Assembly: GCA_021202925.1 (NCBI GenBank)
Contig: JAJQCD010000014.1
Coordinates: forward strand, 62,001-126,000
DNA length: 64,000 nt
Direction of reading: 5' to 3'
Source: Clostridiales bacterium
GTDB lineage: Bacteria > Bacillota > Clostridia > Lachnospirales > Lachnospiraceae
Below the pieces are notes generated by a model that saw nothing but the letters and a program-made list of their open reading frames with translations, was not told where the DNA came from and did no database searches. Shown piece by piece: positions 1 to 64,000 of this stretch. A program made the translations under genes and the position numbers. The first letter of the stretch is position 1; every line of letters begins with the position of its first letter.

Positions 1-644
1 GTTGACAACGGGAAACACACAATGAAGAACAACAAACCACTGACAATATAGGCCGGGGCATACGCACCGCCGGTCGTTGCTCCGGTTACGAAGCTGTAGG
101 TCAGCGAAATCAGGTCCGCCCCACCTACAATATAAAGACAGGAGGTATTTTTAATCAGATTGACGACCTGATTGACCATCGGCGGCAGGATAATCTTGAT
201 ACTCTGCGGCAGGATAATGTGATACATCATTCCTCCATAAGCAAAGCCCTGCGACTGTGCCGCCTCAAACTGTCCTTTGGGAATGGATTCAATTCCAGCC
301 CGGATAACCTCAGACATATAGGCGCCGTGATAGATCCCAAGCGAAAGGGTTCCTGTAATCTGGATTCCCATACTTTTTCCCGCAAACGCAAGTGCATAAT
401 ACAGGAAACACAGCTGCAGCAAGAGAGGGGTATTCTGTATTAGTTCGACATAAACCCGGCTCACCGCCTTCAAAGGCTTCTTTCCACTGGTTGCCATCAG
501 GCCAAAGATGGTTCCCAGGACAAATGCCAGAACCAGCCCGAAGATGGCTGTCTTTGCCGTATTGGCCAGCCCCAGAAGAAATGTTCCCCGGAACGTCCAT
601 ACCTTCCCCCATGCGTCTGCGCTAAACAATCCGGACATATCCAT
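1..644 (-). CDS. Amino-acid ABC transporter permease (HisM/GlnP type), C-terminus runs off the window
   Basis: Reverse-strand translation from ATG at 644: MDMSGLFSADAWGKVWTFRGTFLLGLANTAKTAIFGLVLAFVLGTIFGLMA...ELIQNTPLLLQLCFLYYALAF...GAYMSEVIRAGIESIPKGQFEAAQSQGF. Not in the ORF track because it is open at the edge. Confidence 0.9.
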   Translation of the reverse strand, partial: MDMSGLFSADAWGKVWTFRGTFLLGLANTAKTAIFGLVLAFVLGTIFGLMATSGKKPLKAVSRVYVELIQNTPLLLQLCFLYYALAFAGKSMGIQITGTLSLGIYHGAYMSEVIRAGIESIPKGQFEAAQSQGFAYGGMMYHIILPQSIKIILPPMVNQVVNLIKNTSCLYIVGGADLISLTYSFVTGATTGGAYAPAYIVSGLLFFIVCFPLS

Positions 645-799
645 CCTCCTTCTGCTTCATCCGGCCGGTTTCCATATCAGCAGGTGGCTCCGTATCCGTA
701 TTACGCGAAGCCGCCTGCCAGCCGCCAGAGTATTCCTTCCGTTTACCGGTCATCTTCCATGGCTGAGATAACCGGAATCCGGTGTGATGCAACCCGCAC

Positions 800-1744
800 T
801 TAATTCAGGCTGTATTCTTCAATCAGGCCATCAATCGTGCCGTCCTCCAGCCATCCGGTGATCAGTTCCTCACACAGTTCGGAAACGCCGGAACCCTTGG
901 TCGTCGCGATTCCATACTGCTGCGGAGCAAACTGCTCATCAATGTAGGTACGGGAATCCGTGTTGTAAACAGCGAGGATGGACTTATCCACACAGAACGC
1001 GTCAACCTCTCCTGCACTCAGCGCCGTCGAAATGGTCGGATAATCGTCATACTGCTGGAACGAAATTCCTTCCGTCCAGGTCGCTGGATCAAACGTCTCC
1101 GCATCATAATCATCCGCACTGAGGAATCCACCCTCGATCATGGCTTCCACCAAGGACTTTGCGGAAGTAGAACCAGAAGAAACACCAACCTTTGCGTCCT
1201 TCAGTCCCTCCAGGGAAGTAATCCCTGAAGACTGCTCCACCAGAACCGTTACATAATCCGTATAATATGGCGTGGTGAAATCCCAGGTCTGCTTTCTCTC
1301 ATCGGTGATCGTAAAGGTTGCAAGCACGCAGTCGATGTCCCCGGAATCCAGCAGCTCGCCGCGCGTCGCTGCGGTCACAGCCGTGTACTCAACGTCCACG
1401 CCGAGATAATCGGCGATCTTCTGCGCCAGGTCAATCTCCATGCCGGAATATTCGCCGGTCAGCGTATCCTGATAGCCAAACCCGATGACCGCATTCTTTA
1501 CACCGACACGCAGAACGCCGCGATCCACGATTGCCTGCACATCCTCTGCGAGCTCTCCTTCCGCAGCTGCTTCTGTCTCAGCCGCCTCTGCCTCAGCCGT
1601 CTCTTCCGTCGCCTCGGTCGCGGCCGCTGTCGTCTCCGCTGGTGCTGCCGTCGTCTCCGTCGTGCTGCTCCCACATCCGGCAAGCATCATCGCCGACATC
1701 CCGGCTGCCATCGCCATCGAAATCACTCTCTTCCAATCCTTCAT
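800..1744 (-). CDS. Amino-acid ABC transporter substrate-binding lipoprotein
   Basis: Start set at MKDWKRVISMAMAAGMSAMMLAGCGSS (lipobox); SBP family 3 body (GVLRVGVKNAVIGFGYQD..., YSGMEIDLAQKIADYLG). Confidence 0.92.
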   Translation of the reverse strand: MKDWKRVISMAMAAGMSAMMLAGCGSSTTETTAAPAETTAAATEATEETAEAEAAETEAAAEGELAEDVQAIVDRGVLRVGVKNAVIGFGYQDTLTGEYSGMEIDLAQKIADYLGVDVEYTAVTAATRGELLDSGDIDCVLATFTITDERKQTWDFTTPYYTDYVTVLVEQSSGITSLEGLKDAKVGVSSGSTSAKSLVEAMIEGGFLSADDYDAETFDPATWTEGISFQQYDDYPTISTALSAGEVDAFCVDKSILAVYNTDSRTYIDEQFAPQQYGIATTKGSGVSELCEELITGWLEDGTIDGLIEEYSLN

Positions 1745-1886
1745 AATGTTCTCCTCCTTGCTTCCTCTTGCTGATAACGATTCCGGAAGATGGATTCCCA
1801 TCTGTCCGCAAACGTTACATGATTTGATACTATCTGAGAAGGCCCGGCTTCACAAAAACCCTGCCATATCTCCATCCATGCATCCA

Positions 1887-2609
1887 TTAGCGGATAATCT
1901 TTCCCAGGAACTGCCTGACCCGTTCGTTTTCCGGATTCTCAAAGAAATGTTCCGGTGTTCCTTCCTCAATGATCTGGCCGTCCGCCATAAAGACGACCCG
2001 GTCCGCTACCTGTCGGGCAAATCCCATCTCATGCGTTACAACGACCATCGTGATGTTTTCCCTGGCCAGTTTGATCATCACGTCCAGCACCTCCTGGATC
2101 GTCTCCGGATCCAGCGCCGAAGTCGGTTCGTCAAACAGGATGATCTTCGTCTGCGCACACAGCGCCCGCGCAATCGCAATCCGCTGCTGCTGGCCGCCTG
2201 ACAGCGTCGTCGGATAGACATGCGCCTTATCGGTCAGACCGACAACCTCCAGATAATGATAGGCCAGCTCCTCCGCTTCCTTCCTTGATTTGTGATGAAG
2301 CTTGATCGGCGCCAGCGTCAGATTCTTCAGCACCGTCATATGAGGATAGAGGTTAAACTGCTGGAATACCATCGAAGTCGTCTCCCGCACGACCCTGGTC
2401 TTATTCTTCGAAGTCAGCTCCATGCCATCGATATAGACATGGCCGCTGGTCGGCTCCTCCAGAAAGTTCATGCAACGCACGGTTGTCGACTTTCCGGAAC
2501 CGGAAGGACCAATGATCACCAGCTTCTCTCCTTCCTTCACTTCCAGATTGACGTCCTTCAGGACGTGCAGATCGCCAAAATATTTGTTTACATGTTCCAA
2601 CTTAATCAT
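1887..2609 (-). CDS. Amino-acid ABC transporter ATP-binding protein (GlnQ type)
   Basis: Start MIKLEHVNKYFGDLHVL; Walker A GPSGSGKST, signature LSGGQQQR, Walker B IILFDEPTSALDPE. Confidence 0.93.
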   Translation of the reverse strand: MIKLEHVNKYFGDLHVLKDVNLEVKEGEKLVIIGPSGSGKSTTVRCMNFLEEPTSGHVYIDGMELTSKNKTRVVRETTSMVFQQFNLYPHMTVLKNLTLAPIKLHHKSRKEAEELAYHYLEVVGLTDKAHVYPTTLSGGQQQRIAIARALCAQTKIILFDEPTSALDPETIQEVLDVMIKLARENITMVVVTHEMGFARQVADRVVFMADGQIIEEGTPEHFFENPENERVRQFLGKIIR

Positions 2610-2684
2610 AAACCAGGCACCTCTCTGTCCAATTCGCGCTCCGACCGGACACCGAAACATCCATTGTTGCAACGCTCTGCCACG

Positions 2685-2716
2685 AAAAAAGAGGGTTTGT
2701 GCCTACTCACAAACCC
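2685..2716 (-). terminator. Intrinsic terminator/attenuator hairpin in the leader of the ABC operon
   Basis: Minus strand reads GGGGTTTGTGagtaggCACAAACCCTCTTTTTTCG: 9-10 bp stem followed by T6. Confidence 0.8.
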
Positions 2717-2733
2717 CCTTGTCGTTAACAAAG

Positions 2734-2762
2734 AGTATACATAACATTTCCGCTTTTGTCAA
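2734..2762 (-). promoter_or_regulatory. Sigma-70-like promoter TTGACA-N17-TATACT
   Basis: Minus strand: TTGACA (2757-2762), 17-bp spacer, TATACT (2734-2739). Confidence 0.75.
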
Positions 2763-2839
2763 GCTTAAAATTTCACAATTTGCTGTGGTCATGCTTTACC
2801 ACGGTGCAAAGTGACAGTATCCGTCACTTCGTCATTCAA

Positions 2840-4420
2840 TCAGATGTTCAGCAGGTCACTGTATACGCTCAATGCACCGTCCGTATCATGTGCAAGCACA
2901 CGCTTCGCCAGAACCTTGCCCAGCTGCACACCTTCCTGATCAAAGCTGTTCACGTTCCACACAAACCCCTGGAACATCACCTTGTTCTCGAAATGCGCCA
3001 GCAGAGCGCCCACGGTTCTCGGATTCACCTGATCGCCGATGATAATGCTGGACGGACGACCGCCTTCAAAATTCTTATTGCGGTTCTCATCTTCCTTGCC
3101 GCAGGCAAAGGCTACGATCTGCGCAGCTACGTTCGCGCACAGCTTCTGCTGGCTCGTGCTGTCCTGGATCACAACGTCTGTCTCCAGCTGGTTGTTGCGA
3201 TATCCGATGAACTGCAGCGGCACAATCGATGTCCCCTGATGCAGGAGCTGATAGAAGGAATGCTGTCCATTCGTTCCGGGCTCGCCAAAGATTACCGGGC
3301 CGGTCTCATAGCTGACACGCTCGCCAAAACGGTTCACACTCTTGCCGTTGGACTCCATATCCAGCTGCTGCAGATGAGCCGGGAAGCGGCTGAGCGCCTG
3401 CGAATACGGAAGAACCGCAGTACACAGATAGCCGAGCACGTTGCGCTCATAGACGCCGATCAGCGCATCCAGCATGGACGGATTCTGCAACACATCCTTA
3501 TTCGTTGCCAGCTTGTCCTCTTCTGCCATACCGGCCAGAAAATCTGCGAACACCTCCGGCCCAAATGCCAGCGACAGAACCGCGCCGCCAACCGCCGAAC
3601 TGGAAGAATACCGTCCGCCGATATAATCGTCCATAAAGAACGCCGCCAGATAATCGTCGCTCTTTGCTAACGGAGAAGTCTCGCTGGTGACTGCGATCAT
3701 ATGCTTCGACGTATCCAGACCCGCATTCTTCAGGGCATCCTTCACAAAAGATTCGTTGGTCAGCGTCTCCAGCGTCGTACCGGACTTTGAAACCAGTACA
3801 AACAGAGAATGAGCCACGTCAATCGAATTCAGGACAGCCGCCGCGTCATCCGGATCCACGTTGCTGATGAACTTCGCTTCCATCTTGAAGGTGCCATTCT
3901 TCTTCGCCCAGTTCTCCAGAGCCAGATAAATCGCACGCGGCCCCAGATCGCTGCCGCCAATACCAATCTGGACAACCGTCGTGAACTTCTCCCCCGCCGC
4001 ATTCGTGATCTCGCCTGCATGCACCTTATTCGCGAACTCCGCGATCCTCTGCTGCTGCGTGGTATAGAAAACGCGCTTATCTACGCCGTCTGCCGTCACT
4101 GTCTCGCCCAGCTGGCCGCGAACCAGATGGTGAAGCACCAGGCGCTTCTCACCGGTATTGACCACCGCGCCATTATACAGAGTCTCGAACTTCTCGGACA
4201 GCTGCGCCTCCTCGGCCAGCTTCACCAGATCCGCCAGGATCGCGTCGTCAACCTGCTTTGCCGCATAATTGTAAACAAGCCCCTCTGCCATCGGAACACT
4301 GTACTTCTTCACGCGCTCCGCTCCGCTCTCTCCGGACATGACCTCTTTGAGGTTTACACGATCCGCCTTCAAAAGCTCCTGATAGGACGCCAGCGTGTCC
4401 AGGTTGTTCCAGTTAATCAT
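2840..4420 (-). CDS. pgi: Glucose-6-phosphate isomerase
   Basis: Start MINWNNLDTLASYQELL; PGI motifs VQIGIGGSDLGPRAIYLAL, SKSGTTLETLTN, GGRYSSSSAVGGAVLSLAFG, LDMESNGKS. Confidence 0.95.
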   Translation of the reverse strand: MINWNNLDTLASYQELLKADRVNLKEVMSGESGAERVKKYSVPMAEGLVYNYAAKQVDDAILADLVKLAEEAQLSEKFETLYNGAVVNTGEKRLVLHHLVRGQLGETVTADGVDKRVFYTTQQQRIAEFANKVHAGEITNAAGEKFTTVVQIGIGGSDLGPRAIYLALENWAKKNGTFKMEAKFISNVDPDDAAAVLNSIDVAHSLFVLVSKSGTTLETLTNESFVKDALKNAGLDTSKHMIAVTSETSPLAKSDDYLAAFFMDDYIGGRYSSSSAVGGAVLSLAFGPEVFADFLAGMAEEDKLATNKDVLQNPSMLDALIGVYERNVLGYLCTAVLPYSQALSRFPAHLQQLDMESNGKSVNRFGERVSYETGPVIFGEPGTNGQHSFYQLLHQGTSIVPLQFIGYRNNQLETDVVIQDSTSQQKLCANVAAQIVAFACGKEDENRNKNFEGGRPSSIIIGDQVNPRTVGALLAHFENKVMFQGFVWNVNSFDQEGVQLGKVLAKRVLAHDTDGALSVYSDLLNI

Positions 4421-4552
4421 AGTAAAATACCCTCCTTGATGTGTGATTGATTCGGACGTCTGACAGGCCCCGCCATCTGCCGTTTCCATCGATTGCCCGA
4501 ATATTGACAACTGAGTCAATTATACTATCAAATCGGCCTGAATTCAAGCACT

Positions 4553-5878
4553 TCACGACGCTGCAACAATTCGCCCCGTTTCCTGCTCATACACCAGCTT
4601 CGTGCCGTAGGGCTGACTGTATTCCGTCAAATGCCGCGCGATGGCCGCCCCCGTCTCCGGATCCGCACAGACCGGAATCCCACGGCTCAGCGCACGCGGA
4701 CTGTTCATATGGAGATCAATAGGGATCAGGCTCCAGGACAGAGCACCGTCCTCCCAGTCCAGCTCAAGCAGGCAATTCTCTGAGAAACGCCGCTCCGCAT
4801 GGAAACCAATGAAATTTCCCTCCTTGTCTTTCGCGCGGTTCCGATGAAGATCAGACGGTCTGCTGTCCACATCATATCCATAGCTCTCATACATCTCCGG
4901 TGCAATGATCGATTCTCCTGCCTCAAATTCCATCAGAAGGCTTCCCAGATTATAGAAAATCGGCTTCCCTTTGTAAATTTCCACGCCGCGCAGGAAATGA
5001 GCGCCGTGACAGGCCACCACATCTGCTCCTGCGTCAATCGCATTCCTTGCCAGCTTCTCAATGAATTCCGGCGGGCGGGAGGCATACCAGTTTTCATTCA
5101 GCCCCTCGTGCGTATGCAGGCTGAAAATAGTAAGGTCAGAGCGATGGGACGCATCCCGGACACTCTTCATCACCTCGGCAGCGTCTTTTTCATTTGCATA
5201 AGTACGAACATATGCATGGTCTCCACGCTCGATCTGCAGACACCCTTCAAACAGTGAACCAAAACGAAAGCTGTCATTTCCCTGAGGCGGGTACGTCTCT
5301 ACCCGGCATCCTTCATCCATGCTCGCACGCGTACCAAGGGCAACGTCAATCTGCTGCAGCTGTGCAAACATCTCATCGGGAAGCACATACGCTCTTCCCC
5401 AACGCAGAGGATTGCAGCCCGGCCGTGCGGCGACCGCCGCGCCGCTGTCGCTGGCCGCGAAGACCTCCGAGCGGGTCGTGCCGGTCGCCACGATCCCGAC
5501 GCGTCCGGATGGAGTGTCCAGGAAACGCGGCAGACGGGCGTCACGCAGGTTCCGCCCTACACCACAGGGGATCAGCCCTCTTTTCTCCGCCCCGCGAATC
5601 GTATCCATCACACCTTCCCACCCATAATCACCGGTATGGTTGTTGACAAAGCCCACCATTTTCAGATTCAGGTCGGTGAACTCATCCAGGGTGGCCGGTC
5701 TCACCGACGTCATATAGCCACGCCCACAGGCCGGCGGCGTCTCCGGCTCCGGCGTACAGAATTCTGCATTCACAAAAGCCCCGTCGGCCTGACGGAGCAG
5801 ATTTACCAGACGAACGTCCAGTCTCGATGCCAGATTGCGACTCGAAAACAGCGCATCGCCACAAACAACAAATTTCAT
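4553..5878 (-). CDS. CapA-family (PGA_cap) metallophosphatase-like protein without signal peptide
   Basis: Start MKFVVCGDALFSSRN; GFVNNHTGDYGWEG, VVACHGAHFLRGVEIYKGKPIFYNLGSLL are CapA-family motifs. Confidence 0.85.
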   Translation of the reverse strand: MKFVVCGDALFSSRNLASRLDVRLVNLLRQADGAFVNAEFCTPEPETPPACGRGYMTSVRPATLDEFTDLNLKMVGFVNNHTGDYGWEGVMDTIRGAEKRGLIPCGVGRNLRDARLPRFLDTPSGRVGIVATGTTRSEVFAASDSGAAVAARPGCNPLRWGRAYVLPDEMFAQLQQIDVALGTRASMDEGCRVETYPPQGNDSFRFGSLFEGCLQIERGDHAYVRTYANEKDAAEVMKSVRDASHRSDLTIFSLHTHEGLNENWYASRPPEFIEKLARNAIDAGADVVACHGAHFLRGVEIYKGKPIFYNLGSLLMEFEAGESIIAPEMYESYGYDVDSRPSDLHRNRAKDKEGNFIGFHAERRFSENCLLELDWEDGALSWSLIPIDLHMNSPRALSRGIPVCADPETGAAIARHLTEYSQPYGTKLVYEQETGRIVAAS

Positions 5879-5900
5879 CCTCTCAGATTCCTTTTCTATC

Positions 5901-6638
5901 CTATTTCGCTGACATATGTCGCAAAAACTGCTTCGTCTCCTCTTCCCGGGTATGATCGAAGACTTCCTCCGGCGTGCCATGCTCCACGATTCGTCCCGCT
6001 GAAAAGAACGCAATATGATCCGAAACATCCCTTGCAAAATTCATCTCATGCGTAACAATGATCATTGTGCGGCCCTCGTCCGCGATCGAGCGAATGACAT
6101 CCAGCACACCGCCGATCATTTCCGGATCCAGGGCGCTGGTCGGTTCGTCCAGAAGAATCACCTTCGGATTCAATGCCAGCGCACGGGCAATCCCCACCCG
6201 TTGCTGCTGCCCGCCCGAAAGCTGATGCGGATAATATTTCATCCGGTCGGCCAGTCCCACACGGCGCAGTTCCTCTTCTGCAATCTCCTTTGCTTCCGCC
6301 TCACTTTTGCCCTGGACAATAACAAGCCCCTCCATGACATTCTCCAGTGCGGTGCGATGCCGGAAAAGATTGTAGGACTGAAAAACCATGGCCGTATTGC
6401 GTCGCAGCGTCAGAATGTCTGCCTTTGTCGCGTGACTGGTATCCACACGGATTTCGTCCAGCGTAATGATTCCCGAATCGGCCGGTTCCAGGAAATTGAT
6501 CGTGCGCAGGCAGGTCGACTTTCCGCTGCCACTGGAACCGATAATCGACACAACCTGACCGGTTTCTACCGTCAGATCAACGCCGCAAAGGACGTGATTC
6601 TTTCCGAAGGATTTATCCATCCTTTCCAGTTTAATCAT
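5901..6638 (-). CDS. Amino-acid ABC transporter ATP-binding protein
   Basis: MIKLERMDKSFGKNHVL; GSSGSGKST, LSGGQQQRVGIARAL, VILLDEPTSALDPE. Confidence 0.93.
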   Translation of the reverse strand: MIKLERMDKSFGKNHVLCGVDLTVETGQVVSIIGSSGSGKSTCLRTINFLEPADSGIITLDEIRVDTSHATKADILTLRRNTAMVFQSYNLFRHRTALENVMEGLVIVQGKSEAEAKEIAEEELRRVGLADRMKYYPHQLSGGQQQRVGIARALALNPKVILLDEPTSALDPEMIGGVLDVIRSIADEGRTMIIVTHEMNFARDVSDHIAFFSAGRIVEHGTPEEVFDHTREEETKQFLRHMSAK

Positions 6639-7359
6639 CGTCGTCCACCTCCCGGTCCATGATATTAAAGCGTTTCTCCAGCTTGTTGATCACAAACTCG
6701 ATCAGAATACACATCACCCAGTACAGGAGCGCCAGGCCGATGTACACCTCAAAGAAACGCATATTGTTGCCGGACACGACCTTTGCCTTTCCCATCATAT
6801 CCATGACACCGATGGTAAACGCAAGAGAAGTAGATTTCACCAGGCTGATCAGACTGTTCCCCAGATTAGGGATCGCAACGATCATGGCCTGCGGCAGAAT
6901 TACACGGCGCATGGTCTGTGCGCCGGTCATACCGATGGAATACGCCGCTTCAATGTCTTTATAGTCCACCGAGAGGATGGACGCCCGCAGCGTCTCTGCC
7001 ATATAAGCCGCCTCATTCAGGGAAAACGCGACAAAGACAAACGCCATACTGGGAATACTGTTAATATTGAACGAAGTATTGAATTTATAATTGAATATAT
7101 TCAGCATCACCGGAATCCCATAATACGACAGGAAAATCTGTACCAGTAACGGGGTTCCTCTCATAAATGAAATGTACACGGTCGCAATCTGCGTGAGTAC
7201 CGGCCATTTCTTAATCCGGAACAAAGCCAGTAGAAAGCCCAGAATGATGCCGATGATAGCGGCCACCACGGCGATCTCTAACGTCACCGGAATGTTGGGA
7301 ATAATACGCCAGATGCCTTCGACAATGGCGGAAGGTTTAAATAAATTCACATTGACCAC
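6631..7359 (-). CDS. Amino-acid ABC transporter permease
   Basis: ISFMRGTPLLVQIFLSYYGIP..., AAYMAETLRASILSVDYKDIEAAYSIGMT: HisM/GlnP permease motifs. Confidence 0.92.
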   Translation of the reverse strand: MVNVNLFKPSAIVEGIWRIIPNIPVTLEIAVVAAIIGIILGFLLALFRIKKWPVLTQIATVYISFMRGTPLLVQIFLSYYGIPVMLNIFNYKFNTSFNINSIPSMAFVFVAFSLNEAAYMAETLRASILSVDYKDIEAAYSIGMTGAQTMRRVILPQAMIVAIPNLGNSLISLVKSTSLAFTIGVMDMMGKAKVVSGNNMRFFEVYIGLALLYWVMCILIEFVINKLEKRFNIMDREVDDDD

Positions 7360-7385
7360 CTGTCTGACAGGACAACAGAAATTCC

Positions 7386-7431
7386 CAGGCCAGACACAAA
7401 ACGGTCTCTGGCCGGGGATTTTCTTTCTGAT
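7386..7431 (-). terminator. Intercistronic stem-loop between SBP and permease genes
   Basis: Inverted repeat TCCCCGGCCAGA...TCTGGCCTGGGA on the minus strand between 7449 and 7359. Confidence 0.5.
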
Positions 7432-7448
7432 TCCCTGTCTTTTTTTGC

Positions 7449-8384
7449 TTAATCAACCGGTACGTAATCGTCTCCAAAATACGCAATGCTCAGTTCAGAC
7501 AGCGTTCCGTCTGCCTTGATCTCAGCCAGTCCTGCATCAAACGCCTCCTGAAGCTCAGTATTGTCCTTGCTGAATAACAGCCATGCCTCCGAGATTTCGA
7601 TCTCATCCGCATTCGGAATCTCATACACATTGTACTCATAGCCATATTCTTCTGTCACATTGGTCACATACGTCTGGTTGTAAATGCAGGCGTCATAACG
7701 CCCATTATACAGATCAACCAGCACCGCACTTGCATCCGCATCGGTATACTGGATATCAATCGCATTATCCGGGTTCAGCTCATTGTAGCTCTCCATGAAC
7801 AGCGCATTGGCACGGCCCGCACCACCCGGAACCCGCTTGCCTCCCAGATCATCAATCGTCGTGATGTCTGTATTATCCGGAGCGGTAATCAGCACAATCT
7901 TATTCTTGAAATAAGGTTTCTCCGAGAACAGATACTTCTCCTCACGCTCCGGCTTTTTGGAAATATTGCCGACAATTACATCATACCGATTGGAATCCAG
8001 ACCCACAAACATGGACTCAAATTCTGTAATTTCATACTGAATTGTGCATCCCAGGCGTTCTCCCATCGCATTCAGCATCTCGATCTCATATCCCTGCAGA
8101 TCGCCATTGTCGTCCACATAATTGTACGGCTTCGGCGTTCCCGGAACTGCCACGATGACCGTCTCACCGTCCAGCAGCTTCGCAGATGTCTCCTCCTGCG
8201 TTGTCTCTGCTTCTCCGCTTTCTTCTGTAGCTGCGGAATCCGTTTCCGCCGCAGTCTCCTCCTGCGCCGCCGTTGTCGTCTCAGCCGCAGTCGTCGTAGT
8301 GGTGCTGCTGCTCCCGCCGCACGCTGTCAACACGACAGCAAGCAGTGCCGCCCCGACAACTGACACACCCGTTTTCTTTCTCAT
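7449..8384 (-). CDS. Amino-acid ABC transporter substrate-binding lipoprotein
   Basis: MRKKTGVSVVGAALLAVVLTACGGSSSTTTT lipobox; SBP family 3 body (LQGYEIEMLNAMGERLG). Confidence 0.92.
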   Translation of the reverse strand: MRKKTGVSVVGAALLAVVLTACGGSSSTTTTTAAETTTAAQEETAAETDSAATEESGEAETTQEETSAKLLDGETVIVAVPGTPKPYNYVDDNGDLQGYEIEMLNAMGERLGCTIQYEITEFESMFVGLDSNRYDVIVGNISKKPEREEKYLFSEKPYFKNKIVLITAPDNTDITTIDDLGGKRVPGGAGRANALFMESYNELNPDNAIDIQYTDADASAVLVDLYNGRYDACIYNQTYVTNVTEEYGYEYNVYEIPNADEIEISEAWLLFSKDNTELQEAFDAGLAEIKADGTLSELSIAYFGDDYVPVD

Positions 8385-8609
8385 AATCCACTTCCTCCTT
8401 CATTCCATCGATTGACATAAACATAGCAGAATCGTTGCGCTTTGGCTAATATCTGCTCTCTATGACCAGTTATCGATTTTCACTATTGCGCATCCATCAA
8501 ATAACACACACGAAAAGCACACCGACACTGCAACGCTTTAAATCATATGCTACCACATTTTCCCGGATAATTCAATTTTTTTCTGTCTAATCTGCCAGCC
8601 GCCCCGCGC

Positions 8610-9416
8610 TCACCACGCCCCCACATAACCGATGGTGACGCTGCTGTTCGCGGCGCCCGCCGCCATGGCCTCCGCAATGCCCTTGCCCTCACAGACCGCA
8701 TACAGGAATCCGGCGATAAAGCTGTCCCCGGCTCCCATGGTATCCACGACCTCGCAGGGTACGATCCCGCCGTAATAGAAGCGCGCCCCGTCATAAGCCA
8801 TACTGCCCTTCCCCCCGCGGGTTACCACCATGACCTTCGGCCCTTTTTCCTGCAATGCCGTCAGCTCGCCCTGAAGCTCCTCATCCGTTTTTTCATCGTC
8901 AGCGAAAAAACCATAATCCACATGGGCGATTGCCTTCACCGCGGCGGGATCATACGGCCGTGTAGCAAAGTCATAGGCCACCAGAACGCCGCGCTCCCGG
9001 AGCCGAAACAGTTCGTCCTCGATCGTCCCCCAGAGCCCGGTCACTACCATGTCATATCCCGCCAGGAACTCGATATCCGCATCATCCAGCCGGAAATCCG
9101 CCATGACTCCCTCTTCATATTCACCAAGAATCCGGTCGCCGTCTGCCAGTTTCACATGCGTCACTGCCGTTGCCCCTGGCAGGATTTTCATATGCGACAC
9201 ATCCACGCCTTTTCCCCGGATTGCCGCAATCATCTGCTTTCCGTAATCATCTGTCCCCACCGGGCCGACATAGGCTGTTTCCGCGCCCAGACGCGCCGCA
9301 TAGACGGCTACGTTAACCGGATTCCCACCGGGAAATGCCTTACCGGCTTCATCATAAATGTCCATGCAGTTATCACCTGCAGTAGCAATCCGGATTCTCT
9401 TCCTGTTCTCTGCCAT
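8610..9416 (-). CDS. frlD: PfkB-family sugar kinase, fructoselysine 6-kinase-like
   Basis: Start MAENRKRIRIATAGDNCMDIY; FPGGNPVNVAVYAARLG, VVDTMGAGDSFIAGFL (PfkB signature); adjacent to the FrlB-like SIS gene. Confidence 0.75.
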   Translation of the reverse strand: MAENRKRIRIATAGDNCMDIYDEAGKAFPGGNPVNVAVYAARLGAETAYVGPVGTDDYGKQMIAAIRGKGVDVSHMKILPGATAVTHVKLADGDRILGEYEEGVMADFRLDDADIEFLAGYDMVVTGLWGTIEDELFRLRERGVLVAYDFATRPYDPAAVKAIAHVDYGFFADDEKTDEELQGELTALQEKGPKVMVVTRGGKGSMAYDGARFYYGGIVPCEVVDTMGAGDSFIAGFLYAVCEGKGIAEAMAAGAANSSVTIGYVGAW

Positions 9417-9492
9417 TCTGTCTCTATTCCATTCCGATTTTCCCGGTTCCATAGTTCCTGCCTGATATCCTGTCATGCGGAATCACCGTCGT

Positions 9493-10503
9493 TCAATAAT
9501 CAAACTGGCGGTAATACCTGCGGATGACCATCGGATGGCAGTTGATCTGTTCCATATGCGCATCAATCCGCTGCGTCACCGCATGCATCACCAGATGGCT
9601 GATATTTCCCCGGTACTTTTCGCTGATCCCCTCCAGCGCATAATCCTTTGTATCGATAATCGTATAATTTGCGCATACCTTTGGCAGAAACGCAGCCACC
9701 CGTTCGCTCAGCTTCCGCTGCGAATCTTCTCCGATAAACACGGTCACCGGAGTATCTTTTTCAATCACCTCCAGTGTACCATGGAAGAACTCCGCACTGT
9801 GAATGGATTTGGTGCGAATCCAGTGCTGCTCCTCCCAGTAGCACATCGCATAAGAATAGGTCGCTCCATACTGATTCCCCGCGCCGACAAAATAATGCAG
9901 CCGGTCATTGCAATGCTTCTGCGCGAACTCCCGTCCAAACGCATCAGCCGATTTTTCCACCTCCACCAGTGCCTTAGCCAGACTGGCGTCCATCTCTTCA
10001 TAAAATTCATCGTAGTCGTCGAACTCACCGGCGTTCTTCATGAAGCGGTCCGCTACCATAAAGAATTTCAGCTGTTCATTCGATCGATAGGAAATCACGG
10101 CGTCCACCATCCCGGCAAGCGGTGCATCCGCCTTATCAATAAATCCAAGGATCTTTGCCCCTTCCGCCCTTGCCTTCCCTACCGCGGCGACCATCTCCGC
10201 CGTACTTCCTGATTCCGACGAACCGATCACAATCGTACCGGCTCCGATCCGCCGATTGCCCGTCGCCATATACTCTGCCGCGTTCTGCGAAAACAGCTCA
10301 ATCGCAGACCGCTCTTTCATATGAACCTCGGCCTGCAGGCATGACGCCCATGTGCCGCCAATTCCCATCCAGCAGATGTTGCGATATCCTTCTTCACAGA
10401 TCGCATCCACGATTTCCTCGATCTGGCCACGAAGCGCCAGCGCACCATTCACACTATCCAGCTGTTTCTGTTCGTCAAATTTTAGCATATTTTCTGTCTC
10501 CAT
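9493..10503 (-). CDS. frlB: SIS-domain fructoselysine-6-phosphate deglycase-like protein
   Basis: GTIVIGSSESGSTAEMVAAVGKARAEGAKILGF SIS core, C-terminus HPMVIRRYYRQFDY resembling the FrlB ending; paired with frlD-like gene. Confidence 0.75.
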   Translation of the reverse strand: METENMLKFDEQKQLDSVNGALALRGQIEEIVDAICEEGYRNICWMGIGGTWASCLQAEVHMKERSAIELFSQNAAEYMATGNRRIGAGTIVIGSSESGSTAEMVAAVGKARAEGAKILGFIDKADAPLAGMVDAVISYRSNEQLKFFMVADRFMKNAGEFDDYDEFYEEMDASLAKALVEVEKSADAFGREFAQKHCNDRLHYFVGAGNQYGATYSYAMCYWEEQHWIRTKSIHSAEFFHGTLEVIEKDTPVTVFIGEDSQRKLSERVAAFLPKVCANYTIIDTKDYALEGISEKYRGNISHLVMHAVTQRIDAHMEQINCHPMVIRRYYRQFDY

Positions 10504-10620
10504 TCTGTCTCGATTTCAGGCGTCGGCTCCCCGCCGCCGCTTTTGCGCTTTCCTGCATGACGGTCATAACACAGCCACCCCGGCGACACGCCAGGGTGGC
10601 CATGGGAAGCTCTTCTTTTT

Positions 10621-11721
10621 TTATTCGCCAACCTTCAGTTTCTGATAATAATCGTTATAAATGGTCAGTGCCTCGCCAACATCCTCCTGGAAGAACACAT
10701 TTTCCTTGTAGGAAAAATCTCTCGCCGGATCGCTCTTATAGGAATCCGACGCCACCTCCACCGCCGCGTCATTCGGGCAGGAGTACGGGAACTCATCCAG
10801 ATTCGCCGCCATCACCTCCGGCGTACAGATATAATCCAGGAACTTTTCCGCCAGATCGATATGCTTCGCGCCTGTCGGAATCACATACAGGTCAATTCCC
10901 AGCTGGATCGCGTCGTCCGTGAAATCTGCAATGCGGATGGTATCCTTTTCCGCCATCGCCCAGGAAGCGTTTCCATCATAGGTAATGGCAACGGAAGCAG
11001 TTCCATTGGTCAGGTTCTGTTCCGCATTGCCGTAGGCGACAACATTCGCGTTGAACTGCACCAGCCACTCATAAGCCTCTGCGATCTCACTCTCCTCCGT
11101 CGAGTTCGGGTCATAACCGAGGGCAATCAAAGCAATCGGGAACAGATTTCTCGCACCATCAATGGTGGATATCTTGCCCGCCAGCGACGGATCCAGCAGA
11201 TCGTTATAGCAGGTAATCTCAACCGGACAGGTTTCTGAATCATAAACAACATAAATATAATTCATCAGGTAAGGGACGCAATACCCTTTGGAAACCCAGT
11301 ATGTATCATTCAGATTGGCCGAATTGGGGACATTGTCCAGATTAATCTCCTGCACATAGCCGCCCGCAATCAGCGATTCCATATATGCGTCGCAGGTCAT
11401 GATCAGGTCATACTCATCCCCGCCGCCGGCCGTCAGCTTGTTGATGGCATCCGCATTGTCACTCATATAGGAAAGATTGATCGTGCAGTTGTTTTCCTTC
11501 TCAAAATTCGCAATCAGGTCATCGGAAATATATTGCTGCCACATATAAATATTCAGCTCCGTACTTCCCGCGTCCGCTGACGCCTCCGCCTGGGTCGAAG
11601 TGGTGCCCGCAGACGCCTCCGCACTGCCTGCCCCCGAATCCGAACTACTGCCTGTGCCGCATGCCGCCAGGGTCAGAGCCAGTGCCCCGGTAAGCAAAAC
11701 GGCTGTCCATGTTTTCTTCAT
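10621..11721 (-). CDS. PotD/PotF-like ABC transporter substrate-binding lipoprotein
   Basis: MKKTWTAVLLTGALALTLAACGTGSSS; ELNIYMWQQYISDDLIANFEKE, typical of the spermidine/putrescine SBP family. Confidence 0.88.
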   Translation of the reverse strand: MKKTWTAVLLTGALALTLAACGTGSSSDSGAGSAEASAGTTSTQAEASADAGSTELNIYMWQQYISDDLIANFEKENNCTINLSYMSDNADAINKLTAGGGDEYDLIMTCDAYMESLIAGGYVQEINLDNVPNSANLNDTYWVSKGYCVPYLMNYIYVVYDSETCPVEITCYNDLLDPSLAGKISTIDGARNLFPIALIALGYDPNSTEESEIAEAYEWLVQFNANVVAYGNAEQNLTNGTASVAITYDGNASWAMAEKDTIRIADFTDDAIQLGIDLYVIPTGAKHIDLAEKFLDYICTPEVMAANLDEFPYSCPNDAAVEVASDSYKSDPARDFSYKENVFFQEDVGEALTIYNDYYQKLKVGE

Positions 11722-11734
11722 TCTCTGTTCCTCC

Positions 11735-12553
11735 TCATTTTTTTGTTCCTCTGTGGAAAGCTTTCAGAATCATATTATTCAAAATCATCGCCGCAACGAT
11801 GACCAGAATCATAATTGTTGTCAATGCGTTCACATCCGGTGTCACACCGGTTCGGCTCATTGACAGAATCAGCACCGGCAGAGTCGACTGTTTCGCCCCG
11901 GCCAGCATATTACTCATGACGACGTCATCAAAAGACAGGGTAAACGCCAGAAATGCCGCGCTCATAACACCCGGAAAGATATTCGGCAACGTCACGCGCA
12001 GAAATGTCTGCACCCGGTCCGCACCCAGATCCATGCTGGCTTCCTCCAGCGTCTCGTTGTCCCCGCTGATTCGTCCCTTAATCGTCACAACCGCATAGGG
12101 AATACAGAAGGTACAATGTCCGATCAGAATCGTTCCCAGTCCAAGCGCCACCCCGATCTTCATGAAAATGATCAGCAGCGCCACCGCCATGACGATCTCC
12201 GGCACGATAATCGGAATATACAACAGGTTGTTGATATATTTCTTCATTTTAAACTCATATCGTTTCAATCCCAGCGCACCAATCGTTCCAATGAAAACAG
12301 ACAGCAGCGTACTCAGCACTGCAATCAGAAGGCTGTACACCAGACTGCCCACCAGCGAAGAATTGGAAAAGAGTTTTGCGTACCACTGCGTCGTAAATCC
12401 GTTCCAGTAATAATTGTATCTCTGGTCATTAAATGAAAAGATCATCATCACCGCAACCGGCAGGTAAAGCACAGCATAGATCAGGAATACATACCCATTG
12501 CAAAGCCGGTTCCAGCGCCTTTTCTTCTTTGCTATTCTTGATTCCTTCATCAT
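11735..12553 (-). CDS. PotC-like ABC transporter permease
   Basis: YLPVAVMMIFSFNDQRYNYYWNGFTTQWYAKLF...; EEASMDLGADRVQTFLRVTLPNIFPGVMSA. Confidence 0.9.
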   Translation of the reverse strand: MMKESRIAKKKRRWNRLCNGYVFLIYAVLYLPVAVMMIFSFNDQRYNYYWNGFTTQWYAKLFSNSSLVGSLVYSLLIAVLSTLLSVFIGTIGALGLKRYEFKMKKYINNLLYIPIIVPEIVMAVALLIIFMKIGVALGLGTILIGHCTFCIPYAVVTIKGRISGDNETLEEASMDLGADRVQTFLRVTLPNIFPGVMSAAFLAFTLSFDDVVMSNMLAGAKQSTLPVLILSMSRTGVTPDVNALTTIMILVIVAAMILNNMILKAFHRGTKK

Positions 12554-13443
12554 ACCACCTCCATGTCATCGATCTTCGCAAATCTCGTATAGATGAAGAT
12601 CAGCAGCATGGTAACCAGAATCAGCAGCACCGAAAGCGCCGCACCAAGCGGCCAGTTTCGAATCGAACCGAACTGGTTCTTGATAATATTACCGATGTAA
12701 AGCACCTTGCCACCGCCCAGCATGTCCGTCACGGTATAAATACCAAGGCTCGGAATGAACACAAGAATGATCGCCGAAAAAATCCCCGGAAACGTAATCG
12801 GCAGCGTAATCCTTGTAAACGTCGTCACCGCATCCGCCCCCAGATCAGCGGAAGCCTCAAGAAGTGACTTCTCCAGCTTTTCTATCGTGCTGTATAATGG
12901 CAGCACCGCGAACGGCAGCATATTGGTAATCAGGCCGAGCATGACCAGACCATCCGTATAGACAAACGTGATCGGCTCACGGACCAGGCCGTGTCCCGTC
13001 AGGAAATTGTTCACCGGCCCGCTGGTCTGAAACAGCAGCAGCCAGCTGTTCAGGCGCATCAGCGAATTGGTCCAGAACGGAATCATAATCAGCGTCACCA
13101 GCTTCGCCGCCGTCTCCTTCGGCTTGCGGGCAATAATGTAGGCAAGCGGATAACCAAACAGCAGACAGGCCACGGTCGTAATCCCCGCCGCTTTCAAAGA
13201 CTTCAGCACGACCTTGAAATAGGTCGGATCCAGAATGGTCTGGTAGCTTTCCAGGGAGAACTCATAGACGACATCGCCAAACACACCCCTGGACATAAAG
13301 CTGATATAAATGACATACAGCATTGGCAGCGCCACAAACAGGACCATCCACACAGATACCGGACCCGCCATGGCCAGAACCGGGATCCGGTTCTTCTTTC
13401 GCGGAGCCGACATTCCGTCAGAAACGATATTTTTTCCGTTCAT
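12550..13443 (-). CDS. PotB-like ABC transporter permease
   Basis: PMLYVIYISFMSRG..., EASADLGADAVTTFTRITLPITFPGIFSA; overlaps neighbours by 4 bp. Confidence 0.9.
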   Translation of the reverse strand: MNGKNIVSDGMSAPRKKNRIPVLAMAGPVSVWMVLFVALPMLYVIYISFMSRGVFGDVVYEFSLESYQTILDPTYFKVVLKSLKAAGITTVACLLFGYPLAYIIARKPKETAAKLVTLIMIPFWTNSLMRLNSWLLLFQTSGPVNNFLTGHGLVREPITFVYTDGLVMLGLITNMLPFAVLPLYSTIEKLEKSLLEASADLGADAVTTFTRITLPITFPGIFSAIILVFIPSLGIYTVTDMLGGGKVLYIGNIIKNQFGSIRNWPLGAALSVLLILVTMLLIFIYTRFAKIDDMEVV

Positions 13444-14525
13444 CCCATCGCCTCCTGACCGCTCTTGCGGATTGCCACAGCTTTTTCAGGGTTCCAGAAC
13501 ACATATACCCGATCTCCCTCTGAGACCGAATGATCCTGTTCAAAACGGGAATACTTCACTTCCTGTCCATTTTTCAGGTCGAGCGCCGTTTTAACTACGG
13601 TTCCCTGGTAGATAAAATCCTTCACCGTTCCCGGCAGGTCAAATCCTTCTGCCGACTCACGACTCACCATCATGTATTCCGGACGAATCGCCACATGCAT
13701 CTCTTCTCCAACCGCAAAGCCTTCTCCGCAGACACGCATCCGCCCCGCTTCCGTCTGCACCGTCAGCACTTCCCCATCGATCTCTCTCACTTTTCCGTCA
13801 AAGATATTCGACTCACCGATGAATCCCGCAACAAATTTCGTCTTCGGATGATCGTAAATCTCCGCCGGCACATCCAGCTGCTCGATCACACCCTCATGCA
13901 TAACCGCAATCCGGTCGCTCATGGTCAGCGCTTCCTCCTGATCGTGCGTGACATAGATAAAGGTGATGCCCAATTTCTTCTGCAGGCGCTTCAGTTCAAT
14001 CTGCATCTGCTTGCGCAGCTTCAGATCCAGTGCGCCCAACGGCTCATCCAGCAACAGCACCCGCGGCTGATTCACCAGCGCCCTGGCGATCGCCACACGC
14101 TGCTTCTGCCCACCCGACAGTTCATCCGGCTTGCGCTTCTCATAGCCTTCCAGCTGCACCATCCGCAGCATTTCGCCCACCCGCTTTTCGATCTCCGCTT
14201 TCGGAACCTTCTTAATCGTCAGGCCATACGCCACATTTTTAAAGACCGTCATATGCGGGAACAAAGCATAGTTCTGAAAGACCGTATTGACATTTCTCTG
14301 AAACGGTTCCTTGTTCTCAATGCTCTCTCCCTCTACCCGGATTACACCGGCTGACGCTTCCTCGAATCCCGCGATCATACGCAGTGTCGTCGTCTTGCCG
14401 CATCCGGACGGCCCCAGCAACGTCAGAAACTCCCCCTCTCCGATCTCAAGATTCATCTTCTTGACGACCAGATTGGAACCATAACGCTTTTCCACCCCTT
14501 CCAGCGAAATAATCGGCTTGTCCAT
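13440..14525 (-). CDS. PotA-like ABC transporter ATP-binding protein
   Basis: GPSGCGKTTTLRMIAGFE, LSGGQKQRVAIARAL, LLLDEPLGALDLKLR, TOBE-like C-terminus. Confidence 0.93.
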   Translation of the reverse strand: MDKPIISLEGVEKRYGSNLVVKKMNLEIGEGEFLTLLGPSGCGKTTTLRMIAGFEEASAGVIRVEGESIENKEPFQRNVNTVFQNYALFPHMTVFKNVAYGLTIKKVPKAEIEKRVGEMLRMVQLEGYEKRKPDELSGGQKQRVAIARALVNQPRVLLLDEPLGALDLKLRKQMQIELKRLQKKLGITFIYVTHDQEEALTMSDRIAVMHEGVIEQLDVPAEIYDHPKTKFVAGFIGESNIFDGKVREIDGEVLTVQTEAGRMRVCGEGFAVGEEMHVAIRPEYMMVSRESAEGFDLPGTVKDFIYQGTVVKTALDLKNGQEVKYSRFEQDHSVSEGDRVYVFWNPEKAVAIRKSGQEAMG

Positions 14526-14558
14526 TGCCGTGTCCCCCTCTCTTTTCTCCTGTCTTGT

Positions 14559-14587
14559 ACTATAACAATTTTTTGTCTAAAGTGCAA
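14559..14587 (-). promoter_or_regulatory. Promoter for the pot-frl run: TTGCAC-N17-TATAGT
   Basis: Minus strand -35 TTGCAC (14582-14587), 17-bp spacer, -10 TATAGT (14559-14564), 34 bp upstream of the potA-like start. Confidence 0.6.
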
Positions 14588-14693
14588 TCCATTTTCCTCT
14601 TATTTTTCTGAATTTTATTTACAAATCATGCGGCTGTCAGAAATACAAAGTCGCGAAACCTGTCACCAACTGCTTCTTTCATGCACTTTAGCG

Positions 14694-14724
14694 GAAAAAG
14701 GAGATGTGCCACGCACATCCCCTT
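14694..14724 (-). terminator. Intrinsic terminator after the DUF975-FHA gene
   Basis: Minus strand GGGGATGTGCgtgGCACATCTCCTTTTTCC hairpin with T-tract. Confidence 0.75.
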
Positions 14725-14765
14725 CTTCGGTATCCTTTCCCTGTTAAATATAACTGTTTCAGGCG

Positions 14766-15821
14766 TCATTTGCAATCCAGTATAAAAATATCCGCGCTTG
14801 TCCCAAGCTGCAGATAGGTGCCCGGCATGATATCGACCGTCTGTCCCTTTGGAAGTCGTCCCGCCTGCATATTGTAGGTCCCGAAGCTGGACAGATCCGT
14901 CACACGGAATTTCTGCCCGTCGAACTCCACCGTCAGATGCAGCCTGGAAACCTCCGGCGACTGAATGACCACGTTGCATTTCGACGCATCGCGTCCAATC
15001 CGGATGACCGCGCCGCGATCGACCGGAATATTCGCCCCGGTGAATTCTCCTTCCACACCGATCAGATATCCCTTCTTTTCATTCTGTGAAAGAACCGGAG
15101 ATGCACCCTTTGTCTCCCGTACCGTTGCTCGTTCCGGTATCGCAGGAGCGCTGTCCGCAGACACCGCCGCCCTGGGGGCCGATTCATATCCGGCAGCCGC
15201 TCCCTGCGGGGCGTCATACACTTCATGCCGCGCCGGAACGCGCCCTTCGAGCCGCTGCTCCTTGAGGGTCAGATAGAGTTCCGCGCTCGTCGCATGGATA
15301 TAAGGCAGCACCAGAAGCAGGCCGACACCGCACACAACTGCGCCGAGAAGAATCCATCCCAGGAAAGACAATCCCAGCACAAAAAGCGCCATCTTGTTGC
15401 CGTCCATCATTTCCTTGCTCATGCGGAAAATCTCTTTTCTGCTCTTCTCCGGATAGTCAACAGCCAGATACGGAACCATCGCATACTCGTAGGACTTGAT
15501 GATTCCCGGAATAAAGAACAGAAGCGACCACAGGAAGGTAAACAGGTTCCTGCAGAATATGATGCCGCAGCAACGCAGGAACTGGCCGCCGCTGAATCCA
15601 TGAAACAGTTCGCCTGCGCCCGCGTTTTCCTGTCTGCGCTCGCTGTTCAGGAAATAGCTGTACAGTCCGATTTCCAGCAAATATCCGACAAGGATATTAA
15701 GCGGCGGAACGATCGTTATCCCTGAAAGAAGGAAATAAATAATCAGTGTCAGTACCGCGCTCCAGTAATATTTTTTCAGGCTTTTCTTCGCCCTCGTTTT
15801 CAGTTCTGCCCTGGTCCACAT
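14766..15821 (-). CDS. DUF975-like membrane protein with C-terminal FHA domain
   Basis: MWTRAELKTRAKKSLKKYYWSAVLTLIIYFLLSG (DUF975-like start); C-terminal IRIGRDASKCNVVIQSPEVSRLHLTVEFDGQKFRVTDLSSFGTYNMQAGRLPKG (FHA). Confidence 0.85.
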   Translation of the reverse strand: MWTRAELKTRAKKSLKKYYWSAVLTLIIYFLLSGITIVPPLNILVGYLLEIGLYSYFLNSERRQENAGAGELFHGFSGGQFLRCCGIIFCRNLFTFLWSLLFFIPGIIKSYEYAMVPYLAVDYPEKSRKEIFRMSKEMMDGNKMALFVLGLSFLGWILLGAVVCGVGLLLVLPYIHATSAELYLTLKEQRLEGRVPARHEVYDAPQGAAAGYESAPRAAVSADSAPAIPERATVRETKGASPVLSQNEKKGYLIGVEGEFTGANIPVDRGAVIRIGRDASKCNVVIQSPEVSRLHLTVEFDGQKFRVTDLSSFGTYNMQAGRLPKGQTVDIMPGTYLQLGTSADIFILDCK

Positions 15822-15903
15822 GTTTCATACTCCTTACCATTCTTTTTTCCGTGCGGCTGCCGCACAACAGCCGGCAGCCACACCCGTGATTTACCACTTA
15901 CAA

Positions 15904-16755
15904 TCAGTCGTCGTAATCGTAATCATCTTCGTCATAATCATCCCAGTAATCGTCGCTGTCATAATATCCGCGTTCCACATCATAGATATACTCTTTGATC
16001 TGCTCTTCGGTTGCGTTCAACGCGGAAAGCTGCCGGGTCACCTTATCCTCCCAGTTGGCCCGCTTGGTCGCGCGTCTGGTCGAGGAGGTTGCGGTCAGGA
16101 CATTCTCCTTATATTGCTCATACAGATCTTCCATTTTCTCTTCGATCCGATCCTGATTGTCCTGCTGGACTTCCTCCTGCAGCTGCGACATTGCGTCACC
16201 GCCCAGATAAGGTCTCCAGGACTCATCGGTCGCGGACGTCGCCGCATTCTTGAAATCGATCGACCCATCGTTGTTGAAACGCAGCATCAGACCATCCTTC
16301 TCAATGATCTCGCCGGTTCGCAGACTGCCGTCCGCCTGTGCCTGGTACATGCTTCCGCCAACGGTGAAATTTGTGCTGTACTTCATCGCCCCGGTACTTT
16401 CATCCAGGTAATAACGTTTGCCGCCCAGATCCAAGAATCCGGTCTTCATGGCGCCGCTGGCATCCAGATAATAATACTCATCATTCACCAGCACCCAGCC
16501 GGTCTGCATCACACCGGACGCATCGGAATAATACCAGACTCCGTCCTTCTGATACCAGCTGGAAGCCGCCATATGTCCGGTCCCATCAAAGAAATACCAG
16601 GCTCCGTCGATCTGCATAAACTGATCGCTGGCGCGGCTGCCGCTATCATTCAGATAGTAATAACCAGCTTCATCCTGCTCCCAGCCCGCATAGACCGGAA
16701 AAACTGCCGCCAGTGTCATAACCGCTGCTGCGACTCCAATACTCCACTTCTTCAT
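15904..16755 (-). CDS. Secreted cell-wall/glucan-binding YG-repeat protein with acidic tail
   Basis: Signal peptide MKKWSIGVAAAVMTLAAVFPVYAG; repeats GAWYFFDGTGHMAASSWYQKDGVWYYSDASGVMQTGWV...YYYLDASGAMKTGF; tail DSDDYWDDYDEDDYDYDD. Confidence 0.85.
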   Translation of the reverse strand: MKKWSIGVAAAVMTLAAVFPVYAGWEQDEAGYYYLNDSGSRASDQFMQIDGAWYFFDGTGHMAASSWYQKDGVWYYSDASGVMQTGWVLVNDEYYYLDASGAMKTGFLDLGGKRYYLDESTGAMKYSTNFTVGGSMYQAQADGSLRTGEIIEKDGLMLRFNNDGSIDFKNAATSATDESWRPYLGGDAMSQLQEEVQQDNQDRIEEKMEDLYEQYKENVLTATSSTRRATKRANWEDKVTRQLSALNATEEQIKEYIYDVERGYYDSDDYWDDYDEDDYDYDD

Positions 16756-16988
16756 GTTTGTTCCTCCTTTTCTTTTTCCTGCCAGCGCGGGATTTCCCGC
16801 ACGGCATTATGATCCTATACCTACCATCCTTCAATACCGCCGAACAGATCATCGTCGAGCGAACCAGCTGTCGTCTCCGGCGCTGCGGTAGTTTCCGGCG
16901 CTGCCGTCGTTTCCGGCGCCGCTGTCGTCGGTGCGGCCGTCGTTGGCGCTGCGGTGGTTTCCGGCACCGGTGCCTGAGTCGCAGCCGG

Positions 16989-19016
16989 CTATGTCTGTGC
17001 CTGAGTTGTCTCTAAAGCCGCCGTCGTCTGTTTCGCCGGATCCTTGCCCTTACTGATGACCAGGTCCACCGAATCGCCCTTTTTCACTTCCGCTCCGTTT
17101 TCCACACTCTGGGAAATAACCTTTCCGGAAGCAATCGAGTCACTATACTCCTCCGTCACTCCGCCTACAGTAAGACCAAGGGCTTCGATTGTTTCTGTTG
17201 CCTCCTCAAGTGACATCAGTTGTACATTCTCCATATAAATCTTTTCCTGGCCAATGCTGACCGTGACCGTCACATAGGTATCGCGATTCACCATCTCTCC
17301 TGCGGCCGGAGACTGCGCCAGAATCGTGCCTTCCGGTTCGTCGCTGTTTTCTTCTACCCAGTTAACCTTCAGGCCAACCGCCTCCAGGGCAGGTTCCACG
17401 TCCCCGCGGTTCAGTGCCATCAGTTCCGGAACCTCTACCTGCACGCTCTCGTCGCCTTGCTGACTCTCCTCGTTCATGCAGATCGTCAGAACAATCTCCG
17501 CGCTCAAGGCCACATTATCGTTCTGTTCTTCACTGACACTCAGAACCGAATCGTAGAGTCCTGGTTCGTCGCTTTCCTTAATCACAACATTCCGAAAACC
17601 GGCTTCTTCCAGCTTCTCCATCGCTTCCTCACGCATCAGCCCGACAATGGACGGGAAAACCGCTTTCTCCTGTCCCTTACTGATATACACCATGACCTCG
17701 GTTCCCTGCGCGATCACGCTGTTGGCCGGCACTTCCTGATACGAAATCAGATTCTCCGGGATTTCCTCGGAATATTCCATCCGGTCTCTCGACATGCCCA
17801 GACGCTCATCTGCCAGAATGGTCTCCGCCTCATCTGCGTCCTCGTTGACCACATTCGGCATACGAACCATATCCGCTTCCATCTGTGCCGTAGACGAACT
17901 CATATGCAGCCGGATCACGCCGGTCATCAGAAGGACAATCACTGCGGCTACCGCCAGAATCACGGCGCCACTCAAAGCGAACACCCACTTCGGAATCCTG
18001 CCCACATCGTTTTTATCCTTCGTGATCGTGCGTTCCTTTACTTCTGCCGCGGACAGTTCTGTCAGGAACTCGCCCATGGTCTGCGTCCGATCCTGCGTCT
18101 TGATATGGAGCGCATTCATCAGCGCGGTTTCTGTCGGCTTGCTCAGTTTGACGCCCAGCCGGGACGGCTTCTTCAGTTCATCCTTGACGCTGCGCTCCAT
18201 CGCATCCTCCGGCGTCACCTCCGTAAGCATTTTATAGAGCGTAGCCGCCAACGCGTACACGTCTGTCCAGGTCCCCTGATCGCCCCGGCTGCGATACTGC
18301 TCCTCCGGGGCATAACCCGGTTTGATGATTACAGACAGACTCTTGCTGTGCTTTGTGGTCGCGTAACGGGCCGCGCCAAAATCCAGGAGCTTGACCCGCA
18401 GGTTGTCAGGCTCATCCGGGTTCAACACATAGATATTGTCCGGCGCAATGTCCCGGTGAAGGATTCCCTCCTTATGTACGCTCTCCATGGCGGAAGCGAT
18501 CTGCTTCGTGACATGAATCGCCTGCTCCGGCGTCATCTTTCCCTTCTCCTTCAGGTAATCCTTCAATGTCATACCTTCCAGAAATTCCATAACAATATAG
18601 GAAGTATTGTTTGCCTCAAAGCAATCGTAAATCTGGACGATCCCCGGTACGGATTCAAAACGGGCCAGCCGCCTGGCTTCCTCAATCGTCTTCACCAAGC
18701 CCTCCCGGTACTGCTCCTCCCGTTCTCCGGAATAGACCGTCACCGGCAGCTGCGTCGGCATCCGCGTGGCAAACTCTCCCGGCAGGTATTCCTTGATCGC
18801 AACCTTACGTTGCATCAGGTAATCCCACCCAACATATGTGATTCCAAATCCGCCAAAGCCCAGTACCTTTCCGACGATATACTTCTCTTTGAGTACCGTA
18901 CCGGGCGGAATGTGGTACGACTGCTCCGCCGGTGTATCAAAGGCATACCCGCAATAAGGACAGACTTCAAAGCGATCGTCGTATTCCTTCATGCAGCCCA
19001 TGCATAATCTGTTCAT
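16989..19016 (-). CDS. Zinc-ribbon Ser/Thr protein kinase with PASTA domains; ends at an in-frame TAG, frame open on to 16821
   Basis: N-terminal CMGCMKEYDDRFEVCPYCG; GFGGFGITYVGWD, VAIKEY, HRDIAPDN, LLDFGAARY; TM segment VFALSGAVILAVAAVIVLLMTG; PASTA repeats MPNVVNEDADEAETIL... Codons after TAG remain open to TAG at 16821-16823. Confidence 0.9.
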   Translation of the reverse strand: MNRLCMGCMKEYDDRFEVCPYCGYAFDTPAEQSYHIPPGTVLKEKYIVGKVLGFGGFGITYVGWDYLMQRKVAIKEYLPGEFATRMPTQLPVTVYSGEREEQYREGLVKTIEEARRLARFESVPGIVQIYDCFEANNTSYIVMEFLEGMTLKDYLKEKGKMTPEQAIHVTKQIASAMESVHKEGILHRDIAPDNIYVLNPDEPDNLRVKLLDFGAARYATTKHSKSLSVIIKPGYAPEEQYRSRGDQGTWTDVYALAATLYKMLTEVTPEDAMERSVKDELKKPSRLGVKLSKPTETALMNALHIKTQDRTQTMGEFLTELSAAEVKERTITKDKNDVGRIPKWVFALSGAVILAVAAVIVLLMTGVIRLHMSSSTAQMEADMVRMPNVVNEDADEAETILADERLGMSRDRMEYSEEIPENLISYQEVPANSVIAQGTEVMVYISKGQEKAVFPSIVGLMREEAMEKLEEAGFRNVVIKESDEPGLYDSVLSVSEEQNDNVALSAEIVLTICMNEESQQGDESVQVEVPELMALNRGDVEPALEAVGLKVNWVEENSDEPEGTILAQSPAAGEMVNRDTYVTVTVSIGQEKIYMENVQLMSLEEATETIEALGLTVGGVTEEYSDSIASGKVISQSVENGAEVKKGDSVDLVISKGKDPAKQTTAALETTQAQT

Positions 19017-19037
19017 AGCACACTCCCGCTGCCCGCC

Positions 19038-19776
19038 TTATGACTGGCCGTTCTCTTTCTTCTCCAGGTCTTCCCAGGCAAATTCCTTCGTACAGCAGGG
19101 AATGATCATCAGATCTACCTTGCCAAGTGAAATGATGTCGTTGGCTTTCAGCACAACATGATCCAGAACCACATCGTCATTGACATAAAACAGCTCTCTG
19201 GCATCTCCCGCCTGCGCAAGGAACATCCTCTCCTTTGGCTCATAAACAATCACCGCATGACGGTCTCTGGAAACCGAACGCTCCCCTTCCAGACAGATAT
19301 CCATATCGCGGCCGCGGCCAATAAAATTCCGCCCGCTTTTCAGCGTAAAGCTCTGGCCAAAATACTCGCCTTTCGTGCAGACCAGCCATCCCACCACCGG
19401 CTCTGCCTTCACCGGCGTGGCAATCGCTTCCTCATAATAACGACGCGTCGGTACATCGTCATCCGGCAAAGACTGCACCGGAGCGGCCGCGGACGGTTGT
19501 GGACGAACCGGTTCCATCGGAAGTACCTCGACTGGTTCCTGTCTCTTCTGAGTCACATCGGAATCGGTCGCAATATGCTGCACTGTAACCGCATCATCTT
19601 CAGCAACCCCACCTCCGCTGTAAAGAATCCATTGTTACATTCTCCGATCCATTTACCGGCCGCATGGCTACGGTCGTGGAATCATCAGACGCCCCGGCCG
19701 CCGCACCGCAATGTGGGCAGGACGCGTAACGATCTCCGTCATAGAAATGACCTTTTTCACACCTTTTCAAATTCAT
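19038..19776 (-). pseudogene. Zinc-ribbon + FHA protein, split by a one-base frameshift
   Basis: N-terminal frame 19776-19600: MNLKRCEKGHFYDGDRYASCPHCGAAAGASDDSTTVAMRPVNGSENVTMDSLQRRWGC*. FHA frame 19583-19038: ...VGWLVCTKGEYFGQSFTLKSGRNFIGRGRDMDICLEGERSVSRDRHAVI. Colinear with the intact homologue at 30271-30882. Confidence 0.85.
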
Positions 19777-19879
19777 ATCTATCCCTCCATTCTTTCTGTT
19801 ACTTGATTATCTGGAACCGGGGCAGGCATAACCTTCCCGCCTCCGGTATCTCCACAGATTATTCTGCCGCAAAACCGCC

Positions 19880-22123
19880 CTATGACATTGGGCTGTCTAC
19901 GGATTCCGGACTTTCTACGGCTGCCGATGTCTCTGTAATCTCCGACGCCTCAATCGTGAACGGTAACACCGTTGCCTCTGATACGGCGGTCGTCTCCGGC
20001 ACTATCGTCGTTTCCGGTTCCGCCATTGTCTCTGGCGCCACCGTCGTTTCCGGCGCCACCGTCGTTTCCGGCGCTGCGGTTGTCTCTGGCGCTGCCGTTG
20101 TCTCCGGCGCTGCCGTTGTCTCCGGCGCTGCCGTTGTCTCTGGCGCTGCCGTTGTAACCGGCGCCGCGGTTGTGGCGGTTGTGGTCGATTTCTTCACAGA
20201 AGACGTCTGCTTCGCCGGATTCTTTCCTTTGCTGACCGTCAGATCCACAGAATCGCCGCGCAAAGCCGCCTCATCCTGTGCAATACTCTGCGTAATCACC
20301 TTTCCGGATGCAACCGAGTCGCTGTATGTTTCCGTCACGGTTCCGACTGCAAGTCCCAGCGTCTCGATCTCCTCTGTCGCCTCCTCCAGCGACATCAGCA
20401 ACACGTTTTTCATATAGATTTTTTCCGGGCCGATACTGACTGTCACGGTCACGTAGGTATCCCGGTTCACAATCTCGTCCGCCTTCGGTTCCTGCGCCAG
20501 TACACGTCCCTCTGGCTCATCACTGTACTCTTCCACCGGATTCAGCTTCAGGCCTTTCTTTTCCAATGCGGCTCCCGCTTCTGCCCGATCCATGCCGATC
20601 AGGTCAGGAGCCTTCACCTGCTGGCTGTCATCGCCATCCAGACTTGCCTCATTCATACAGACCGTAACCATAATCTCTGTGCCCAACGCCACGTTGGCGC
20701 CCTCCATCTGACTGATCTCCAGAATGTGATTGTAAACGCCTTCGTCCATGGATTCCTTCATCTGAATATTCTCAAAACCGGCCTCCGCAAGCCGCTCCAG
20801 TCCTTCCTCACGCGCCAGTCCCCGCACCCGGGGAATCACACCTTTTTCCGAACCTTTGCTGATATGGACGACAATCTCCGTCCCCGCATCGAGCAGAGTC
20901 CCTACGGGCTTTTCCTGATAAGAAATCACATTTTCCCCAACTTCATCCGAATATTCCATCCGCTCTCTCGACATTTCCAGGCCAAGATCCTTCAATGCTT
21001 CTTCTGCTTCATCCGCATCCCGGTTCACGACATTGATCATGCGGACAGTTCCCTTTTGCAGTCCGGTCTCACCGGTCTCTTTCAGAGAAACACGCAGGAA
21101 ACCAACTCCTATCACAATCATCAGCACCAGCAATACTCCTGCAATCGCCGCCGCCGCGATAACCGCTCCTTTCGGAATCCCTAACGGTTTCCGCAGATCC
21201 CGCCTTCTGTTGCGGTTCCTGGAAAAAGACTCCTCTGCTTCTCGCGTCACCCGGCCATTTAATTCCTCCTGAAACCGACGCATGGACTTGGTCTCATGAG
21301 AAAGTGCATGCTTCATGGCCGTCATCACATTCCTGGAAAGTCCCGTCTGGCTCAACAGTAGTTCCTGCTCCAGCCTGTCACCTTCGAGAATCTCCCGCCC
21401 GCTCACCAGGCAGCAGAACAGCTTTGCCAGGCCATATACATCTGTTTCCGGTCCCGGATTATCATAATTTACAATTCCCGGTTCCCCGCAGACATAGCGC
21501 CACGAACCAAAATCCTTCAGAATCAGCCGTCCGTCTCCCGTATACCAGAATGCCTCCGGATCAAGCATTCCATGGCTGACTCCAAGTTCATGGCATTTTT
21601 CCACGGCCTCCCAGGCCTTCCTCAGCAAAGTCAGCGCCTCGCTTTCACTCAGGCGTCCGTCGGCTAATCTGTCCCCCAGCGTCTGCAGTTCCCGTGCCTC
21701 CGTAATTGCATAGGCCGTCCGGTTCTCCTCAAAGCAGGCGCAATAGGTTATCACATCCGGCTCCCGGTACGCGCGAATCAGTTCCCGGCTCTCATGGATA
21801 AACGCCTGCAGCCCTTCCTGAAATCGTTCCTGCCTTGATTCATAAATGGTCATCTGCGGATTCCCGCCACGCGAGGCACAATATCTGGGGAAATATTCCT
21901 GAATCCGTACCTGACGGTCAAAGATGGCATCCCAGCCCCGGTAACAGATATCCACATCACGCACCCGGATCACGGTTCCCACAATATAGCGGCTGTGCAG
22001 GATCGTTCCCGGCATCAGCCCCATATCTGCCTCCCGTGTCACACCGTGAACGTATCCGCAATAAGGACATTTGTCTTCATATTCCTCGGCGTATTCCTTC
22101 ATACAGTTCAGACAACGCCTCAT
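19880..22123 (-). CDS. Zinc-ribbon PASTA-domain pseudokinase with Thr/Pro repeat tail
   Basis: Start MRRCLNCMKEYAEEYEDKCPYCGY; degenerate kinase motifs (VRIQEY, SHGMLDPEAF, LKDFGSWRY); TM VIAAAAIAGVLLVLMIVIGVGFL; PASTA repeats. Confidence 0.85.
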   Translation of the reverse strand: MRRCLNCMKEYAEEYEDKCPYCGYVHGVTREADMGLMPGTILHSRYIVGTVIRVRDVDICYRGWDAIFDRQVRIQEYFPRYCASRGGNPQMTIYESRQERFQEGLQAFIHESRELIRAYREPDVITYCACFEENRTAYAITEARELQTLGDRLADGRLSESEALTLLRKAWEAVEKCHELGVSHGMLDPEAFWYTGDGRLILKDFGSWRYVCGEPGIVNYDNPGPETDVYGLAKLFCCLVSGREILEGDRLEQELLLSQTGLSRNVMTAMKHALSHETKSMRRFQEELNGRVTREAEESFSRNRNRRRDLRKPLGIPKGAVIAAAAIAGVLLVLMIVIGVGFLRVSLKETGETGLQKGTVRMINVVNRDADEAEEALKDLGLEMSRERMEYSDEVGENVISYQEKPVGTLLDAGTEIVVHISKGSEKGVIPRVRGLAREEGLERLAEAGFENIQMKESMDEGVYNHILEISQMEGANVALGTEIMVTVCMNEASLDGDDSQQVKAPDLIGMDRAEAGAALEKKGLKLNPVEEYSDEPEGRVLAQEPKADEIVNRDTYVTVTVSIGPEKIYMKNVLLMSLEEATEEIETLGLAVGTVTETYSDSVASGKVITQSIAQDEAALRGDSVDLTVSKGKNPAKQTSSVKKSTTTATTAAPVTTAAPETTAAPETTAAPETTAAPETTAAPETTVAPETTVAPETMAEPETTIVPETTAVSEATVLPFTIEASEITETSAAVESPESVDSPMS
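19972..20175 (-). repeat. In-frame 18-bp-unit repeat tract encoding (A)APETT hexapeptides
   Basis: Protein TTAAPETTAAPETTAAPETTAAPETTVAPETTVAPETMAEPETT; DNA repeats of GGCGCTGCCGTTGTCTCC and variants on the plus strand. Confidence 0.85.
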
Positions 22124-24243
22124 ACGTCCTGATCCTCTCCATACTCCATCGTCAGCCAATCCAGAAGACCGGCCAGTTCCTCAAACTCATTGTTGCTCTC
22201 GACATAAGTTTTCATCATATTTTTGTTGAGGGGCAACCCATTCCCGCCCTGAAGGTTATACACATCCTGCGCGGTCTCTCCCAGGAGATAATATACCAGA
22301 CTATCCGCCGCTTCCTTGGCATCCCCCTCCAGGCTGCCGTCAATACTCCAGAGAGAGGTGAACTGTCCCCGAATCTTCCCGTCCTTCCAGAGACTCTCCA
22401 TCACTTCCATCCGGTAAATGCCGCCCAGGCTGGCCCGGATAACCTCATAGTCATCCGTCGTTCCCAGATAATACGCTGTCCGGCGTTCCAGGAACGGTTC
22501 GTAACCCTTTTCTCCGGTCTCCGGCTCCTCAAACGCTTCCTGCCCGGCAGCGTCCGCAAACGCCGTACGATACATCTCGCGCACTTCACTGCTCACACAA
22601 TAGCTGACGTTTCCTTCTGAATCAATCAGCTGGCTTATGTTCGTTACCTCGTCTGCCCGGAAATCCTCCGGGATCTGGTTCGTATTGACATAGAGCACCG
22701 GTGCGCGGAACGAAATCGGAATCTGTTTCTTCTCCTCCCCGAAATATGCCTGGAATCCCTTATCCTTCATAAAGTAATAATTCTTCTCATCCAACGTATC
22801 ATATGTGGTATCCAGCGTCCCCAGCCTTGCCCAAAGCTCTGCATCAGCCGCCGTGATCGATGTGGTTTCAAAGACGGCCGGCAGCGTACTTGCCTCCATC
22901 AGCTGTCCGGCATATTCCTCTGACGAATCTCCGGAGATCAGTTCCAGCGTGACGCTGGAAAATCTTTCCTGATATTCTTCTGCCATCTTCCCGAGCATTT
23001 CCTCCGATGTGATCCGTTCCACATGTTTCGTTTCACCCGTTTCCGTTCCTATCGCGGACGCTGCCTCAATCTCAGAAAGTTTCTCTGCATTGATGTCCGG
23101 CATCTCAACACGAATCGCCGCTGCAATCCGATAGAGCGCCTGCTGTTTCCCCCGATACACCCAGAGACATCCTGCTCCCGCCGCGAGCACCACCAGACAG
23201 ATTCCTGCGATACCGATTCCACGCCGGAACTTTCTGCGTTTCAGTTCCGCATCGACCGTAAGTATTTTCGTCTGATTCTGAATGGCCTCCTTGAACTGAT
23301 CCACATTGCGGAAACGCAGCTCCTGGTTCAGGGCCATTGCCCTCATGATACTGGTATTCAGATACTCCGGTAGGTCCGGCACAAAAGTCACAGGCGGTGG
23401 GAGCTTATCATCCACAACCCGGTTCACGGACTCCTCCGGCATCCTTCCGGTGATCGACCGGTAAAGCACTGCACCGACCGCATAAATATCTGTCCACGGT
23501 CCCTGACGGCTCCGGCTCCGATACTGCTCCGGCGGCGCATAACCTGGCTTCAGGATAATCGAGAGCGTCTTTTCTTCCTCTCCGCTCGAAAAACGCGCCG
23601 CGCCGAAGTCAATCAGCTTCACCCGGTATCGATCGGATCCCGGTTCCTCCGGCACCAGAAAAATATTATCCGGACTCACATCACGGTGAATGATGCCCAC
23701 CTTGTGAATCTCTTTCAACGCATCCAGCACAGACATGACGACATGAACCGCCTCGTCTACCTCCACCTTTCCGCCATGCTGCTTAATATATTCCTTATAG
23801 GACATGCCGTCCAGAAACTCCATAGCAATGTATGCCGTATTGTTCTCCTCGAAGAACTCATACACATTTACGATATTCGGATGCGTGTTAAAGCGCGCCA
23901 TATTCCTCGCTTCCGCCAGGAACCGTTCTTTGCCGCCGCGAAACTCCTCTGCCCGGTTTCCGGAATAGACGATCACTTCCTTCTCTCCCGGCACACGATT
24001 GACGATTCCATTGGGATAATATTCCTTGACTGCTACCTTCTTCTCCAGAACCGTATCCCATGCACGGTAGGTAATGCCAAATCCACCGAATCCGACCGTC
24101 GTACCGACCAGATAGCGATCCTTCAGCTTCACCCCCGGATACAGATGATACGCTTCCTTAGGCGGACTCCCCGGTATAAAACCACACCAGGGACAGACCC
24201 CATAGGCTTCGTCAAACGTTTTCATGCAGTTTAAGCAAATCAT
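22120..24243 (-). CDS. Zinc-ribbon Ser/Thr protein kinase with extracytoplasmic solute-binding-protein-like domain
   Basis: CLNCMKTFDEAYGVCPWCGF; GFGGFGITYRAWD, VAVKEY, HRDVSPDN, LIDFGAARF; TM IGIAGICLVVLAAGAGCLWVY; ectodomain with SBP-like segments (LPAVFETTSI..., NLQGGNGLPLNKNMMKTYVESN). Confidence 0.87.
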   Translation of the reverse strand: MICLNCMKTFDEAYGVCPWCGFIPGSPPKEAYHLYPGVKLKDRYLVGTTVGFGGFGITYRAWDTVLEKKVAVKEYYPNGIVNRVPGEKEVIVYSGNRAEEFRGGKERFLAEARNMARFNTHPNIVNVYEFFEENNTAYIAMEFLDGMSYKEYIKQHGGKVEVDEAVHVVMSVLDALKEIHKVGIIHRDVSPDNIFLVPEEPGSDRYRVKLIDFGAARFSSGEEEKTLSIILKPGYAPPEQYRSRSRQGPWTDIYAVGAVLYRSITGRMPEESVNRVVDDKLPPPVTFVPDLPEYLNTSIMRAMALNQELRFRNVDQFKEAIQNQTKILTVDAELKRRKFRRGIGIAGICLVVLAAGAGCLWVYRGKQQALYRIAAAIRVEMPDINAEKLSEIEAASAIGTETGETKHVERITSEEMLGKMAEEYQERFSSVTLELISGDSSEEYAGQLMEASTLPAVFETTSITAADAELWARLGTLDTTYDTLDEKNYYFMKDKGFQAYFGEEKKQIPISFRAPVLYVNTNQIPEDFRADEVTNISQLIDSEGNVSYCVSSEVREMYRTAFADAAGQEAFEEPETGEKGYEPFLERRTAYYLGTTDDYEVIRASLGGIYRMEVMESLWKDGKIRGQFTSLWSIDGSLEGDAKEAADSLVYYLLGETAQDVYNLQGGNGLPLNKNMMKTYVESNNEFEELAGLLDWLTMEYGEDQDV

Positions 24244-25051
24244 CCCTGCCGTCCTCCTGTTTTCCCAAATATCGGATCAGAACCGCCGTCGTATTGTCCT
24301 GTCCTCTCACTCTGCGGTCCATAGCCATATCCGTCAGCCGATCCGCTGCGATTGCCATATCAATGTCATTATCCGTTGCCATCGCCCAGACCTGGCTCTC
24401 ATTCAGGCTTTTGTAAATTCCATCGCTGCAGAGTACCACAATATCGCCCGGCTCCAGCTTCAGAGGAGTCCGGTTGGAATCGATATACTGAACATGATTC
24501 ATGCCGAGAAAACTGATCAGCGCGTCCGCCTGCGGCGTCGCCGATTCCCGGTCAAATTCCTCCCTGCTGATCACGCCGGCATCCAGCCTTTGCTTTAACA
24601 GCAGACGATAATTGTGTTCCACATTCAGTGAACGAATCCGGTCGCCACGAATCAGATAAATCATGCTGTCTCCCACCGACACCCAGTACATCTGATCGCC
24701 CTGAAAGCTCGCGGCCACCAGTGTCGTCCCGGCCCCCAGCGCTTTTCCCCTTTCATTGCGCAACGCTGTCACCGCCTGATCCATCCTGCCAACTTCCCCG
24801 GTCAGGAAATCCGACATCGGAAGATTTCCCGACCTGCGGCGAAAATCCTGAATCATCTGCTGAATGGCCGTCTGGCTGGCCCGTTCTCCACCTTCGAGAC
24901 CGCCCATGCCATCACAGACGACCGCCAGAATCTGATCGGAGTCAATGCAATAATAAGCAGCGTCCTGCTGATATTTTCTGGTTCCCAGGATGCTGCTTGC
25001 CCCTACATCATAAGTGGGATTCCAGCCACGCTTTTCCTCAACGATATTCAT
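24212..25051 (-). CDS. PP2C-family Ser/Thr protein phosphatase
   Basis: VVCDGMGGLEGGERAS, VSVGDSMIYLIRGDRI, VVLCSDGIYKSL, RGQDNTTAVLIRY. Confidence 0.92.
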   Translation of the reverse strand: MNIVEEKRGWNPTYDVGASSILGTRKYQQDAAYYCIDSDQILAVVCDGMGGLEGGERASQTAIQQMIQDFRRRSGNLPMSDFLTGEVGRMDQAVTALRNERGKALGAGTTLVAASFQGDQMYWVSVGDSMIYLIRGDRIRSLNVEHNYRLLLKQRLDAGVISREEFDRESATPQADALISFLGMNHVQYIDSNRTPLKLEPGDIVVLCSDGIYKSLNESQVWAMATDNDIDMAIAADRLTDMAMDRRVRGQDNTTAVLIRYLGKQEDGRDDLLKLHENV

Positions 25052-26555
25052 ATCTCACTCCCAATTCAATGACGCATGACGCACTGGCCAGGGCAAACCT
25101 GGCCGGCGGGCTGACAAAGCAATCCATTCCCCGTTTCAGGCGTTGCCCATTGTAATACACACCGTTTACCGACAGGTCACGGATGCAGAAACGCCGCGTC
25201 TGCTCCACCCAGGTAATCAGGCAATGAACCCGGCTGATATCATTCGGTCTCTCCACACAGATATTTGCCTCTGTCTTCGACCGCCCCAGCTTCAGCGTCT
25301 CGTTTCGGGGGATATTCCAGTTTTTCCCCTTTTCCGGTCCCAGGACGACGGACACATAAGGAAGCGCCACCTTCTGCGGCTGCCTGGCTGGCGCCTGCGG
25401 CCTCGCCGGGGTAACCTTCGCCGGGGTAATCCTCGTCGGAGTAACCGGCCTGACCGGAATTCCCAGTCTCTGCGGCGGCGCAGACCGATTCTGCACCGCT
25501 GGACGCACCTGCGCTGCCGGTCTCGCCTGTGCTGTTGGTCTCACCTGTGCTGCCGGTCTCGCAACCGGCATTTCCATTCCTGCAGCGATTTCCGCGATAA
25601 ACCGTTGCATGGTTTTTGTCCGCTGATTGGCCTTGAGCGCCAGCGCCCGATCCACTGCATCCGAAATCCCCGCCGACACCCCGACATTCATTTCCTTCAG
25701 AGAGACATAGTCCTGTCCCGCCAGGCGATCCGGAGCCGTCGGAATATATTTTCCGGTCAGCGCGTAATAGTAAGTTCCTGCCAGCGAATATACATCCGTG
25801 AAACTTCCCTGCACCATTTCCGTCGAATACTGCTCCGGCGGTGCGAAGCATGGCTTCAAAACGACAGACAATCCCGACTGCATGCCGGTCTGCGTCTGTT
25901 TTGCACTGCCAAAATCAATCAGTTTCACCTGATCCTGCCTCGTGATAAAAATATTTTCCGGTGTGATATCCCGGTGAATAATCTTCGTTTTTGTATGAAT
26001 CACATCCATCGAGACGGCAACCTGAAGAACAATATCTGTAGCTTTCTGCACCGGAAGCCGCCCCTTCGTCGCACGGACAATCTGCTGGAGATTCGCTCCG
26101 TCCAGATATTCCATGACAAAATACGCCGTATTGTTCTCCTGAAACACATCGGTGATATCCACAACCGACGGAATATTCTCCAGACGGCTTAAGATACGGG
26201 TTTCATCAAAGAACCGCTTCAGTCCGGCCCGGTAAGGCAGCTCCACCTGTTCCGACAAAACCTCCAGCATCCGTCCGTGCTCGCTGCGCCTGCAGATTTC
26301 ATTCGGCGCGTATTCCTTCACACAGCAAATCGCCTGCTTCGCATAGTCAAACGCCTTATAGGTAATTCCAAATCCGCCCTCTCCCAGCGTTCTCCCCAGG
26401 TAATACCTTTGCTGCAGGACCGTACCCGGAGGAAGTGCCCTCTGATAGACCTTCCCCTCAAATCGTGTCTGATATCCACACTTCGCACAGCATCCGTTCA
26501 CGAACCCTGGTGCAAAACAATTCGGGCAAAAATCTGTCTGCATTCCGCTCACCAC
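25038..26555 (-). CDS. Zinc-ribbon Ser/Thr protein kinase with C-terminal FHA domain
   Basis: CPNCFAPGFVNGCCAKCGY; GEGGFGITYKAFD, CVKEYAPNE, HRDITPENIF, LIDFGSAK; C-terminal LKLGRSKTEANICVERPNDISRVHCLI...LSVNGVYYNGQRL. Confidence 0.9.
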   Translation of the reverse strand: MVSGMQTDFCPNCFAPGFVNGCCAKCGYQTRFEGKVYQRALPPGTVLQQRYYLGRTLGEGGFGITYKAFDYAKQAICCVKEYAPNEICRRSEHGRMLEVLSEQVELPYRAGLKRFFDETRILSRLENIPSVVDITDVFQENNTAYFVMEYLDGANLQQIVRATKGRLPVQKATDIVLQVAVSMDVIHTKTKIIHRDITPENIFITRQDQVKLIDFGSAKQTQTGMQSGLSVVLKPCFAPPEQYSTEMVQGSFTDVYSLAGTYYYALTGKYIPTAPDRLAGQDYVSLKEMNVGVSAGISDAVDRALALKANQRTKTMQRFIAEIAAGMEMPVARPAAQVRPTAQARPAAQVRPAVQNRSAPPQRLGIPVRPVTPTRITPAKVTPARPQAPARQPQKVALPYVSVVLGPEKGKNWNIPRNETLKLGRSKTEANICVERPNDISRVHCLITWVEQTRRFCIRDLSVNGVYYNGQRLKRGMDCFVSPPARFALASASCVIELGVRYEYR

Positions 26556-28270
26556 CTGACTGTGATTTTCAAGGTACCGGCCTCGATCCGGTCTCCCGGC
26601 ATCAGCGGATGCCGGCTGTGAATCTCCTTCCCATTCACCTGCGTTCCGTTCAGAGAATTCAGATCAGAAATAGATACATGCTCCTTTTCCCGTTCCAGAC
26701 AGAAATGTCGCCGGGAAAGCTCCCTGTCATTCAGACAGATGTCGCAGGAAGGCGAACGCCCTACCAGCAGCCTGCGGTCAAATTCCCAGACCGCTTCCGA
26801 TTCCCCGCCTTCTGCAGAAAGAATCCGGACATCCATCTGGATCCGGTCGTCCTGCGTCTGTCCGGACGCCGTTTCCTCCTGCGCCTTTTTCTTTCTCGAA
26901 GTGACAGCTACCACGATCGCCACGACAATCAGCGCTGCAAAAATCAGAAACAGTATGCCGCTTATATCCTGCGGCATCCCCGGAATCAGCCGCTCGGGCT
27001 CTGGTTCCGGCTCCGGCCTTGTCTCCGCGCTGTCGATCTCAATTGTCAAGCTGCTTTCCGCAAGTGGATTTTTCTCCATCGAGACGTCCGTCAGATTGGT
27101 CAATGTCAGCTCATAGGTTCCGTTCCAGACTGGTTTGTCTACTGTCAGCTTTACCGCAGCGGCCAGATCTTCATCCACGGCCACCGAAACCACACCCAGG
27201 TCCGCCAGTCCATCCTCTCCGCTGTAACGAACCTGATAATTCGCCGCTGCATCCATTCCATACAACGGTTCACTGAACACGAGACGGATCGCCTGTCCTC
27301 CGGCATATTGCCACTCCACCAGAGACGGCGCCTCTTCATCCGGGATCCAGTGATCGTTTACTGCATCCTTCCGGAGCACCACTCCGTCCGCAAGTTTCAG
27401 ACTGAATGTTTCCGTCTGATAACTCACCAGATTCGTCGCCGCCCGATACCGTGCGCAGACATCGGAATCCAGCAATTCACAGAGTCCCGTCAGCAGATTA
27501 TCCTCTCCCGTCTTCTCAAACACAGTCAAGGTTCCACCCGAAGACCTTGCGAATGTTCCAAGACCGTCCAGGTACTCCTTCTTCGTATCCGCCGGACCGA
27601 ATGCGTAAACCGGAATGGAACGATCCTGAAGCCGTGTCAGGGCCTCGTCAGCCTGTGTCTTTCCCACGGTAAAATCTTCTCCATCCGTCAGCACGACAAA
27701 AACCGTCCGGCTCCGTTCGGTCTCTCTCTCCGCATCCGCGGCCGCCAGGTATATGGCCTCAAACAGCAGCGTCTCCTGATTGTCATTATCAAGCGCATCC
27801 AGCACCGCAGCCATTTCCTCCGGCGTCTGTTCTCCGTCTGTCACTCGCGTCACTTCATCGCCAAAGGCATACAAAACCAGACGGTCTTCATTCCCCAAAG
27901 TATCCTGCAGGGCCTGAATCGACGCTTTCATCCGGGCAAAACTACTGTCTGAGATCGAAGCAGAAATATCGACCAGCACATAATACCCAATGCCATTACC
28001 GGTCTCCCCAAACACCTGCGGGGTCTCCTGCAGCACCAGCTTCTCCTGACCCAGCCAGGCCTCACCTCCCTGCATTTCCTCCGGAGTAACCCCGCTGCCA
28101 TACACGACGACCTCCGGCATATTCAGATACACCTGCCCGATCCTTCGTTCTCCGGCCGCCGTAGCGGATTCCGTTCCCGTCTCTGTCGCCCGGGCCGTCC
28201 CCGCAGTCAGTAAAACCAGCAGCAGCACAAACGCAGCCAGTCCGTTCCGGTATCTCCCGCTCTTTCTCAT
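26549..28270 (-). CDS. VWA-domain membrane protein with C-terminal FHA domain
   Basis: Start MRKSGRYRNGLAAFVLLLVLLTAGTARA; VWA core YYVLVDISASISDSSFARMK, VFVVLTDGEDFTVG; TM ISGILFLIFAALIVVAIVVAV; FHA LLVGRSPSCDICLNDRELSRRHF...LNSLNGTQVNGK. Confidence 0.88.
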   Translation of the reverse strand: MRKSGRYRNGLAAFVLLLVLLTAGTARATETGTESATAAGERRIGQVYLNMPEVVVYGSGVTPEEMQGGEAWLGQEKLVLQETPQVFGETGNGIGYYVLVDISASISDSSFARMKASIQALQDTLGNEDRLVLYAFGDEVTRVTDGEQTPEEMAAVLDALDNDNQETLLFEAIYLAAADAERETERSRTVFVVLTDGEDFTVGKTQADEALTRLQDRSIPVYAFGPADTKKEYLDGLGTFARSSGGTLTVFEKTGEDNLLTGLCELLDSDVCARYRAATNLVSYQTETFSLKLADGVVLRKDAVNDHWIPDEEAPSLVEWQYAGGQAIRLVFSEPLYGMDAAANYQVRYSGEDGLADLGVVSVAVDEDLAAAVKLTVDKPVWNGTYELTLTNLTDVSMEKNPLAESSLTIEIDSAETRPEPEPEPERLIPGMPQDISGILFLIFAALIVVAIVVAVTSRKKKAQEETASGQTQDDRIQMDVRILSAEGGESEAVWEFDRRLLVGRSPSCDICLNDRELSRRHFCLEREKEHVSISDLNSLNGTQVNGKEIHSRHPLMPGDRIEAGTLKITVRW

Positions 28271-28286
28271 ACTTGTCTCCTTTATC

Positions 28287-28348
28287 CGCCCCTTGCCTGA
28301 CGGCAATTTCCTTCATTCGCCCCTTGCCTGACGGCAATTTCCTTCATT
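28287..28348 (-). repeat. Tandem duplication of a 31-bp unit upstream of the VWA-FHA gene
   Basis: CGCCCCTTGCCTGACGGCAATTTCCTTCATT occurs back-to-back at 28287-28317 and 28318-28348. Confidence 0.9.
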
Positions 28349-28408
28349 CGCACCGCACGCACGCCCGGTCTCCCCAGCGGATACGCAGTATCTGCATCGC
28401 AGCCGATC

Positions 28409-29158
28409 TCACGAATCCAGCCACACTGCCACAGCAGAAAAATTATCCATATTCCGGTTTCTGCCATTTTTGCGCACAATGGCGGCCATCTGTCTCACCC
28501 AGTCTTCCGGATCCTTCGCATGCTTCAGACAGTGCATCATCTTCTTCTCATCGATCAATTCCCAGAATCCGTCTGTACACAGCAGGAAAGCCTGTTTCCC
28601 GGTTCGTTCTTTCGGCGGCTCGATCTGATACCTCGGATCATCCCAGTCCGCCCCCAGTACCCGCAACAGCCGGTTGCGATCCGGATGATTGCGAATCTGC
28701 TTTTCCCGAATCTGTCCGGCGGCCACCAACATCTGGGGAACACTGTGATCTAGCGTGCGCCCCGCCAGCTTTCCATTCTCAAACCAGTACAGGCGGCTGT
28801 CTCCGATATGTCCCCAGCGAACCTGCCCTGCCTCCACATAGAGCACAACTAATGTTGTCTTCATGTCTCTGGCGGAAAGGTCTTCCCGCTGCTTCTTTAT
28901 GATTGCGTCCTGGGCACTCTGAAACGCCCTCCCCAGGCTCTCCTCGCCGCCTCCAAGTTCCGCAAAACACATAATGGCGGACTCGACCGCAAGCTGGGAC
29001 GCCAGCTCACCTTTTCCGTGTCCGCCAAGACCGTCGGCGAGAACAAAACAGTACTCCTGCTCATTCTGATACATACCGACATTATCCTCATTGTTTCCCC
29101 GATCTCCCGGATCACTGAACAAATAACAGGGAGGCATCTCTTCCACCCACCTTTCCAC
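28409..29158 (-). CDS. PP2C-family Ser/Thr protein phosphatase
   Basis: SDPGDRGNNEDNVGMY, VLADGLGGHGKGELAS, GHIGDSRLYWFENGK, LLCTDGFWELID, NMDNFSAVAVW. Confidence 0.9.
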   Translation of the reverse strand: MERWVEEMPPCYLFSDPGDRGNNEDNVGMYQNEQEYCFVLADGLGGHGKGELASQLAVESAIMCFAELGGGEESLGRAFQSAQDAIIKKQREDLSARDMKTTLVVLYVEAGQVRWGHIGDSRLYWFENGKLAGRTLDHSVPQMLVAAGQIREKQIRNHPDRNRLLRVLGADWDDPRYQIEPPKERTGKQAFLLCTDGFWELIDEKKMMHCLKHAKDPEDWVRQMAAIVRKNGRNRNMDNFSAVAVWLDS

Positions 29159-29264
29159 CTTCTTCGCCGACAGCCAGCCATCCGCCCGCGGAAGGGGAAA
29201 ACGCCCCTCCCGCGCACATGGTCAACCGCCTTCGGTCAGACCCCATTGCCTGACGCCATCCGCA

Positions 29265-30155
29265 TCAGTTCAGCCGGAATCCGTTTCGTCTACTGCTTCC
29301 CAGATAAATCACCGTACCTCTGGAAAGCTGCTTCGGCTGCCCGCTCTCCAGGCGGCTTCCGCTCTCCAGATAAGTACCGTTGCTCGAATAATCCGTCACA
29401 ACATACTGATTCGAACGACCATCAAAACGAACCACGCAATGCTTGCGGCTGACATCCGTCGCAGACTGGTCAAAGACAATATTCGCTTCCTGGGTAGAAC
29501 GGCCAAAGACCAGCTCCGAGCCGTCAGCCAGGTCAAACGTCGCATCCTTGTACATACCGACCGTACCCACGATTACGCCCCGGTTCTGCACTACATTGGT
29601 ATCGCCCGGCTTCTTCTCCTGCTCGACAAATTTTCCAAAACGAATGGAATTGGAAAACGCGATCAGCATACCAAACACCTTCGCCACCGGCCAGAATGCC
29701 GGTATAATATTCATCCACGCCGTATTCGGATTGAAACCAAACAATTCATAAAACTTCTGATAATACAGGAACGTGAATACCATGTTAGCAAGAACGTAGA
29801 CGATCAAAAGCACCGTGATAATCGCCATATTCCCTGTCAGCTTATACAGAAGCGTCAGAATCAGCCCCACCGACACCCATGTAACCAGAGAATTGCCAAA
29901 GAAAAAGATGTACCAGACCGGACAGCGTGCAATCTTCATCTGATAAATCTGACGGGCGACCGGCACAAACGGCATAAAGTCTCCCTCTACCTTCGCCTTC
30001 CGTCCCGTACACATCAAAGCATACCCATGGACAAAATAAGTAGCCAGCACAAATGCGATGCCCAGTACAGCAATCAGCATACTGATTCCCTGAATCATAC
30101 CTGCAATTCCGTCAATCAATTGTTCCAACTCATAAATATCACTCAAACCTGACAT
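29265..30155 (-). CDS. Multi-pass membrane protein with C-terminal FHA domain
   Basis: Start MSGLSDIYELEQLIDG; several TM segments; FHA ELVFGRSTQEANIVFDQSATDVSRKHCVVRF...YSSNGTYLESGSRL. Confidence 0.85.
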   Translation of the reverse strand: MSGLSDIYELEQLIDGIAGMIQGISMLIAVLGIAFVLATYFVHGYALMCTGRKAKVEGDFMPFVPVARQIYQMKIARCPVWYIFFFGNSLVTWVSVGLILTLLYKLTGNMAIITVLLIVYVLANMVFTFLYYQKFYELFGFNPNTAWMNIIPAFWPVAKVFGMLIAFSNSIRFGKFVEQEKKPGDTNVVQNRGVIVGTVGMYKDATFDLADGSELVFGRSTQEANIVFDQSATDVSRKHCVVRFDGRSNQYVVTDYSSNGTYLESGSRLESGQPKQLSRGTVIYLGSSRRNGFRLN

Positions 30156-30270
30156 ATTTCTGCCTCCCTCACCTGTTTGTATATAGATCCCCCTGAGCAT
30201 GGCCAAAAAACGGTCACATGCCCTGTCGCATCATCCTGAAACCGGATCCGATGCTGGTCTTTCTTCCGGA

Positions 30271-30882
30271 TCAGTCCAGTTCCCAGTTGAACGCCTCGTC
30301 ACAGCACGGGATCAGCATCAGCTGGACATCCCCAATCTGCATCACATCATTCTTCTTCATCTGAACCGGCGAAAGTACAACATTCCCATTGATATAGAAC
30401 AGTTCTCTCGACTCGCCCGGCTGCGCGATGAAAATATTCTTCCTCGGCTCATGAATAATGGTCGCGTGCCGCTCTCTGGATACACTGTTCTCTCCGGCCA
30501 GGCAGATATCCATCTGCGAGCCGCGGCCAATGAAGTTCCGTCCGCTCTTCAAACGGAAATCCTGCCCGTAAAATTTCCCTTTCGTGCAAACCAGCCAGCC
30601 GACTGTCGGAGCTGCCGACACCGCGCCGCTCTCTACCGCTTTCTTACTCTGGTAAATGCTGATCGTCTTATTGTCATCCTCATCGACCGGAGCAACGCCG
30701 CCCATGCCCGCACTGCTGTTGTACGAGTCCAGATCCAGCGTCTCCCTGTCCCCGCTTCCCGGGGCATCCTGAAACGGCACCGTTCTGCCTTCATCCGGAC
30801 TGACACCGCCTCCACAGTGCGGACAGGATGAATAAATATCACTGTCATAAAAATGTCCGTTGCTGCATTTCGTTAACTTCAT
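30271..30882 (-). CDS. Zinc-ribbon + FHA protein
   Basis: Start MKLTKCSNGHFYDSDIYSSCPHCGGG; FHA SGRNFIGRGSQMDICLAGENSVSRERHATII. Confidence 0.88.
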   Translation of the reverse strand: MKLTKCSNGHFYDSDIYSSCPHCGGGVSPDEGRTVPFQDAPGSGDRETLDLDSYNSSAGMGGVAPVDEDDNKTISIYQSKKAVESGAVSAAPTVGWLVCTKGKFYGQDFRLKSGRNFIGRGSQMDICLAGENSVSRERHATIIHEPRKNIFIAQPGESRELFYINGNVVLSPVQMKKNDVMQIGDVQLMLIPCCDEAFNWELD

Positions 30883-30964
30883 TTCTGATGTTCTCCTTTC
30901 CCCGTCATCCACTCCCGCCGGCCTTATCTTCCTCTGCCGTGTTTCCTGCATGACTGCTGCGGTC

Positions 30965-31040
30965 ATTATATCAAAAATTATCTGCCCATGCCCCCGTCAT
31001 ACAAAAACAGCCCTTTTTTATACAAAAACAGCCCTTTTCT
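30965..31040 (-). promoter_or_regulatory. Candidate activator-dependent promoter: perfect TATAAT with two 21-bp-phased direct repeats upstream
   Basis: Minus-strand TATAAT at 30965-30970; plus-strand ATACAAAAACAGCCCTTTT repeated starting at 30999 and 31020 (period 21 bp). Confidence 0.65.
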
Positions 31041-31776
31041 ATGTCTCTGATTCCTCGGAAGATTCTCTGGCCATAAAATCGGTATAGCACTTTCTCGTAA
31101 TCGGATACCGGGATTTGCTGATGGGAATCCTCTCCCCGCTCTCCACAACAATCCATCTTCCCTCAATCTGCCGGACCCGACGCATATTGACGACGTAACT
31201 CTTGTGGCATTGAATGAAATCCTCCGTCAGCTGTTCTTTCAGCTTCTGTAACCGCCCATAACAGTCATAGCGGCCGCTTCTCGTCCGGATCTCCACCAGA
31301 TGCCCCACACTCTCCAGATATACAACCTCACGGAAATCAATCGACTGAATCCTGCCCCTGCGCCGAATCAGCAACCCACACCCCGGCTCAGGCTCCATTT
31401 CTCTGAGCAGACGGGCAAAGCACTCCGTCACTGCTCTCTGCTCCAGTGGTTTGACCAGAAATCCGCCCGGCAAAATCTCCCGGATAAAAATCTGTTCCAC
31501 AAAACGCTGCGGACACTCCGCCATATAAACCATCTTTGCAAAAGGGCACTGATCCCGGATTTCCCGAACCATTTTCACCCAGTTTCTCCCGGGATCCCAC
31601 TCCAGGCTGATCAGAATCACCTGATAAGGCACATTTCCCAGTTCCAGAATTTTTATCAGCGACGACGGATCCGGATACCAGTCACATTGCCTGATTTCCT
31701 GGATCTGTCCGGCCACATGTTCAATCTGCCGCCGGACAGACACATCCGCGTCACATATTGCTACCTTTATCATCAC
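31039..31776 (-). CDS. LytTR-family DNA-binding regulator with degenerate receiver domain
   Basis: N-terminal receiver-like VAICDADVSVRRQIEHVA...YQVILISLEWDPGRN; C-terminal LytTR VVYLESVGHLVEIRTRSGRYDCYGRLQKLKEQLTEDFIQCHKSYVVNMRRV. Confidence 0.87.
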   Translation of the reverse strand: MMIKVAICDADVSVRRQIEHVAGQIQEIRQCDWYPDPSSLIKILELGNVPYQVILISLEWDPGRNWVKMVREIRDQCPFAKMVYMAECPQRFVEQIFIREILPGGFLVKPLEQRAVTECFARLLREMEPEPGCGLLIRRRGRIQSIDFREVVYLESVGHLVEIRTRSGRYDCYGRLQKLKEQLTEDFIQCHKSYVVNMRRVRQIEGRWIVVESGERIPISKSRYPITRKCYTDFMARESSEESET

Positions 31777-31809
31777 TCAAAGCTTTTCCTTCCTCATTAC
31801 CCCGTTTTG

Positions 31810-32454
31810 TCACTCCAGAATCCCTTCCAGGAACGCCTTTATCTTCTCCTTACTAAACAGATCCAGGACAGAAAATTCTATATACTCATCGTCTTCCTCT
31901 TCAGACGCTTCCTCTTCCCCCGGTACAATCACCCGATCGGCCTCATCCCGGTCAATCAATCTGGTGTCCAGTACCATATACCACGTTCCGTCATCCTTTT
32001 CCATATTGATCACATTACTCTCGCCGGAATTCGCTTCATCAAAGAACACAGTCGCCTTATCGCCCTTGATTCGTGTCTCCGTCACCTGAAAATCGACCTC
32101 GGGATATCCCATCTCATTCATCTGATCTCCCAGCATTCCCTGGAACAACGGCATGACATTAAGCAGATCCTCCGCGCTGATACCCAGGTCGACTCCCGAA
32201 ACCTTTCCGGCAATCTTCATCACGATGTCCATACCGGACGTCAGCGCGTCGACCGTATCCTCATCCATACAATCCATCATTCCCTGCACATCCATCGCGT
32301 TCACTGCATCCTCAAACGCTTCGATCGTATCCTCTGGCATGGCCTCCTTCGTCATAGAAACCGACAGACTACAGCCCGTTCCCAACAACAGGAACGACGA
32401 CGCCAGCCCCACCAGAAAAGGCCGACCAAACTTTGTCTTTTTCAATACCCGCAC
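31810..32454 (-). CDS. Lipoprotein of unknown function
   Basis: MRVLKKTKFGRPFLVGLASSFLLLGTGCSLSVS lipobox; body resembles DUF5105/DUF4878-like lipoproteins (family not certain). Confidence 0.7.
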   Translation of the reverse strand: MRVLKKTKFGRPFLVGLASSFLLLGTGCSLSVSMTKEAMPEDTIEAFEDAVNAMDVQGMMDCMDEDTVDALTSGMDIVMKIAGKVSGVDLGISAEDLLNVMPLFQGMLGDQMNEMGYPEVDFQVTETRIKGDKATVFFDEANSGESNVINMEKDDGTWYMVLDTRLIDRDEADRVIVPGEEEASEEEDDEYIEFSVLDLFSKEKIKAFLEGILE

Positions 32455-32483
32455 CCTCTTTCTGGCTAAAATAAGCCATTGTT

Positions 32484-32545
32484 ATCATACCATATCCAAA
32501 CTCGCAAAAACTGGCTATTTTTGTCGATAAATGGGCCATTTTTGT
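32484..32545 (-). promoter_or_regulatory. Candidate activator-dependent promoter with two 21-bp-phased direct repeats
   Basis: Minus-strand TATGAT at 32484-32489; plus-strand GGCTATTTTTGT (32513-32524) and GGCCATTTTTGT (32534-32545), period 21 bp; poor -35. Confidence 0.65.
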
Positions 32546-32585
32546 TCATTATGTATCCGATTATCATTTTCAGATCACATCCCAA

Positions 32586-32620
32586 CAAAAAAGCGGACCT
32601 CTCACGAATAAGAGATCCGC
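32586..32620 (-). terminator. Intrinsic terminator after the MATE gene
   Basis: Minus strand GCGGATCTCTtattcgtgAGAGGTCCGCTTTTTTG. Confidence 0.88.
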
Positions 32621-32643
32621 CCTTACAATGCCCGTCAGGGACT

Positions 32644-34017
32644 TTATTTTCCATCAGCCGGAAGCGTTTTAAAATAATGTATAATAAGAGGAACCGTCGT
32701 AATAAAAGTCAGTATATCGCTTATGGCCTGCGCCGACTGGATTCCCAGAATACCCAAAAAATGCGTTCCTATTATAATAGTGGGTATAAAGAAAAGGCCG
32801 TTTCGGAACAATGAGGAAACAAACGCCAAAAACGCCTTTCCCGTGCTCTGGAAGGTCATATTGGAAACCACGCCTAACGGCTGAAAAAGCATACTCACAC
32901 ACTGAAGTCTTAACGCCAGGATCCCGATATCCAGGACCTCAGGATCTTTTCGGAATATACCGACCGCATAAGGAGCGGCGAAAAAACAGGCAATTGCACA
33001 GGTGCCTAAAATTCCCTCGCTTAAAATCCATGTAAATCGGAAAGCTTTCCTCACCCTTGAATATTTCTTCGCCCCGTAATTGAATCCGCTTACAGGCTGA
33101 TACCCCTGGCCGACTCCAAGACCGACCGCAAACACAAGGAAAACAATCCGCGAAACGATACTCATGGCGGCAACGGCAGCGTCTCCATAAACAGCGGCAT
33201 AGTTATTTAACAGCATGGTTGAAATGCTTTGAAGTCCCTGCCTTGACATCGAAGGGAACCCAATCGTTACGATTTCCTTAAATTTATCCGGGTCAAACTT
33301 AATATGTGCAAGTTTCAGTTTGACTGACGTCTTCCCCCGAACAAAAAACGAAAGAAGGATAAAAAAGCTGACGATCTGCGAAAATGCCGTGGAAAGACCG
33401 GCTCCGTATATTCCCAGTCCGAAATAAAAGATAAGGATCGGATCGCCGATCATATTTAAAAGCGCGCCGGAGACAAGACCGATCATTGCAAAGTTTGCCT
33501 TCCCCTCAAATCTCAGAATGTTATTCATGACAAACCCACAGACGGTAAAAGGTGCTGCGGCAATGATAAATTTCACATAAGTGGCCGCATATGGCAGAAT
33601 CGTCTCCGTGCTGCCCAGAAGCCTTAAAAAAGGATTTAAAAAAGCCAGGCATATCCCGCCGATGACGATACTTAAAATAAATGCAATCGCAAAAGATATC
33701 GTAGCATATTCTCCGGCTGCTTCCTCATCCTTTTCTCCCAGACTTCTTGCGATATTGCTTCCGGCTCCCTGGCCGAACATAAACCCGATTGCCTGTAAAA
33801 CCGACATGAACCCGAACACAATGCCCACGGCTCCGCTGGCGCTTAAGCCGATCTGACTGACAAAATAGGTATCTGCAATATTATATAAATTTGTAACCAG
33901 CATACTGATGGTAGCCGGTATTCCCAGTGAAAGAATAATCCGGTTCACCGAGCCCTCAGTCATTATTTTAAACTGTGTATCGTTATTTTCTTTCTGCACA
34001 ACTCGTACCTCATTCAT
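32644..34017 (-). CDS. MATE-family efflux transporter
   Basis: Start MNEVRVVQKENND; TEGSVNRIILSLGIPATISMLVTNLYNIADTYFVSQIG, MATE hallmark. Confidence 0.93.
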   Translation of the reverse strand: MNEVRVVQKENNDTQFKIMTEGSVNRIILSLGIPATISMLVTNLYNIADTYFVSQIGLSASGAVGIVFGFMSVLQAIGFMFGQGAGSNIARSLGEKDEEAAGEYATISFAIAFILSIVIGGICLAFLNPFLRLLGSTETILPYAATYVKFIIAAAPFTVCGFVMNNILRFEGKANFAMIGLVSGALLNMIGDPILIFYFGLGIYGAGLSTAFSQIVSFFILLSFFVRGKTSVKLKLAHIKFDPDKFKEIVTIGFPSMSRQGLQSISTMLLNNYAAVYGDAAVAAMSIVSRIVFLVFAVGLGVGQGYQPVSGFNYGAKKYSRVRKAFRFTWILSEGILGTCAIACFFAAPYAVGIFRKDPEVLDIGILALRLQCVSMLFQPLGVVSNMTFQSTGKAFLAFVSSLFRNGLFFIPTIIIGTHFLGILGIQSAQAISDILTFITTVPLIIHYFKTLPADGK

Positions 34018-34075
34018 ACCATTACGACCTCCCGTGACCGAAGCCACAGGAGGTTCCCTGTGCCTGCAGGACAGA

Positions 34076-34837
34076 TCAGTTTACAAACGTCGTCATCTCA
34101 GAAAAATCATTTCTCTCAGTCGGGCCGGTAACCGCATCTGCATCAAGTGTACCTGTGTCCGTCGCCTCGCCGATCAGAATCGCTCCCACAAATGCCATCT
34201 CATCCGGGATACCAAGCTGCGCTTTATATTCTGCCTGTTTCTCGCCGTTCAGAGCAATGGATGGAGACGAAACAATTTTCGTTCCGTAACCGAGTGCCAG
34301 AGCCGCCGAATTCATCGCCTGAGTCGCAAGACCCGCATCATACTCCTTGCCATCGCCACAGGAAATCAAAATAGCCAGAGGCGCGTCGGCAATGCCTGCC
34401 TTTGCGATCCCGCCCATGGCTCCGGCCGGCAATCCCGCACTCATATCGTCGGCAATCTGCTGCAATACATCATGAGAAGTTACCGCAGTGAAATGCCAGT
34501 TTTGCATATTCATACCGCTTTGTGCATTGATTCCTGCTTCCAGAATCGTCCGCATATCTTCTTCCGATACCGGAGTGTCTTCAAAATATTGATTGGTCTT
34601 CACTTCGGTCAGATACTGCGCAAATGCTTCGTTACTTACTGTGTTTACCGATTCCTGGACAGTATCTGCGGCTTCCCTGGTATCTCCGGCCTGTTCTTCC
34701 GTCGCAGCCGTTTCCGCATCCGTCGATGTTTCTGACTCAAAGGCTTCCGTCGTTGCTGCTGTCGTTTCGGCAACGGCAGTGGAGCAGCCGGTCAAAGCAA
34801 CTGCAAGTAACAGTGAAATCATCCATCTTTTCTTCAT
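34076..34837 (-). CDS. Nitroreductase-family lipoprotein
   Basis: MKKRWMISLLLAVALTGCSTAVAET lipobox; nitroreductase body AGINAQSGMNMQNWHFTAVTS..., ATQAMNSAALALGYGTKIVSSP. Confidence 0.85.
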   Translation of the reverse strand: MKKRWMISLLLAVALTGCSTAVAETTAATTEAFESETSTDAETAATEEQAGDTREAADTVQESVNTVSNEAFAQYLTEVKTNQYFEDTPVSEEDMRTILEAGINAQSGMNMQNWHFTAVTSHDVLQQIADDMSAGLPAGAMGGIAKAGIADAPLAILISCGDGKEYDAGLATQAMNSAALALGYGTKIVSSPSIALNGEKQAEYKAQLGIPDEMAFVGAILIGEATDTGTLDADAVTGPTERNDFSEMTTFVN

Positions 34838-34872
34838 AAAACAGCTCCTCCTTGACATCAATAATTGTGTTC

Positions 34873-34920
34873 ATTATAATATAGTTAGAAAAAAGCATCA
34901 AGTGCGTAGAAAAAACTAAC
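34873..34920 (-). promoter_or_regulatory. Nitroreductase promoter TTGATG-N17-TATAAT with flanking GTTAG...CTAAC inverted repeat
   Basis: -10 34873-34878, -35 34896-34901; arms GTTAG 34884-34888 and CTAAC 34916-34920, between the divergent nitroreductase and HxlR genes. Confidence 0.5.
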
Positions 34921-34956
34921 CTGGTCATAGAAACCGAACCAGAGAAAGCAGAGGAA

Positions 34957-35331
34957 ATGACCTTCGAAGATTTCAAAGAGATGCTGAAAGGCATTGACAC
35001 CGATTGTGAAGCGTGCCCGGTAAAAAATGCAATCGCTTTATTTCAGGGGAAATGGACCGCCAGAGTTTTGCTGGAACTGATCCGCAACGAACCGTTACGT
35101 TTCAAGGAACTCCAGCGCAAAGTAACCGGCGTAACCAACAATATGCTTACCGTAACCTTAAAAGATTTAGAGGCGCGAGGCCTGATTATCCGGACTCAGT
35201 ATCAGGAAGTCCCATTAAGGGTCGAATATTCTCTGACGGAAGAAGGGCGCAGCCTTTATACGATCTTTGTCGCTATGGCGGCATGGGCAAATGAACACAA
35301 CGTTCCGGAAACGAAAAAGCTTTCTGTGTAA
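34957..35331 (+). CDS. HxlR-family winged-helix transcriptional regulator
   Basis: CEACPVKNAIALFQGKWTARVLLELIRNEPLRFKELQRKVTGVTNNMLTVTLKDLEARGLI. Confidence 0.92.
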   Translation: MTFEDFKEMLKGIDTDCEACPVKNAIALFQGKWTARVLLELIRNEPLRFKELQRKVTGVTNNMLTVTLKDLEARGLIIRTQYQEVPLRVEYSLTEEGRSLYTIFVAMAAWANEHNVPETKKLSV

Positions 35332-35363
35332 CAAAAAGCACTGGAAAGCTTTTTGATGTTTTT
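35314..35363 (+). terminator. Intrinsic terminator overlapping the HxlR stop codon
   Basis: AAAAAGCTTTC (35314-35324) / GAAAGCTTTTT (35344-35354) inverted repeat followed by T-rich sequence. Confidence 0.6.
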
Positions 35364-35383
35364 AAATGTCATATGGTACATAA

Positions 35384-36985
35384 ATGATGAGACAACTGAC
35401 TAAACTTTTTCAAAATGCATTTCATTCTTTCGAAGAAACCCTCGACTACACCAGCCCAGGGCGATCCTACGAAGATGAACCCATCCATCTTTCACCGGAG
35501 CATGAAAAAAAGCTGCCACCAAAGGAATACCGCCGCATGCGGGATCTTGCTTTGCAGTCACCCTTCAACCGCAACAACGACGCGAAAATCTTTTATCTGC
35601 AAGCCCGGTATATGGAGCAGTTTGAGGATGACTGCCCTTATGATAGCGAAGTGCTTCATTACTATCCCACCTATCAGAGTTTGTCCACGGCCGAGCTGCG
35701 GGGATATTTTACCTGGCGTACCCGGCTGCGTCATGGACAGCTTGAAAAGACTTCTCTGTCCTACGCCTACCTCTATATATACGAACTCCTGCATCGGATC
35801 GGTGCAACGGACAAAGAAAACGGGTTCGAAAAACTCACCTGGTTTTATGAACAATATGGTGCCCTGGATCCGCAGATCCAACGTTATGCAGGGCAATGGA
35901 TTATCGATTATGCCATTTATTATAATCTGCCGCCGGAACGCGTCCGGGCTTACACAAATGCAGACTTTGACGAGGCCATGGACGCCATGCGGCATTGCGA
36001 TACTGTCAGTGATGAGGTGCTGTTTCCGGCAATCATGCGGCTCTCTTCCTATCGTCTGGACAAGTCCCGCGCCTACAAGCTGCATCCGGCAGAACTGGCG
36101 CAGGTCATCTGTGAAGCCTACCGCAGACTCAATGCCCGCTACGCGAAACGCTATCAGTGCCCCTATACAGAAAAGCTTTATGGGCATAAGGTAAAAACCT
36201 GGTATCAGCCTTTCCGTGCGGCAGTATTTTTCAATCATGTCCGACGGGATCATTTTGAATATTGGCTCAGCCCTGTGCAGTGTTATCGTTGTGAGCAAAA
36301 TCAATGGAATGTGGAACGTGCTTATCTCCTGCCTCAGCGAAACCGGGATCTGGGTGTGTTTGTCCGCGCAGCTGACCGGCTAGTAAGAGAAGCTTATGAC
36401 ATACGCCCGGCTCTCAAAGCCGGCAATGAAACCAAAACCATGATACGCCTGATCGAGGATGCCATCGCAGAACAAAAAAAAGCAGCTACACCCATAATCG
36501 AATTCGATCTGCGCCAGCTGAACCGGATCCGCAAAAGCTCGGAAATAATCGGAAGAAAGCTGATGACGGAGGAAGAACGCGATACGGATGGAAGTCAGTC
36601 TCCGACAACGGCAGGTGAGGCACCATCTTCTGTCGATCAGAAGAAGATTCCGGTCACTGATTCCGCAATTCCGCTTTCCGCTTCGTCCGCCGGATTCACA
36701 GGATCAGCAGATTCTCCATACGCCTCCACGGTTTCGCCAGCCGAATCCACATCCGGCGGCTGCCCCCTCTCCGGCGATGAACTGCGTTTCTTACAGATCC
36801 TGCTATACGGCGGAGACTTGCAGAGTTTCCTGTCGGAAAAGCACCTCATGGCCTCCGTACTGGCCGAGGCTGTCAACGAGCAGCTCTATGACGAATTTGC
36901 CGATACGGTGATTACATTTAATGAAAATACGCCCGTAATCGTAGATGATTATCGGGATGACCTGAAAGGAATGATACCAAGTTGA
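35384..36985 (+). CDS. sngA: TerB_N/TerB_C-type protein, Shango SngA-like
   Basis: Start MMRQLTKLFQNAFHSFEETLDY; TerB_N-like SPFNRNNDAKIFYLQARYMEQFEDDCPYDSEVLHYYPTYQSLSTAELRGYFTWRTRLRHG; first gene of the TerB-ATPase-helicase operon. Confidence 0.78.
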   Translation: MMRQLTKLFQNAFHSFEETLDYTSPGRSYEDEPIHLSPEHEKKLPPKEYRRMRDLALQSPFNRNNDAKIFYLQARYMEQFEDDCPYDSEVLHYYPTYQSLSTAELRGYFTWRTRLRHGQLEKTSLSYAYLYIYELLHRIGATDKENGFEKLTWFYEQYGALDPQIQRYAGQWIIDYAIYYNLPPERVRAYTNADFDEAMDAMRHCDTVSDEVLFPAIMRLSSYRLDKSRAYKLHPAELAQVICEAYRRLNARYAKRYQCPYTEKLYGHKVKTWYQPFRAAVFFNHVRRDHFEYWLSPVQCYRCEQNQWNVERAYLLPQRNRDLGVFVRAADRLVREAYDIRPALKAGNETKTMIRLIEDAIAEQKKAATPIIEFDLRQLNRIRKSSEIIGRKLMTEEERDTDGSQSPTTAGEAPSSVDQKKIPVTDSAIPLSASSAGFTGSADSPYASTVSPAESTSGGCPLSGDELRFLQILLYGGDLQSFLSEKHLMASVLAEAVNEQLYDEFADTVITFNENTPVIVDDYRDDLKGMIPS

Positions 36986-38304
36986 AGATACCAAAACGAA
37001 TCGCCGCTACTCTTATCAATGCTCTCAAGGGCGGCGTTGTTCCCCGTATCGGATTGCCCTATATTACCGTTGGTCGGGAACAGGAAATCAACGCCCTGCT
37101 CCATGACGTAGAAATTATTGCCGACGGCGGAGCGGCATTTCGTTTCATTTCCGGCAAATACGGCAGCGGCAAGAGCTTCTTGCTGCAAACCATCCGCAAC
37201 TATGTCATGGATAAAAATTTCGTGGTTGTGGACGCCGACCTGTCCCCGGAACGCCGTCTTCAGGGTACCCGAGGCCAGGGGCTGGCGACTTATAAGGAAC
37301 TGATCCGCAATATGTCTACCAAAACCCGTCCCGAAGGCGGCGCTCTGCCGCTGGTTCTGGACAAATGGATCAGCGGCATCCAGAGCACAGTGGCTGTAGA
37401 TACCGGTCTGTCCTTTGACGATCCGGAATTCAGCCGGCTCGTTCAGCAGAAAATCTTTACGGTCATCAATGATCTGAACGGCATGGTGCACGGCTTTGAT
37501 TTCGCCAGACTGCTGACCCTCTATTATGAAGCATATTTCAATAATGACGAGGAAACCAAAGCGAAAGTCATCCGCTGGTTCCGCGGGGAATATCTGACAA
37601 AGACCGAGGCCCGCCAGGATCTGGGCGTCAATGTCATCATCACGGATGACGACTGGTACGAATATATCAAGATTTTCGCAGCCTTCCTGAAAAATGCGGG
37701 TTATGCCGGTATGCTGGTACTCATTGACGAGCTGGTCAATATCTATAAGATTCCCAACAGCATTACCCGGCAGTATAACTACGAAAAGATCCTTACCATG
37801 TACAATGACACTCTGCAGGGCAAAGCCAGTCATCTGGGCATCATTCTCTGCGGGACGCCTCAGTGTATCGAAGACACCCGCAGAGGAGTTTACAGCTACG
37901 AAGCCCTGCGCTCGCGGCTGGCCGAAGGACGCTTTGCCCGCGAAGATACCCGCGATCTGCTGGCTCCCATCATTAAACTGGCTCCCCTGACCAACGAGGA
38001 GATGCTGATTCTCGTAGAAAAACTGTCCGATATTCATGCTCAGCTCTTTGGTTATGAACGCCGGCTGACTCAGGACGACCTGATTACCTTTATCCGCATC
38101 GAATACAGCCGGGTGGGCGCCAATTCCCACATCACTCCCAGAGAGATTATCCGGGACTTCATCGAGCTGCTGGACATCCTCTTTCAGAATCCCCGGCTTG
38201 ACGTAGCCTCTCTCATGAACTCAGAGGATTTCTCCTACGCGCAGACTCCTCTGGAAGAACAGGCGACGGATCATCTGGGGGAATATGCAGAATTTACGTT
38301 GTAA
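36982..38304 (+). CDS. sngB: DUF2791/BrxD-like P-loop ATPase, Shango SngB-like
   Basis: IPKRIAATLINALKGGVVPRIGLPYITVGREQEI, Walker A SGKYGSGKSFLL, Walker B MLVLIDELVNIYK; TTG start overlapping the sngA stop (TTGA). Confidence 0.82.
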   Translation: MKIPKRIAATLINALKGGVVPRIGLPYITVGREQEINALLHDVEIIADGGAAFRFISGKYGSGKSFLLQTIRNYVMDKNFVVVDADLSPERRLQGTRGQGLATYKELIRNMSTKTRPEGGALPLVLDKWISGIQSTVAVDTGLSFDDPEFSRLVQQKIFTVINDLNGMVHGFDFARLLTLYYEAYFNNDEETKAKVIRWFRGEYLTKTEARQDLGVNVIITDDDWYEYIKIFAAFLKNAGYAGMLVLIDELVNIYKIPNSITRQYNYEKILTMYNDTLQGKASHLGIILCGTPQCIEDTRRGVYSYEALRSRLAEGRFAREDTRDLLAPIIKLAPLTNEEMLILVEKLSDIHAQLFGYERRLTQDDLITFIRIEYSRVGANSHITPREIIRDFIELLDILFQNPRLDVASLMNSEDFSYAQTPLEEQATDHLGEYAEFTL

Positions 38305-38319
38305 GGAGATGGGAACTCT

Positions 38320-40608
38320 GTGAATACTTTTAACCGCTATGCGCCTTTTATCCAGGACTATATCTACCAGAACGGCTGGGAATCGCTGCGGGCTGTCCAG
38401 GCCGCGGCGGCGGATGTGATTTTCAACACCGACCAGAATCTGCTGCTCACGGCTTCCACTGCCTCCGGCAAGACGGAAGCCGCTTTTTTCCCCATCCTCA
38501 CTCTCTTTACCGAAGATATGCCTTCCTCTGTGGGCGCGATCTACATCGGCCCGCTAAAGGCCCTGATCAATGACCAGTTTATCCGCCTCTACGATCTCTG
38601 TAAGGAAGCGGACATCCCGGTCTGGCACTGGCACGGAGACGTATCACAATCGCATAAAAACAAGATGATGAAGCACCCCTCCGGTATCCTGCAGATCACT
38701 CCGGAGAGTCTGGAAGCCATGCTCCTGCACCGGCGCTCCGCCATCGCAAAACTCTTTGGCGATCTGCGGTTCATCGTCATCGACGAGGTGCATTCTCTCA
38801 TGCGCGGAGACCGGGGCGGGCAGACGCTGTGCCTGATCGAACGCCTGTGCCGTCTGGCAAATGTCAATCCACGACGCATCGGTCTCTCCGCCACCATCGG
38901 CGACCCCAGAGACGCGGGAGCCTTTCTTTCCGCAGGGACCGGCCGGCAGACGATCGTCCCGAAGCTGCCGCAGGGCAGAATGAAATGGCGGCTCTCGATG
39001 GAACATTTTTATACCTTCCCGCCGACCAACCCCGGCGCGCCTACACGAATCCATGGACAGGTTCCGCCGGAAACCGTATCGGTATCCGATACTCAGGAGA
39101 CCGATGATGCTCTGTCGCCCAGAACTGACATCGCCCCGAAAGAAGCCGACCCCGGCATCGGATATATCTTTGAACACACCAGAGGCAAAAAGTGTCTTGT
39201 CTTCGTCAATTCCAGAGAGGAATGTGAGGCTGTCACTACAACTTTACGCCAGTACTGCGAAGCAAAGAACGAACCGGACCGCTTCCTCATTCATCACGGC
39301 AATCTGTCCCAATCCTACCGGGAGACCGCCGAAGCAGTAATGAAAGATGAAGAGCAGTTCCAGACCACGGTTACGACCGCCACTCTGGAACTGGGCATCG
39401 ATATCGGCAGGCTGGAACGCGCTTTTCAGATCGACGCGCCGTTTACCGTTTCCTCTTTCCTCCAGCGTATGGGACGCACCGGGCGCCGCGACCTGCCGCC
39501 GGAGATGTGGTTTGTCATGCGAGAGGAACCTCCCGAACCTCGGGCTCTCCTGCCCGTCACCATCCCCTGGAAACTGATCCAGGGGATCGCGCTGGTACAG
39601 CTTTACCTCGAGGAGCGCTGGGTAGAGCCGCCGAAACTGGACGCCTTGCCCTATAGTCTGCTCTACCACCAGACAATGAGTACCCTCGCCTCCTGCGGGG
39701 AGATGACGCCGGCACAGTTAGCGTCCCGGATCCTCACTCTGCGGTATTTCCGCAATGTCTCACAGGAGGATTTCCGCATTCTCCTGCGCCATCTGTTAAA
39801 AACCGATCATATCCAGCAGACCGAAGGCGGCGGCCTCATCGTAGGCCTCGCCGGGGAACGGGTCATCAACAATTTTAAATTTTACGCCGTATTTCAGGAA
39901 AATGAGGAATACACCGTCCGCGCCGGTTCCGAAGAACTCGGCACCATTGTCAAACCGCCGCCAGCCGGAGAAAAGATCGCCATTGCCGGTCATGTCTGGC
40001 TGGTCAATGAAGTAGACCACAAGCGCCATCTGGTCTACTGCGAACTGGTCAGGGGCAAAGTACCCGCCTACTTCGGCGAGGTCGCGGGCGACATTAACAC
40101 CAAAATATTGGAACGGATGAGGGGAGTTCTCTGTGAAGAGAAATCCTATCCTTATCTGATGAAAAATGCCGTGACCAGACTGGCCACGGCCCGTATCTCC
40201 GCCAGAAATTCCGACCTCGTCCACAAACCTCTGGTCTGTCTGGGCGGCAATATGTACTGCCTTTTCCCCTGGCTTGGCACCTATGCGTTTCTTGCACTGG
40301 AACGCTTTCTCAAGATCCGCTGCGGCAAACGCCTGGGACTGAAGGGACTCGACCCCTCCCGGCCATATTTTATCCAGTTTGTGATGACCGTTTCCGAACG
40401 GGAATTCTGGAAGATTCTCAGAGAAGAACTGGAACAGCCGATCGACCCGATGAGCCTGGTCTATCCACGTGAAGTACCCATTTTCGACAAATACGATGAA
40501 TATCTGCCGGAAGAACTGGTCAAAAAAGGCTTTGCCTGCGGGGTGCTGGGGATTGATGAGATGAAGGAGAAGATGCTGCGGATGTGCGATGCTCCGATCC
40601 GATTCTAG
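38320..40608 (+). CDS. sngC: DEAD/DEAH-box helicase, Shango SngC-like
   Basis: TASTASGKTEAAFFPIL, VIDEVHSLMRGDRGGQ, IGLSATIGDP, VTTATLELGIDIGRLE, FLQRMGRTGRR; GTG start. Confidence 0.87.
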   Translation: MNTFNRYAPFIQDYIYQNGWESLRAVQAAAADVIFNTDQNLLLTASTASGKTEAAFFPILTLFTEDMPSSVGAIYIGPLKALINDQFIRLYDLCKEADIPVWHWHGDVSQSHKNKMMKHPSGILQITPESLEAMLLHRRSAIAKLFGDLRFIVIDEVHSLMRGDRGGQTLCLIERLCRLANVNPRRIGLSATIGDPRDAGAFLSAGTGRQTIVPKLPQGRMKWRLSMEHFYTFPPTNPGAPTRIHGQVPPETVSVSDTQETDDALSPRTDIAPKEADPGIGYIFEHTRGKKCLVFVNSREECEAVTTTLRQYCEAKNEPDRFLIHHGNLSQSYRETAEAVMKDEEQFQTTVTTATLELGIDIGRLERAFQIDAPFTVSSFLQRMGRTGRRDLPPEMWFVMREEPPEPRALLPVTIPWKLIQGIALVQLYLEERWVEPPKLDALPYSLLYHQTMSTLASCGEMTPAQLASRILTLRYFRNVSQEDFRILLRHLLKTDHIQQTEGGGLIVGLAGERVINNFKFYAVFQENEEYTVRAGSEELGTIVKPPPAGEKIAIAGHVWLVNEVDHKRHLVYCELVRGKVPAYFGEVAGDINTKILERMRGVLCEEKSYPYLMKNAVTRLATARISARNSDLVHKPLVCLGGNMYCLFPWLGTYAFLALERFLKIRCGKRLGLKGLDPSRPYFIQFVMTVSEREFWKILREELEQPIDPMSLVYPREVPIFDKYDEYLPEELVKKGFACGVLGIDEMKEKMLRMCDAPIRF

Positions 40609-40646
40609 AGTTCTGCAATTATGCCGCCGCACAGAATATCTCCCCT

Positions 40647-41291
40647 TTATTCCTTCATCCGCGGCAGATTCCAGCGATAATGTCTCGCCAGCACCCGGAT
40701 CATGATCACCACAACCGGAGAAATCACCAGCGCCGTCATCTCACTGATATTGCGATAAAGCAGTACATAACACAGCGCTCCCGCAATCGACGCACAGGCA
40801 TAAATGTGGCGCACCAGGATGTACGGCGGATCCTGCGCCATCATATCACGCAGGAGACCGCCGCCTACTCCGGTCAGCGTTCCCAAAAACACGAGCAGAA
40901 AGGTTTTGTCTGCATAACCGCTGTCAATCCCGGTCGTGACACCCACCACGGTGAATGCGCCCAGACCGATGGAATCCATGATAAACATGACCTGATCATA
41001 CATCAGGCGCCGGTCTCCCTGCCACATATCCCTTTTGATATACAATATACAAAACAATACCAGTGCGGCGGCAGCTGCGATCAGTGTATAAACCGGATTG
41101 GTCAACGCCTTTGGCACAATACCCAGGATCACATCGCGGGTCATGCCGCCACCCACGGCAGTCACCACTCCCAGCACGCAGATCCCAAACAGATCCATGC
41201 CTTTATGTATGCCAACCATCGCTCCGGAGGCCGAAAACGCGATGGTTCCCATGATTTCCATGATAAAGATAACGCTATTCGTATACTTCAT
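40647..41291 (-). CDS. UPF0126/TRIC-channel-like membrane protein
   Basis: IMGTIAFSASGAMVGIHKGMDLFGICVLGVVTAVGGGMTRDVILG and second repeat LGAFTVVGVTTGIDSG...LTGVGGGLLRDMMAQDPP. Confidence 0.9.
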   Translation of the reverse strand: MKYTNSVIFIMEIMGTIAFSASGAMVGIHKGMDLFGICVLGVVTAVGGGMTRDVILGIVPKALTNPVYTLIAAAAALVLFCILYIKRDMWQGDRRLMYDQVMFIMDSIGLGAFTVVGVTTGIDSGYADKTFLLVFLGTLTGVGGGLLRDMMAQDPPYILVRHIYACASIAGALCYVLLYRNISEMTALVISPVVVIMIRVLARHYRWNLPRMKE

Positions 41292-41495
41292 TGATTATTT
41301 TCTCTTTCTGCTGCAATTGATCATACAGCCAGCAATCAGAATCTCCATCTCTTTTTTCGATAACTTCCCCGTTGTAAGCTGAATTTTTAAACTGGACCGC
41401 CTCAAATATACACTTCTATCGTTTCCGCGCCACTGACTTTCATGCGTGGTGGAGCGCCGCGTCAGCGGCGCATGTCGGTTTACTGTCAACTCCTT

Positions 41496-42677
41496 TTAGA
41501 GCATTTCAACTTCATAACCTCTTGCAACAGCCACTTCCGCATCATTTTCATAATAGATTCTTTCCAAATGCTCCGGAATCGCTGTCCAGAAATATGGGAT
41601 TGTACTTCCCCAGCGCTCCATCAATTCCTCTTGGGTGATCTCATCGTCTCCCTGTCTACCCATAATCACGACCTCATCTCCCGGTTGTGCCTCCGGACAA
41701 CCAGTCAAATCCACTGTCATATGTTCCAGTGACATCGGACTGCAAATCGGTACCCTCTTTCCACGAATCAGAACCGTACCTCCTTTTACTTGTCCCCGAC
41801 CAATTCCATCTGATACTCCGCCTGCAAGAATTCCGATCTTTTTAGGCGAATCCAATCTTATCGCCTCAAAATTTGGTCCCAACTTTCCGCCCACAACATC
41901 CTTAACAATCAGCAATCTGCTTTTCCATGCAAGCAACGCAGGCTGAAGATCGGGATGGCCTTCTCGCCTCTCCAGTGGAGAATAACCCCAGATACCACGC
42001 CCCGGACATGCTCCCGTCAAACGAATATCCGGATATGCAATGCTTCCCGGTGTATTGACAAGCTGCGCGAATGGAATATGAATACCATAGCTTTCCAGCT
42101 GATCCAGAGCTTTTTTAAAACGATCATACTGCCACATCGGATAGGATTTCTTTGATTCATCCCAACCCGCATAAGCCATATGACTATAAATACCATCTAC
42201 ACGGATATTCCGATAAGACACCATCTCGCGGATCGCATCAGCACATTCCTCCGCATTAATCCCCAGGCGCCCACGTCCAGTCTCAATCTTAACAAAAATT
42301 CCAACTTCCTCCGAAGCAGCTTTTGAAATATTTTCTGCCTGGAACGGATACATAACTGTAGGTGTAAGCTTATATTCTACATATAGCTTTGCAACTTCTT
42401 CCTCAACCAGGTTGCTCGCAAATACCACAATCTGAATGGTAATCCCTGCTTCGCGAAGTTTGATCGCTTCATCAATATTTCCTACCGCAATCACCTTTGC
42501 CCCTGCTTCCTGCAGTGCCTTACATGCCATAATGACTCCATGACCGTAAGCATTCGCCTTTACTGCCGGCATAACCGTTATCTTTTCTCCAACCATTTCC
42601 TGAATCTTCCTGAAATTACCTTTAATATTATCTAAGCTGATTTCCAGCCAACAGGTTCTATGTAAATTTGCCTTCAT
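41496..42677 (-). CDS. Alanine racemase-like fold III PLP protein, catalytically divergent
   Basis: RTCWLEISLDNIKGNFRKIQ, VMPAVKANAYGHGVIMACKALQEAG (PLP lysine), VDGIYSHMAYAG; C-terminal domain diverges from canonical Alr. Confidence 0.82.
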   Translation of the reverse strand: MKANLHRTCWLEISLDNIKGNFRKIQEMVGEKITVMPAVKANAYGHGVIMACKALQEAGAKVIAVGNIDEAIKLREAGITIQIVVFASNLVEEEVAKLYVEYKLTPTVMYPFQAENISKAASEEVGIFVKIETGRGRLGINAEECADAIREMVSYRNIRVDGIYSHMAYAGWDESKKSYPMWQYDRFKKALDQLESYGIHIPFAQLVNTPGSIAYPDIRLTGACPGRGIWGYSPLERREGHPDLQPALLAWKSRLLIVKDVVGGKLGPNFEAIRLDSPKKIGILAGGVSDGIGRGQVKGGTVLIRGKRVPICSPMSLEHMTVDLTGCPEAQPGDEVVIMGRQGDDEITQEELMERWGSTIPYFWTAIPEHLERIYYENDAEVAVARGYEVEML

Positions 42678-42913
42678 AATTATTCTATCCCCTTTTATGA
42701 TATTGAAAAATTTTACGGGTTACAAGAATTGAGCTCTCTTCTTTTTCTGATTCTATCTTACAATACATATCAATTATAATCAAATATCAATTTATTAATA
42801 AAATATATTGTTTTTTATAAATACTTTGCCGTATAATGATACCTGATACCTGTAAACCAAATAAAGAAAGACTGTACAAACATCCACATGAAAGAAACAG
42901 GAAGGGAAAAATT

Positions 42914-43849
42914 ATGTTTACCCACATGAATTATATCTATGAAGTTTACCGGGAACGCAGCTTTAGCAAAGCTGCTCAGAAACTCTATATCTCTCAGTCT
43001 TCTCTGAGCCTTACCATCAAACACGCGGAAGAAAAAATTGGCATGCAAATCTTTGACCGCAGTACCTATCCTATCCAGCTTACGGAATTTGGCTCTCTTT
43101 ATATCCACGCCGTTGAGGAAATCCGCAATATCACCAACAATCTGACTAATTATATCTATGACATCAACAATTTAAAGCGAGGCGAAATTTCCGTTGGTTC
43201 CGGCAATTTTCTTACTACCTACCTGGTTGCTCCTGCAATACTGACCTTGAAAAAACGATATCCCAATATCTCCGCAAAGCTCCTGGAAGGCCGAACCAAA
43301 GATCTTGAACATAAGCTTGCCATCGGTGATATCGACGTCCTGGTAACCAACGGTCATTTGGATGAATCTTCTTATAAGAAAACTTTTCTATTTGAAGAAC
43401 ACATGATTCTGGCAGTTCCTCTTAGTATTATGCCCGAACCACTCTATCCAGAATTTACCCTTTCCTATGAAGATATCCGGAACAACTCAATTTTCACAAA
43501 AAGCGGAGTGCTGTTAAAAGGATTCGAATCAATCCCTTTTATCGGAATGCGTCAGGGAAATGACTCGCGAATCCGTACTGATAAAATCTTTGCTGACGCC
43601 TGCTTTTCCCCCAAAATTGTGCTGGAACTCGATCAATCATCTACCACCTTCCGCCTCTCCCATGACGGAATGGGAGCCTGTATCGTCACGGATACTGTAA
43701 TACGTCAATTAGGCCATGAAGCAGAAATGGTTTTCTACCGAATCGACCATCCTCATGCTAATCGAGATGTCTCCATCTACACCAGAAATGTTAGTTATGT
43801 AACACGCACAATGGATGTTTTTATCAATATCCTTCAGGGGCAGATTTAA
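42914..43849 (+). CDS. LysR-family transcriptional regulator
   Basis: MFTHMNYIYEVYRERSFSKAAQKLYISQSSLSLTIKHAEEKIGMQIFDRSTYPIQLTEFG. Confidence 0.93.
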   Translation: MFTHMNYIYEVYRERSFSKAAQKLYISQSSLSLTIKHAEEKIGMQIFDRSTYPIQLTEFGSLYIHAVEEIRNITNNLTNYIYDINNLKRGEISVGSGNFLTTYLVAPAILTLKKRYPNISAKLLEGRTKDLEHKLAIGDIDVLVTNGHLDESSYKKTFLFEEHMILAVPLSIMPEPLYPEFTLSYEDIRNNSIFTKSGVLLKGFESIPFIGMRQGNDSRIRTDKIFADACFSPKIVLELDQSSTTFRLSHDGMGACIVTDTVIRQLGHEAEMVFYRIDHPHANRDVSIYTRNVSYVTRTMDVFINILQGQI

Positions 43850-44060
43850 TTCTCCCCCTTTTCTTTACGATTATAGTAAGCGATGAATAATCCGGCGGTT
43901 TTACAGTTCCCGGAATCCATGAGATAATCTTTTCAGTTGGATATACACCAGATTATTTTTATCTGCCTTTTTATTTCTACTCTATTTTCACTTTCATAAA
44001 ATATTTTCTGTTTTATGAATGATATTATTGCACAAAGCCAAAATTTATGATAACATGTGA

Positions 44061-44429
44061 AACACGGTTGATACGGGCTTCCGCACAATCAACACCAATA
44101 CAATTAATTATGAAGATACCTTTTTTCTGGAAAATATCATTTACAATGAACTGTTAACCCAGGGTTTTACCGTCTTTACCGGAAAAACCTATAAATCCGA
44201 AGTTGATTTCGTCGCGATTAAAAATGGCAAAAAATGCTTTATTCAGGTCTCTTATCTGCTGGCGAGCCAAAGTACCATTCAGAGAGAATTTGGCGCCTTC
44301 TCTCCGATTACAGACGCCTCACCCAAATATGTCCTGTCCCTGGACAGACTTGACCTGAGCCGTAATGGGATTGCGCATGTGAACATTGTGGATTTCCTGC
44401 TGCACAGAGTGCAGCTTGCATTAACCTGA
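44061..44429 (+). pseudogene. 5'-truncated remnant of a DUF4143-type AAA ATPase
   Basis: Open frame without a start codon: NTVDTGFRTINTNTINYEDTFFLENIIYNELLTQGFTVFTGKTYKSEVDFVAIKNGKKCFIQVSYLLASQSTIQREFGAFSPITDASPKYVLSLDRLDLSRNGIAHVNIVDFLL. Confidence 0.8.
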
Positions 44430-44483
44430 ATCGTTCTTCACAACGAAATTTTTATATTGCCACTTTCGATCTTTTAGGCTATA

Positions 44484-44539
44484 TTTAGTTCAGATTGATT
44501 TGAGTCAAATTCATTTGAGTCAAATCAATCTGAACTAAA
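44484..44539. repeat. 56-bp nested palindrome
   Basis: Arms TTTAGTTCAGATTGATTTGA (44484-44503) and TCAAATCAATCTGAACTAAA (44520-44539) are perfect 20-bp inverted repeats; two copies of TTTGAGTCAAA inside. Confidence 0.92.
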
Positions 44540-44558
44540 ATAATTGCAGGAGACCGAT

Positions 44559-44870
44559 ATGTTTATAGGAAGACAACGAGAGCTTGCAAGTCTGCAGGAA
44601 TTGTATGACAAGGCCGGTTTCGGAATGTCTGTCATCTACGGCAGAAAAAGAATCGGCACTCAGCTTTATGGAGAATAAAGTTCTGAGTGAAAAAAGCCCA
44701 TTATTTGGCAGAAGGGACTCTCAGATCAAGCTGGAACCTTTTGATTATAAAACTGCTGCGCTTTTTGTCCCGGACTACTCTTTCGAAGACAAGGCCATCT
44801 GCTACGGTGTTACAGGCGGAGTCGCCAAATATCTTGCCATGATGGATCCGGAAAAGAGTCTTCCGAAAAC
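44559..44870 (+). pseudogene. Internally deleted remnant of a COG1672-type AAA ATPase
   Basis: MFIGRQRELASLQELYDKAGFGMSVIYGRKRIGTQLYGE* (N-terminus up to Walker A), then in another frame SAFSFMENKVLSEKSPLFGRRDSQIKLEPFDYKTAALFVPDYSFEDKAICYGVTGGVAKYLAMMDPEKSL. Confidence 0.8.
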
Positions 44871-44901
44871 ATCTTTTCGAAAACAAAATGCGATGCCGAT
44901 A

Positions 44902-45369
44902 TCAGTCTAACTGAACAATACCCTTATCGCCTGCCTTAACAGCGCCTCTTTTTCGCAAACAGACTTTCTCTCCGCCTGTAAAGATCACGGGAGAGGTCAG
45001 GCAAATCCCCTGTGCTCTCACATAGTCGATATCCACCTGCACCAGTAATTCCCCCTGTTTCACGTTATCCCCTTGTTTTACAAAAACCTGAAACCCCTGT
45101 CCGTTCAGGCTCACGGTATCGATGCCGATATGGATCAGGAGTTCTGTCCCGCCCATGCTTTTTAAACCAAAGGCATGACCTGTGGGAAAAGCTGCCGTCA
45201 CCGTCCCGCTTACAGGTGCGATCACCTTTCCGTCGCTCAGTTCGACCGCGAAGCCGTCGCCCATGACCTTATTCGAAAACACGGGGTCTGGTACCTGTTC
45301 AATCGGGATAAGTGATCCCGTCATCGGAGAAATCAGTTCTTCTTTCTTTTTACGGCTGAATAAACCCAT
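44902..45369 (-). CDS. PTS EIIA component, glucose family
   Basis: LISPMTGSLIPIEQVPDPVFSNKVMGDGFAVELSDGKVIAPVSGTVTAAFPTGHAFGLKSMGGTELLIHIGIDTVSLNGQGF. Confidence 0.94.
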   Translation of the reverse strand: MGLFSRKKKEELISPMTGSLIPIEQVPDPVFSNKVMGDGFAVELSDGKVIAPVSGTVTAAFPTGHAFGLKSMGGTELLIHIGIDTVSLNGQGFQVFVKQGDNVKQGELLVQVDIDYVRAQGICLTSPVIFTGGEKVCLRKRGAVKAGDKGIVQLD

Positions 45370-46737
45370 CTAATTCTTCTCCTCCTTTAACTCCTGCGCT
45401 TTCAACCTGGCCTCCCGTGCCATCGTATGGGCCAGAAAGCTGCTGATACCCGTGTAATTTTCAGGCAGAATCATCTCCTCTAACTCCTGTTCTGTAAAAT
45501 TTTCAGACAGGATCGGATCTTCTTTCAGCACAGTCAGATAATCTTTTCCTTCCAATTCAACCAACATCGCTTTTTCATACAGAAGCTGATGCGCCTGATC
45601 TTTGCCAAGCTTCCGCGCAATCCGCATCATTACACATTCGCTGTTGTCCAGTCCCTTATTTAACATGACGTTCTGATACATCCGTTCTTTATTAATTCGG
45701 ATTGTCGCCGTAAGCTCCTCCGCCCTCATCAGAACCTCCGTCGTAAGTTCGAGAGCTTCCTCGAGCATTCCATCATACAGCATGTAGGAACTGGAATCTC
45801 CTTCAAACATGCGCACACTGGAAAAGAGCCCCAGAGATACCATCGAGTAAAGCTTCTGCGCGTTGGCGATAATACCTTTTGCCAGTTTAGGATTTATCTT
45901 CTGCGGCATGGTAGAACTGCCGATCGTTCCCTCCTGAAAGGCTTCGCTGACCTCTCCAAATTCCTCCATGCCGGTGTAATATACTTCCTCCGCCATTTTG
46001 TGAAGACCATTGCACAAGAGCGCGAGGTTCATAATATACTCTTCTTTATGGCTGCTGATATTTCTGGACGGAACCGGCATGACGTACATCCCCAGCTTTT
46101 CAGCCAGACGCTTCTGCACTCGATATCCGATATCGCCGGTTGCGTTAAATGCCCCCACGGCGCCTCCCGCCATAACCTGAAAGACTCGCTTTTCACACTC
46201 CTCCAGACGTTCGGCCGCGTTCAAAAGCTCGCTGATCCAGACGGATATCTTGTATCCGTAGGTGATGGGAATCGCATGGCGGCCATGGGTCCGGCCGGCC
46301 ATAACCGTATCGGCGTGCTGCTCAGCCAGACAGGCCAGATGATCCAGAATATCCACGATGTACGACTTAAATATCCCGTGAATTTTATAAGTCGTATAAA
46401 GCTGTGCCGTCTGCTGGATATTCTGAGTCGTGACGCCATAGTGGACATATTTACCGCCCTGCTCATCACAGGCTTTTACCAGTACCTTCACAAACGGGAC
46501 AAAGCCATGCCCCACTTTCTCTTTGATCCGCTCCATCTCTTCCAGATCGATTCGATCCAGTTTTGCGTTTGCCATAATATTATCGGCTGCGCTGCGGGGA
46601 ATAAATCCCTCGTCCGCCTGAGAATCCGCCAATGCCGCCTCTACCCTCAGCCATGATTCAATCCTGGCATCATTGGTAAGAAGCGCCTTTATCCCCCTGT
46701 CATCGCCCTTACTCTTTGAATCATATAATGCTCTCAT
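45370..46737 (-). CDS. Adenylosuccinate-lyase/fumarase-superfamily lyase in a PTS operon
   Basis: VHYGVTTQNIQQTAQ, AGRTHGRHAIPITYGYK, GTIGSSTMPQKINPKLAKG (superfamily signature). Confidence 0.9.
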   Translation of the reverse strand: MRALYDSKSKGDDRGIKALLTNDARIESWLRVEAALADSQADEGFIPRSAADNIMANAKLDRIDLEEMERIKEKVGHGFVPFVKVLVKACDEQGGKYVHYGVTTQNIQQTAQLYTTYKIHGIFKSYIVDILDHLACLAEQHADTVMAGRTHGRHAIPITYGYKISVWISELLNAAERLEECEKRVFQVMAGGAVGAFNATGDIGYRVQKRLAEKLGMYVMPVPSRNISSHKEEYIMNLALLCNGLHKMAEEVYYTGMEEFGEVSEAFQEGTIGSSTMPQKINPKLAKGIIANAQKLYSMVSLGLFSSVRMFEGDSSSYMLYDGMLEEALELTTEVLMRAEELTATIRINKERMYQNVMLNKGLDNSECVMMRIARKLGKDQAHQLLYEKAMLVELEGKDYLTVLKEDPILSENFTEQELEEMILPENYTGISSFLAHTMAREARLKAQELKEEKN

Positions 46738-46747
46738 CGTTTTTCCC

Positions 46748-48325
46748 TTATCCCTTCAAAATCTTATCAACCGCATTTCTTACAAACTCCACATGAGGAC
46801 CGAAAACAACATGGATGTGATTTTTCGACGGGAAGAAGATACCGGCGCATCCCGATTCCTTCAGTCCGATCTGATTTACCTTTTCCGGATCCTTTAAATC
46901 AATCCGAAGCCTGGATATACAATTTTCTACCTTTAAAATATTATCGGCTCCTCCCAGGTTCGCGACCACGATGCGGGCGATTTCCGGCCAGTCCTTATCC
47001 TTCAGCAGCTGGCTTGCGGATTCTTCAACCTCAAAGGCTTCCCGTCCCGGAGTTTCGAGATTCCACTTCTTAATAAAGAATCGGAATGCGCTGTAAAATA
47101 CCACAAAATTAACGAGACCTAAAAGTATCAGACTCGGCCAGTTTGTATTTTCGTACAGCAGCCCAAAGATACCAAAATCAAAAATTGTTCCCCTGATATA
47201 TCCGATCGCAATATGCAGCATCTGATAAGGAATCGTCATCAGACCACACAGTACGCAGTAAACCGCAAACAGCTGAGGCGAGATGAACAGGAATGAAAAC
47301 TCCAGCGGTTCCGTGATATTTCCCAGAAAAGCAGTCAGCACACAGGTTGTGATAACACCCTTAGCCATTTTACGGTTTTTTGGAAACGAGGTATGGTACA
47401 TGGCAAGGCCGATCGCCGGAATACGGAACAGCGTTGTCAGCATCTGGCAGCCTCCCAGATAACTGGTCAGCTTCGGCATCAGTTCTGACCAATAGGGGCT
47501 GTCAGGCCCCAGATTAAACAGAATCTCATTTACCGCCGGTAAAATGCCCACATATTCGGTGCCATTAATCATGTAGGTGCCGCCGGCTTCCGTAAAACGA
47601 ACCACTGCCGCGAGAACATGGTGAAGCCCAAAGGGAATCAAAGCACGGTGGAGCATATAGTAAATCCCGCTTCCGATGTAATCCGTAGTGAAAATAAAGG
47701 AAATGCTGATCAAAAAACGGATCAGTATATCCCAGATCAGCGGAAGCACAAGCCCAATCGGGATCATACATACAAATGTGATAATCGGTATGGATTTTTT
47801 TCCGCCGAAAAAGGCAAATGCCAGCGGAAGCTCCAGGTTATAAAATCGATCCGCAACCTTAGCCGCAACAAGGCCGGAAATCAGTCCGCCAAGCGCCTCT
47901 GTTTTCAATGTCTGTACTCCGAGCACTACTCCCTGGCCGACCTGATCCATGACCGCTGTGTCAGCCAGTGTTCCGGTAGCTCTGAGATATACGTTCATCA
48001 CGGTATTTAAAGTCAGGTAACCCGCCACTGCCGCAAAGACAGCGATCCCCTTTTCTTTTTTCGCCATCCCCTGTGCAACGCCCATGGCAAAGAGAATCGG
48101 AATATTATTGAAGATGACAGCGGTAATGTCCTTTGCTCCACTGATAAACAATTTTAACAACGGAACCGCGAGAATCGGGAATTTTTCAATCATATACGAC
48201 TGTCCCAACGCGCCGCAGATCCCTGTTATCATGCCGATCGGCGCCAAAAGAGCTATGGGAAGCAGCAGCGAACGTCCAAAGGTCTGTATCTCATCTTTGA
48301 ATCTGACAGAATCTTTTTTACTCAT
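46748..48325 (-). CDS. PTS EIIBC, glucose/maltose/N-acetylglucosamine superfamily
   Basis: FGRSLLLPIALLAPIGMITGICGALG, GFLGNITEPLEFSFLFISPQLF-type EIIC; EIIB site KVENCISRLRIDLKD. Confidence 0.92.
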   Translation of the reverse strand: MSKKDSVRFKDEIQTFGRSLLLPIALLAPIGMITGICGALGQSYMIEKFPILAVPLLKLFISGAKDITAVIFNNIPILFAMGVAQGMAKKEKGIAVFAAVAGYLTLNTVMNVYLRATGTLADTAVMDQVGQGVVLGVQTLKTEALGGLISGLVAAKVADRFYNLELPLAFAFFGGKKSIPIITFVCMIPIGLVLPLIWDILIRFLISISFIFTTDYIGSGIYYMLHRALIPFGLHHVLAAVVRFTEAGGTYMINGTEYVGILPAVNEILFNLGPDSPYWSELMPKLTSYLGGCQMLTTLFRIPAIGLAMYHTSFPKNRKMAKGVITTCVLTAFLGNITEPLEFSFLFISPQLFAVYCVLCGLMTIPYQMLHIAIGYIRGTIFDFGIFGLLYENTNWPSLILLGLVNFVVFYSAFRFFIKKWNLETPGREAFEVEESASQLLKDKDWPEIARIVVANLGGADNILKVENCISRLRIDLKDPEKVNQIGLKESGCAGIFFPSKNHIHVVFGPHVEFVRNAVDKILKG

Positions 48326-48494
48326 GATATCCTCCTCATTCGGTGTTTTACATTTTTACATCCTGGCCAGTGATTAATTATACTATATCGTTGGAACCGC
48401 ACAGCTTCAAGGCCACTTTTCTGCCCCTGCGGAAACAAAAAAATGCCCCAAAAAACAGCGGGCATGGTATACTGGAATCAGGGAGGATATACTC

Positions 48495-50051
48495 ATGGGA
48501 ATTCATTATTACGATCTTCAGACGGCATCACTGATTCAGGAAAAGCACTCCATGTCTCTGGTCGAATGCGGCCGCCGCATGAACAGAAGTGTGAGCAGCG
48601 TCAAAAACAGCATTGCCGCCGTAAACGCATATCTCCCGCCCGAAAAGCAGATTCTCATCAATGATTATCATGCTGTTTTTCAGATGACCTATACGGAATA
48701 TCTTGAGTTTATCCGTTCTCTGACGCTCGACGACTATTACTCCTCGCAGTCAGAGCGCCTCGATATTATCGCGGTATATGCGTTTTTTAACGAGACTCTC
48801 AATATGACGCACCTTTATGACACGCTGCGTATCAGTCTTTCTACCAAAAAGAAAGACAGCCGGGCGCTGTCTGAATGGCTTGCCGACAGGAATCTGTCCA
48901 CAGAAGTGGTACCCAGAGCCGGGATCCGCATTGTCGGAGACGAAATTCTTTACCGAATCTGTGTCAGCAACATTCTATATCAATATGTAGAGGTAGATCG
49001 TGATTTTAATCTCACTTTTCGTCATGCCAACAATCCATGGCAGCTGCTTATTGTCCGATACTATCTCGTCAAAGCAGACGCTCAGCTTGAGCGTACACGG
49101 GCGGCTTTAACCCGGCTAATTGACTCGAATCACTGCCGGATTTCCTATGCTTCGGTCAAATTCCTCTATATTTACCTGAGCTGCGCATACTTCCGTCTGG
49201 ACGCCGGTCACGCGCTTACAACTGTAAAGACTCTCCCGGTTTCTCTCCATGATTATCAGTTGTCGGAAAATCCACCGGAGAATGAATTTGTCAATCAGCT
49301 CATTTCCTCGCTGGATTTTATCTCACAGGTACTGCCGCCTTTTAACGAGACTCTCTCCTCCCTGTCGACCCGGATGATACAGGAAGTGCAAAATCAGATT
49401 ATCACCAGGATTCTGGATGACCACTGCATCTACGAAGAAGTATATTCTTTTCTCCACAAATGTATCATCCGCAACCATTATCATTTTTCTTTTTATGATA
49501 ATAAACTTGAGGAAACCAGAGAATATTACCACAACCTGTACGATGTGCTGAAGACAGCCGTAAAACCTTTTGAAGAGTTTTACGGCCTCCCACTGAGCCA
49601 TTTCCAGATTTCCTCTCTGACCCTGATTTTTCGCAAATTCATCACCAAAAACAAACTGGCCGGACGTAATCAGAAACGGCTGGTGATCGTTACCAATTCT
49701 TCGATGGAAAAAGTCGGCTTCTTTATGGAAAAGCTGAAGCTGCGGGCAGATGTCCTTCTTAAAGAAGTGATTCACATCAATGAACTTTACCTGCTCGAGC
49801 AGATCGACTATGATCATCTGATCGTTTTTTCCAACCGGATTGCCACTATGCTCAGCGACCTGGGATATGACTGCATAAAACTGCATTTTTATCTGGGCGA
49901 AGAAGACTATCAGCTTTTATTCCGCCATGGTTTTTCCACTTCCAGAAGGAAATTAAAAGCCTCGTCTTTTGTTGCTGAAATCTCCGGCGTGTCCTCCAAC
50001 CACATGACCCGATATCTGCTGGAACATTACGAGGATTTTTTCATGGAATAA
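48495..50051 (+). CDS. BglG/Mga-type HTH transcriptional regulator
   Basis: N-terminal HTH MSLVECGRRMNRSVSSVKNSIAAVNAYLP; long alpha-helical PRD-like body; divergent from the PTS operon. Confidence 0.7.
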   Translation: MGIHYYDLQTASLIQEKHSMSLVECGRRMNRSVSSVKNSIAAVNAYLPPEKQILINDYHAVFQMTYTEYLEFIRSLTLDDYYSSQSERLDIIAVYAFFNETLNMTHLYDTLRISLSTKKKDSRALSEWLADRNLSTEVVPRAGIRIVGDEILYRICVSNILYQYVEVDRDFNLTFRHANNPWQLLIVRYYLVKADAQLERTRAALTRLIDSNHCRISYASVKFLYIYLSCAYFRLDAGHALTTVKTLPVSLHDYQLSENPPENEFVNQLISSLDFISQVLPPFNETLSSLSTRMIQEVQNQIITRILDDHCIYEEVYSFLHKCIIRNHYHFSFYDNKLEETREYYHNLYDVLKTAVKPFEEFYGLPLSHFQISSLTLIFRKFITKNKLAGRNQKRLVIVTNSSMEKVGFFMEKLKLRADVLLKEVIHINELYLLEQIDYDHLIVFSNRIATMLSDLGYDCIKLHFYLGEEDYQLLFRHGFSTSRRKLKASSFVAEISGVSSNHMTRYLLEHYEDFFME

Positions 50052-50066
50052 TTGGTCAACGTTGCG

Positions 50067-50099
50067 ATGGAGCGGCCGCTTTTAAAACTGCCGCTCCAT
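50067..50099. repeat. Inverted repeat between convergent genes
   Basis: ATGGAGCGG (50067-50075) / CCGCTCCAT (50091-50099). Confidence 0.55.
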
Positions 50100-50141
50100 G
50101 ATTCAACCGAGAATTATTTCTCCCAGCATAAAACCAACAAA

Positions 50142-51731
50142 TCAGACTTCTTCAATCACGCAACTATGCTTCTTCGCTCTCGCGCCTTTTGCATCCCTGT
50201 CATAATTGATCCCAACTAAAAGCAAATTGCCGGAATACTCCTCTAACACACCTTCATACCGATTATCATGAATCTGTTTAATCGCACTGTCAGCATCCTT
50301 ATCATACTTTAGTTCGATGATCATGGCAGGCATTCCCACTCCCCGCCTGGGAATAAACGCCAGATCAGCAAAGCCCTTACCCGCAGGAAGTTCCCGTATC
50401 ATGTTATAATATCGTTTCGCTGTATAATATGCAATCGTAATGGCACAACTCAGAGACGCTTCATTATTATATTGAAGTACAGAACAAACAGAACCGTGAA
50501 TTTCCTCCAGCGCTTCGGCCACTGCTTCTTCATCCTTTCTCAGGGTTGCCTGAAGTAACTTTTCCGAATCCGATATCGCCTTTCCTATCATTCCCCAATT
50601 CCCGGTACTCACCGCATCCTCAAATGCCTCAGCGACTTCCAGATTCGGGATATAAGCCTCCCGCCTCCTCGAATCATAAGCAAGATAACCCAGATGGACA
50701 AGAAGTGTCAACACATCATTTCTGTTGTTAAAAGATGTTAAATCGTTTTGGAATGTACTGATCTTTATGCCGACATGACTGCCGCCAAGCATTTCAATAA
50801 CTGCGCTTTTCAATCCGTCATAACCCATTCCAATATATTCTTTTAAGCTTTCAAAAGACTCTGTCTGCGTCCAGTAATTCAAAATCTCCCCTTCCCGTAA
50901 TGCACTCATCACAGAATTCGGACTGTACACATGCTGAATCCGGCTGAATGAATATCCGTCATACCATGTGCGTAAATCCTCAAAATTCATTTGTGAATCT
51001 TCACACAAACGCTTCACTTCGTCTTCTGTAAATCCGACATATTCAGCCAGGCATCCCGGCTTTGTCATAGAATATTCTCTGAAATCCGTCAATGCAGATT
51101 CTGTCCCGTATTTCTTAATCGGAAGAATTCCCGTCATATAAGCAGCCGCAATTGTCTCATCCGTTGTCGTCCCGCCCTTGAACAGCCCGCGAAGCAGTTG
51201 GATATATTCTTTTTGAAGAGATTCCTTGCTTTTTGCCTCACGGAAAAGCGCGTCCCACTCATCAATAATGATGACGAATTCGTTTCCTGTCTTTTCCGAA
51301 ATTCCGGAGAGCGCTCGGGGCAGTGATTTCTCACTTTCCGGAACCAGATTAAAAAACTTTTCTCTCAGTTCCGAAATAACGCTGTTTTGAATATCTTTGA
51401 CCATTTCATCGATATGATCTGTCGTAGAGATAAACCACGTAATATCCAGATAAATCACATCGTATTTATTTAACCCTTTTTCAAAAGATGCTTTTTTCGA
51501 TATCTCTAATCCTTCGAAAAGAGCACGCGAATCACAGCTCTTATCATAATAAGCGCACAGCATCTTTGCCGCAAACGACTTGCCAAAACGACGGGGACGG
51601 CTGACACTTGTCAATTTCAGAGGCGTATTAATGGTACTGTTTACATAGTCAATTAATCCTGTTTTATCAACATAAACACCATTTAAAATTGTCTGAAACC
51701 CCTTATTTCCAGGATTCAGATACATGCCCAT
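50142..51731 (-). CDS. AAA-ATPase-like / PD-(D/E)XK nuclease-superfamily protein
   Basis: MGMYLNPGNKGFQTILNGVYVDKTGLIDYVNSTINTPLKLTSVSRPRRFGKSFAAKML (AAA-ATPase_like), C-terminal GVGMPAMIIELKYDKDADSAIKQIHDNRY (PDDEXK_9-like). Confidence 0.9.
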   Translation of the reverse strand: MGMYLNPGNKGFQTILNGVYVDKTGLIDYVNSTINTPLKLTSVSRPRRFGKSFAAKMLCAYYDKSCDSRALFEGLEISKKASFEKGLNKYDVIYLDITWFISTTDHIDEMVKDIQNSVISELREKFFNLVPESEKSLPRALSGISEKTGNEFVIIIDEWDALFREAKSKESLQKEYIQLLRGLFKGGTTTDETIAAAYMTGILPIKKYGTESALTDFREYSMTKPGCLAEYVGFTEDEVKRLCEDSQMNFEDLRTWYDGYSFSRIQHVYSPNSVMSALREGEILNYWTQTESFESLKEYIGMGYDGLKSAVIEMLGGSHVGIKISTFQNDLTSFNNRNDVLTLLVHLGYLAYDSRRREAYIPNLEVAEAFEDAVSTGNWGMIGKAISDSEKLLQATLRKDEEAVAEALEEIHGSVCSVLQYNNEASLSCAITIAYYTAKRYYNMIRELPAGKGFADLAFIPRRGVGMPAMIIELKYDKDADSAIKQIHDNRYEGVLEEYSGNLLLVGINYDRDAKGARAKKHSCVIEEV

Positions 51732-51884
51732 ATCATTTGCCCTCCTTCCCGGCGATTCACCAGTCTCTTTGCATTATAAAGTATTTCATTCCATATTTCA
51801 ACCTTGACAAACGATACTCCCTGATGCTAGACTTTAATTCGATAAAATTCCCCATACCCAACGAAAAAAGGAGGACAACAAAAC

Positions 51885-53330
51885 ATGAAAGCACCAGAAA
51901 AGCAATCAAGTCCCTATGCGTTTTACGGTTCTATTCCCTTCTCTCAGGCCATTCCCCTCGGCCTTCAGCATGTCATGGCCATGTTCGTCGGCAATCTCAC
52001 TCCCCTGATCATCATCATGGGAGCCTGCGGGCTCACGGTTGACGCCGGGTACGGCGCCATGCGCACGGCGATCCTGCAGAATGCAATGATCATCGCCGGC
52101 GTCGTCACCCTGGTACAGATGTTCTCCATCGGTCCGTGCGGCGGCAAAGTGCCGATCGTCATGGGCACATCCTCCGGATTTCTCGGCGTGTTCCAGAGTA
52201 CCGTCGCAGCGCTTGGCGGCGGCGCCCTCACCTATGGTGCGATCATGGGCGCCTGCATCATCGGCGGCATCTTCGAAGGAATCCTCGGATGCTTCCTGAA
52301 ACCGTTGCGCCGCTTCTTCCCACCGGTCGTTACCGGCTGTGTCGTTATGGCAATCGGACTTTCCCTGCTCTCCGTCGGCATCAACTACCTGTGTGGCGGT
52401 TCCGGCACGAAGGATTACGGATCCGGTTACAATCTCTTCCTCGGCGCCGTTGTACTCATTTCGATTCTGCTGATGAAGCATTTTACCAACCCCACAAGCC
52501 TGCTGAGCACTTCTTCGATCCTGTTCGGCATTCTGATCGGTTATCTGGTAGCCATCGTTATGACCCTGACGCTTCCCAACACGGCCGTCACTGCGGATGG
52601 GACCGAATATACCTGTGCCTGGGTTGTCAAGTTTGCATCTGTGCGCGATGCAGCATGGATTTCCCTTCCCTGCTTCATCGGGATCGGCGCGTTATCCGAT
52701 CTGCACCTGACCTTTGACATCTCCGTCATTCTTCCTGTCTGTATCATGTTCATCGTCACCGCGATTGAGACAGTCGGTGATATTTCCGGATGCATGGAAG
52801 GCGGCGTCGGCCGCGAAGCGACCGATGAGGAACTTTCTGGCGGTGTCATCTGTGACGGTCTCGGTTCCGCCTTCGCCGCTCTCTTCGGTGTCCTGCCGAA
52901 CACATCCTTCTCGCAGAATGTCGGTCTGGTTTCCATGACGCATGTCGTCAACCGCATGGCTCTGACCTGCGGCGCGGTCTTCCTGGTTCTCTGCGGACTC
53001 TGTCCAAAAATCGGTGCCTGCGTCTCCATCATGCCCCAGCCGGTTCTCGGCGGCGCAGCTGTCATGATGTTTGCCTCCATCCTGGTATCCGGCATTCAGC
53101 TGGTCACCCGGGAGCCGATTACATCCCGTGAAGTCACGATCATCTCCGTGGCGCTTGGTCTTGGCTACGGTCTCGGCTCTACCACCGGAGCGACTGCTCA
53201 CCTTCCGTACTATGTGCAGCTGATCTTTGGCGGTTCCGGTATCGTTCCCGCTGCATTTGCGGCCATCCTGCTGAATGTTCTGCTTCCAAAGGGACTTATG
53301 ACGCCTTCCACCGCTGCAAAAGCAAAGTAA
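51885..53330 (+). CDS. Uracil/xanthine permease (NCS2 family)
   Basis: IPFSQAIPLGLQHVMAMFVGNLTPLIIIMG, VPIVMGTSSGFLGVF, TAIETVGDISGCMEGG, NTSFSQNVGLVSMT. Confidence 0.95.
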   Translation: MKAPEKQSSPYAFYGSIPFSQAIPLGLQHVMAMFVGNLTPLIIIMGACGLTVDAGYGAMRTAILQNAMIIAGVVTLVQMFSIGPCGGKVPIVMGTSSGFLGVFQSTVAALGGGALTYGAIMGACIIGGIFEGILGCFLKPLRRFFPPVVTGCVVMAIGLSLLSVGINYLCGGSGTKDYGSGYNLFLGAVVLISILLMKHFTNPTSLLSTSSILFGILIGYLVAIVMTLTLPNTAVTADGTEYTCAWVVKFASVRDAAWISLPCFIGIGALSDLHLTFDISVILPVCIMFIVTAIETVGDISGCMEGGVGREATDEELSGGVICDGLGSAFAALFGVLPNTSFSQNVGLVSMTHVVNRMALTCGAVFLVLCGLCPKIGACVSIMPQPVLGGAAVMMFASILVSGIQLVTREPITSREVTIISVALGLGYGLGSTTGATAHLPYYVQLIFGGSGIVPAAFAAILLNVLLPKGLMTPSTAAKAK

Positions 53331-53347
53331 GCATGTGACACAATAAA

Positions 53348-53392
53348 AGGCTCTCGCATCCATGCCCGCAAAGCGTGGATACGAGGGCCTTG
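53348..53392 (+). terminator. Terminator hairpin after the permease
   Basis: AAGGCTCTCGCATCCATGC...GCGTGGATACGAGGGCCTTGTTTTGTG imperfect stem with T-rich tail. Confidence 0.75.
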
Positions 53393-53414
53393 TTTTGTGT
53401 CCTTTTCCTGATAA

Positions 53415-53816
53415 TCAGTCGATTGCTATATAGGTGAATGTCCCCTCCGCCAGATGGTTGTTCACATCATCCGTGACATCGAGCCGGAATACCATCACAT
53501 GGTGCCCGCACCGCACTTCCCGCGCCGTTGCCTGAATATAACGGCAATTCATGCCCGCTTCCAGATAATGAAAATCCGCGTCCAGCGTCACCACCTTACG
53601 CCCATAGGACGCCGCTGCCGCACCTCCCGCTACATCCGCTGCCGTAAACAACACCCCGCCGTGTACCGCGTTATATGGATTCCACATATCCGCCGTGATC
53701 GGAATCATCGTCACCACGTATCCGGTCTCCACCTTCACCAGTTTCATTCCAATCAGATTTGCAAACCGATTCTTTGCAATCCGCTCCTGCACCAGTTTTT
53801 CGGCCTCCTGATCCAT
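53415..53816 (-). CDS. PaaI/hotdog-fold thioesterase
   Basis: NPYNAVHGGVLFTAADVAGGAAAASYGRKVVTLDADFHYLEAG. Confidence 0.88.
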   Translation of the reverse strand: MDQEAEKLVQERIAKNRFANLIGMKLVKVETGYVVTMIPITADMWNPYNAVHGGVLFTAADVAGGAAAASYGRKVVTLDADFHYLEAGMNCRYIQATAREVRCGHHVMVFRLDVTDDVNNHLAEGTFTYIAID

Positions 53817-54088
53817 CTCATTCTCCTCCTGTAAAATTTTAACAGCATTTCAAAATAGTGATAAAAATTTTGAAATTCTTAAGATGCGTTTCTTGTTTTC
53901 TGACTTTATCTGTGGTATAATTAAATATATTGTAACTATTTCGGTTCTATCTTATCTTATATCCGGAATCGTTACAATAAATTTTCGGATTTTGGTGTTC
54001 TCTCCCGATTTTCGGAAAGTTTACCGATACTGTTGATTTGCTTCATCCCTCACTGAAGCGTCCTGCGACAAAGGAGGTCGGGACAATT

Positions 54089-54334
54089 ATGATACGCAAG
54101 CAAATTAACACCCGCACGAGGCATGTGCCCGTGCCCCTTTCCTTTCTCATCTCAACCGCAAATTCCTTTGACTGCGAGATTTACATGGAATGCGGACAAC
54201 GCAATGTCAATGTGAAATGCTACGATGAGATGATCCGCCACTTAAGACCAAGCGGTCATTCGATTCTGTTCTGCTTCAACGGAGCCGATGAACTCGCCGC
54301 CCAGAAGAAAATCGAAAAGATTTTTCACAACTGA
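54089..54334 (+). CDS. HPr-like protein lacking the active-site histidine
   Basis: MIRKQINTRTRHVPVPLSFLISTANSFDCEIYMECGQRNVNVKCYDEMIRHLRPSGHSILFCFNGADELAAQKKIEKIF aligns over the length of HPr. Confidence 0.7.
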   Translation: MIRKQINTRTRHVPVPLSFLISTANSFDCEIYMECGQRNVNVKCYDEMIRHLRPSGHSILFCFNGADELAAQKKIEKIFHN

Positions 54335-54370
54335 TTATGAAAAAGCTGACTGACGGTACAACCTGTGTAA

Positions 54371-54428
54371 AGGGACAGCCGCTGATGGTTTGACTGATTT
54401 CTCATCCAAACTCTCACGACTGTCCCTC
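54371..54428. terminator. Convergent intergenic inverted repeat, possible bidirectional terminator
   Basis: AAAGGGACAG...CTGTCCCTCTTT arms between the HPr-like and ABC-F genes, with a long loop. Confidence 0.45.
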
Positions 54429-54442
54429 TTTCTGTGCTTCGA

Positions 54443-56080
54443 TCAGTTGTCTTCTTCCTGCTTCTCCGATACCTGGAATACAAAACGCTTTCTCGCCATC
54501 TCATCGCTCTCCAGATATTCATCATAAGTCGTAATCTTATCGATCAGCTTTCCGTTGATGATCTCCATGATCCGGTTCGCCGTGGTCTGTACGATCTGAT
54601 GATCCCGGGAAGAGAAAATCAGTACACCCGGAAACTTCACCAGGCCGGTATTGAGTGCGGTAATTGCTTCCATGTCCAGATGATCCGTCGGCTCGTCGAG
54701 CATCAGCACATTCGCGCCGGAAATCATCAGCTTCGATAACATACAGCGCACCTTCTCACCACCTGACAGGACTCTCACCTTCTTGACTCCGTCTTCCCCG
54801 GCAAACAGCATCCGGCCCAGGAACCCCCGCACATAAGTCGCATCCTTTTCTGAGGAATACTGCGTCAGCCAGTCTACGATTGTATCATCACTGTCAAATT
54901 CTGCCGCATTATCCTTCATGAAATAAGACTGCGTCGTCGTCAGCCCCCACTTATAAGAGCCTTCATCCGGTTCCATCTCCCCGGCCAGAATCTGGAACAG
55001 CACCGTCTTCGCGCGCTCATTCGGCCCTACCAGGGCGACCTTGTCCGTGCGGTTGAGCGTAAAGGTCAGTCCATCCAGGATTTTCTCCCCGTCGATGGTC
55101 TTCGACAGGTTCTCCACGCTCAGCACCTCGTTACCAATCTCCCGGAACGGACGGAAATCAATATACGGGTATTTACGGCTTGACGGCTTGATCTCATCCA
55201 GCTCGATCTTCTCCAGAGCCCTCTTTCTCGACGTCGCCTGCTTCGACTTTGATGCATTCGCAGAGAACCGCTGGATAAATTCCTGCAGTTCCTTAATCTT
55301 TTCTTCCTTCTTCCGGTTCGCTTCCTTCATCTGCCGGATCATCAGCTGGCTCGACTCATACCAGAAATCATAATTGCCTGCGTACAACTGAATCTTGCCA
55401 TAGTCGATATCCGCAATGTTCGTGCAGACCTTATTGAGAAAATAGCGGTCATGCGACACCACAATAACCGTATTCTCAAAACCGATCAGGAACTCTTCAA
55501 GCCACGCGATTGCATCCAGATCCAGGTGGTTCGTCGGCTCATCCAGAAGCAGAATATCCGGATTCCCAAACAGTGCCTGCGCCAGCAACACTTTAACCTT
55601 CAGTGAACCAATCAGGTCTTTCATCAGGCTGTCGTGATACTCCGTATCCACACTAAGGCCATTCAGGAGATTCGCCGCGTCGGATTCTGCCTCCCAGCCG
55701 TTCATCTCCGCGAACTCCCCTTCCAGTTCTGCCGCCCGCAGACCGTCTTCGTCAGAGAAATCTTCCTTCATATAGATGGCATCCTTCTCCTTCATCACAT
55801 CGTAGAGATGCTGATTGCCCATAATCACCGTATCCATCACGGTATAATCATCATATTTAAAATGATCCTGCTGCAGGAAGGAAAGGCGCTGCCCCGCTGT
55901 AATCACCACATCTCCGTTGGTCGGTTCCAGCTGACCGGACAGAATCTTCAGAAATGTGGACTTACCGGCGCCGTTTGCGCCGATCAGGCCATAACAGTTG
56001 CCTTCCGTAAATTTGATGTTGACGTCCTCGAACAATGCCTTCTTTCCTACCCGAAGGGTTACGCCATTTGCACTTATCAT
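54443..56080 (-). CDS. ABC-F family ATPase (YkpA/YbiT-like)
   Basis: GLIGANGAGKSTFLKILSG, LLLDEPTNHLDLDAIAWLE, second domain VLSGGEKVRCMLSKLM...LMLDEPTDHLDMEAI. Confidence 0.92.
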   Translation of the reverse strand: MISANGVTLRVGKKALFEDVNIKFTEGNCYGLIGANGAGKSTFLKILSGQLEPTNGDVVITAGQRLSFLQQDHFKYDDYTVMDTVIMGNQHLYDVMKEKDAIYMKEDFSDEDGLRAAELEGEFAEMNGWEAESDAANLLNGLSVDTEYHDSLMKDLIGSLKVKVLLAQALFGNPDILLLDEPTNHLDLDAIAWLEEFLIGFENTVIVVSHDRYFLNKVCTNIADIDYGKIQLYAGNYDFWYESSQLMIRQMKEANRKKEEKIKELQEFIQRFSANASKSKQATSRKRALEKIELDEIKPSSRKYPYIDFRPFREIGNEVLSVENLSKTIDGEKILDGLTFTLNRTDKVALVGPNERAKTVLFQILAGEMEPDEGSYKWGLTTTQSYFMKDNAAEFDSDDTIVDWLTQYSSEKDATYVRGFLGRMLFAGEDGVKKVRVLSGGEKVRCMLSKLMISGANVLMLDEPTDHLDMEAITALNTGLVKFPGVLIFSSRDHQIVQTTANRIMEIINGKLIDKITTYDEYLESDEMARKRFVFQVSEKQEEDN

Positions 56081-56396
56081 CTTCCAATACCTTTCTTCGT
56101 GGGAGCTTTCCTACATAATCGCAATTCATCTATATTGTACAGGAAATATTTATTTTTTCAAGCGTTTTTTCGTTCCGGCTCTCTTTTCTGAATTTTAACC
56201 TGTATTTTACATTCGCCGGATTTTTCTTTCCGGATTTTACATGAATTTAACGATATTCTGCCTTTCATTTGATATCGCGCCTTTACAATACATTTGAAAT
56301 CAGGACAGCATCTTCTTGCCCGGTCTGCGCCCGTACAGGAAGTATCCTGAATTTATTCTGTAATGATTACGCATATACGAATGGAGGTTCGTACCA

Positions 56397-58115
56397 ATGA
56401 ATGAATCACTGAAAGTTCTCTTTGGCCTCATCGGTGGCCTGGCGATGTTCCTCTATGGAATGAATACCATGAGCGACAATCTGCAGAAGGTTGCCGGAGA
56501 CCGGATGAGGAAAATCCTCGGATTTCTGACAAGCAACCGGGTGATGGGCGCTCTGGCCGGCGCACTGGTCACCGCCGTCTTACAGAGCAGTTCCGCCACT
56601 ACGGTAATGGTGATCGGTTTCGTCAGCAGCGGACTGATGACACTCCCACAGGCGATCTCCGTCATCTTCGGTGCCAACATCGGCACCACCATGACCGCAC
56701 AGCTGATGGCCTTCAAGATCAGCAACTACATTTATCCGATTATTTTCATTGGCTTTATCATGTACTTTGCCGGTAAAAAAGAACGAGTAAAGAACATCGG
56801 TATGGTCATCTTCTCTTTTGGCCTTCTCTTCGAGGGAATCGAGATCATGGGAAGCACCATGAAACCGCTCGCCGGCAGCGCCGTCTTCACGGATCTGATG
56901 GGACAGGTATCCCACATTCCGGTATTCGGCATTCTTCTTGGAGCGGTTATGACGCTCGTCGTGCAGAGCAGTTCGGCGACCATCGCCGTTCTTCAGAACT
57001 TTGCCTCTCAGGCAGGCCCGGACGGCGTCACCAGCGTCATCGGTCTCACCGGCGCAATCCCGATCCTTCTGGGCGATAACATCGGTACCACCATCACAGC
57101 CCTGCTCGCCAGTATCGGCCAGTCCCGGAACGCCAAGCGAACCGCGATCGCCCACAGCTTCTTCAATATCACAGGCAGCGTTGTCTTTGCCTGCATCATT
57201 CCGGTATTTGCCAGCTTTGTGCGCATGATCTCGCCGAGCGGCCCGGAAGTGGAAGTGATCTCGCGCCAGATCGCCAACGCACACACAACGTTTAATATCG
57301 CATGCACCCTGATCTGGCTTCCGCTTCTGCCGCTCATGGTGAAGCTGGTCACCACCGTCATCCCGGGCGAAGACAAGAAGACACTGACGGTCAGTCAGCC
57401 AAAATATCTGGACGAAAAGGTGCTGGGGCAGCCACTTCCGGCCCTCTGCCTCATCTCACAGGAAATCGACCGCTGTGCCGGATATACCCTGTCCCTGATG
57501 AATGCTGTCAAGGCAGAAATTCTCGGTGACGCCATCCCCCATGTCGACATTCCCTCAGAAGAATTGTTTCAGTCCGTAAAGAATCTGCAGGAACAGATCG
57601 CACAGTACATCTCCCGGCTCTTCTCCCGTGGTGTGCTCACGGAGGAACAGGCAGAACTGACGGCCGGATTGCTGTTCGTTGTCAATCATGTGGACCGGAT
57701 TGCGGACCGGTGCGAAGAAATCGGAGAGAAGAATCGCCTGTTGAAAAACGATGGCGTTACCTTCTCCAGAGAAGCTTCCGACGAACTGGAAGACTGTTTT
57801 ACCATTCTGGGACGAATGTTTGAAGAAGCAATGGACTGCATCCGGACCGGCAGTGATGAAGCCGTGGAGTCCATGACAAAAGATAAAAATCAAATCCACC
57901 GGGCTCAGAAAAAATACAACAAGAACCATCTGGTGCGTGTCCGCAGGAAGATCTGCAACTCTACCCTGACCCAGGATTACGGCAACATTCTCTACAGCCT
58001 TGACCGGATCGCCGACAACTGCACGGCCATCGCAGAAGAATCTCAGGATCAGGTATCCTTTGTCACTCTGAATGCGGCCATCGACGCAGTGACGCTGGAG
58101 GAGGAGACCTCATGA
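56397..58115 (+). CDS. Na/Pi cotransporter with PhoU-like C-terminal domain
   Basis: GGLAMFLYGMNTMSDNLQKVAGDRMRKIL, TAVLQSSSATTVMVIGFV, GDNIGTTITALLAS; PhoU-like helical C-terminus. Confidence 0.94.
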   Translation: MNESLKVLFGLIGGLAMFLYGMNTMSDNLQKVAGDRMRKILGFLTSNRVMGALAGALVTAVLQSSSATTVMVIGFVSSGLMTLPQAISVIFGANIGTTMTAQLMAFKISNYIYPIIFIGFIMYFAGKKERVKNIGMVIFSFGLLFEGIEIMGSTMKPLAGSAVFTDLMGQVSHIPVFGILLGAVMTLVVQSSSATIAVLQNFASQAGPDGVTSVIGLTGAIPILLGDNIGTTITALLASIGQSRNAKRTAIAHSFFNITGSVVFACIIPVFASFVRMISPSGPEVEVISRQIANAHTTFNIACTLIWLPLLPLMVKLVTTVIPGEDKKTLTVSQPKYLDEKVLGQPLPALCLISQEIDRCAGYTLSLMNAVKAEILGDAIPHVDIPSEELFQSVKNLQEQIAQYISRLFSRGVLTEEQAELTAGLLFVVNHVDRIADRCEEIGEKNRLLKNDGVTFSREASDELEDCFTILGRMFEEAMDCIRTGSDEAVESMTKDKNQIHRAQKKYNKNHLVRVRRKICNSTLTQDYGNILYSLDRIADNCTAIAEESQDQVSFVTLNAAIDAVTLEEETS

Positions 58116-58966
58116 GAATACATCACATACACATCCTGTCTGCCATCTGTCTCACGCTGGGACTTGCCACATGCGGGCTGACCGCCTGCGGCGGCTCTCA
58201 GCCTTCGCTTCCGGATCTCTCCGCACTCGGCGAGATCCATGCCATTGCCCGCGAGGAAGGTTCCGGCACACGCGCGGAATTCGAGTCCCTGGTCGGGACC
58301 GACGAAAAAGGAGCTGCTCAGGTCGCCCTGTCTACAGGAGAAGTAGAGTCCCTTATTACCGCAGACTCAAACGCGATCGGTTATCTTGCTTTCAGTGCTC
58401 TCTCAACGCCCGATATCAAACTGATTTCCGTTGACAGCGTCCTGCCACAGGAACAGACCATTCGCGACAACCGGTATCCGCTTTGCAGAAACTATTACCT
58501 TGCTTACCTTGGCGAGCCGGATGCGCTCACCACCGACTTTCTCGCGTATGTAATGAGTGCCGGACAGGGGCAGGTCGCGGACTTCTGCATCCCGGTTCAC
58601 ACACCGTCGCATTTTCTGTCTGACCGCTCCTTGGGCACCGTCACTATCACCGGCTCCACCTCCGTCGCCCCTCTGATGGAACAGCTTGCCGCGGATTACA
58701 TAACCTACAATCCCAATGCTTCCATTCGCATCGAGGCAACCGATTCCTCATCCGGACTGACCGCTGCCATCCGCGGTGAATGCGACCTGGCAATGTCCTC
58801 GCGCTCACTGAAAGACTATGAGGCAGAGCTGCTGGAATATCAGGCGATCGCTTATGACGCGATTGCCGTTGCTGTCAACCAGGCCAGCCCCTTAACGAAT
58901 CTGTCCCTCTCACAATTGAAGGGCATCTACAACGGAGACTTCGATCGGTGGACTGATGTAAAATAA
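58112..58966 (+). CDS. PstS-like phosphate-binding lipoprotein with permuted domain order
   Basis: LGLTACGGSQ lipobox; REEGSGTRAEFESLVG segment precedes GTVTITGSTSVAPLMEQLAADY...SSGLTAAIRGECDLAMSSRSL...IYNGDFDRWTDVK*; ATGA overlap with upstream gene. Confidence 0.85.
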   Translation: MRIHHIHILSAICLTLGLATCGLTACGGSQPSLPDLSALGEIHAIAREEGSGTRAEFESLVGTDEKGAAQVALSTGEVESLITADSNAIGYLAFSALSTPDIKLISVDSVLPQEQTIRDNRYPLCRNYYLAYLGEPDALTTDFLAYVMSAGQGQVADFCIPVHTPSHFLSDRSLGTVTITGSTSVAPLMEQLAADYITYNPNASIRIEATDSSSGLTAAIRGECDLAMSSRSLKDYEAELLEYQAIAYDAIAVAVNQASPLTNLSLSQLKGIYNGDFDRWTDVK

Positions 58967-59022
58967 ATAATGAGGTTATCCGAAATCTGCGCTTTGCGTA
59001 AATCCATTTTTCTCCAGGACAC

Positions 59023-59055
59023 AAAAAAGGGGACATGCACCATGTCCCCTTTTTC
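59023..59055. terminator. Bidirectional intrinsic terminator
   Basis: AAAAAAGGGGACATGcacCATGTCCCCTTTTT between convergent genes. Confidence 0.9.
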
Positions 59056-59072
59056 GTGTCTTTCTTTTCTTC

Positions 59073-60056
59073 TTATTTGCCATACGACCGAATCGTATCC
59101 AGAAGCAGCTGTTTCATTCTCTCGCTGTCCATCTCCATTGCCAGTTCCACATTCAGCGCCCCCTCTTTCGCTCCCATCTCCTCATGGGAAATCTGCCGTT
59201 CGTGCGCCAGATCTTCCTTTGGATCCGCTGAAAGAAACGCGCGCCAGTCGCAGACCGTCATGCCTCTGGTCAATTCACCCTTCGTTTCCACATCCATGTG
59301 TACCTTCACACTTTTCGTGATGATCGAAGGATCAATCATCCAGGAAACGGCGCTTGCGTCGCACAGGTTGCTGTACCCGTACCGCCTGATCGCAAAGGAA
59401 AGGAGCTCCGCGGCAAACTCCGCTACCGGCCCGCCGCACTGGCGGATCTGCTCCACTTCCTTTTCTGTGAACCGGTTCTGGCGAAGCACATTCAGTCCCA
59501 CCATCCGGATCGGGATACCCGACTGCAATACGATCTGTGCCGCTTCCGGATCTCCCGAAATGTTAAACTCAGCCACCGCCGTGTCATTTCCGACAAAAGC
59601 GGATCCCGCCATACTCAGAATCCCCGGAATCCGGGTCGCCAGCCGTGGCTCCTTCAGTAATGCCTGGGCCACATTCGTCATGGGGCCAAGGGTAATCAGC
59701 GCCACATCATCCCGGTTCATAAAGGTGTCAATCAGGTAGTCCACGCCGTGCCGGGATTCCAGCTTCTTTATCGGTTCCTGCACGAACACATCTCCCAGTC
59801 CGCTGTTTCCATGCACATCCGTTGCGCGGACAACCTTTCGCCCCAAAGGCAGATTGTATCCCGCATATACCGGGATCTCCGGCCGTCCGGCCAGTTCCGT
59901 AATCAGACGGGCATTCCGCTCCGTATACTGAAGATCGGTATTCCCGCCCACTGCTACGATTCCCGCCACATCCAGATGCTTCATACAAAGCAGCAGAGCA
60001 AAGCAGTCATCAATCCCCGGATCGCAGTCGATGACAACCTTTTTCCCCTCCATCAT
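59073..60056 (-). CDS. Nucleoside hydrolase (inosine-uridine-preferring family)
   Basis: KKVVIDCDPGIDDCFALLLCM, VYAGYNLPLGRK, DVHGNSGLGDV, ALITLGPMTNVAQALL. Confidence 0.94.
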   Translation of the reverse strand: MMEGKKVVIDCDPGIDDCFALLLCMKHLDVAGIVAVGGNTDLQYTERNARLITELAGRPEIPVYAGYNLPLGRKVVRATDVHGNSGLGDVFVQEPIKKLESRHGVDYLIDTFMNRDDVALITLGPMTNVAQALLKEPRLATRIPGILSMAGSAFVGNDTAVAEFNISGDPEAAQIVLQSGIPIRMVGLNVLRQNRFTEKEVEQIRQCGGPVAEFAAELLSFAIRRYGYSNLCDASAVSWMIDPSIITKSVKVHMDVETKGELTRGMTVCDWRAFLSADPKEDLAHERQISHEEMGAKEGALNVELAMEMDSERMKQLLLDTIRSYGK

Positions 60057-60985
60057 CAGGCAGTTCCTTTCTCAATCTTCCTCTGGCGGCTGATACGGAT
60101 CGAGCTGATCACAACCAGAGCAATGATCGTCGCGCCATAAGGGATCATCTCAATGAATTCTGACGGGAAACCGCCCTGGCTCTTCAACGTCGTGGCTGTC
60201 GCGTCGCAGAAGCCAAAGAATACCGCGGCAATTGCCGATCCGACCGGATTGCCGTCGGCAATGTTGCTGGCCGACAGGCCGATGTATCCACGGCCGTTGA
60301 CCATGTTCTTCATAAAGAAGCTGACCCAGCCCATCGACATGAACGCGCCGCCAAAGCCGCAGAGGATTCCTGATATAAGGAAAGAAATATACCCGACCGT
60401 TTTCACGTTGATCCCAACCGACGCAGCCGCATCCGGATTCTCACCCACGGCCCGCAGGCGCAGTCCCAGCCGGGTCCGGTACAGGAACATCCACACAACA
60501 AACACGCTGAGAAAGGCCAGATAGGTCAGAATATTGTGCCCGGAAATCATCGGCCCGATCAGGGGAATGTTCTCAATCAGAGGAATATTGATGGACGGAA
60601 CCGTAAACGCGCGGATCGCCGCGGAGGTTGTCGATTTCTCTCCCGTCAGAACATACATGACAAATACCGTTCCGCCGGATGCCGCCAGGTTAACCGCAAT
60701 ACAGGTCAGATACAGATCGGTCATGCCGCTCAGGCTGGCGAAGGCAATCACCCAGCCAACAATACACCCGACAATGACCGCACCTAGCAGGCCAACCCAT
60801 ACATTGCCGCTGAATCCGGCGAAAATAACACCGGCCAGCGCCGCACAGAGCATCATGCCTTCCAGGGCCATGTTCATCATGCCGGCCTTCTTACTGATTA
60901 CAGCCGCCAGTCCGGCAAAGATCAGAGGCGTCCCCAGACGCAGGACAGAAAAGCCAAAGCTCGCAAACCAACTCAGTGTAAACAT
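60056..60985 (-). CDS. Nucleoside-type ABC transporter permease
   Basis: Start MFTLSWFASFGFSVLRLGTPLIFAGLAAVISKKAGMMNMALEGMMLCAAL; GLRLRAVGENPDAAASVGINV. Confidence 0.92.
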   Translation of the reverse strand: MFTLSWFASFGFSVLRLGTPLIFAGLAAVISKKAGMMNMALEGMMLCAALAGVIFAGFSGNVWVGLLGAVIVGCIVGWVIAFASLSGMTDLYLTCIAVNLAASGGTVFVMYVLTGEKSTTSAAIRAFTVPSINIPLIENIPLIGPMISGHNILTYLAFLSVFVVWMFLYRTRLGLRLRAVGENPDAAASVGINVKTVGYISFLISGILCGFGGAFMSMGWVSFFMKNMVNGRGYIGLSASNIADGNPVGSAIAAVFFGFCDATATTLKSQGGFPSEFIEMIPYGATIIALVVISSIRISRQRKIEKGTA

Positions 60986-60989
60986 GCCA

Positions 60990-62111
60990 TCACTCCTCCT
61001 TTCCTTCCGTCGCAGGCGCAACCACTTCTTCTTTCTTCTCATGAGCCAGATTCTCCTGCGCCGCCTTATAGATCAGCTTCTTCTTGAATCGTCCCATGAA
61101 CTCATCCGCAGCCACCATCAGAATAATAATACCCTGAATCACCGTAATAAAGTCAATCGGGATATCTCCCTTGGAATTTACGACGTCCGCGCCGATACGG
61201 ATATACGCCAGAAGCAGCGCCGCAACCGGCACAAGCAACGGATTTCTTCTGGCAAGCACCGCCACCATCAGACCGTCAAACCCATGCTGTGTACTGGCAA
61301 TCCACTTATAGCGATCGTAGTTGGCCAGAATCTCGGTGGTTCCACCGATTCCCGCCAGAGCGCCGCCGATGAGCTGGGCGCACACGATCGTCCCGGCCAT
61401 GTTAATTCCGCTCGCCTTCGCAAACAGAGGATTGCTTCCCACCACACGCATCTTATAGCCGAAGACAGTCTTAAAAAACAGAACAGCAACCAGCGCCACG
61501 GCAATCACGGCAAAAAACAGACCTGCCTGAATGCGGAAAGCGCCAAATATGGTGGGAATCGATGCATTGTCCGGAAGCGGAAGCGAACCCAGGGATGAGA
61601 TCGACGCGTCGCGCATCTTATAGCGCAGGACATACGTCGACAGAAACACCAGCATGCTGTTGAGCATCAGCGAAACAACAACAATATTGGCGTTGAATTT
61701 GATATCCAGCCAGGCCGGAATCATCGTGATCACCACACCCACCAGTGCGCCGACCACCAGCAGCACCAGAATCATAAGCGGAGCCGGAAGCCCCTCCCCA
61801 AGATTGATGGCGACATAGGTAGAGATACAGCCGGCAAACATGAAAATTCCCTCGCCGGACAGATTGAACTTGTTCACCGCATACATGAAACAGAAGCAAA
61901 GTCCCGTAAAGGTAAACGGAATCGCCAGGTTCACAATACTTCCGATCCGTCGAACGGACGAAACCGGTCCCAGGATAAACTGCTGAATAATATACAGAGG
62001 TTCCTCACTGACCGCAAACAGTGTGACCAGGGCAACTGCATACGCAATCGCAATGGCTACAACGATCCGGAGCAGCTCCACCATGGTTTCTACCCTTCTT
62101 GTTCTATTCAT
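60990..62111 (-). CDS. Nucleoside-type ABC transporter permease
   Basis: IPFTFTGLCFCFMYAVNKFNLSGEGIFMFAGCISTYVAINL, GYKMRVVGSNPLFAKASGINM. Confidence 0.92.
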   Translation of the reverse strand: MNRTRRVETMVELLRIVVAIAIAYAVALVTLFAVSEEPLYIIQQFILGPVSSVRRIGSIVNLAIPFTFTGLCFCFMYAVNKFNLSGEGIFMFAGCISTYVAINLGEGLPAPLMILVLLVVGALVGVVITMIPAWLDIKFNANIVVVSLMLNSMLVFLSTYVLRYKMRDASISSLGSLPLPDNASIPTIFGAFRIQAGLFFAVIAVALVAVLFFKTVFGYKMRVVGSNPLFAKASGINMAGTIVCAQLIGGALAGIGGTTEILANYDRYKWIASTQHGFDGLMVAVLARRNPLLVPVAALLLAYIRIGADVVNSKGDIPIDFITVIQGIIILMVAADEFMGRFKKKLIYKAAQENLAHEKKEEVVAPATEGKEE

Positions 62112-63658
62112 AGCAGCCCCTCCATTTCCTCTTGCGTCATCGTCTTAATTCCAAGCATGTATTCGCCCAGAAGCTCCTCCGATACCTGATTGGCCTTGGG
62201 GAACGCAGCCACCACCCTGCCCTTACGCATTACCAGAAGCCGGTCCGAGCACTCCAGAACCTCATTCAGATCGGCGGAAATCAGCAGCGTTGCCGTTCCT
62301 TCCTCTCTGGACTTCTTCACAATCGTCTTGCGGATCATCTCGGCAGCGCCCACATCGATGCCCCGGGTCGGCTGATTTGCCAGGATGAAATTGGATCCGG
62401 AGGTAAACTCCCTGGCCACAACTACCTTCTGAATATTACCGCCGCTCAGCATTCGCACCGGCTGGCTCTTATCGTCACAGGCAATCTCAAATTCCTGAAT
62501 ATACCGATCCACAATCTCATCGATATGCTTCTGATTTAAAAAGAATCCCTTGCGGTATTCCTTCCGGAAATAGCGGTCGGCAATGATATTGTCACGAATT
62601 GACATATCGCCTGCGCAGCCGTACTCCATACGATCCTCGGGAATATAGGCAAGCCCCAGATCCCGGATCTGGCGAACCGTTCTGCCCTTTATATCTGTTC
62701 CGTTGACTTCTACCACGCCGGATGAATAAACGCCCATGCCAGAGAGCACGTCAGAGAGGTCTCCCTGACCGTTCCCTTCTACGCCCGCGATTCCCACAAC
62801 CTCTCCTTCATGAATATCAATAGAGACATCATCGAGGACACGCTTGCCCGCGGCGTTGATCTTCACCAGATTCTTGATATGTACAACCGGTTTTCCCGGT
62901 TTGGGATCCTCTTTGTCGATCTTTAAAACCACATCCCGTCCGACCATCAGTCTGGAAATATCGGATTCATCCATATCCTTCAGGTCATAGCTGCCCAGGC
63001 AATAGCCATGGCGCAATACCGTGATTCTGGCACAGATCCGCTTTACCTCCTCAAGCTTATGGGAGATAAAAATAATCGAATGGCCATGCTGCTTTAACAG
63101 CATCAGCTGCTCAAACAGCTCATCCGTCTCCTGCGGCGTCAGCACCGCCGTCGGCTCGTCCATGATAATAATCTTTGCGCCCTTGATCAGCACCTTCATG
63201 ATCTCAACCTTCTGCATCTGTCCCACGGAAAGATCCTGAATCTTTGCCATCGGATCGATGTTGAAATCATACTTGTCCGCAACCTCCTGTGTCATGGCGA
63301 CTGCCTTCTTAAAATCAAAAAGCCCGTTCTTCATGGGCTCCACGCCCAGCACCACATTCTCCGCCACCGTCAGCGACGGGATCAGCATAAAATGCTGATG
63401 TACCATACCAATTCCTTTGCTGATCGCATCCAGCGTGTTCAGTATTTTGACCGGCTGTCCATCGAGAAACACCTCGCCGGACTGGGGCGTCTCATGACCG
63501 AACAACACCTTCATCAGGGTCGTTTTCCCCGCGCCGTTCTCACCCACCAGCCCCAGGATCTCGCCCTCATAAAGCCAGAAAGTAATATTTTTATTCGCGA
63601 CAAAGCCGTTACCGTAAATCTTGGTGATCCCATCCATCCTTAATACTTCTTTGGGCAT
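62108..63658 (-). CDS. Nucleoside-type ABC transporter ATP-binding protein (tandem domains)
   Basis: Start MPKEVLRMDGITKIYG; GENGAGKTTLMKVLFG, SVGQMQKVEIMKVL, IIMDEPTAVLTPQE; second domain LSGGNIQKVVVAREF. Confidence 0.93.
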   Translation of the reverse strand: MPKEVLRMDGITKIYGNGFVANKNITFWLYEGEILGLVGENGAGKTTLMKVLFGHETPQSGEVFLDGQPVKILNTLDAISKGIGMVHQHFMLIPSLTVAENVVLGVEPMKNGLFDFKKAVAMTQEVADKYDFNIDPMAKIQDLSVGQMQKVEIMKVLIKGAKIIIMDEPTAVLTPQETDELFEQLMLLKQHGHSIIFISHKLEEVKRICARITVLRHGYCLGSYDLKDMDESDISRLMVGRDVVLKIDKEDPKPGKPVVHIKNLVKINAAGKRVLDDVSIDIHEGEVVGIAGVEGNGQGDLSDVLSGMGVYSSGVVEVNGTDIKGRTVRQIRDLGLAYIPEDRMEYGCAGDMSIRDNIIADRYFRKEYRKGFFLNQKHIDEIVDRYIQEFEIACDDKSQPVRMLSGGNIQKVVVAREFTSGSNFILANQPTRGIDVGAAEMIRKTIVKKSREEGTATLLISADLNEVLECSDRLLVMRKGRVVAAFPKANQVSEELLGEYMLGIKTMTQEEMEGLL

Positions 63659-63680
63659 ATATTCCTCCTCCTCATCAAAC

Positions 63681-63703
63681 AGGGGCGCCTTCACGGCGCC
63701 CCC
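63681..63703 (-). terminator. Intercistronic stem-loop between BMP-type SBP and ATPase genes
   Basis: GGGGCGCC (63682-63689) / GGCGCCCC (63695-63702) perfect 8-bp stem, no T-tract. Confidence 0.5.
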
Positions 63704-63724
63704 GCCCCCGGTATCGCCCGATCG

Positions 63725-64000
63725 TTACGGCGCCACCGCATCCAGGTACTGCTGATATTCGGCCTCGTCCGCAAAATCATAATAGGATTTCACTGTGATT
63801 TCTCCAGCCAGAATCTTCTCCTGTGATTCCGCCATCTTGTCTCTGACTTCCTGCGGAACATTCTCCTGGAAGAACTCATTATCCACATAGCCCACGGAAT
63901 TCTGCTTCAGGCCCAGGTGGTTTTCCTTGCCCCATACATCCTCGCCCGCTTCCACGGAATGGAAGAAGGAAACCAGAGAATCGCCTACGTTCTTAAGCAT
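63725..64000 (-). CDS. BMP-family substrate-binding protein, C-terminal part (5' end beyond window)
   Basis: LKNVGDSLVSFFHSVEAGEDVWGKENHLGLKQNSVGYVDNEFFQENVPQEVRDKMAESQEKILAGEI; adjacent to nucleoside ABC genes. Confidence 0.85.
   Translation of the reverse strand: MLKNVGDSLVSFFHSVEAGEDVWGKENHLGLKQNSVGYVDNEFFQENVPQEVRDKMAESQEKILAGEITVKSYYDFADEAEYQQYLDAVAP

Follow-up and report, generated by a model that had tools for sequence, protein, structure and literature searches.

Results

Gene content of the locus

The region analysed here occupies positions 14766-32454 (about 18 kb) of the window, by which we mean the whole stretch of 64,000 nucleotides. It comprises a block of about 14 genes, all located on the minus strand, and Pfam confirms nearly every named gene:

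14766..15821, minus strand: DUF975 membrane protein with a C-terminal FHA domain, at the distal end of the unit (Pfam DUF975 8.7e-26, FHA 2.3e-11)
15904..16755, minus strand: secreted cell-wall-binding protein with choline-binding/YG repeats (Choline_bind_1 1.3e-18)
16989..19016, minus strand: active Ser/Thr kinase with an N-terminal zinc-ribbon motif, a transmembrane (TM) segment and PASTA repeats (Pkinase 2.4e-33, PASTA 1.5e-46)
19038..19776, minus strand: zinc-ribbon-FHA adaptor, frameshifted; its FHA part is the ORF 19038-19583 (FHA 4.4e-7)
19880..22159, minus strand: pseudokinase with an N-terminal zinc-ribbon motif, TM segment and PASTA repeats (PASTA 1e-44)
22120..24243, minus strand: active receptor kinase with a MalE-like solute-binding domain as its extracellular half (Pkinase 7.6e-36)
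24212..25051, minus strand: PP2C phosphatase 1 (PP2C_2 9.6e-16)
25038..26555, minus strand: soluble active kinase with an N-terminal zinc-ribbon motif and a C-terminal FHA domain (Pkinase 7.7e-35, FHA 1.8e-11)
26549..28306, minus strand: VWA-FHA protein, with an inferred order of signal peptide, extracellular VWA (MIDAS DxSxS), TM segment and cytoplasmic FHA (VWA 2.2e-14, FHA 4.1e-18)
28409..29158, minus strand: PP2C phosphatase 2 (PP2C_2 6.6e-18)
29265..30206, minus strand: multi-TM membrane protein with a C-terminal FHA domain (FHA 3.7e-13)
30271..30966, minus strand: zinc-ribbon-FHA adaptor, intact (FHA 5.2e-7; alignment A1)
31039..31776, minus strand: LytTR-domain regulator (LytTR 6.1e-20)
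31810..32454, minus strand: small lipoprotein-like protein at the proximal end of the unit, called from its sequence (no Pfam match)

All genes listed in the initial annotation were thus present at their positions and on the minus strand, the lipoprotein lacking a Pfam match; the content of that list was right, except that the kinase-FHA protein had been counted twice, once among the kinases and once among the FHA proteins. The small lipoprotein-like protein gave no useful match among solved structures. No histidine kinase gene lies beside the LytTR regulator in this locus; in the relative L046, a GHKL kinase gene follows it.

Within the 3.17-Mb genome, six of the seven Pfam FHA domains, half of the Pkinase matches (4/8) and half of the PP2C_2 matches (2/4) fall in these 18 kb, a concentration that places the island far beyond chance. 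There is no tRNA or strong shift in G+C (53.8% in the island, 52.5% in the left flank) to indicate an insertion. A promoter/terminator scan was uninformative, with 17 promoters found versus 13.8 expected.

Kinases, pseudokinase and FHA proteins

In line with the initial annotation, the PASTA kinase, the MalE-like kinase and the kinase-FHA protein carry intact K/HRD/DFG motifs, from which kinase catalysis is predicted, whereas the fourth protein reads Q/HGM/DFG. Neither this fourth protein nor any clear orthologue of it retains the VAIK Lys or the HRD Asp, and its dN/dS against the nearest MAG is 0.10-0.15. Judged by these residues and ratios, the PASTA pseudokinase has lost activity in all clear orthologues but is maintained by purifying selection. 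Over the island genes measured against the same MAG, dN/dS ranged from 0.065 (PP2C phosphatase 2) to 0.21, with 0.09 for the PASTA kinase. A few threonines are conserved in the cytoplasmic part of the pseudokinase, and none in the juxtamembrane region lies in a clear FHA motif.

The ectodomain of the kinase encoded at 22120..24243 gave a profile match to solute-binding proteins in the PDB (1.3e-8), and its AF2 model (pLDDT 88) matched MalE1 in Foldseek (5.1e-10). The initial annotation mentioned sensing by PASTA domains only; since one kinase bears a MalE-like domain, PASTA is not the only sensor.

Six island proteins contain an FHA domain according to Pfam, and their binding of phosphothreonine is predicted from motifs. 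The zinc-ribbon-FHA lacks the usual S-x-x-H spacing and shows SRERH (S-x-x-x-H) instead, which renders phosphothreonine binding by it uncertain. The frameshift that had been noted in one adaptor sits in the linker that joins the zinc ribbon to the FHA domain; the zinc-ribbon half is readable in another frame, and the counterpart in the nearest relative, L132, is intact. The system may therefore be partly impaired here, or the frameshift may be an assembly error. The VWA-FHA protein, whose MIDAS and FHA motifs are both kept in relatives, probably exposes the VWA domain to the exterior and the FHA domain to the cytoplasm.

Conservation and borders of the unit

With the intact zinc-ribbon-FHA adaptor (30271..30966) as family marker, 280 related loci were found in Clostridia, the best 80 of which were read over about 10 kb on each side, many contigs being short. 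Most of these 80 loci share a core of zinc-ribbon-FHA adaptors, two PP2Cs, VWA-FHA, kinase-FHA, membrane-FHA and receptor kinases, and the gene order is often kept, also in other genera. The initial annotation had named a non-conserved coincidence as an outcome that would refute its reading; given this conservation, coincidence is no explanation for the gene set. On the basis of the conserved core order and the conserved PASTA pseudokinase, we define here a putative clostridial zinc-ribbon-FHA/PP2C/VWA-FHA/kinase-FHA operon. Our literature search found no description of this gene set in Lachnospiraceae, nor of a T6SS-like system in this family.

As in the present locus, a wall-binding protein follows the last PASTA kinase in about ten relatives. 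An orthologue of DUF975-FHA occupies the same end of the unit in L109, and lipoprotein-like orthologues adjoin the related islands in L098, L099 and L148. The Shango, MATE, nitroreductase, PotD and SIS genes that flank the island in the window are not conserved near the related islands read. By this comparison of gene content, the interval 14766-32454 is close to the natural borders of the unit, with the lipoprotein/LytTR genes at one end and DUF975-FHA at the other. No output gene common to all related loci was found within the approximately 10 kb read on each side.

Secretion, export and contractile machines

In the genome harboring the island, no EssC/TsxC ATPase scored over the cut-off, the sole match being a sub-cut-off FtsK/SpoIIIE-like protein, and WXG100 (PF06013) gave no match. 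Likewise, a sheath search confined to a Lachnospiraceae sheath-like query returned nothing. An FHA-ABC protein is absent from the window, and none shows in the genome. Hence, no T7SS is attached to the island in this genome, which bears out the earlier view of a self-contained unit devoid of a secretion apparatus. Nor is the unit consistently flanked by a secretion locus elsewhere: EssC lies beside the island in 2 of the 49 genomes searched, and a WXG100 cluster adjoins one further core locus.

However, it would go too far to claim that the module is never a neighbour of a secretion system: T7SSs, FHA-ABC exporters and a T6SS-like cluster each adjoin related modules. A T7SS locus in L192 embeds zinc-ribbon-FHA/PP2C members of the island's family, which in L052, L129 and L153 adjoins WXG100s or an EssC-like ATPase. 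Rv1747-type FHA-FHA-ABC-ABC2 proteins are encoded in 16 related loci; in L129, L144 and L153 this gene is located between the MalE-kinase and the pseudokinase. In some relatives, members of the zinc-ribbon-FHA/PP2C family and a sheath-like protein are encoded in one conserved cluster, a candidate T6SS-like contractile cluster that is undescribed. The adaptors linked to the sheath-like protein form a clade separate from the island adaptors.

Discussion

The block, which recurs in many gut Clostridia, appears to sense the cell exterior and to pass the signal inward via protein phosphorylation. We favour, with some confidence, the interpretation that it represents a conserved operon for multi-input Ser/Thr phospho-signalling in the Gram-positive envelope, that is, a controller with a lineage-dependent output. 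The initial annotation had proposed an envelope-sensing phosphorelay; the conserved, self-contained unit stands, whereas the term needs correcting, since a phosphorelay denotes His-Asp transfer and the island encodes a Ser/Thr kinase/phosphatase network.

In the proposed mechanism, wall fragments would be the input of the PASTA kinases, and a soluble ligand, e.g. an oligosaccharide, that of the MalE-like kinase. Targets of the active kinases would be threonines in their own chains, in the pseudokinase and in membrane partners. FHA proteins (the two zinc-ribbon adaptors and kinase-FHA) could dock on these sites, amplify the signal and recruit or gate membrane-FHA, DUF975-FHA and VWA-FHA, giving rise to FHA-containing membrane complexes, and the outcome would be a change of state in the extracellular VWA and in the wall-binding protein. 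The PP2Cs would reset the system, and LytTR would tune expression. The output of the module may differ by lineage, comprising an FHA-ABC exporter, a T7SS or large surface proteins. For the present genome we infer that the most likely targets are the island's own FHA membrane proteins together with wall or envelope targets encoded elsewhere.

A broader version of this idea, which we put forward tentatively, is that an undescribed transmembrane module widespread in Clostridia (PASTA pseudokinase, MalE-like-sensor kinase, VWA-TM-FHA and zinc-ribbon-FHA adaptors) is plugged in as the controller of different envelope machines, among them FHA-ABC exporters, T7SSs and, in Gram-positive Lachnospiraceae, a contractile T6SS-like apparatus not recognised before. 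Here it would be machine-free, acting inside-out via the extracellular VWA and the wall-binding proteins that it encodes itself.

The housekeeping PrkC is the best-known example of Ser/Thr kinase signalling in Clostridia. The island combines two phosphatases and six FHA proteins with one soluble kinase and three membrane receptor kinases, of which one is dead; for a bacterium, a phospho-signalling unit of this density would be unusual. Related sets adjoin varied export or injection machines, while none is attached here, and closely related controllers with and without an exporter, a T7SS or a contractile machine offer a tractable comparison for separating control from output parts.

Alternatively, the island might be a detached unit for the phospho-control of either a T7SS, as in T7SSc/e, or a contractile apparatus resembling a T6SS, the machine being lost or too divergent for detection here. 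Published T7SS variants c-j carry kinase, PPM, FHA and vWA components (PMC11217815), members of the adaptor family lie in or beside T7SS genes in L192, L052, L129 and L153 and in the sheath-linked cluster, and genomes of the broad non-contractile zinc-ribbon-FHA set are enriched in EssC (19/42 vs 77/354, p=0.002). However, genomes with a strong island are not (6/17 vs 90/379, p=0.26; 10/49 vs 86/396, p=1). Moreover, the island genes are under purifying selection without a machine, the sheath-linked adaptors belong to a clade of their own, and neither EssC over the cut-off, WXG100 nor a sheath relative was found in this genome, for which the T7SS reading was rejected. We therefore regard a detached regulator as unlikely. 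We give somewhat less credence still to a second PrkC/PknB-like system that directly controls peptidoglycan or wall synthesis, its kinases and pseudokinase recruiting FHA adaptors to gate synthesis or flipping. The PASTA domains, the wall-binding repeat protein (a choline-binding protein adjoins the PASTA kinase in about ten relatives) and the pseudokinase with FHA adaptors parallel PknB-MurJ-FhaA (PMC6180346), yet no wall-synthesis gene is linked among the relatives read, and a canonical rlmN-PP2C-PASTA kinase-rsgA locus, its neighbours named from sequence, is separately present at C18, outside the window.

The PADLOC matches of the kinases (6e-70 to PD-T4-6) and the adjoining Shango set would fit a defence island with PD-T4-6/MADS-type kinases. 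This anti-phage reading, which we consider very improbable, was rejected: the matches reflect the kinase fold in general, as dozens of models are hit by each of three different kinases, none of the related islands read has Shango as a neighbour, and NCBIfam MAD6 scored 126.6 bits, far under the cut-off of 460.

The multi-input controller that we prefer resembles several known systems in part. PrkC/PknB-PrpC likewise combines a Hanks kinase bearing a PASTA ectodomain with a PP2C partner, to which the island adds further kinases, a pseudokinase and FHA/VWA partners; the NCBIfam PknB_PASTA equivalog model gave 316.5, 184.8 and 134.1 bits, all below its cut-off of 450. The T7SS variants are alike in component classes, and some relatives of the island are T7SS-linked; in contrast, this genome lacks EssC/WXG100, and the VWA, cytoplasmic in T7SSc, is predicted to be extracellular on a TM-FHA protein in the island. 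The threonine phosphorylation pathway of T6SS (PpkA/PppA/Fha-TagH) follows the same kinase, PP2C and FHA logic, whereas here the TagH model reached 27-43 against a cut-off of 120 and the genome holds no sheath relative. GAP1-N2 conflict systems, reported from actinobacteria (PMC7159879), share the triad of zinc-ribbon kinase, PP2C and VWA; no GTPase components were seen in the island, its VWA resides on a TM-FHA protein, and its host belongs to the Bacillota. PknF is paired with the FHA exporter Rv1747 (PMC3908365), the kinase and the FHA-FHA-ABC-ABC2 exporter sharing one operon, an architecture that recurs in the 16 related loci, whereas the exporter is missing beside the kinase here. In mycobacteria, the PknB-phosphorylated pseudokinase domain of MurJ complexes with FhaA (PMC6180346), which likewise brings together an active PASTA kinase, a membrane-protein pseudokinase and an FHA reader. 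In the island, the pseudokinase has no MurJ fusion and itself bears PASTA repeats, and the FHA readers are many more.

Anatomy and borders of the island

The kinase/PP2C/FHA/VWA gene set that the initial annotation had assigned to 14766-32454 was recovered by Pfam domain search in all its members but one, the lipoprotein, for which Pfam gives no match, and every gene lies on the minus strand. The following members are referred to by position:

19880-22159, minus strand, pseudokinase
22120-24243, minus strand, kinase with MalE-like ectodomain (MalE-kinase)
24212-25051, minus strand, phosphatase PP2C1
28409-29158, minus strand, phosphatase PP2C2
30271-30966, minus strand, intact zinc-ribbon-FHA adaptor

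Genes overlap at four successive junctions, and the remaining gaps measure roughly 20-230 bp. One zinc-ribbon-FHA gene is frameshifted, the break falling in the linker that joins its two parts; its intact counterpart is present in the nearest relative (L132). Within the host genome G000 (3.17 Mb, 39 contigs, rated 100% complete), whose contig C39 holds the window at 62001-126000, 6/7 FHA, 4/8 Pkinase and 2/4 PP2C_2 matches fall inside the island. The seventh FHA belongs to a separate locus, apparently of pilus type as read from its sequence. Another cluster of G000, on contig C34 (L178:6785-17122), comprises two kinases, one PP2C and two choline-binding-repeat proteins, without FHA.

Searches with A1, an alignment of the adaptor, yielded matches in 59 of 396 sampled Lachnospiraceae genomes and, at a stricter threshold, in 7 of 298 other genomes sampled from the same phylum. 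When 85,462 species genomes were scanned, 280 adaptor loci were returned; the best 80, which were kept, include Lachnospiraceae, Oscillospiraceae, Family XIII, Peptococcaceae and one Coriobacteriales MAG. Of 89 loci read, 86 have the adaptor, 81 a related kinase, 78 a PP2C and 71 VWA-FHA, all lower bounds, since most loci were read for ~10 kb per side and many contigs are fragments. The recurrent order is PP2C2, adaptor, VWA-FHA, kinase-FHA, PP2C1, (adaptor, membrane-FHA), MalE-kinase, PASTA kinases, adaptor, PASTA kinase, choline-binding protein. Orthologues of the end genes, encoding the lipoprotein and DUF975-FHA, adjoin related islands, and the outer flank genes of the window (Shango, MATE, nitroreductase, HxlR, PotD, SIS) adjoin none of those read; thus, 14766-32454 is close to a natural unit. 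Compared with the nearest MAG (L097/L132), the genes measured show dN/dS of 0.065-0.21.

Both flanks carry identifiable gene sets:

35384-40608, plus strand, Shango-type defence set with SngA (TerB_N/TerB_C), SngB (BrxC/D ATPase; PADLOC 4.7e-193) and a downstream helicase, unlinked to related islands
9493-14525, minus strand, SIS-type sugar isomerase and polyamine-type ABC importer (potABCD-like), adjoining the island and unconserved near related ones

Kinases, pseudokinase and VWA-FHA protein

Three of the four island kinases retain K/HRD/DFG, and the fourth is dead by motif (Q/HGM/DFG). The VAIK lysine is missing from every clear orthologue and the HRD aspartate from almost every one (HGD stands in one of them). 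With dN/dS of 0.10-0.15 against the nearest MAG, the protein is a maintained pseudokinase receptor rather than a product of decay.

The MalE-kinase ectodomain has no Pfam match in its own sequence; among 20 aligned orthologues, SBP_bac_8 and SBP_bac_1 were each matched by nine. Its profile hits PDB solute-binding proteins (8ula, 1.3e-8), and its AlphaFold model (pLDDT 88) matches MalE1 (5.1e-10, TM 0.63). The VWA-FHA protein has a layout conserved among relatives, namely a signal peptide, a VWA domain with DxSxS, a TM segment and a C-terminal FHA domain, and because of this order the VWA is predicted to be extracellular and the FHA cytoplasmic.

Secretion systems and other candidate outputs

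In G000, EssC gave only a below-cut-off match to model TIGR03928, which very divergent T7SS ATPases could escape, and no WXG100 was found. The prospect raised in the initial annotation, that the set consistently flanks a secretion locus, was not borne out: L129 and L153 are the only loci in which an EssC-like ATPase adjoins the island, and EssC above cut-off is enriched neither in island genomes (10/49 vs 86/396 Lachnospiraceae genomes, p=1) nor in strong-island family genomes (6/17 vs 90/379, p=0.26). Enrichment for EssC does appear in the wider non-contractile adaptor family (19/42 vs 77/354, p=0.002), probably owing to members embedded in T7SS loci, such as that in L192; in L052, WXG100s adjoin the core. 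A T7SS link thus exists among the adaptor relatives without being characteristic of this type of island.

An FHA-FHA-ABC-ABC2 protein of Rv1747 architecture, whole, split or partial, occurs in 16 loci. In L129 (5829-8150), L144 (5208-7530, split) and L153 (6652-9003) it lies between MalE-kinase and pseudokinase, a placement that points to this exporter as the output in that lineage.

A 727-residue protein was found in 20/396 Lachnospiraceae genomes, including the same-genus G172. A search of G000 with this Lachnospiraceae protein as query found no relative.

L181:3579-20000, L182 and L197-L214, other genomes, sheath-like cluster, absent from G000

This protein shares its cluster with the adaptor family of the island at 18 of the 20 loci examined, PP2Cs being present at most of them. 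The five best PDB matches (Foldseek) of one mid-confidence AlphaFold model (pLDDT 75) are all contractile sheaths, among them T6SS VipA/VipB (5.8e-4, 9.2e-4), an Anabaena contractile injection system and phage P1. The product of one neighbouring gene weakly resembles Hcp (TssD 0.0044). The cluster comprises the 727-residue protein, two Hcp-like 142-residue proteins, VWA, a TM-FHA-like protein, zinc-ribbon-FHA, PP2C, a PP2C-like/TPR protein and a weakly DnaK-like protein. Its adaptors form one clade (0.98) separate from the island adaptors. The cluster may represent an undescribed contractile apparatus of Gram-positive Lachnospiraceae under phospho-control.

Proposed mechanism

Each class of component has precedents in T6SS, T7SS, mycobacterial and conflict systems (PMC7159879, PMC11217815); among the papers searched, none was found to describe this operon. 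What the analysis shows is the anatomy, the conservation, the motifs, the predicted folds and the lack of T7SS markers, whereas phosphorylation, ligands, topology and output are inferred. We envisage a multi-input Ser/Thr network in which PASTA kinases and the MalE-like kinase would sense the outside and the active kinases would mark threonines. The pseudokinase may serve as a docking platform, by analogy with the pseudokinase domain of MurJ, on which FhaA docks (PMC6180346). Zinc-ribbon-FHA and kinase-FHA would read and amplify the marks, membrane-FHA, DUF975-FHA and VWA-FHA would act as the island's own effectors, and the PP2Cs would reset the system. In relatives, the effector place may be taken by the FHA exporter (compare Rv1747-PknF, PMC3908365) or a T7SS (PMC11217815).

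Several loci are headed by a protein of >1000 residues that ends in a TM segment and a basic tail; in one of them it has a Big_13 domain. Very large surface-type proteins with one C-terminal TM segment and a short basic tail head the islands of L125 (1-4152, with an Ig-like domain), L124, L139, L147-L150, L157 and L170, their hosts being rumen and other Clostridia; the tail is a possible phosphorylated partner of the FHA proteins. In Faecalicatena contorta (L118:224-3322), a subtilisin-family (S8) peptidase lies immediately upstream of the core.
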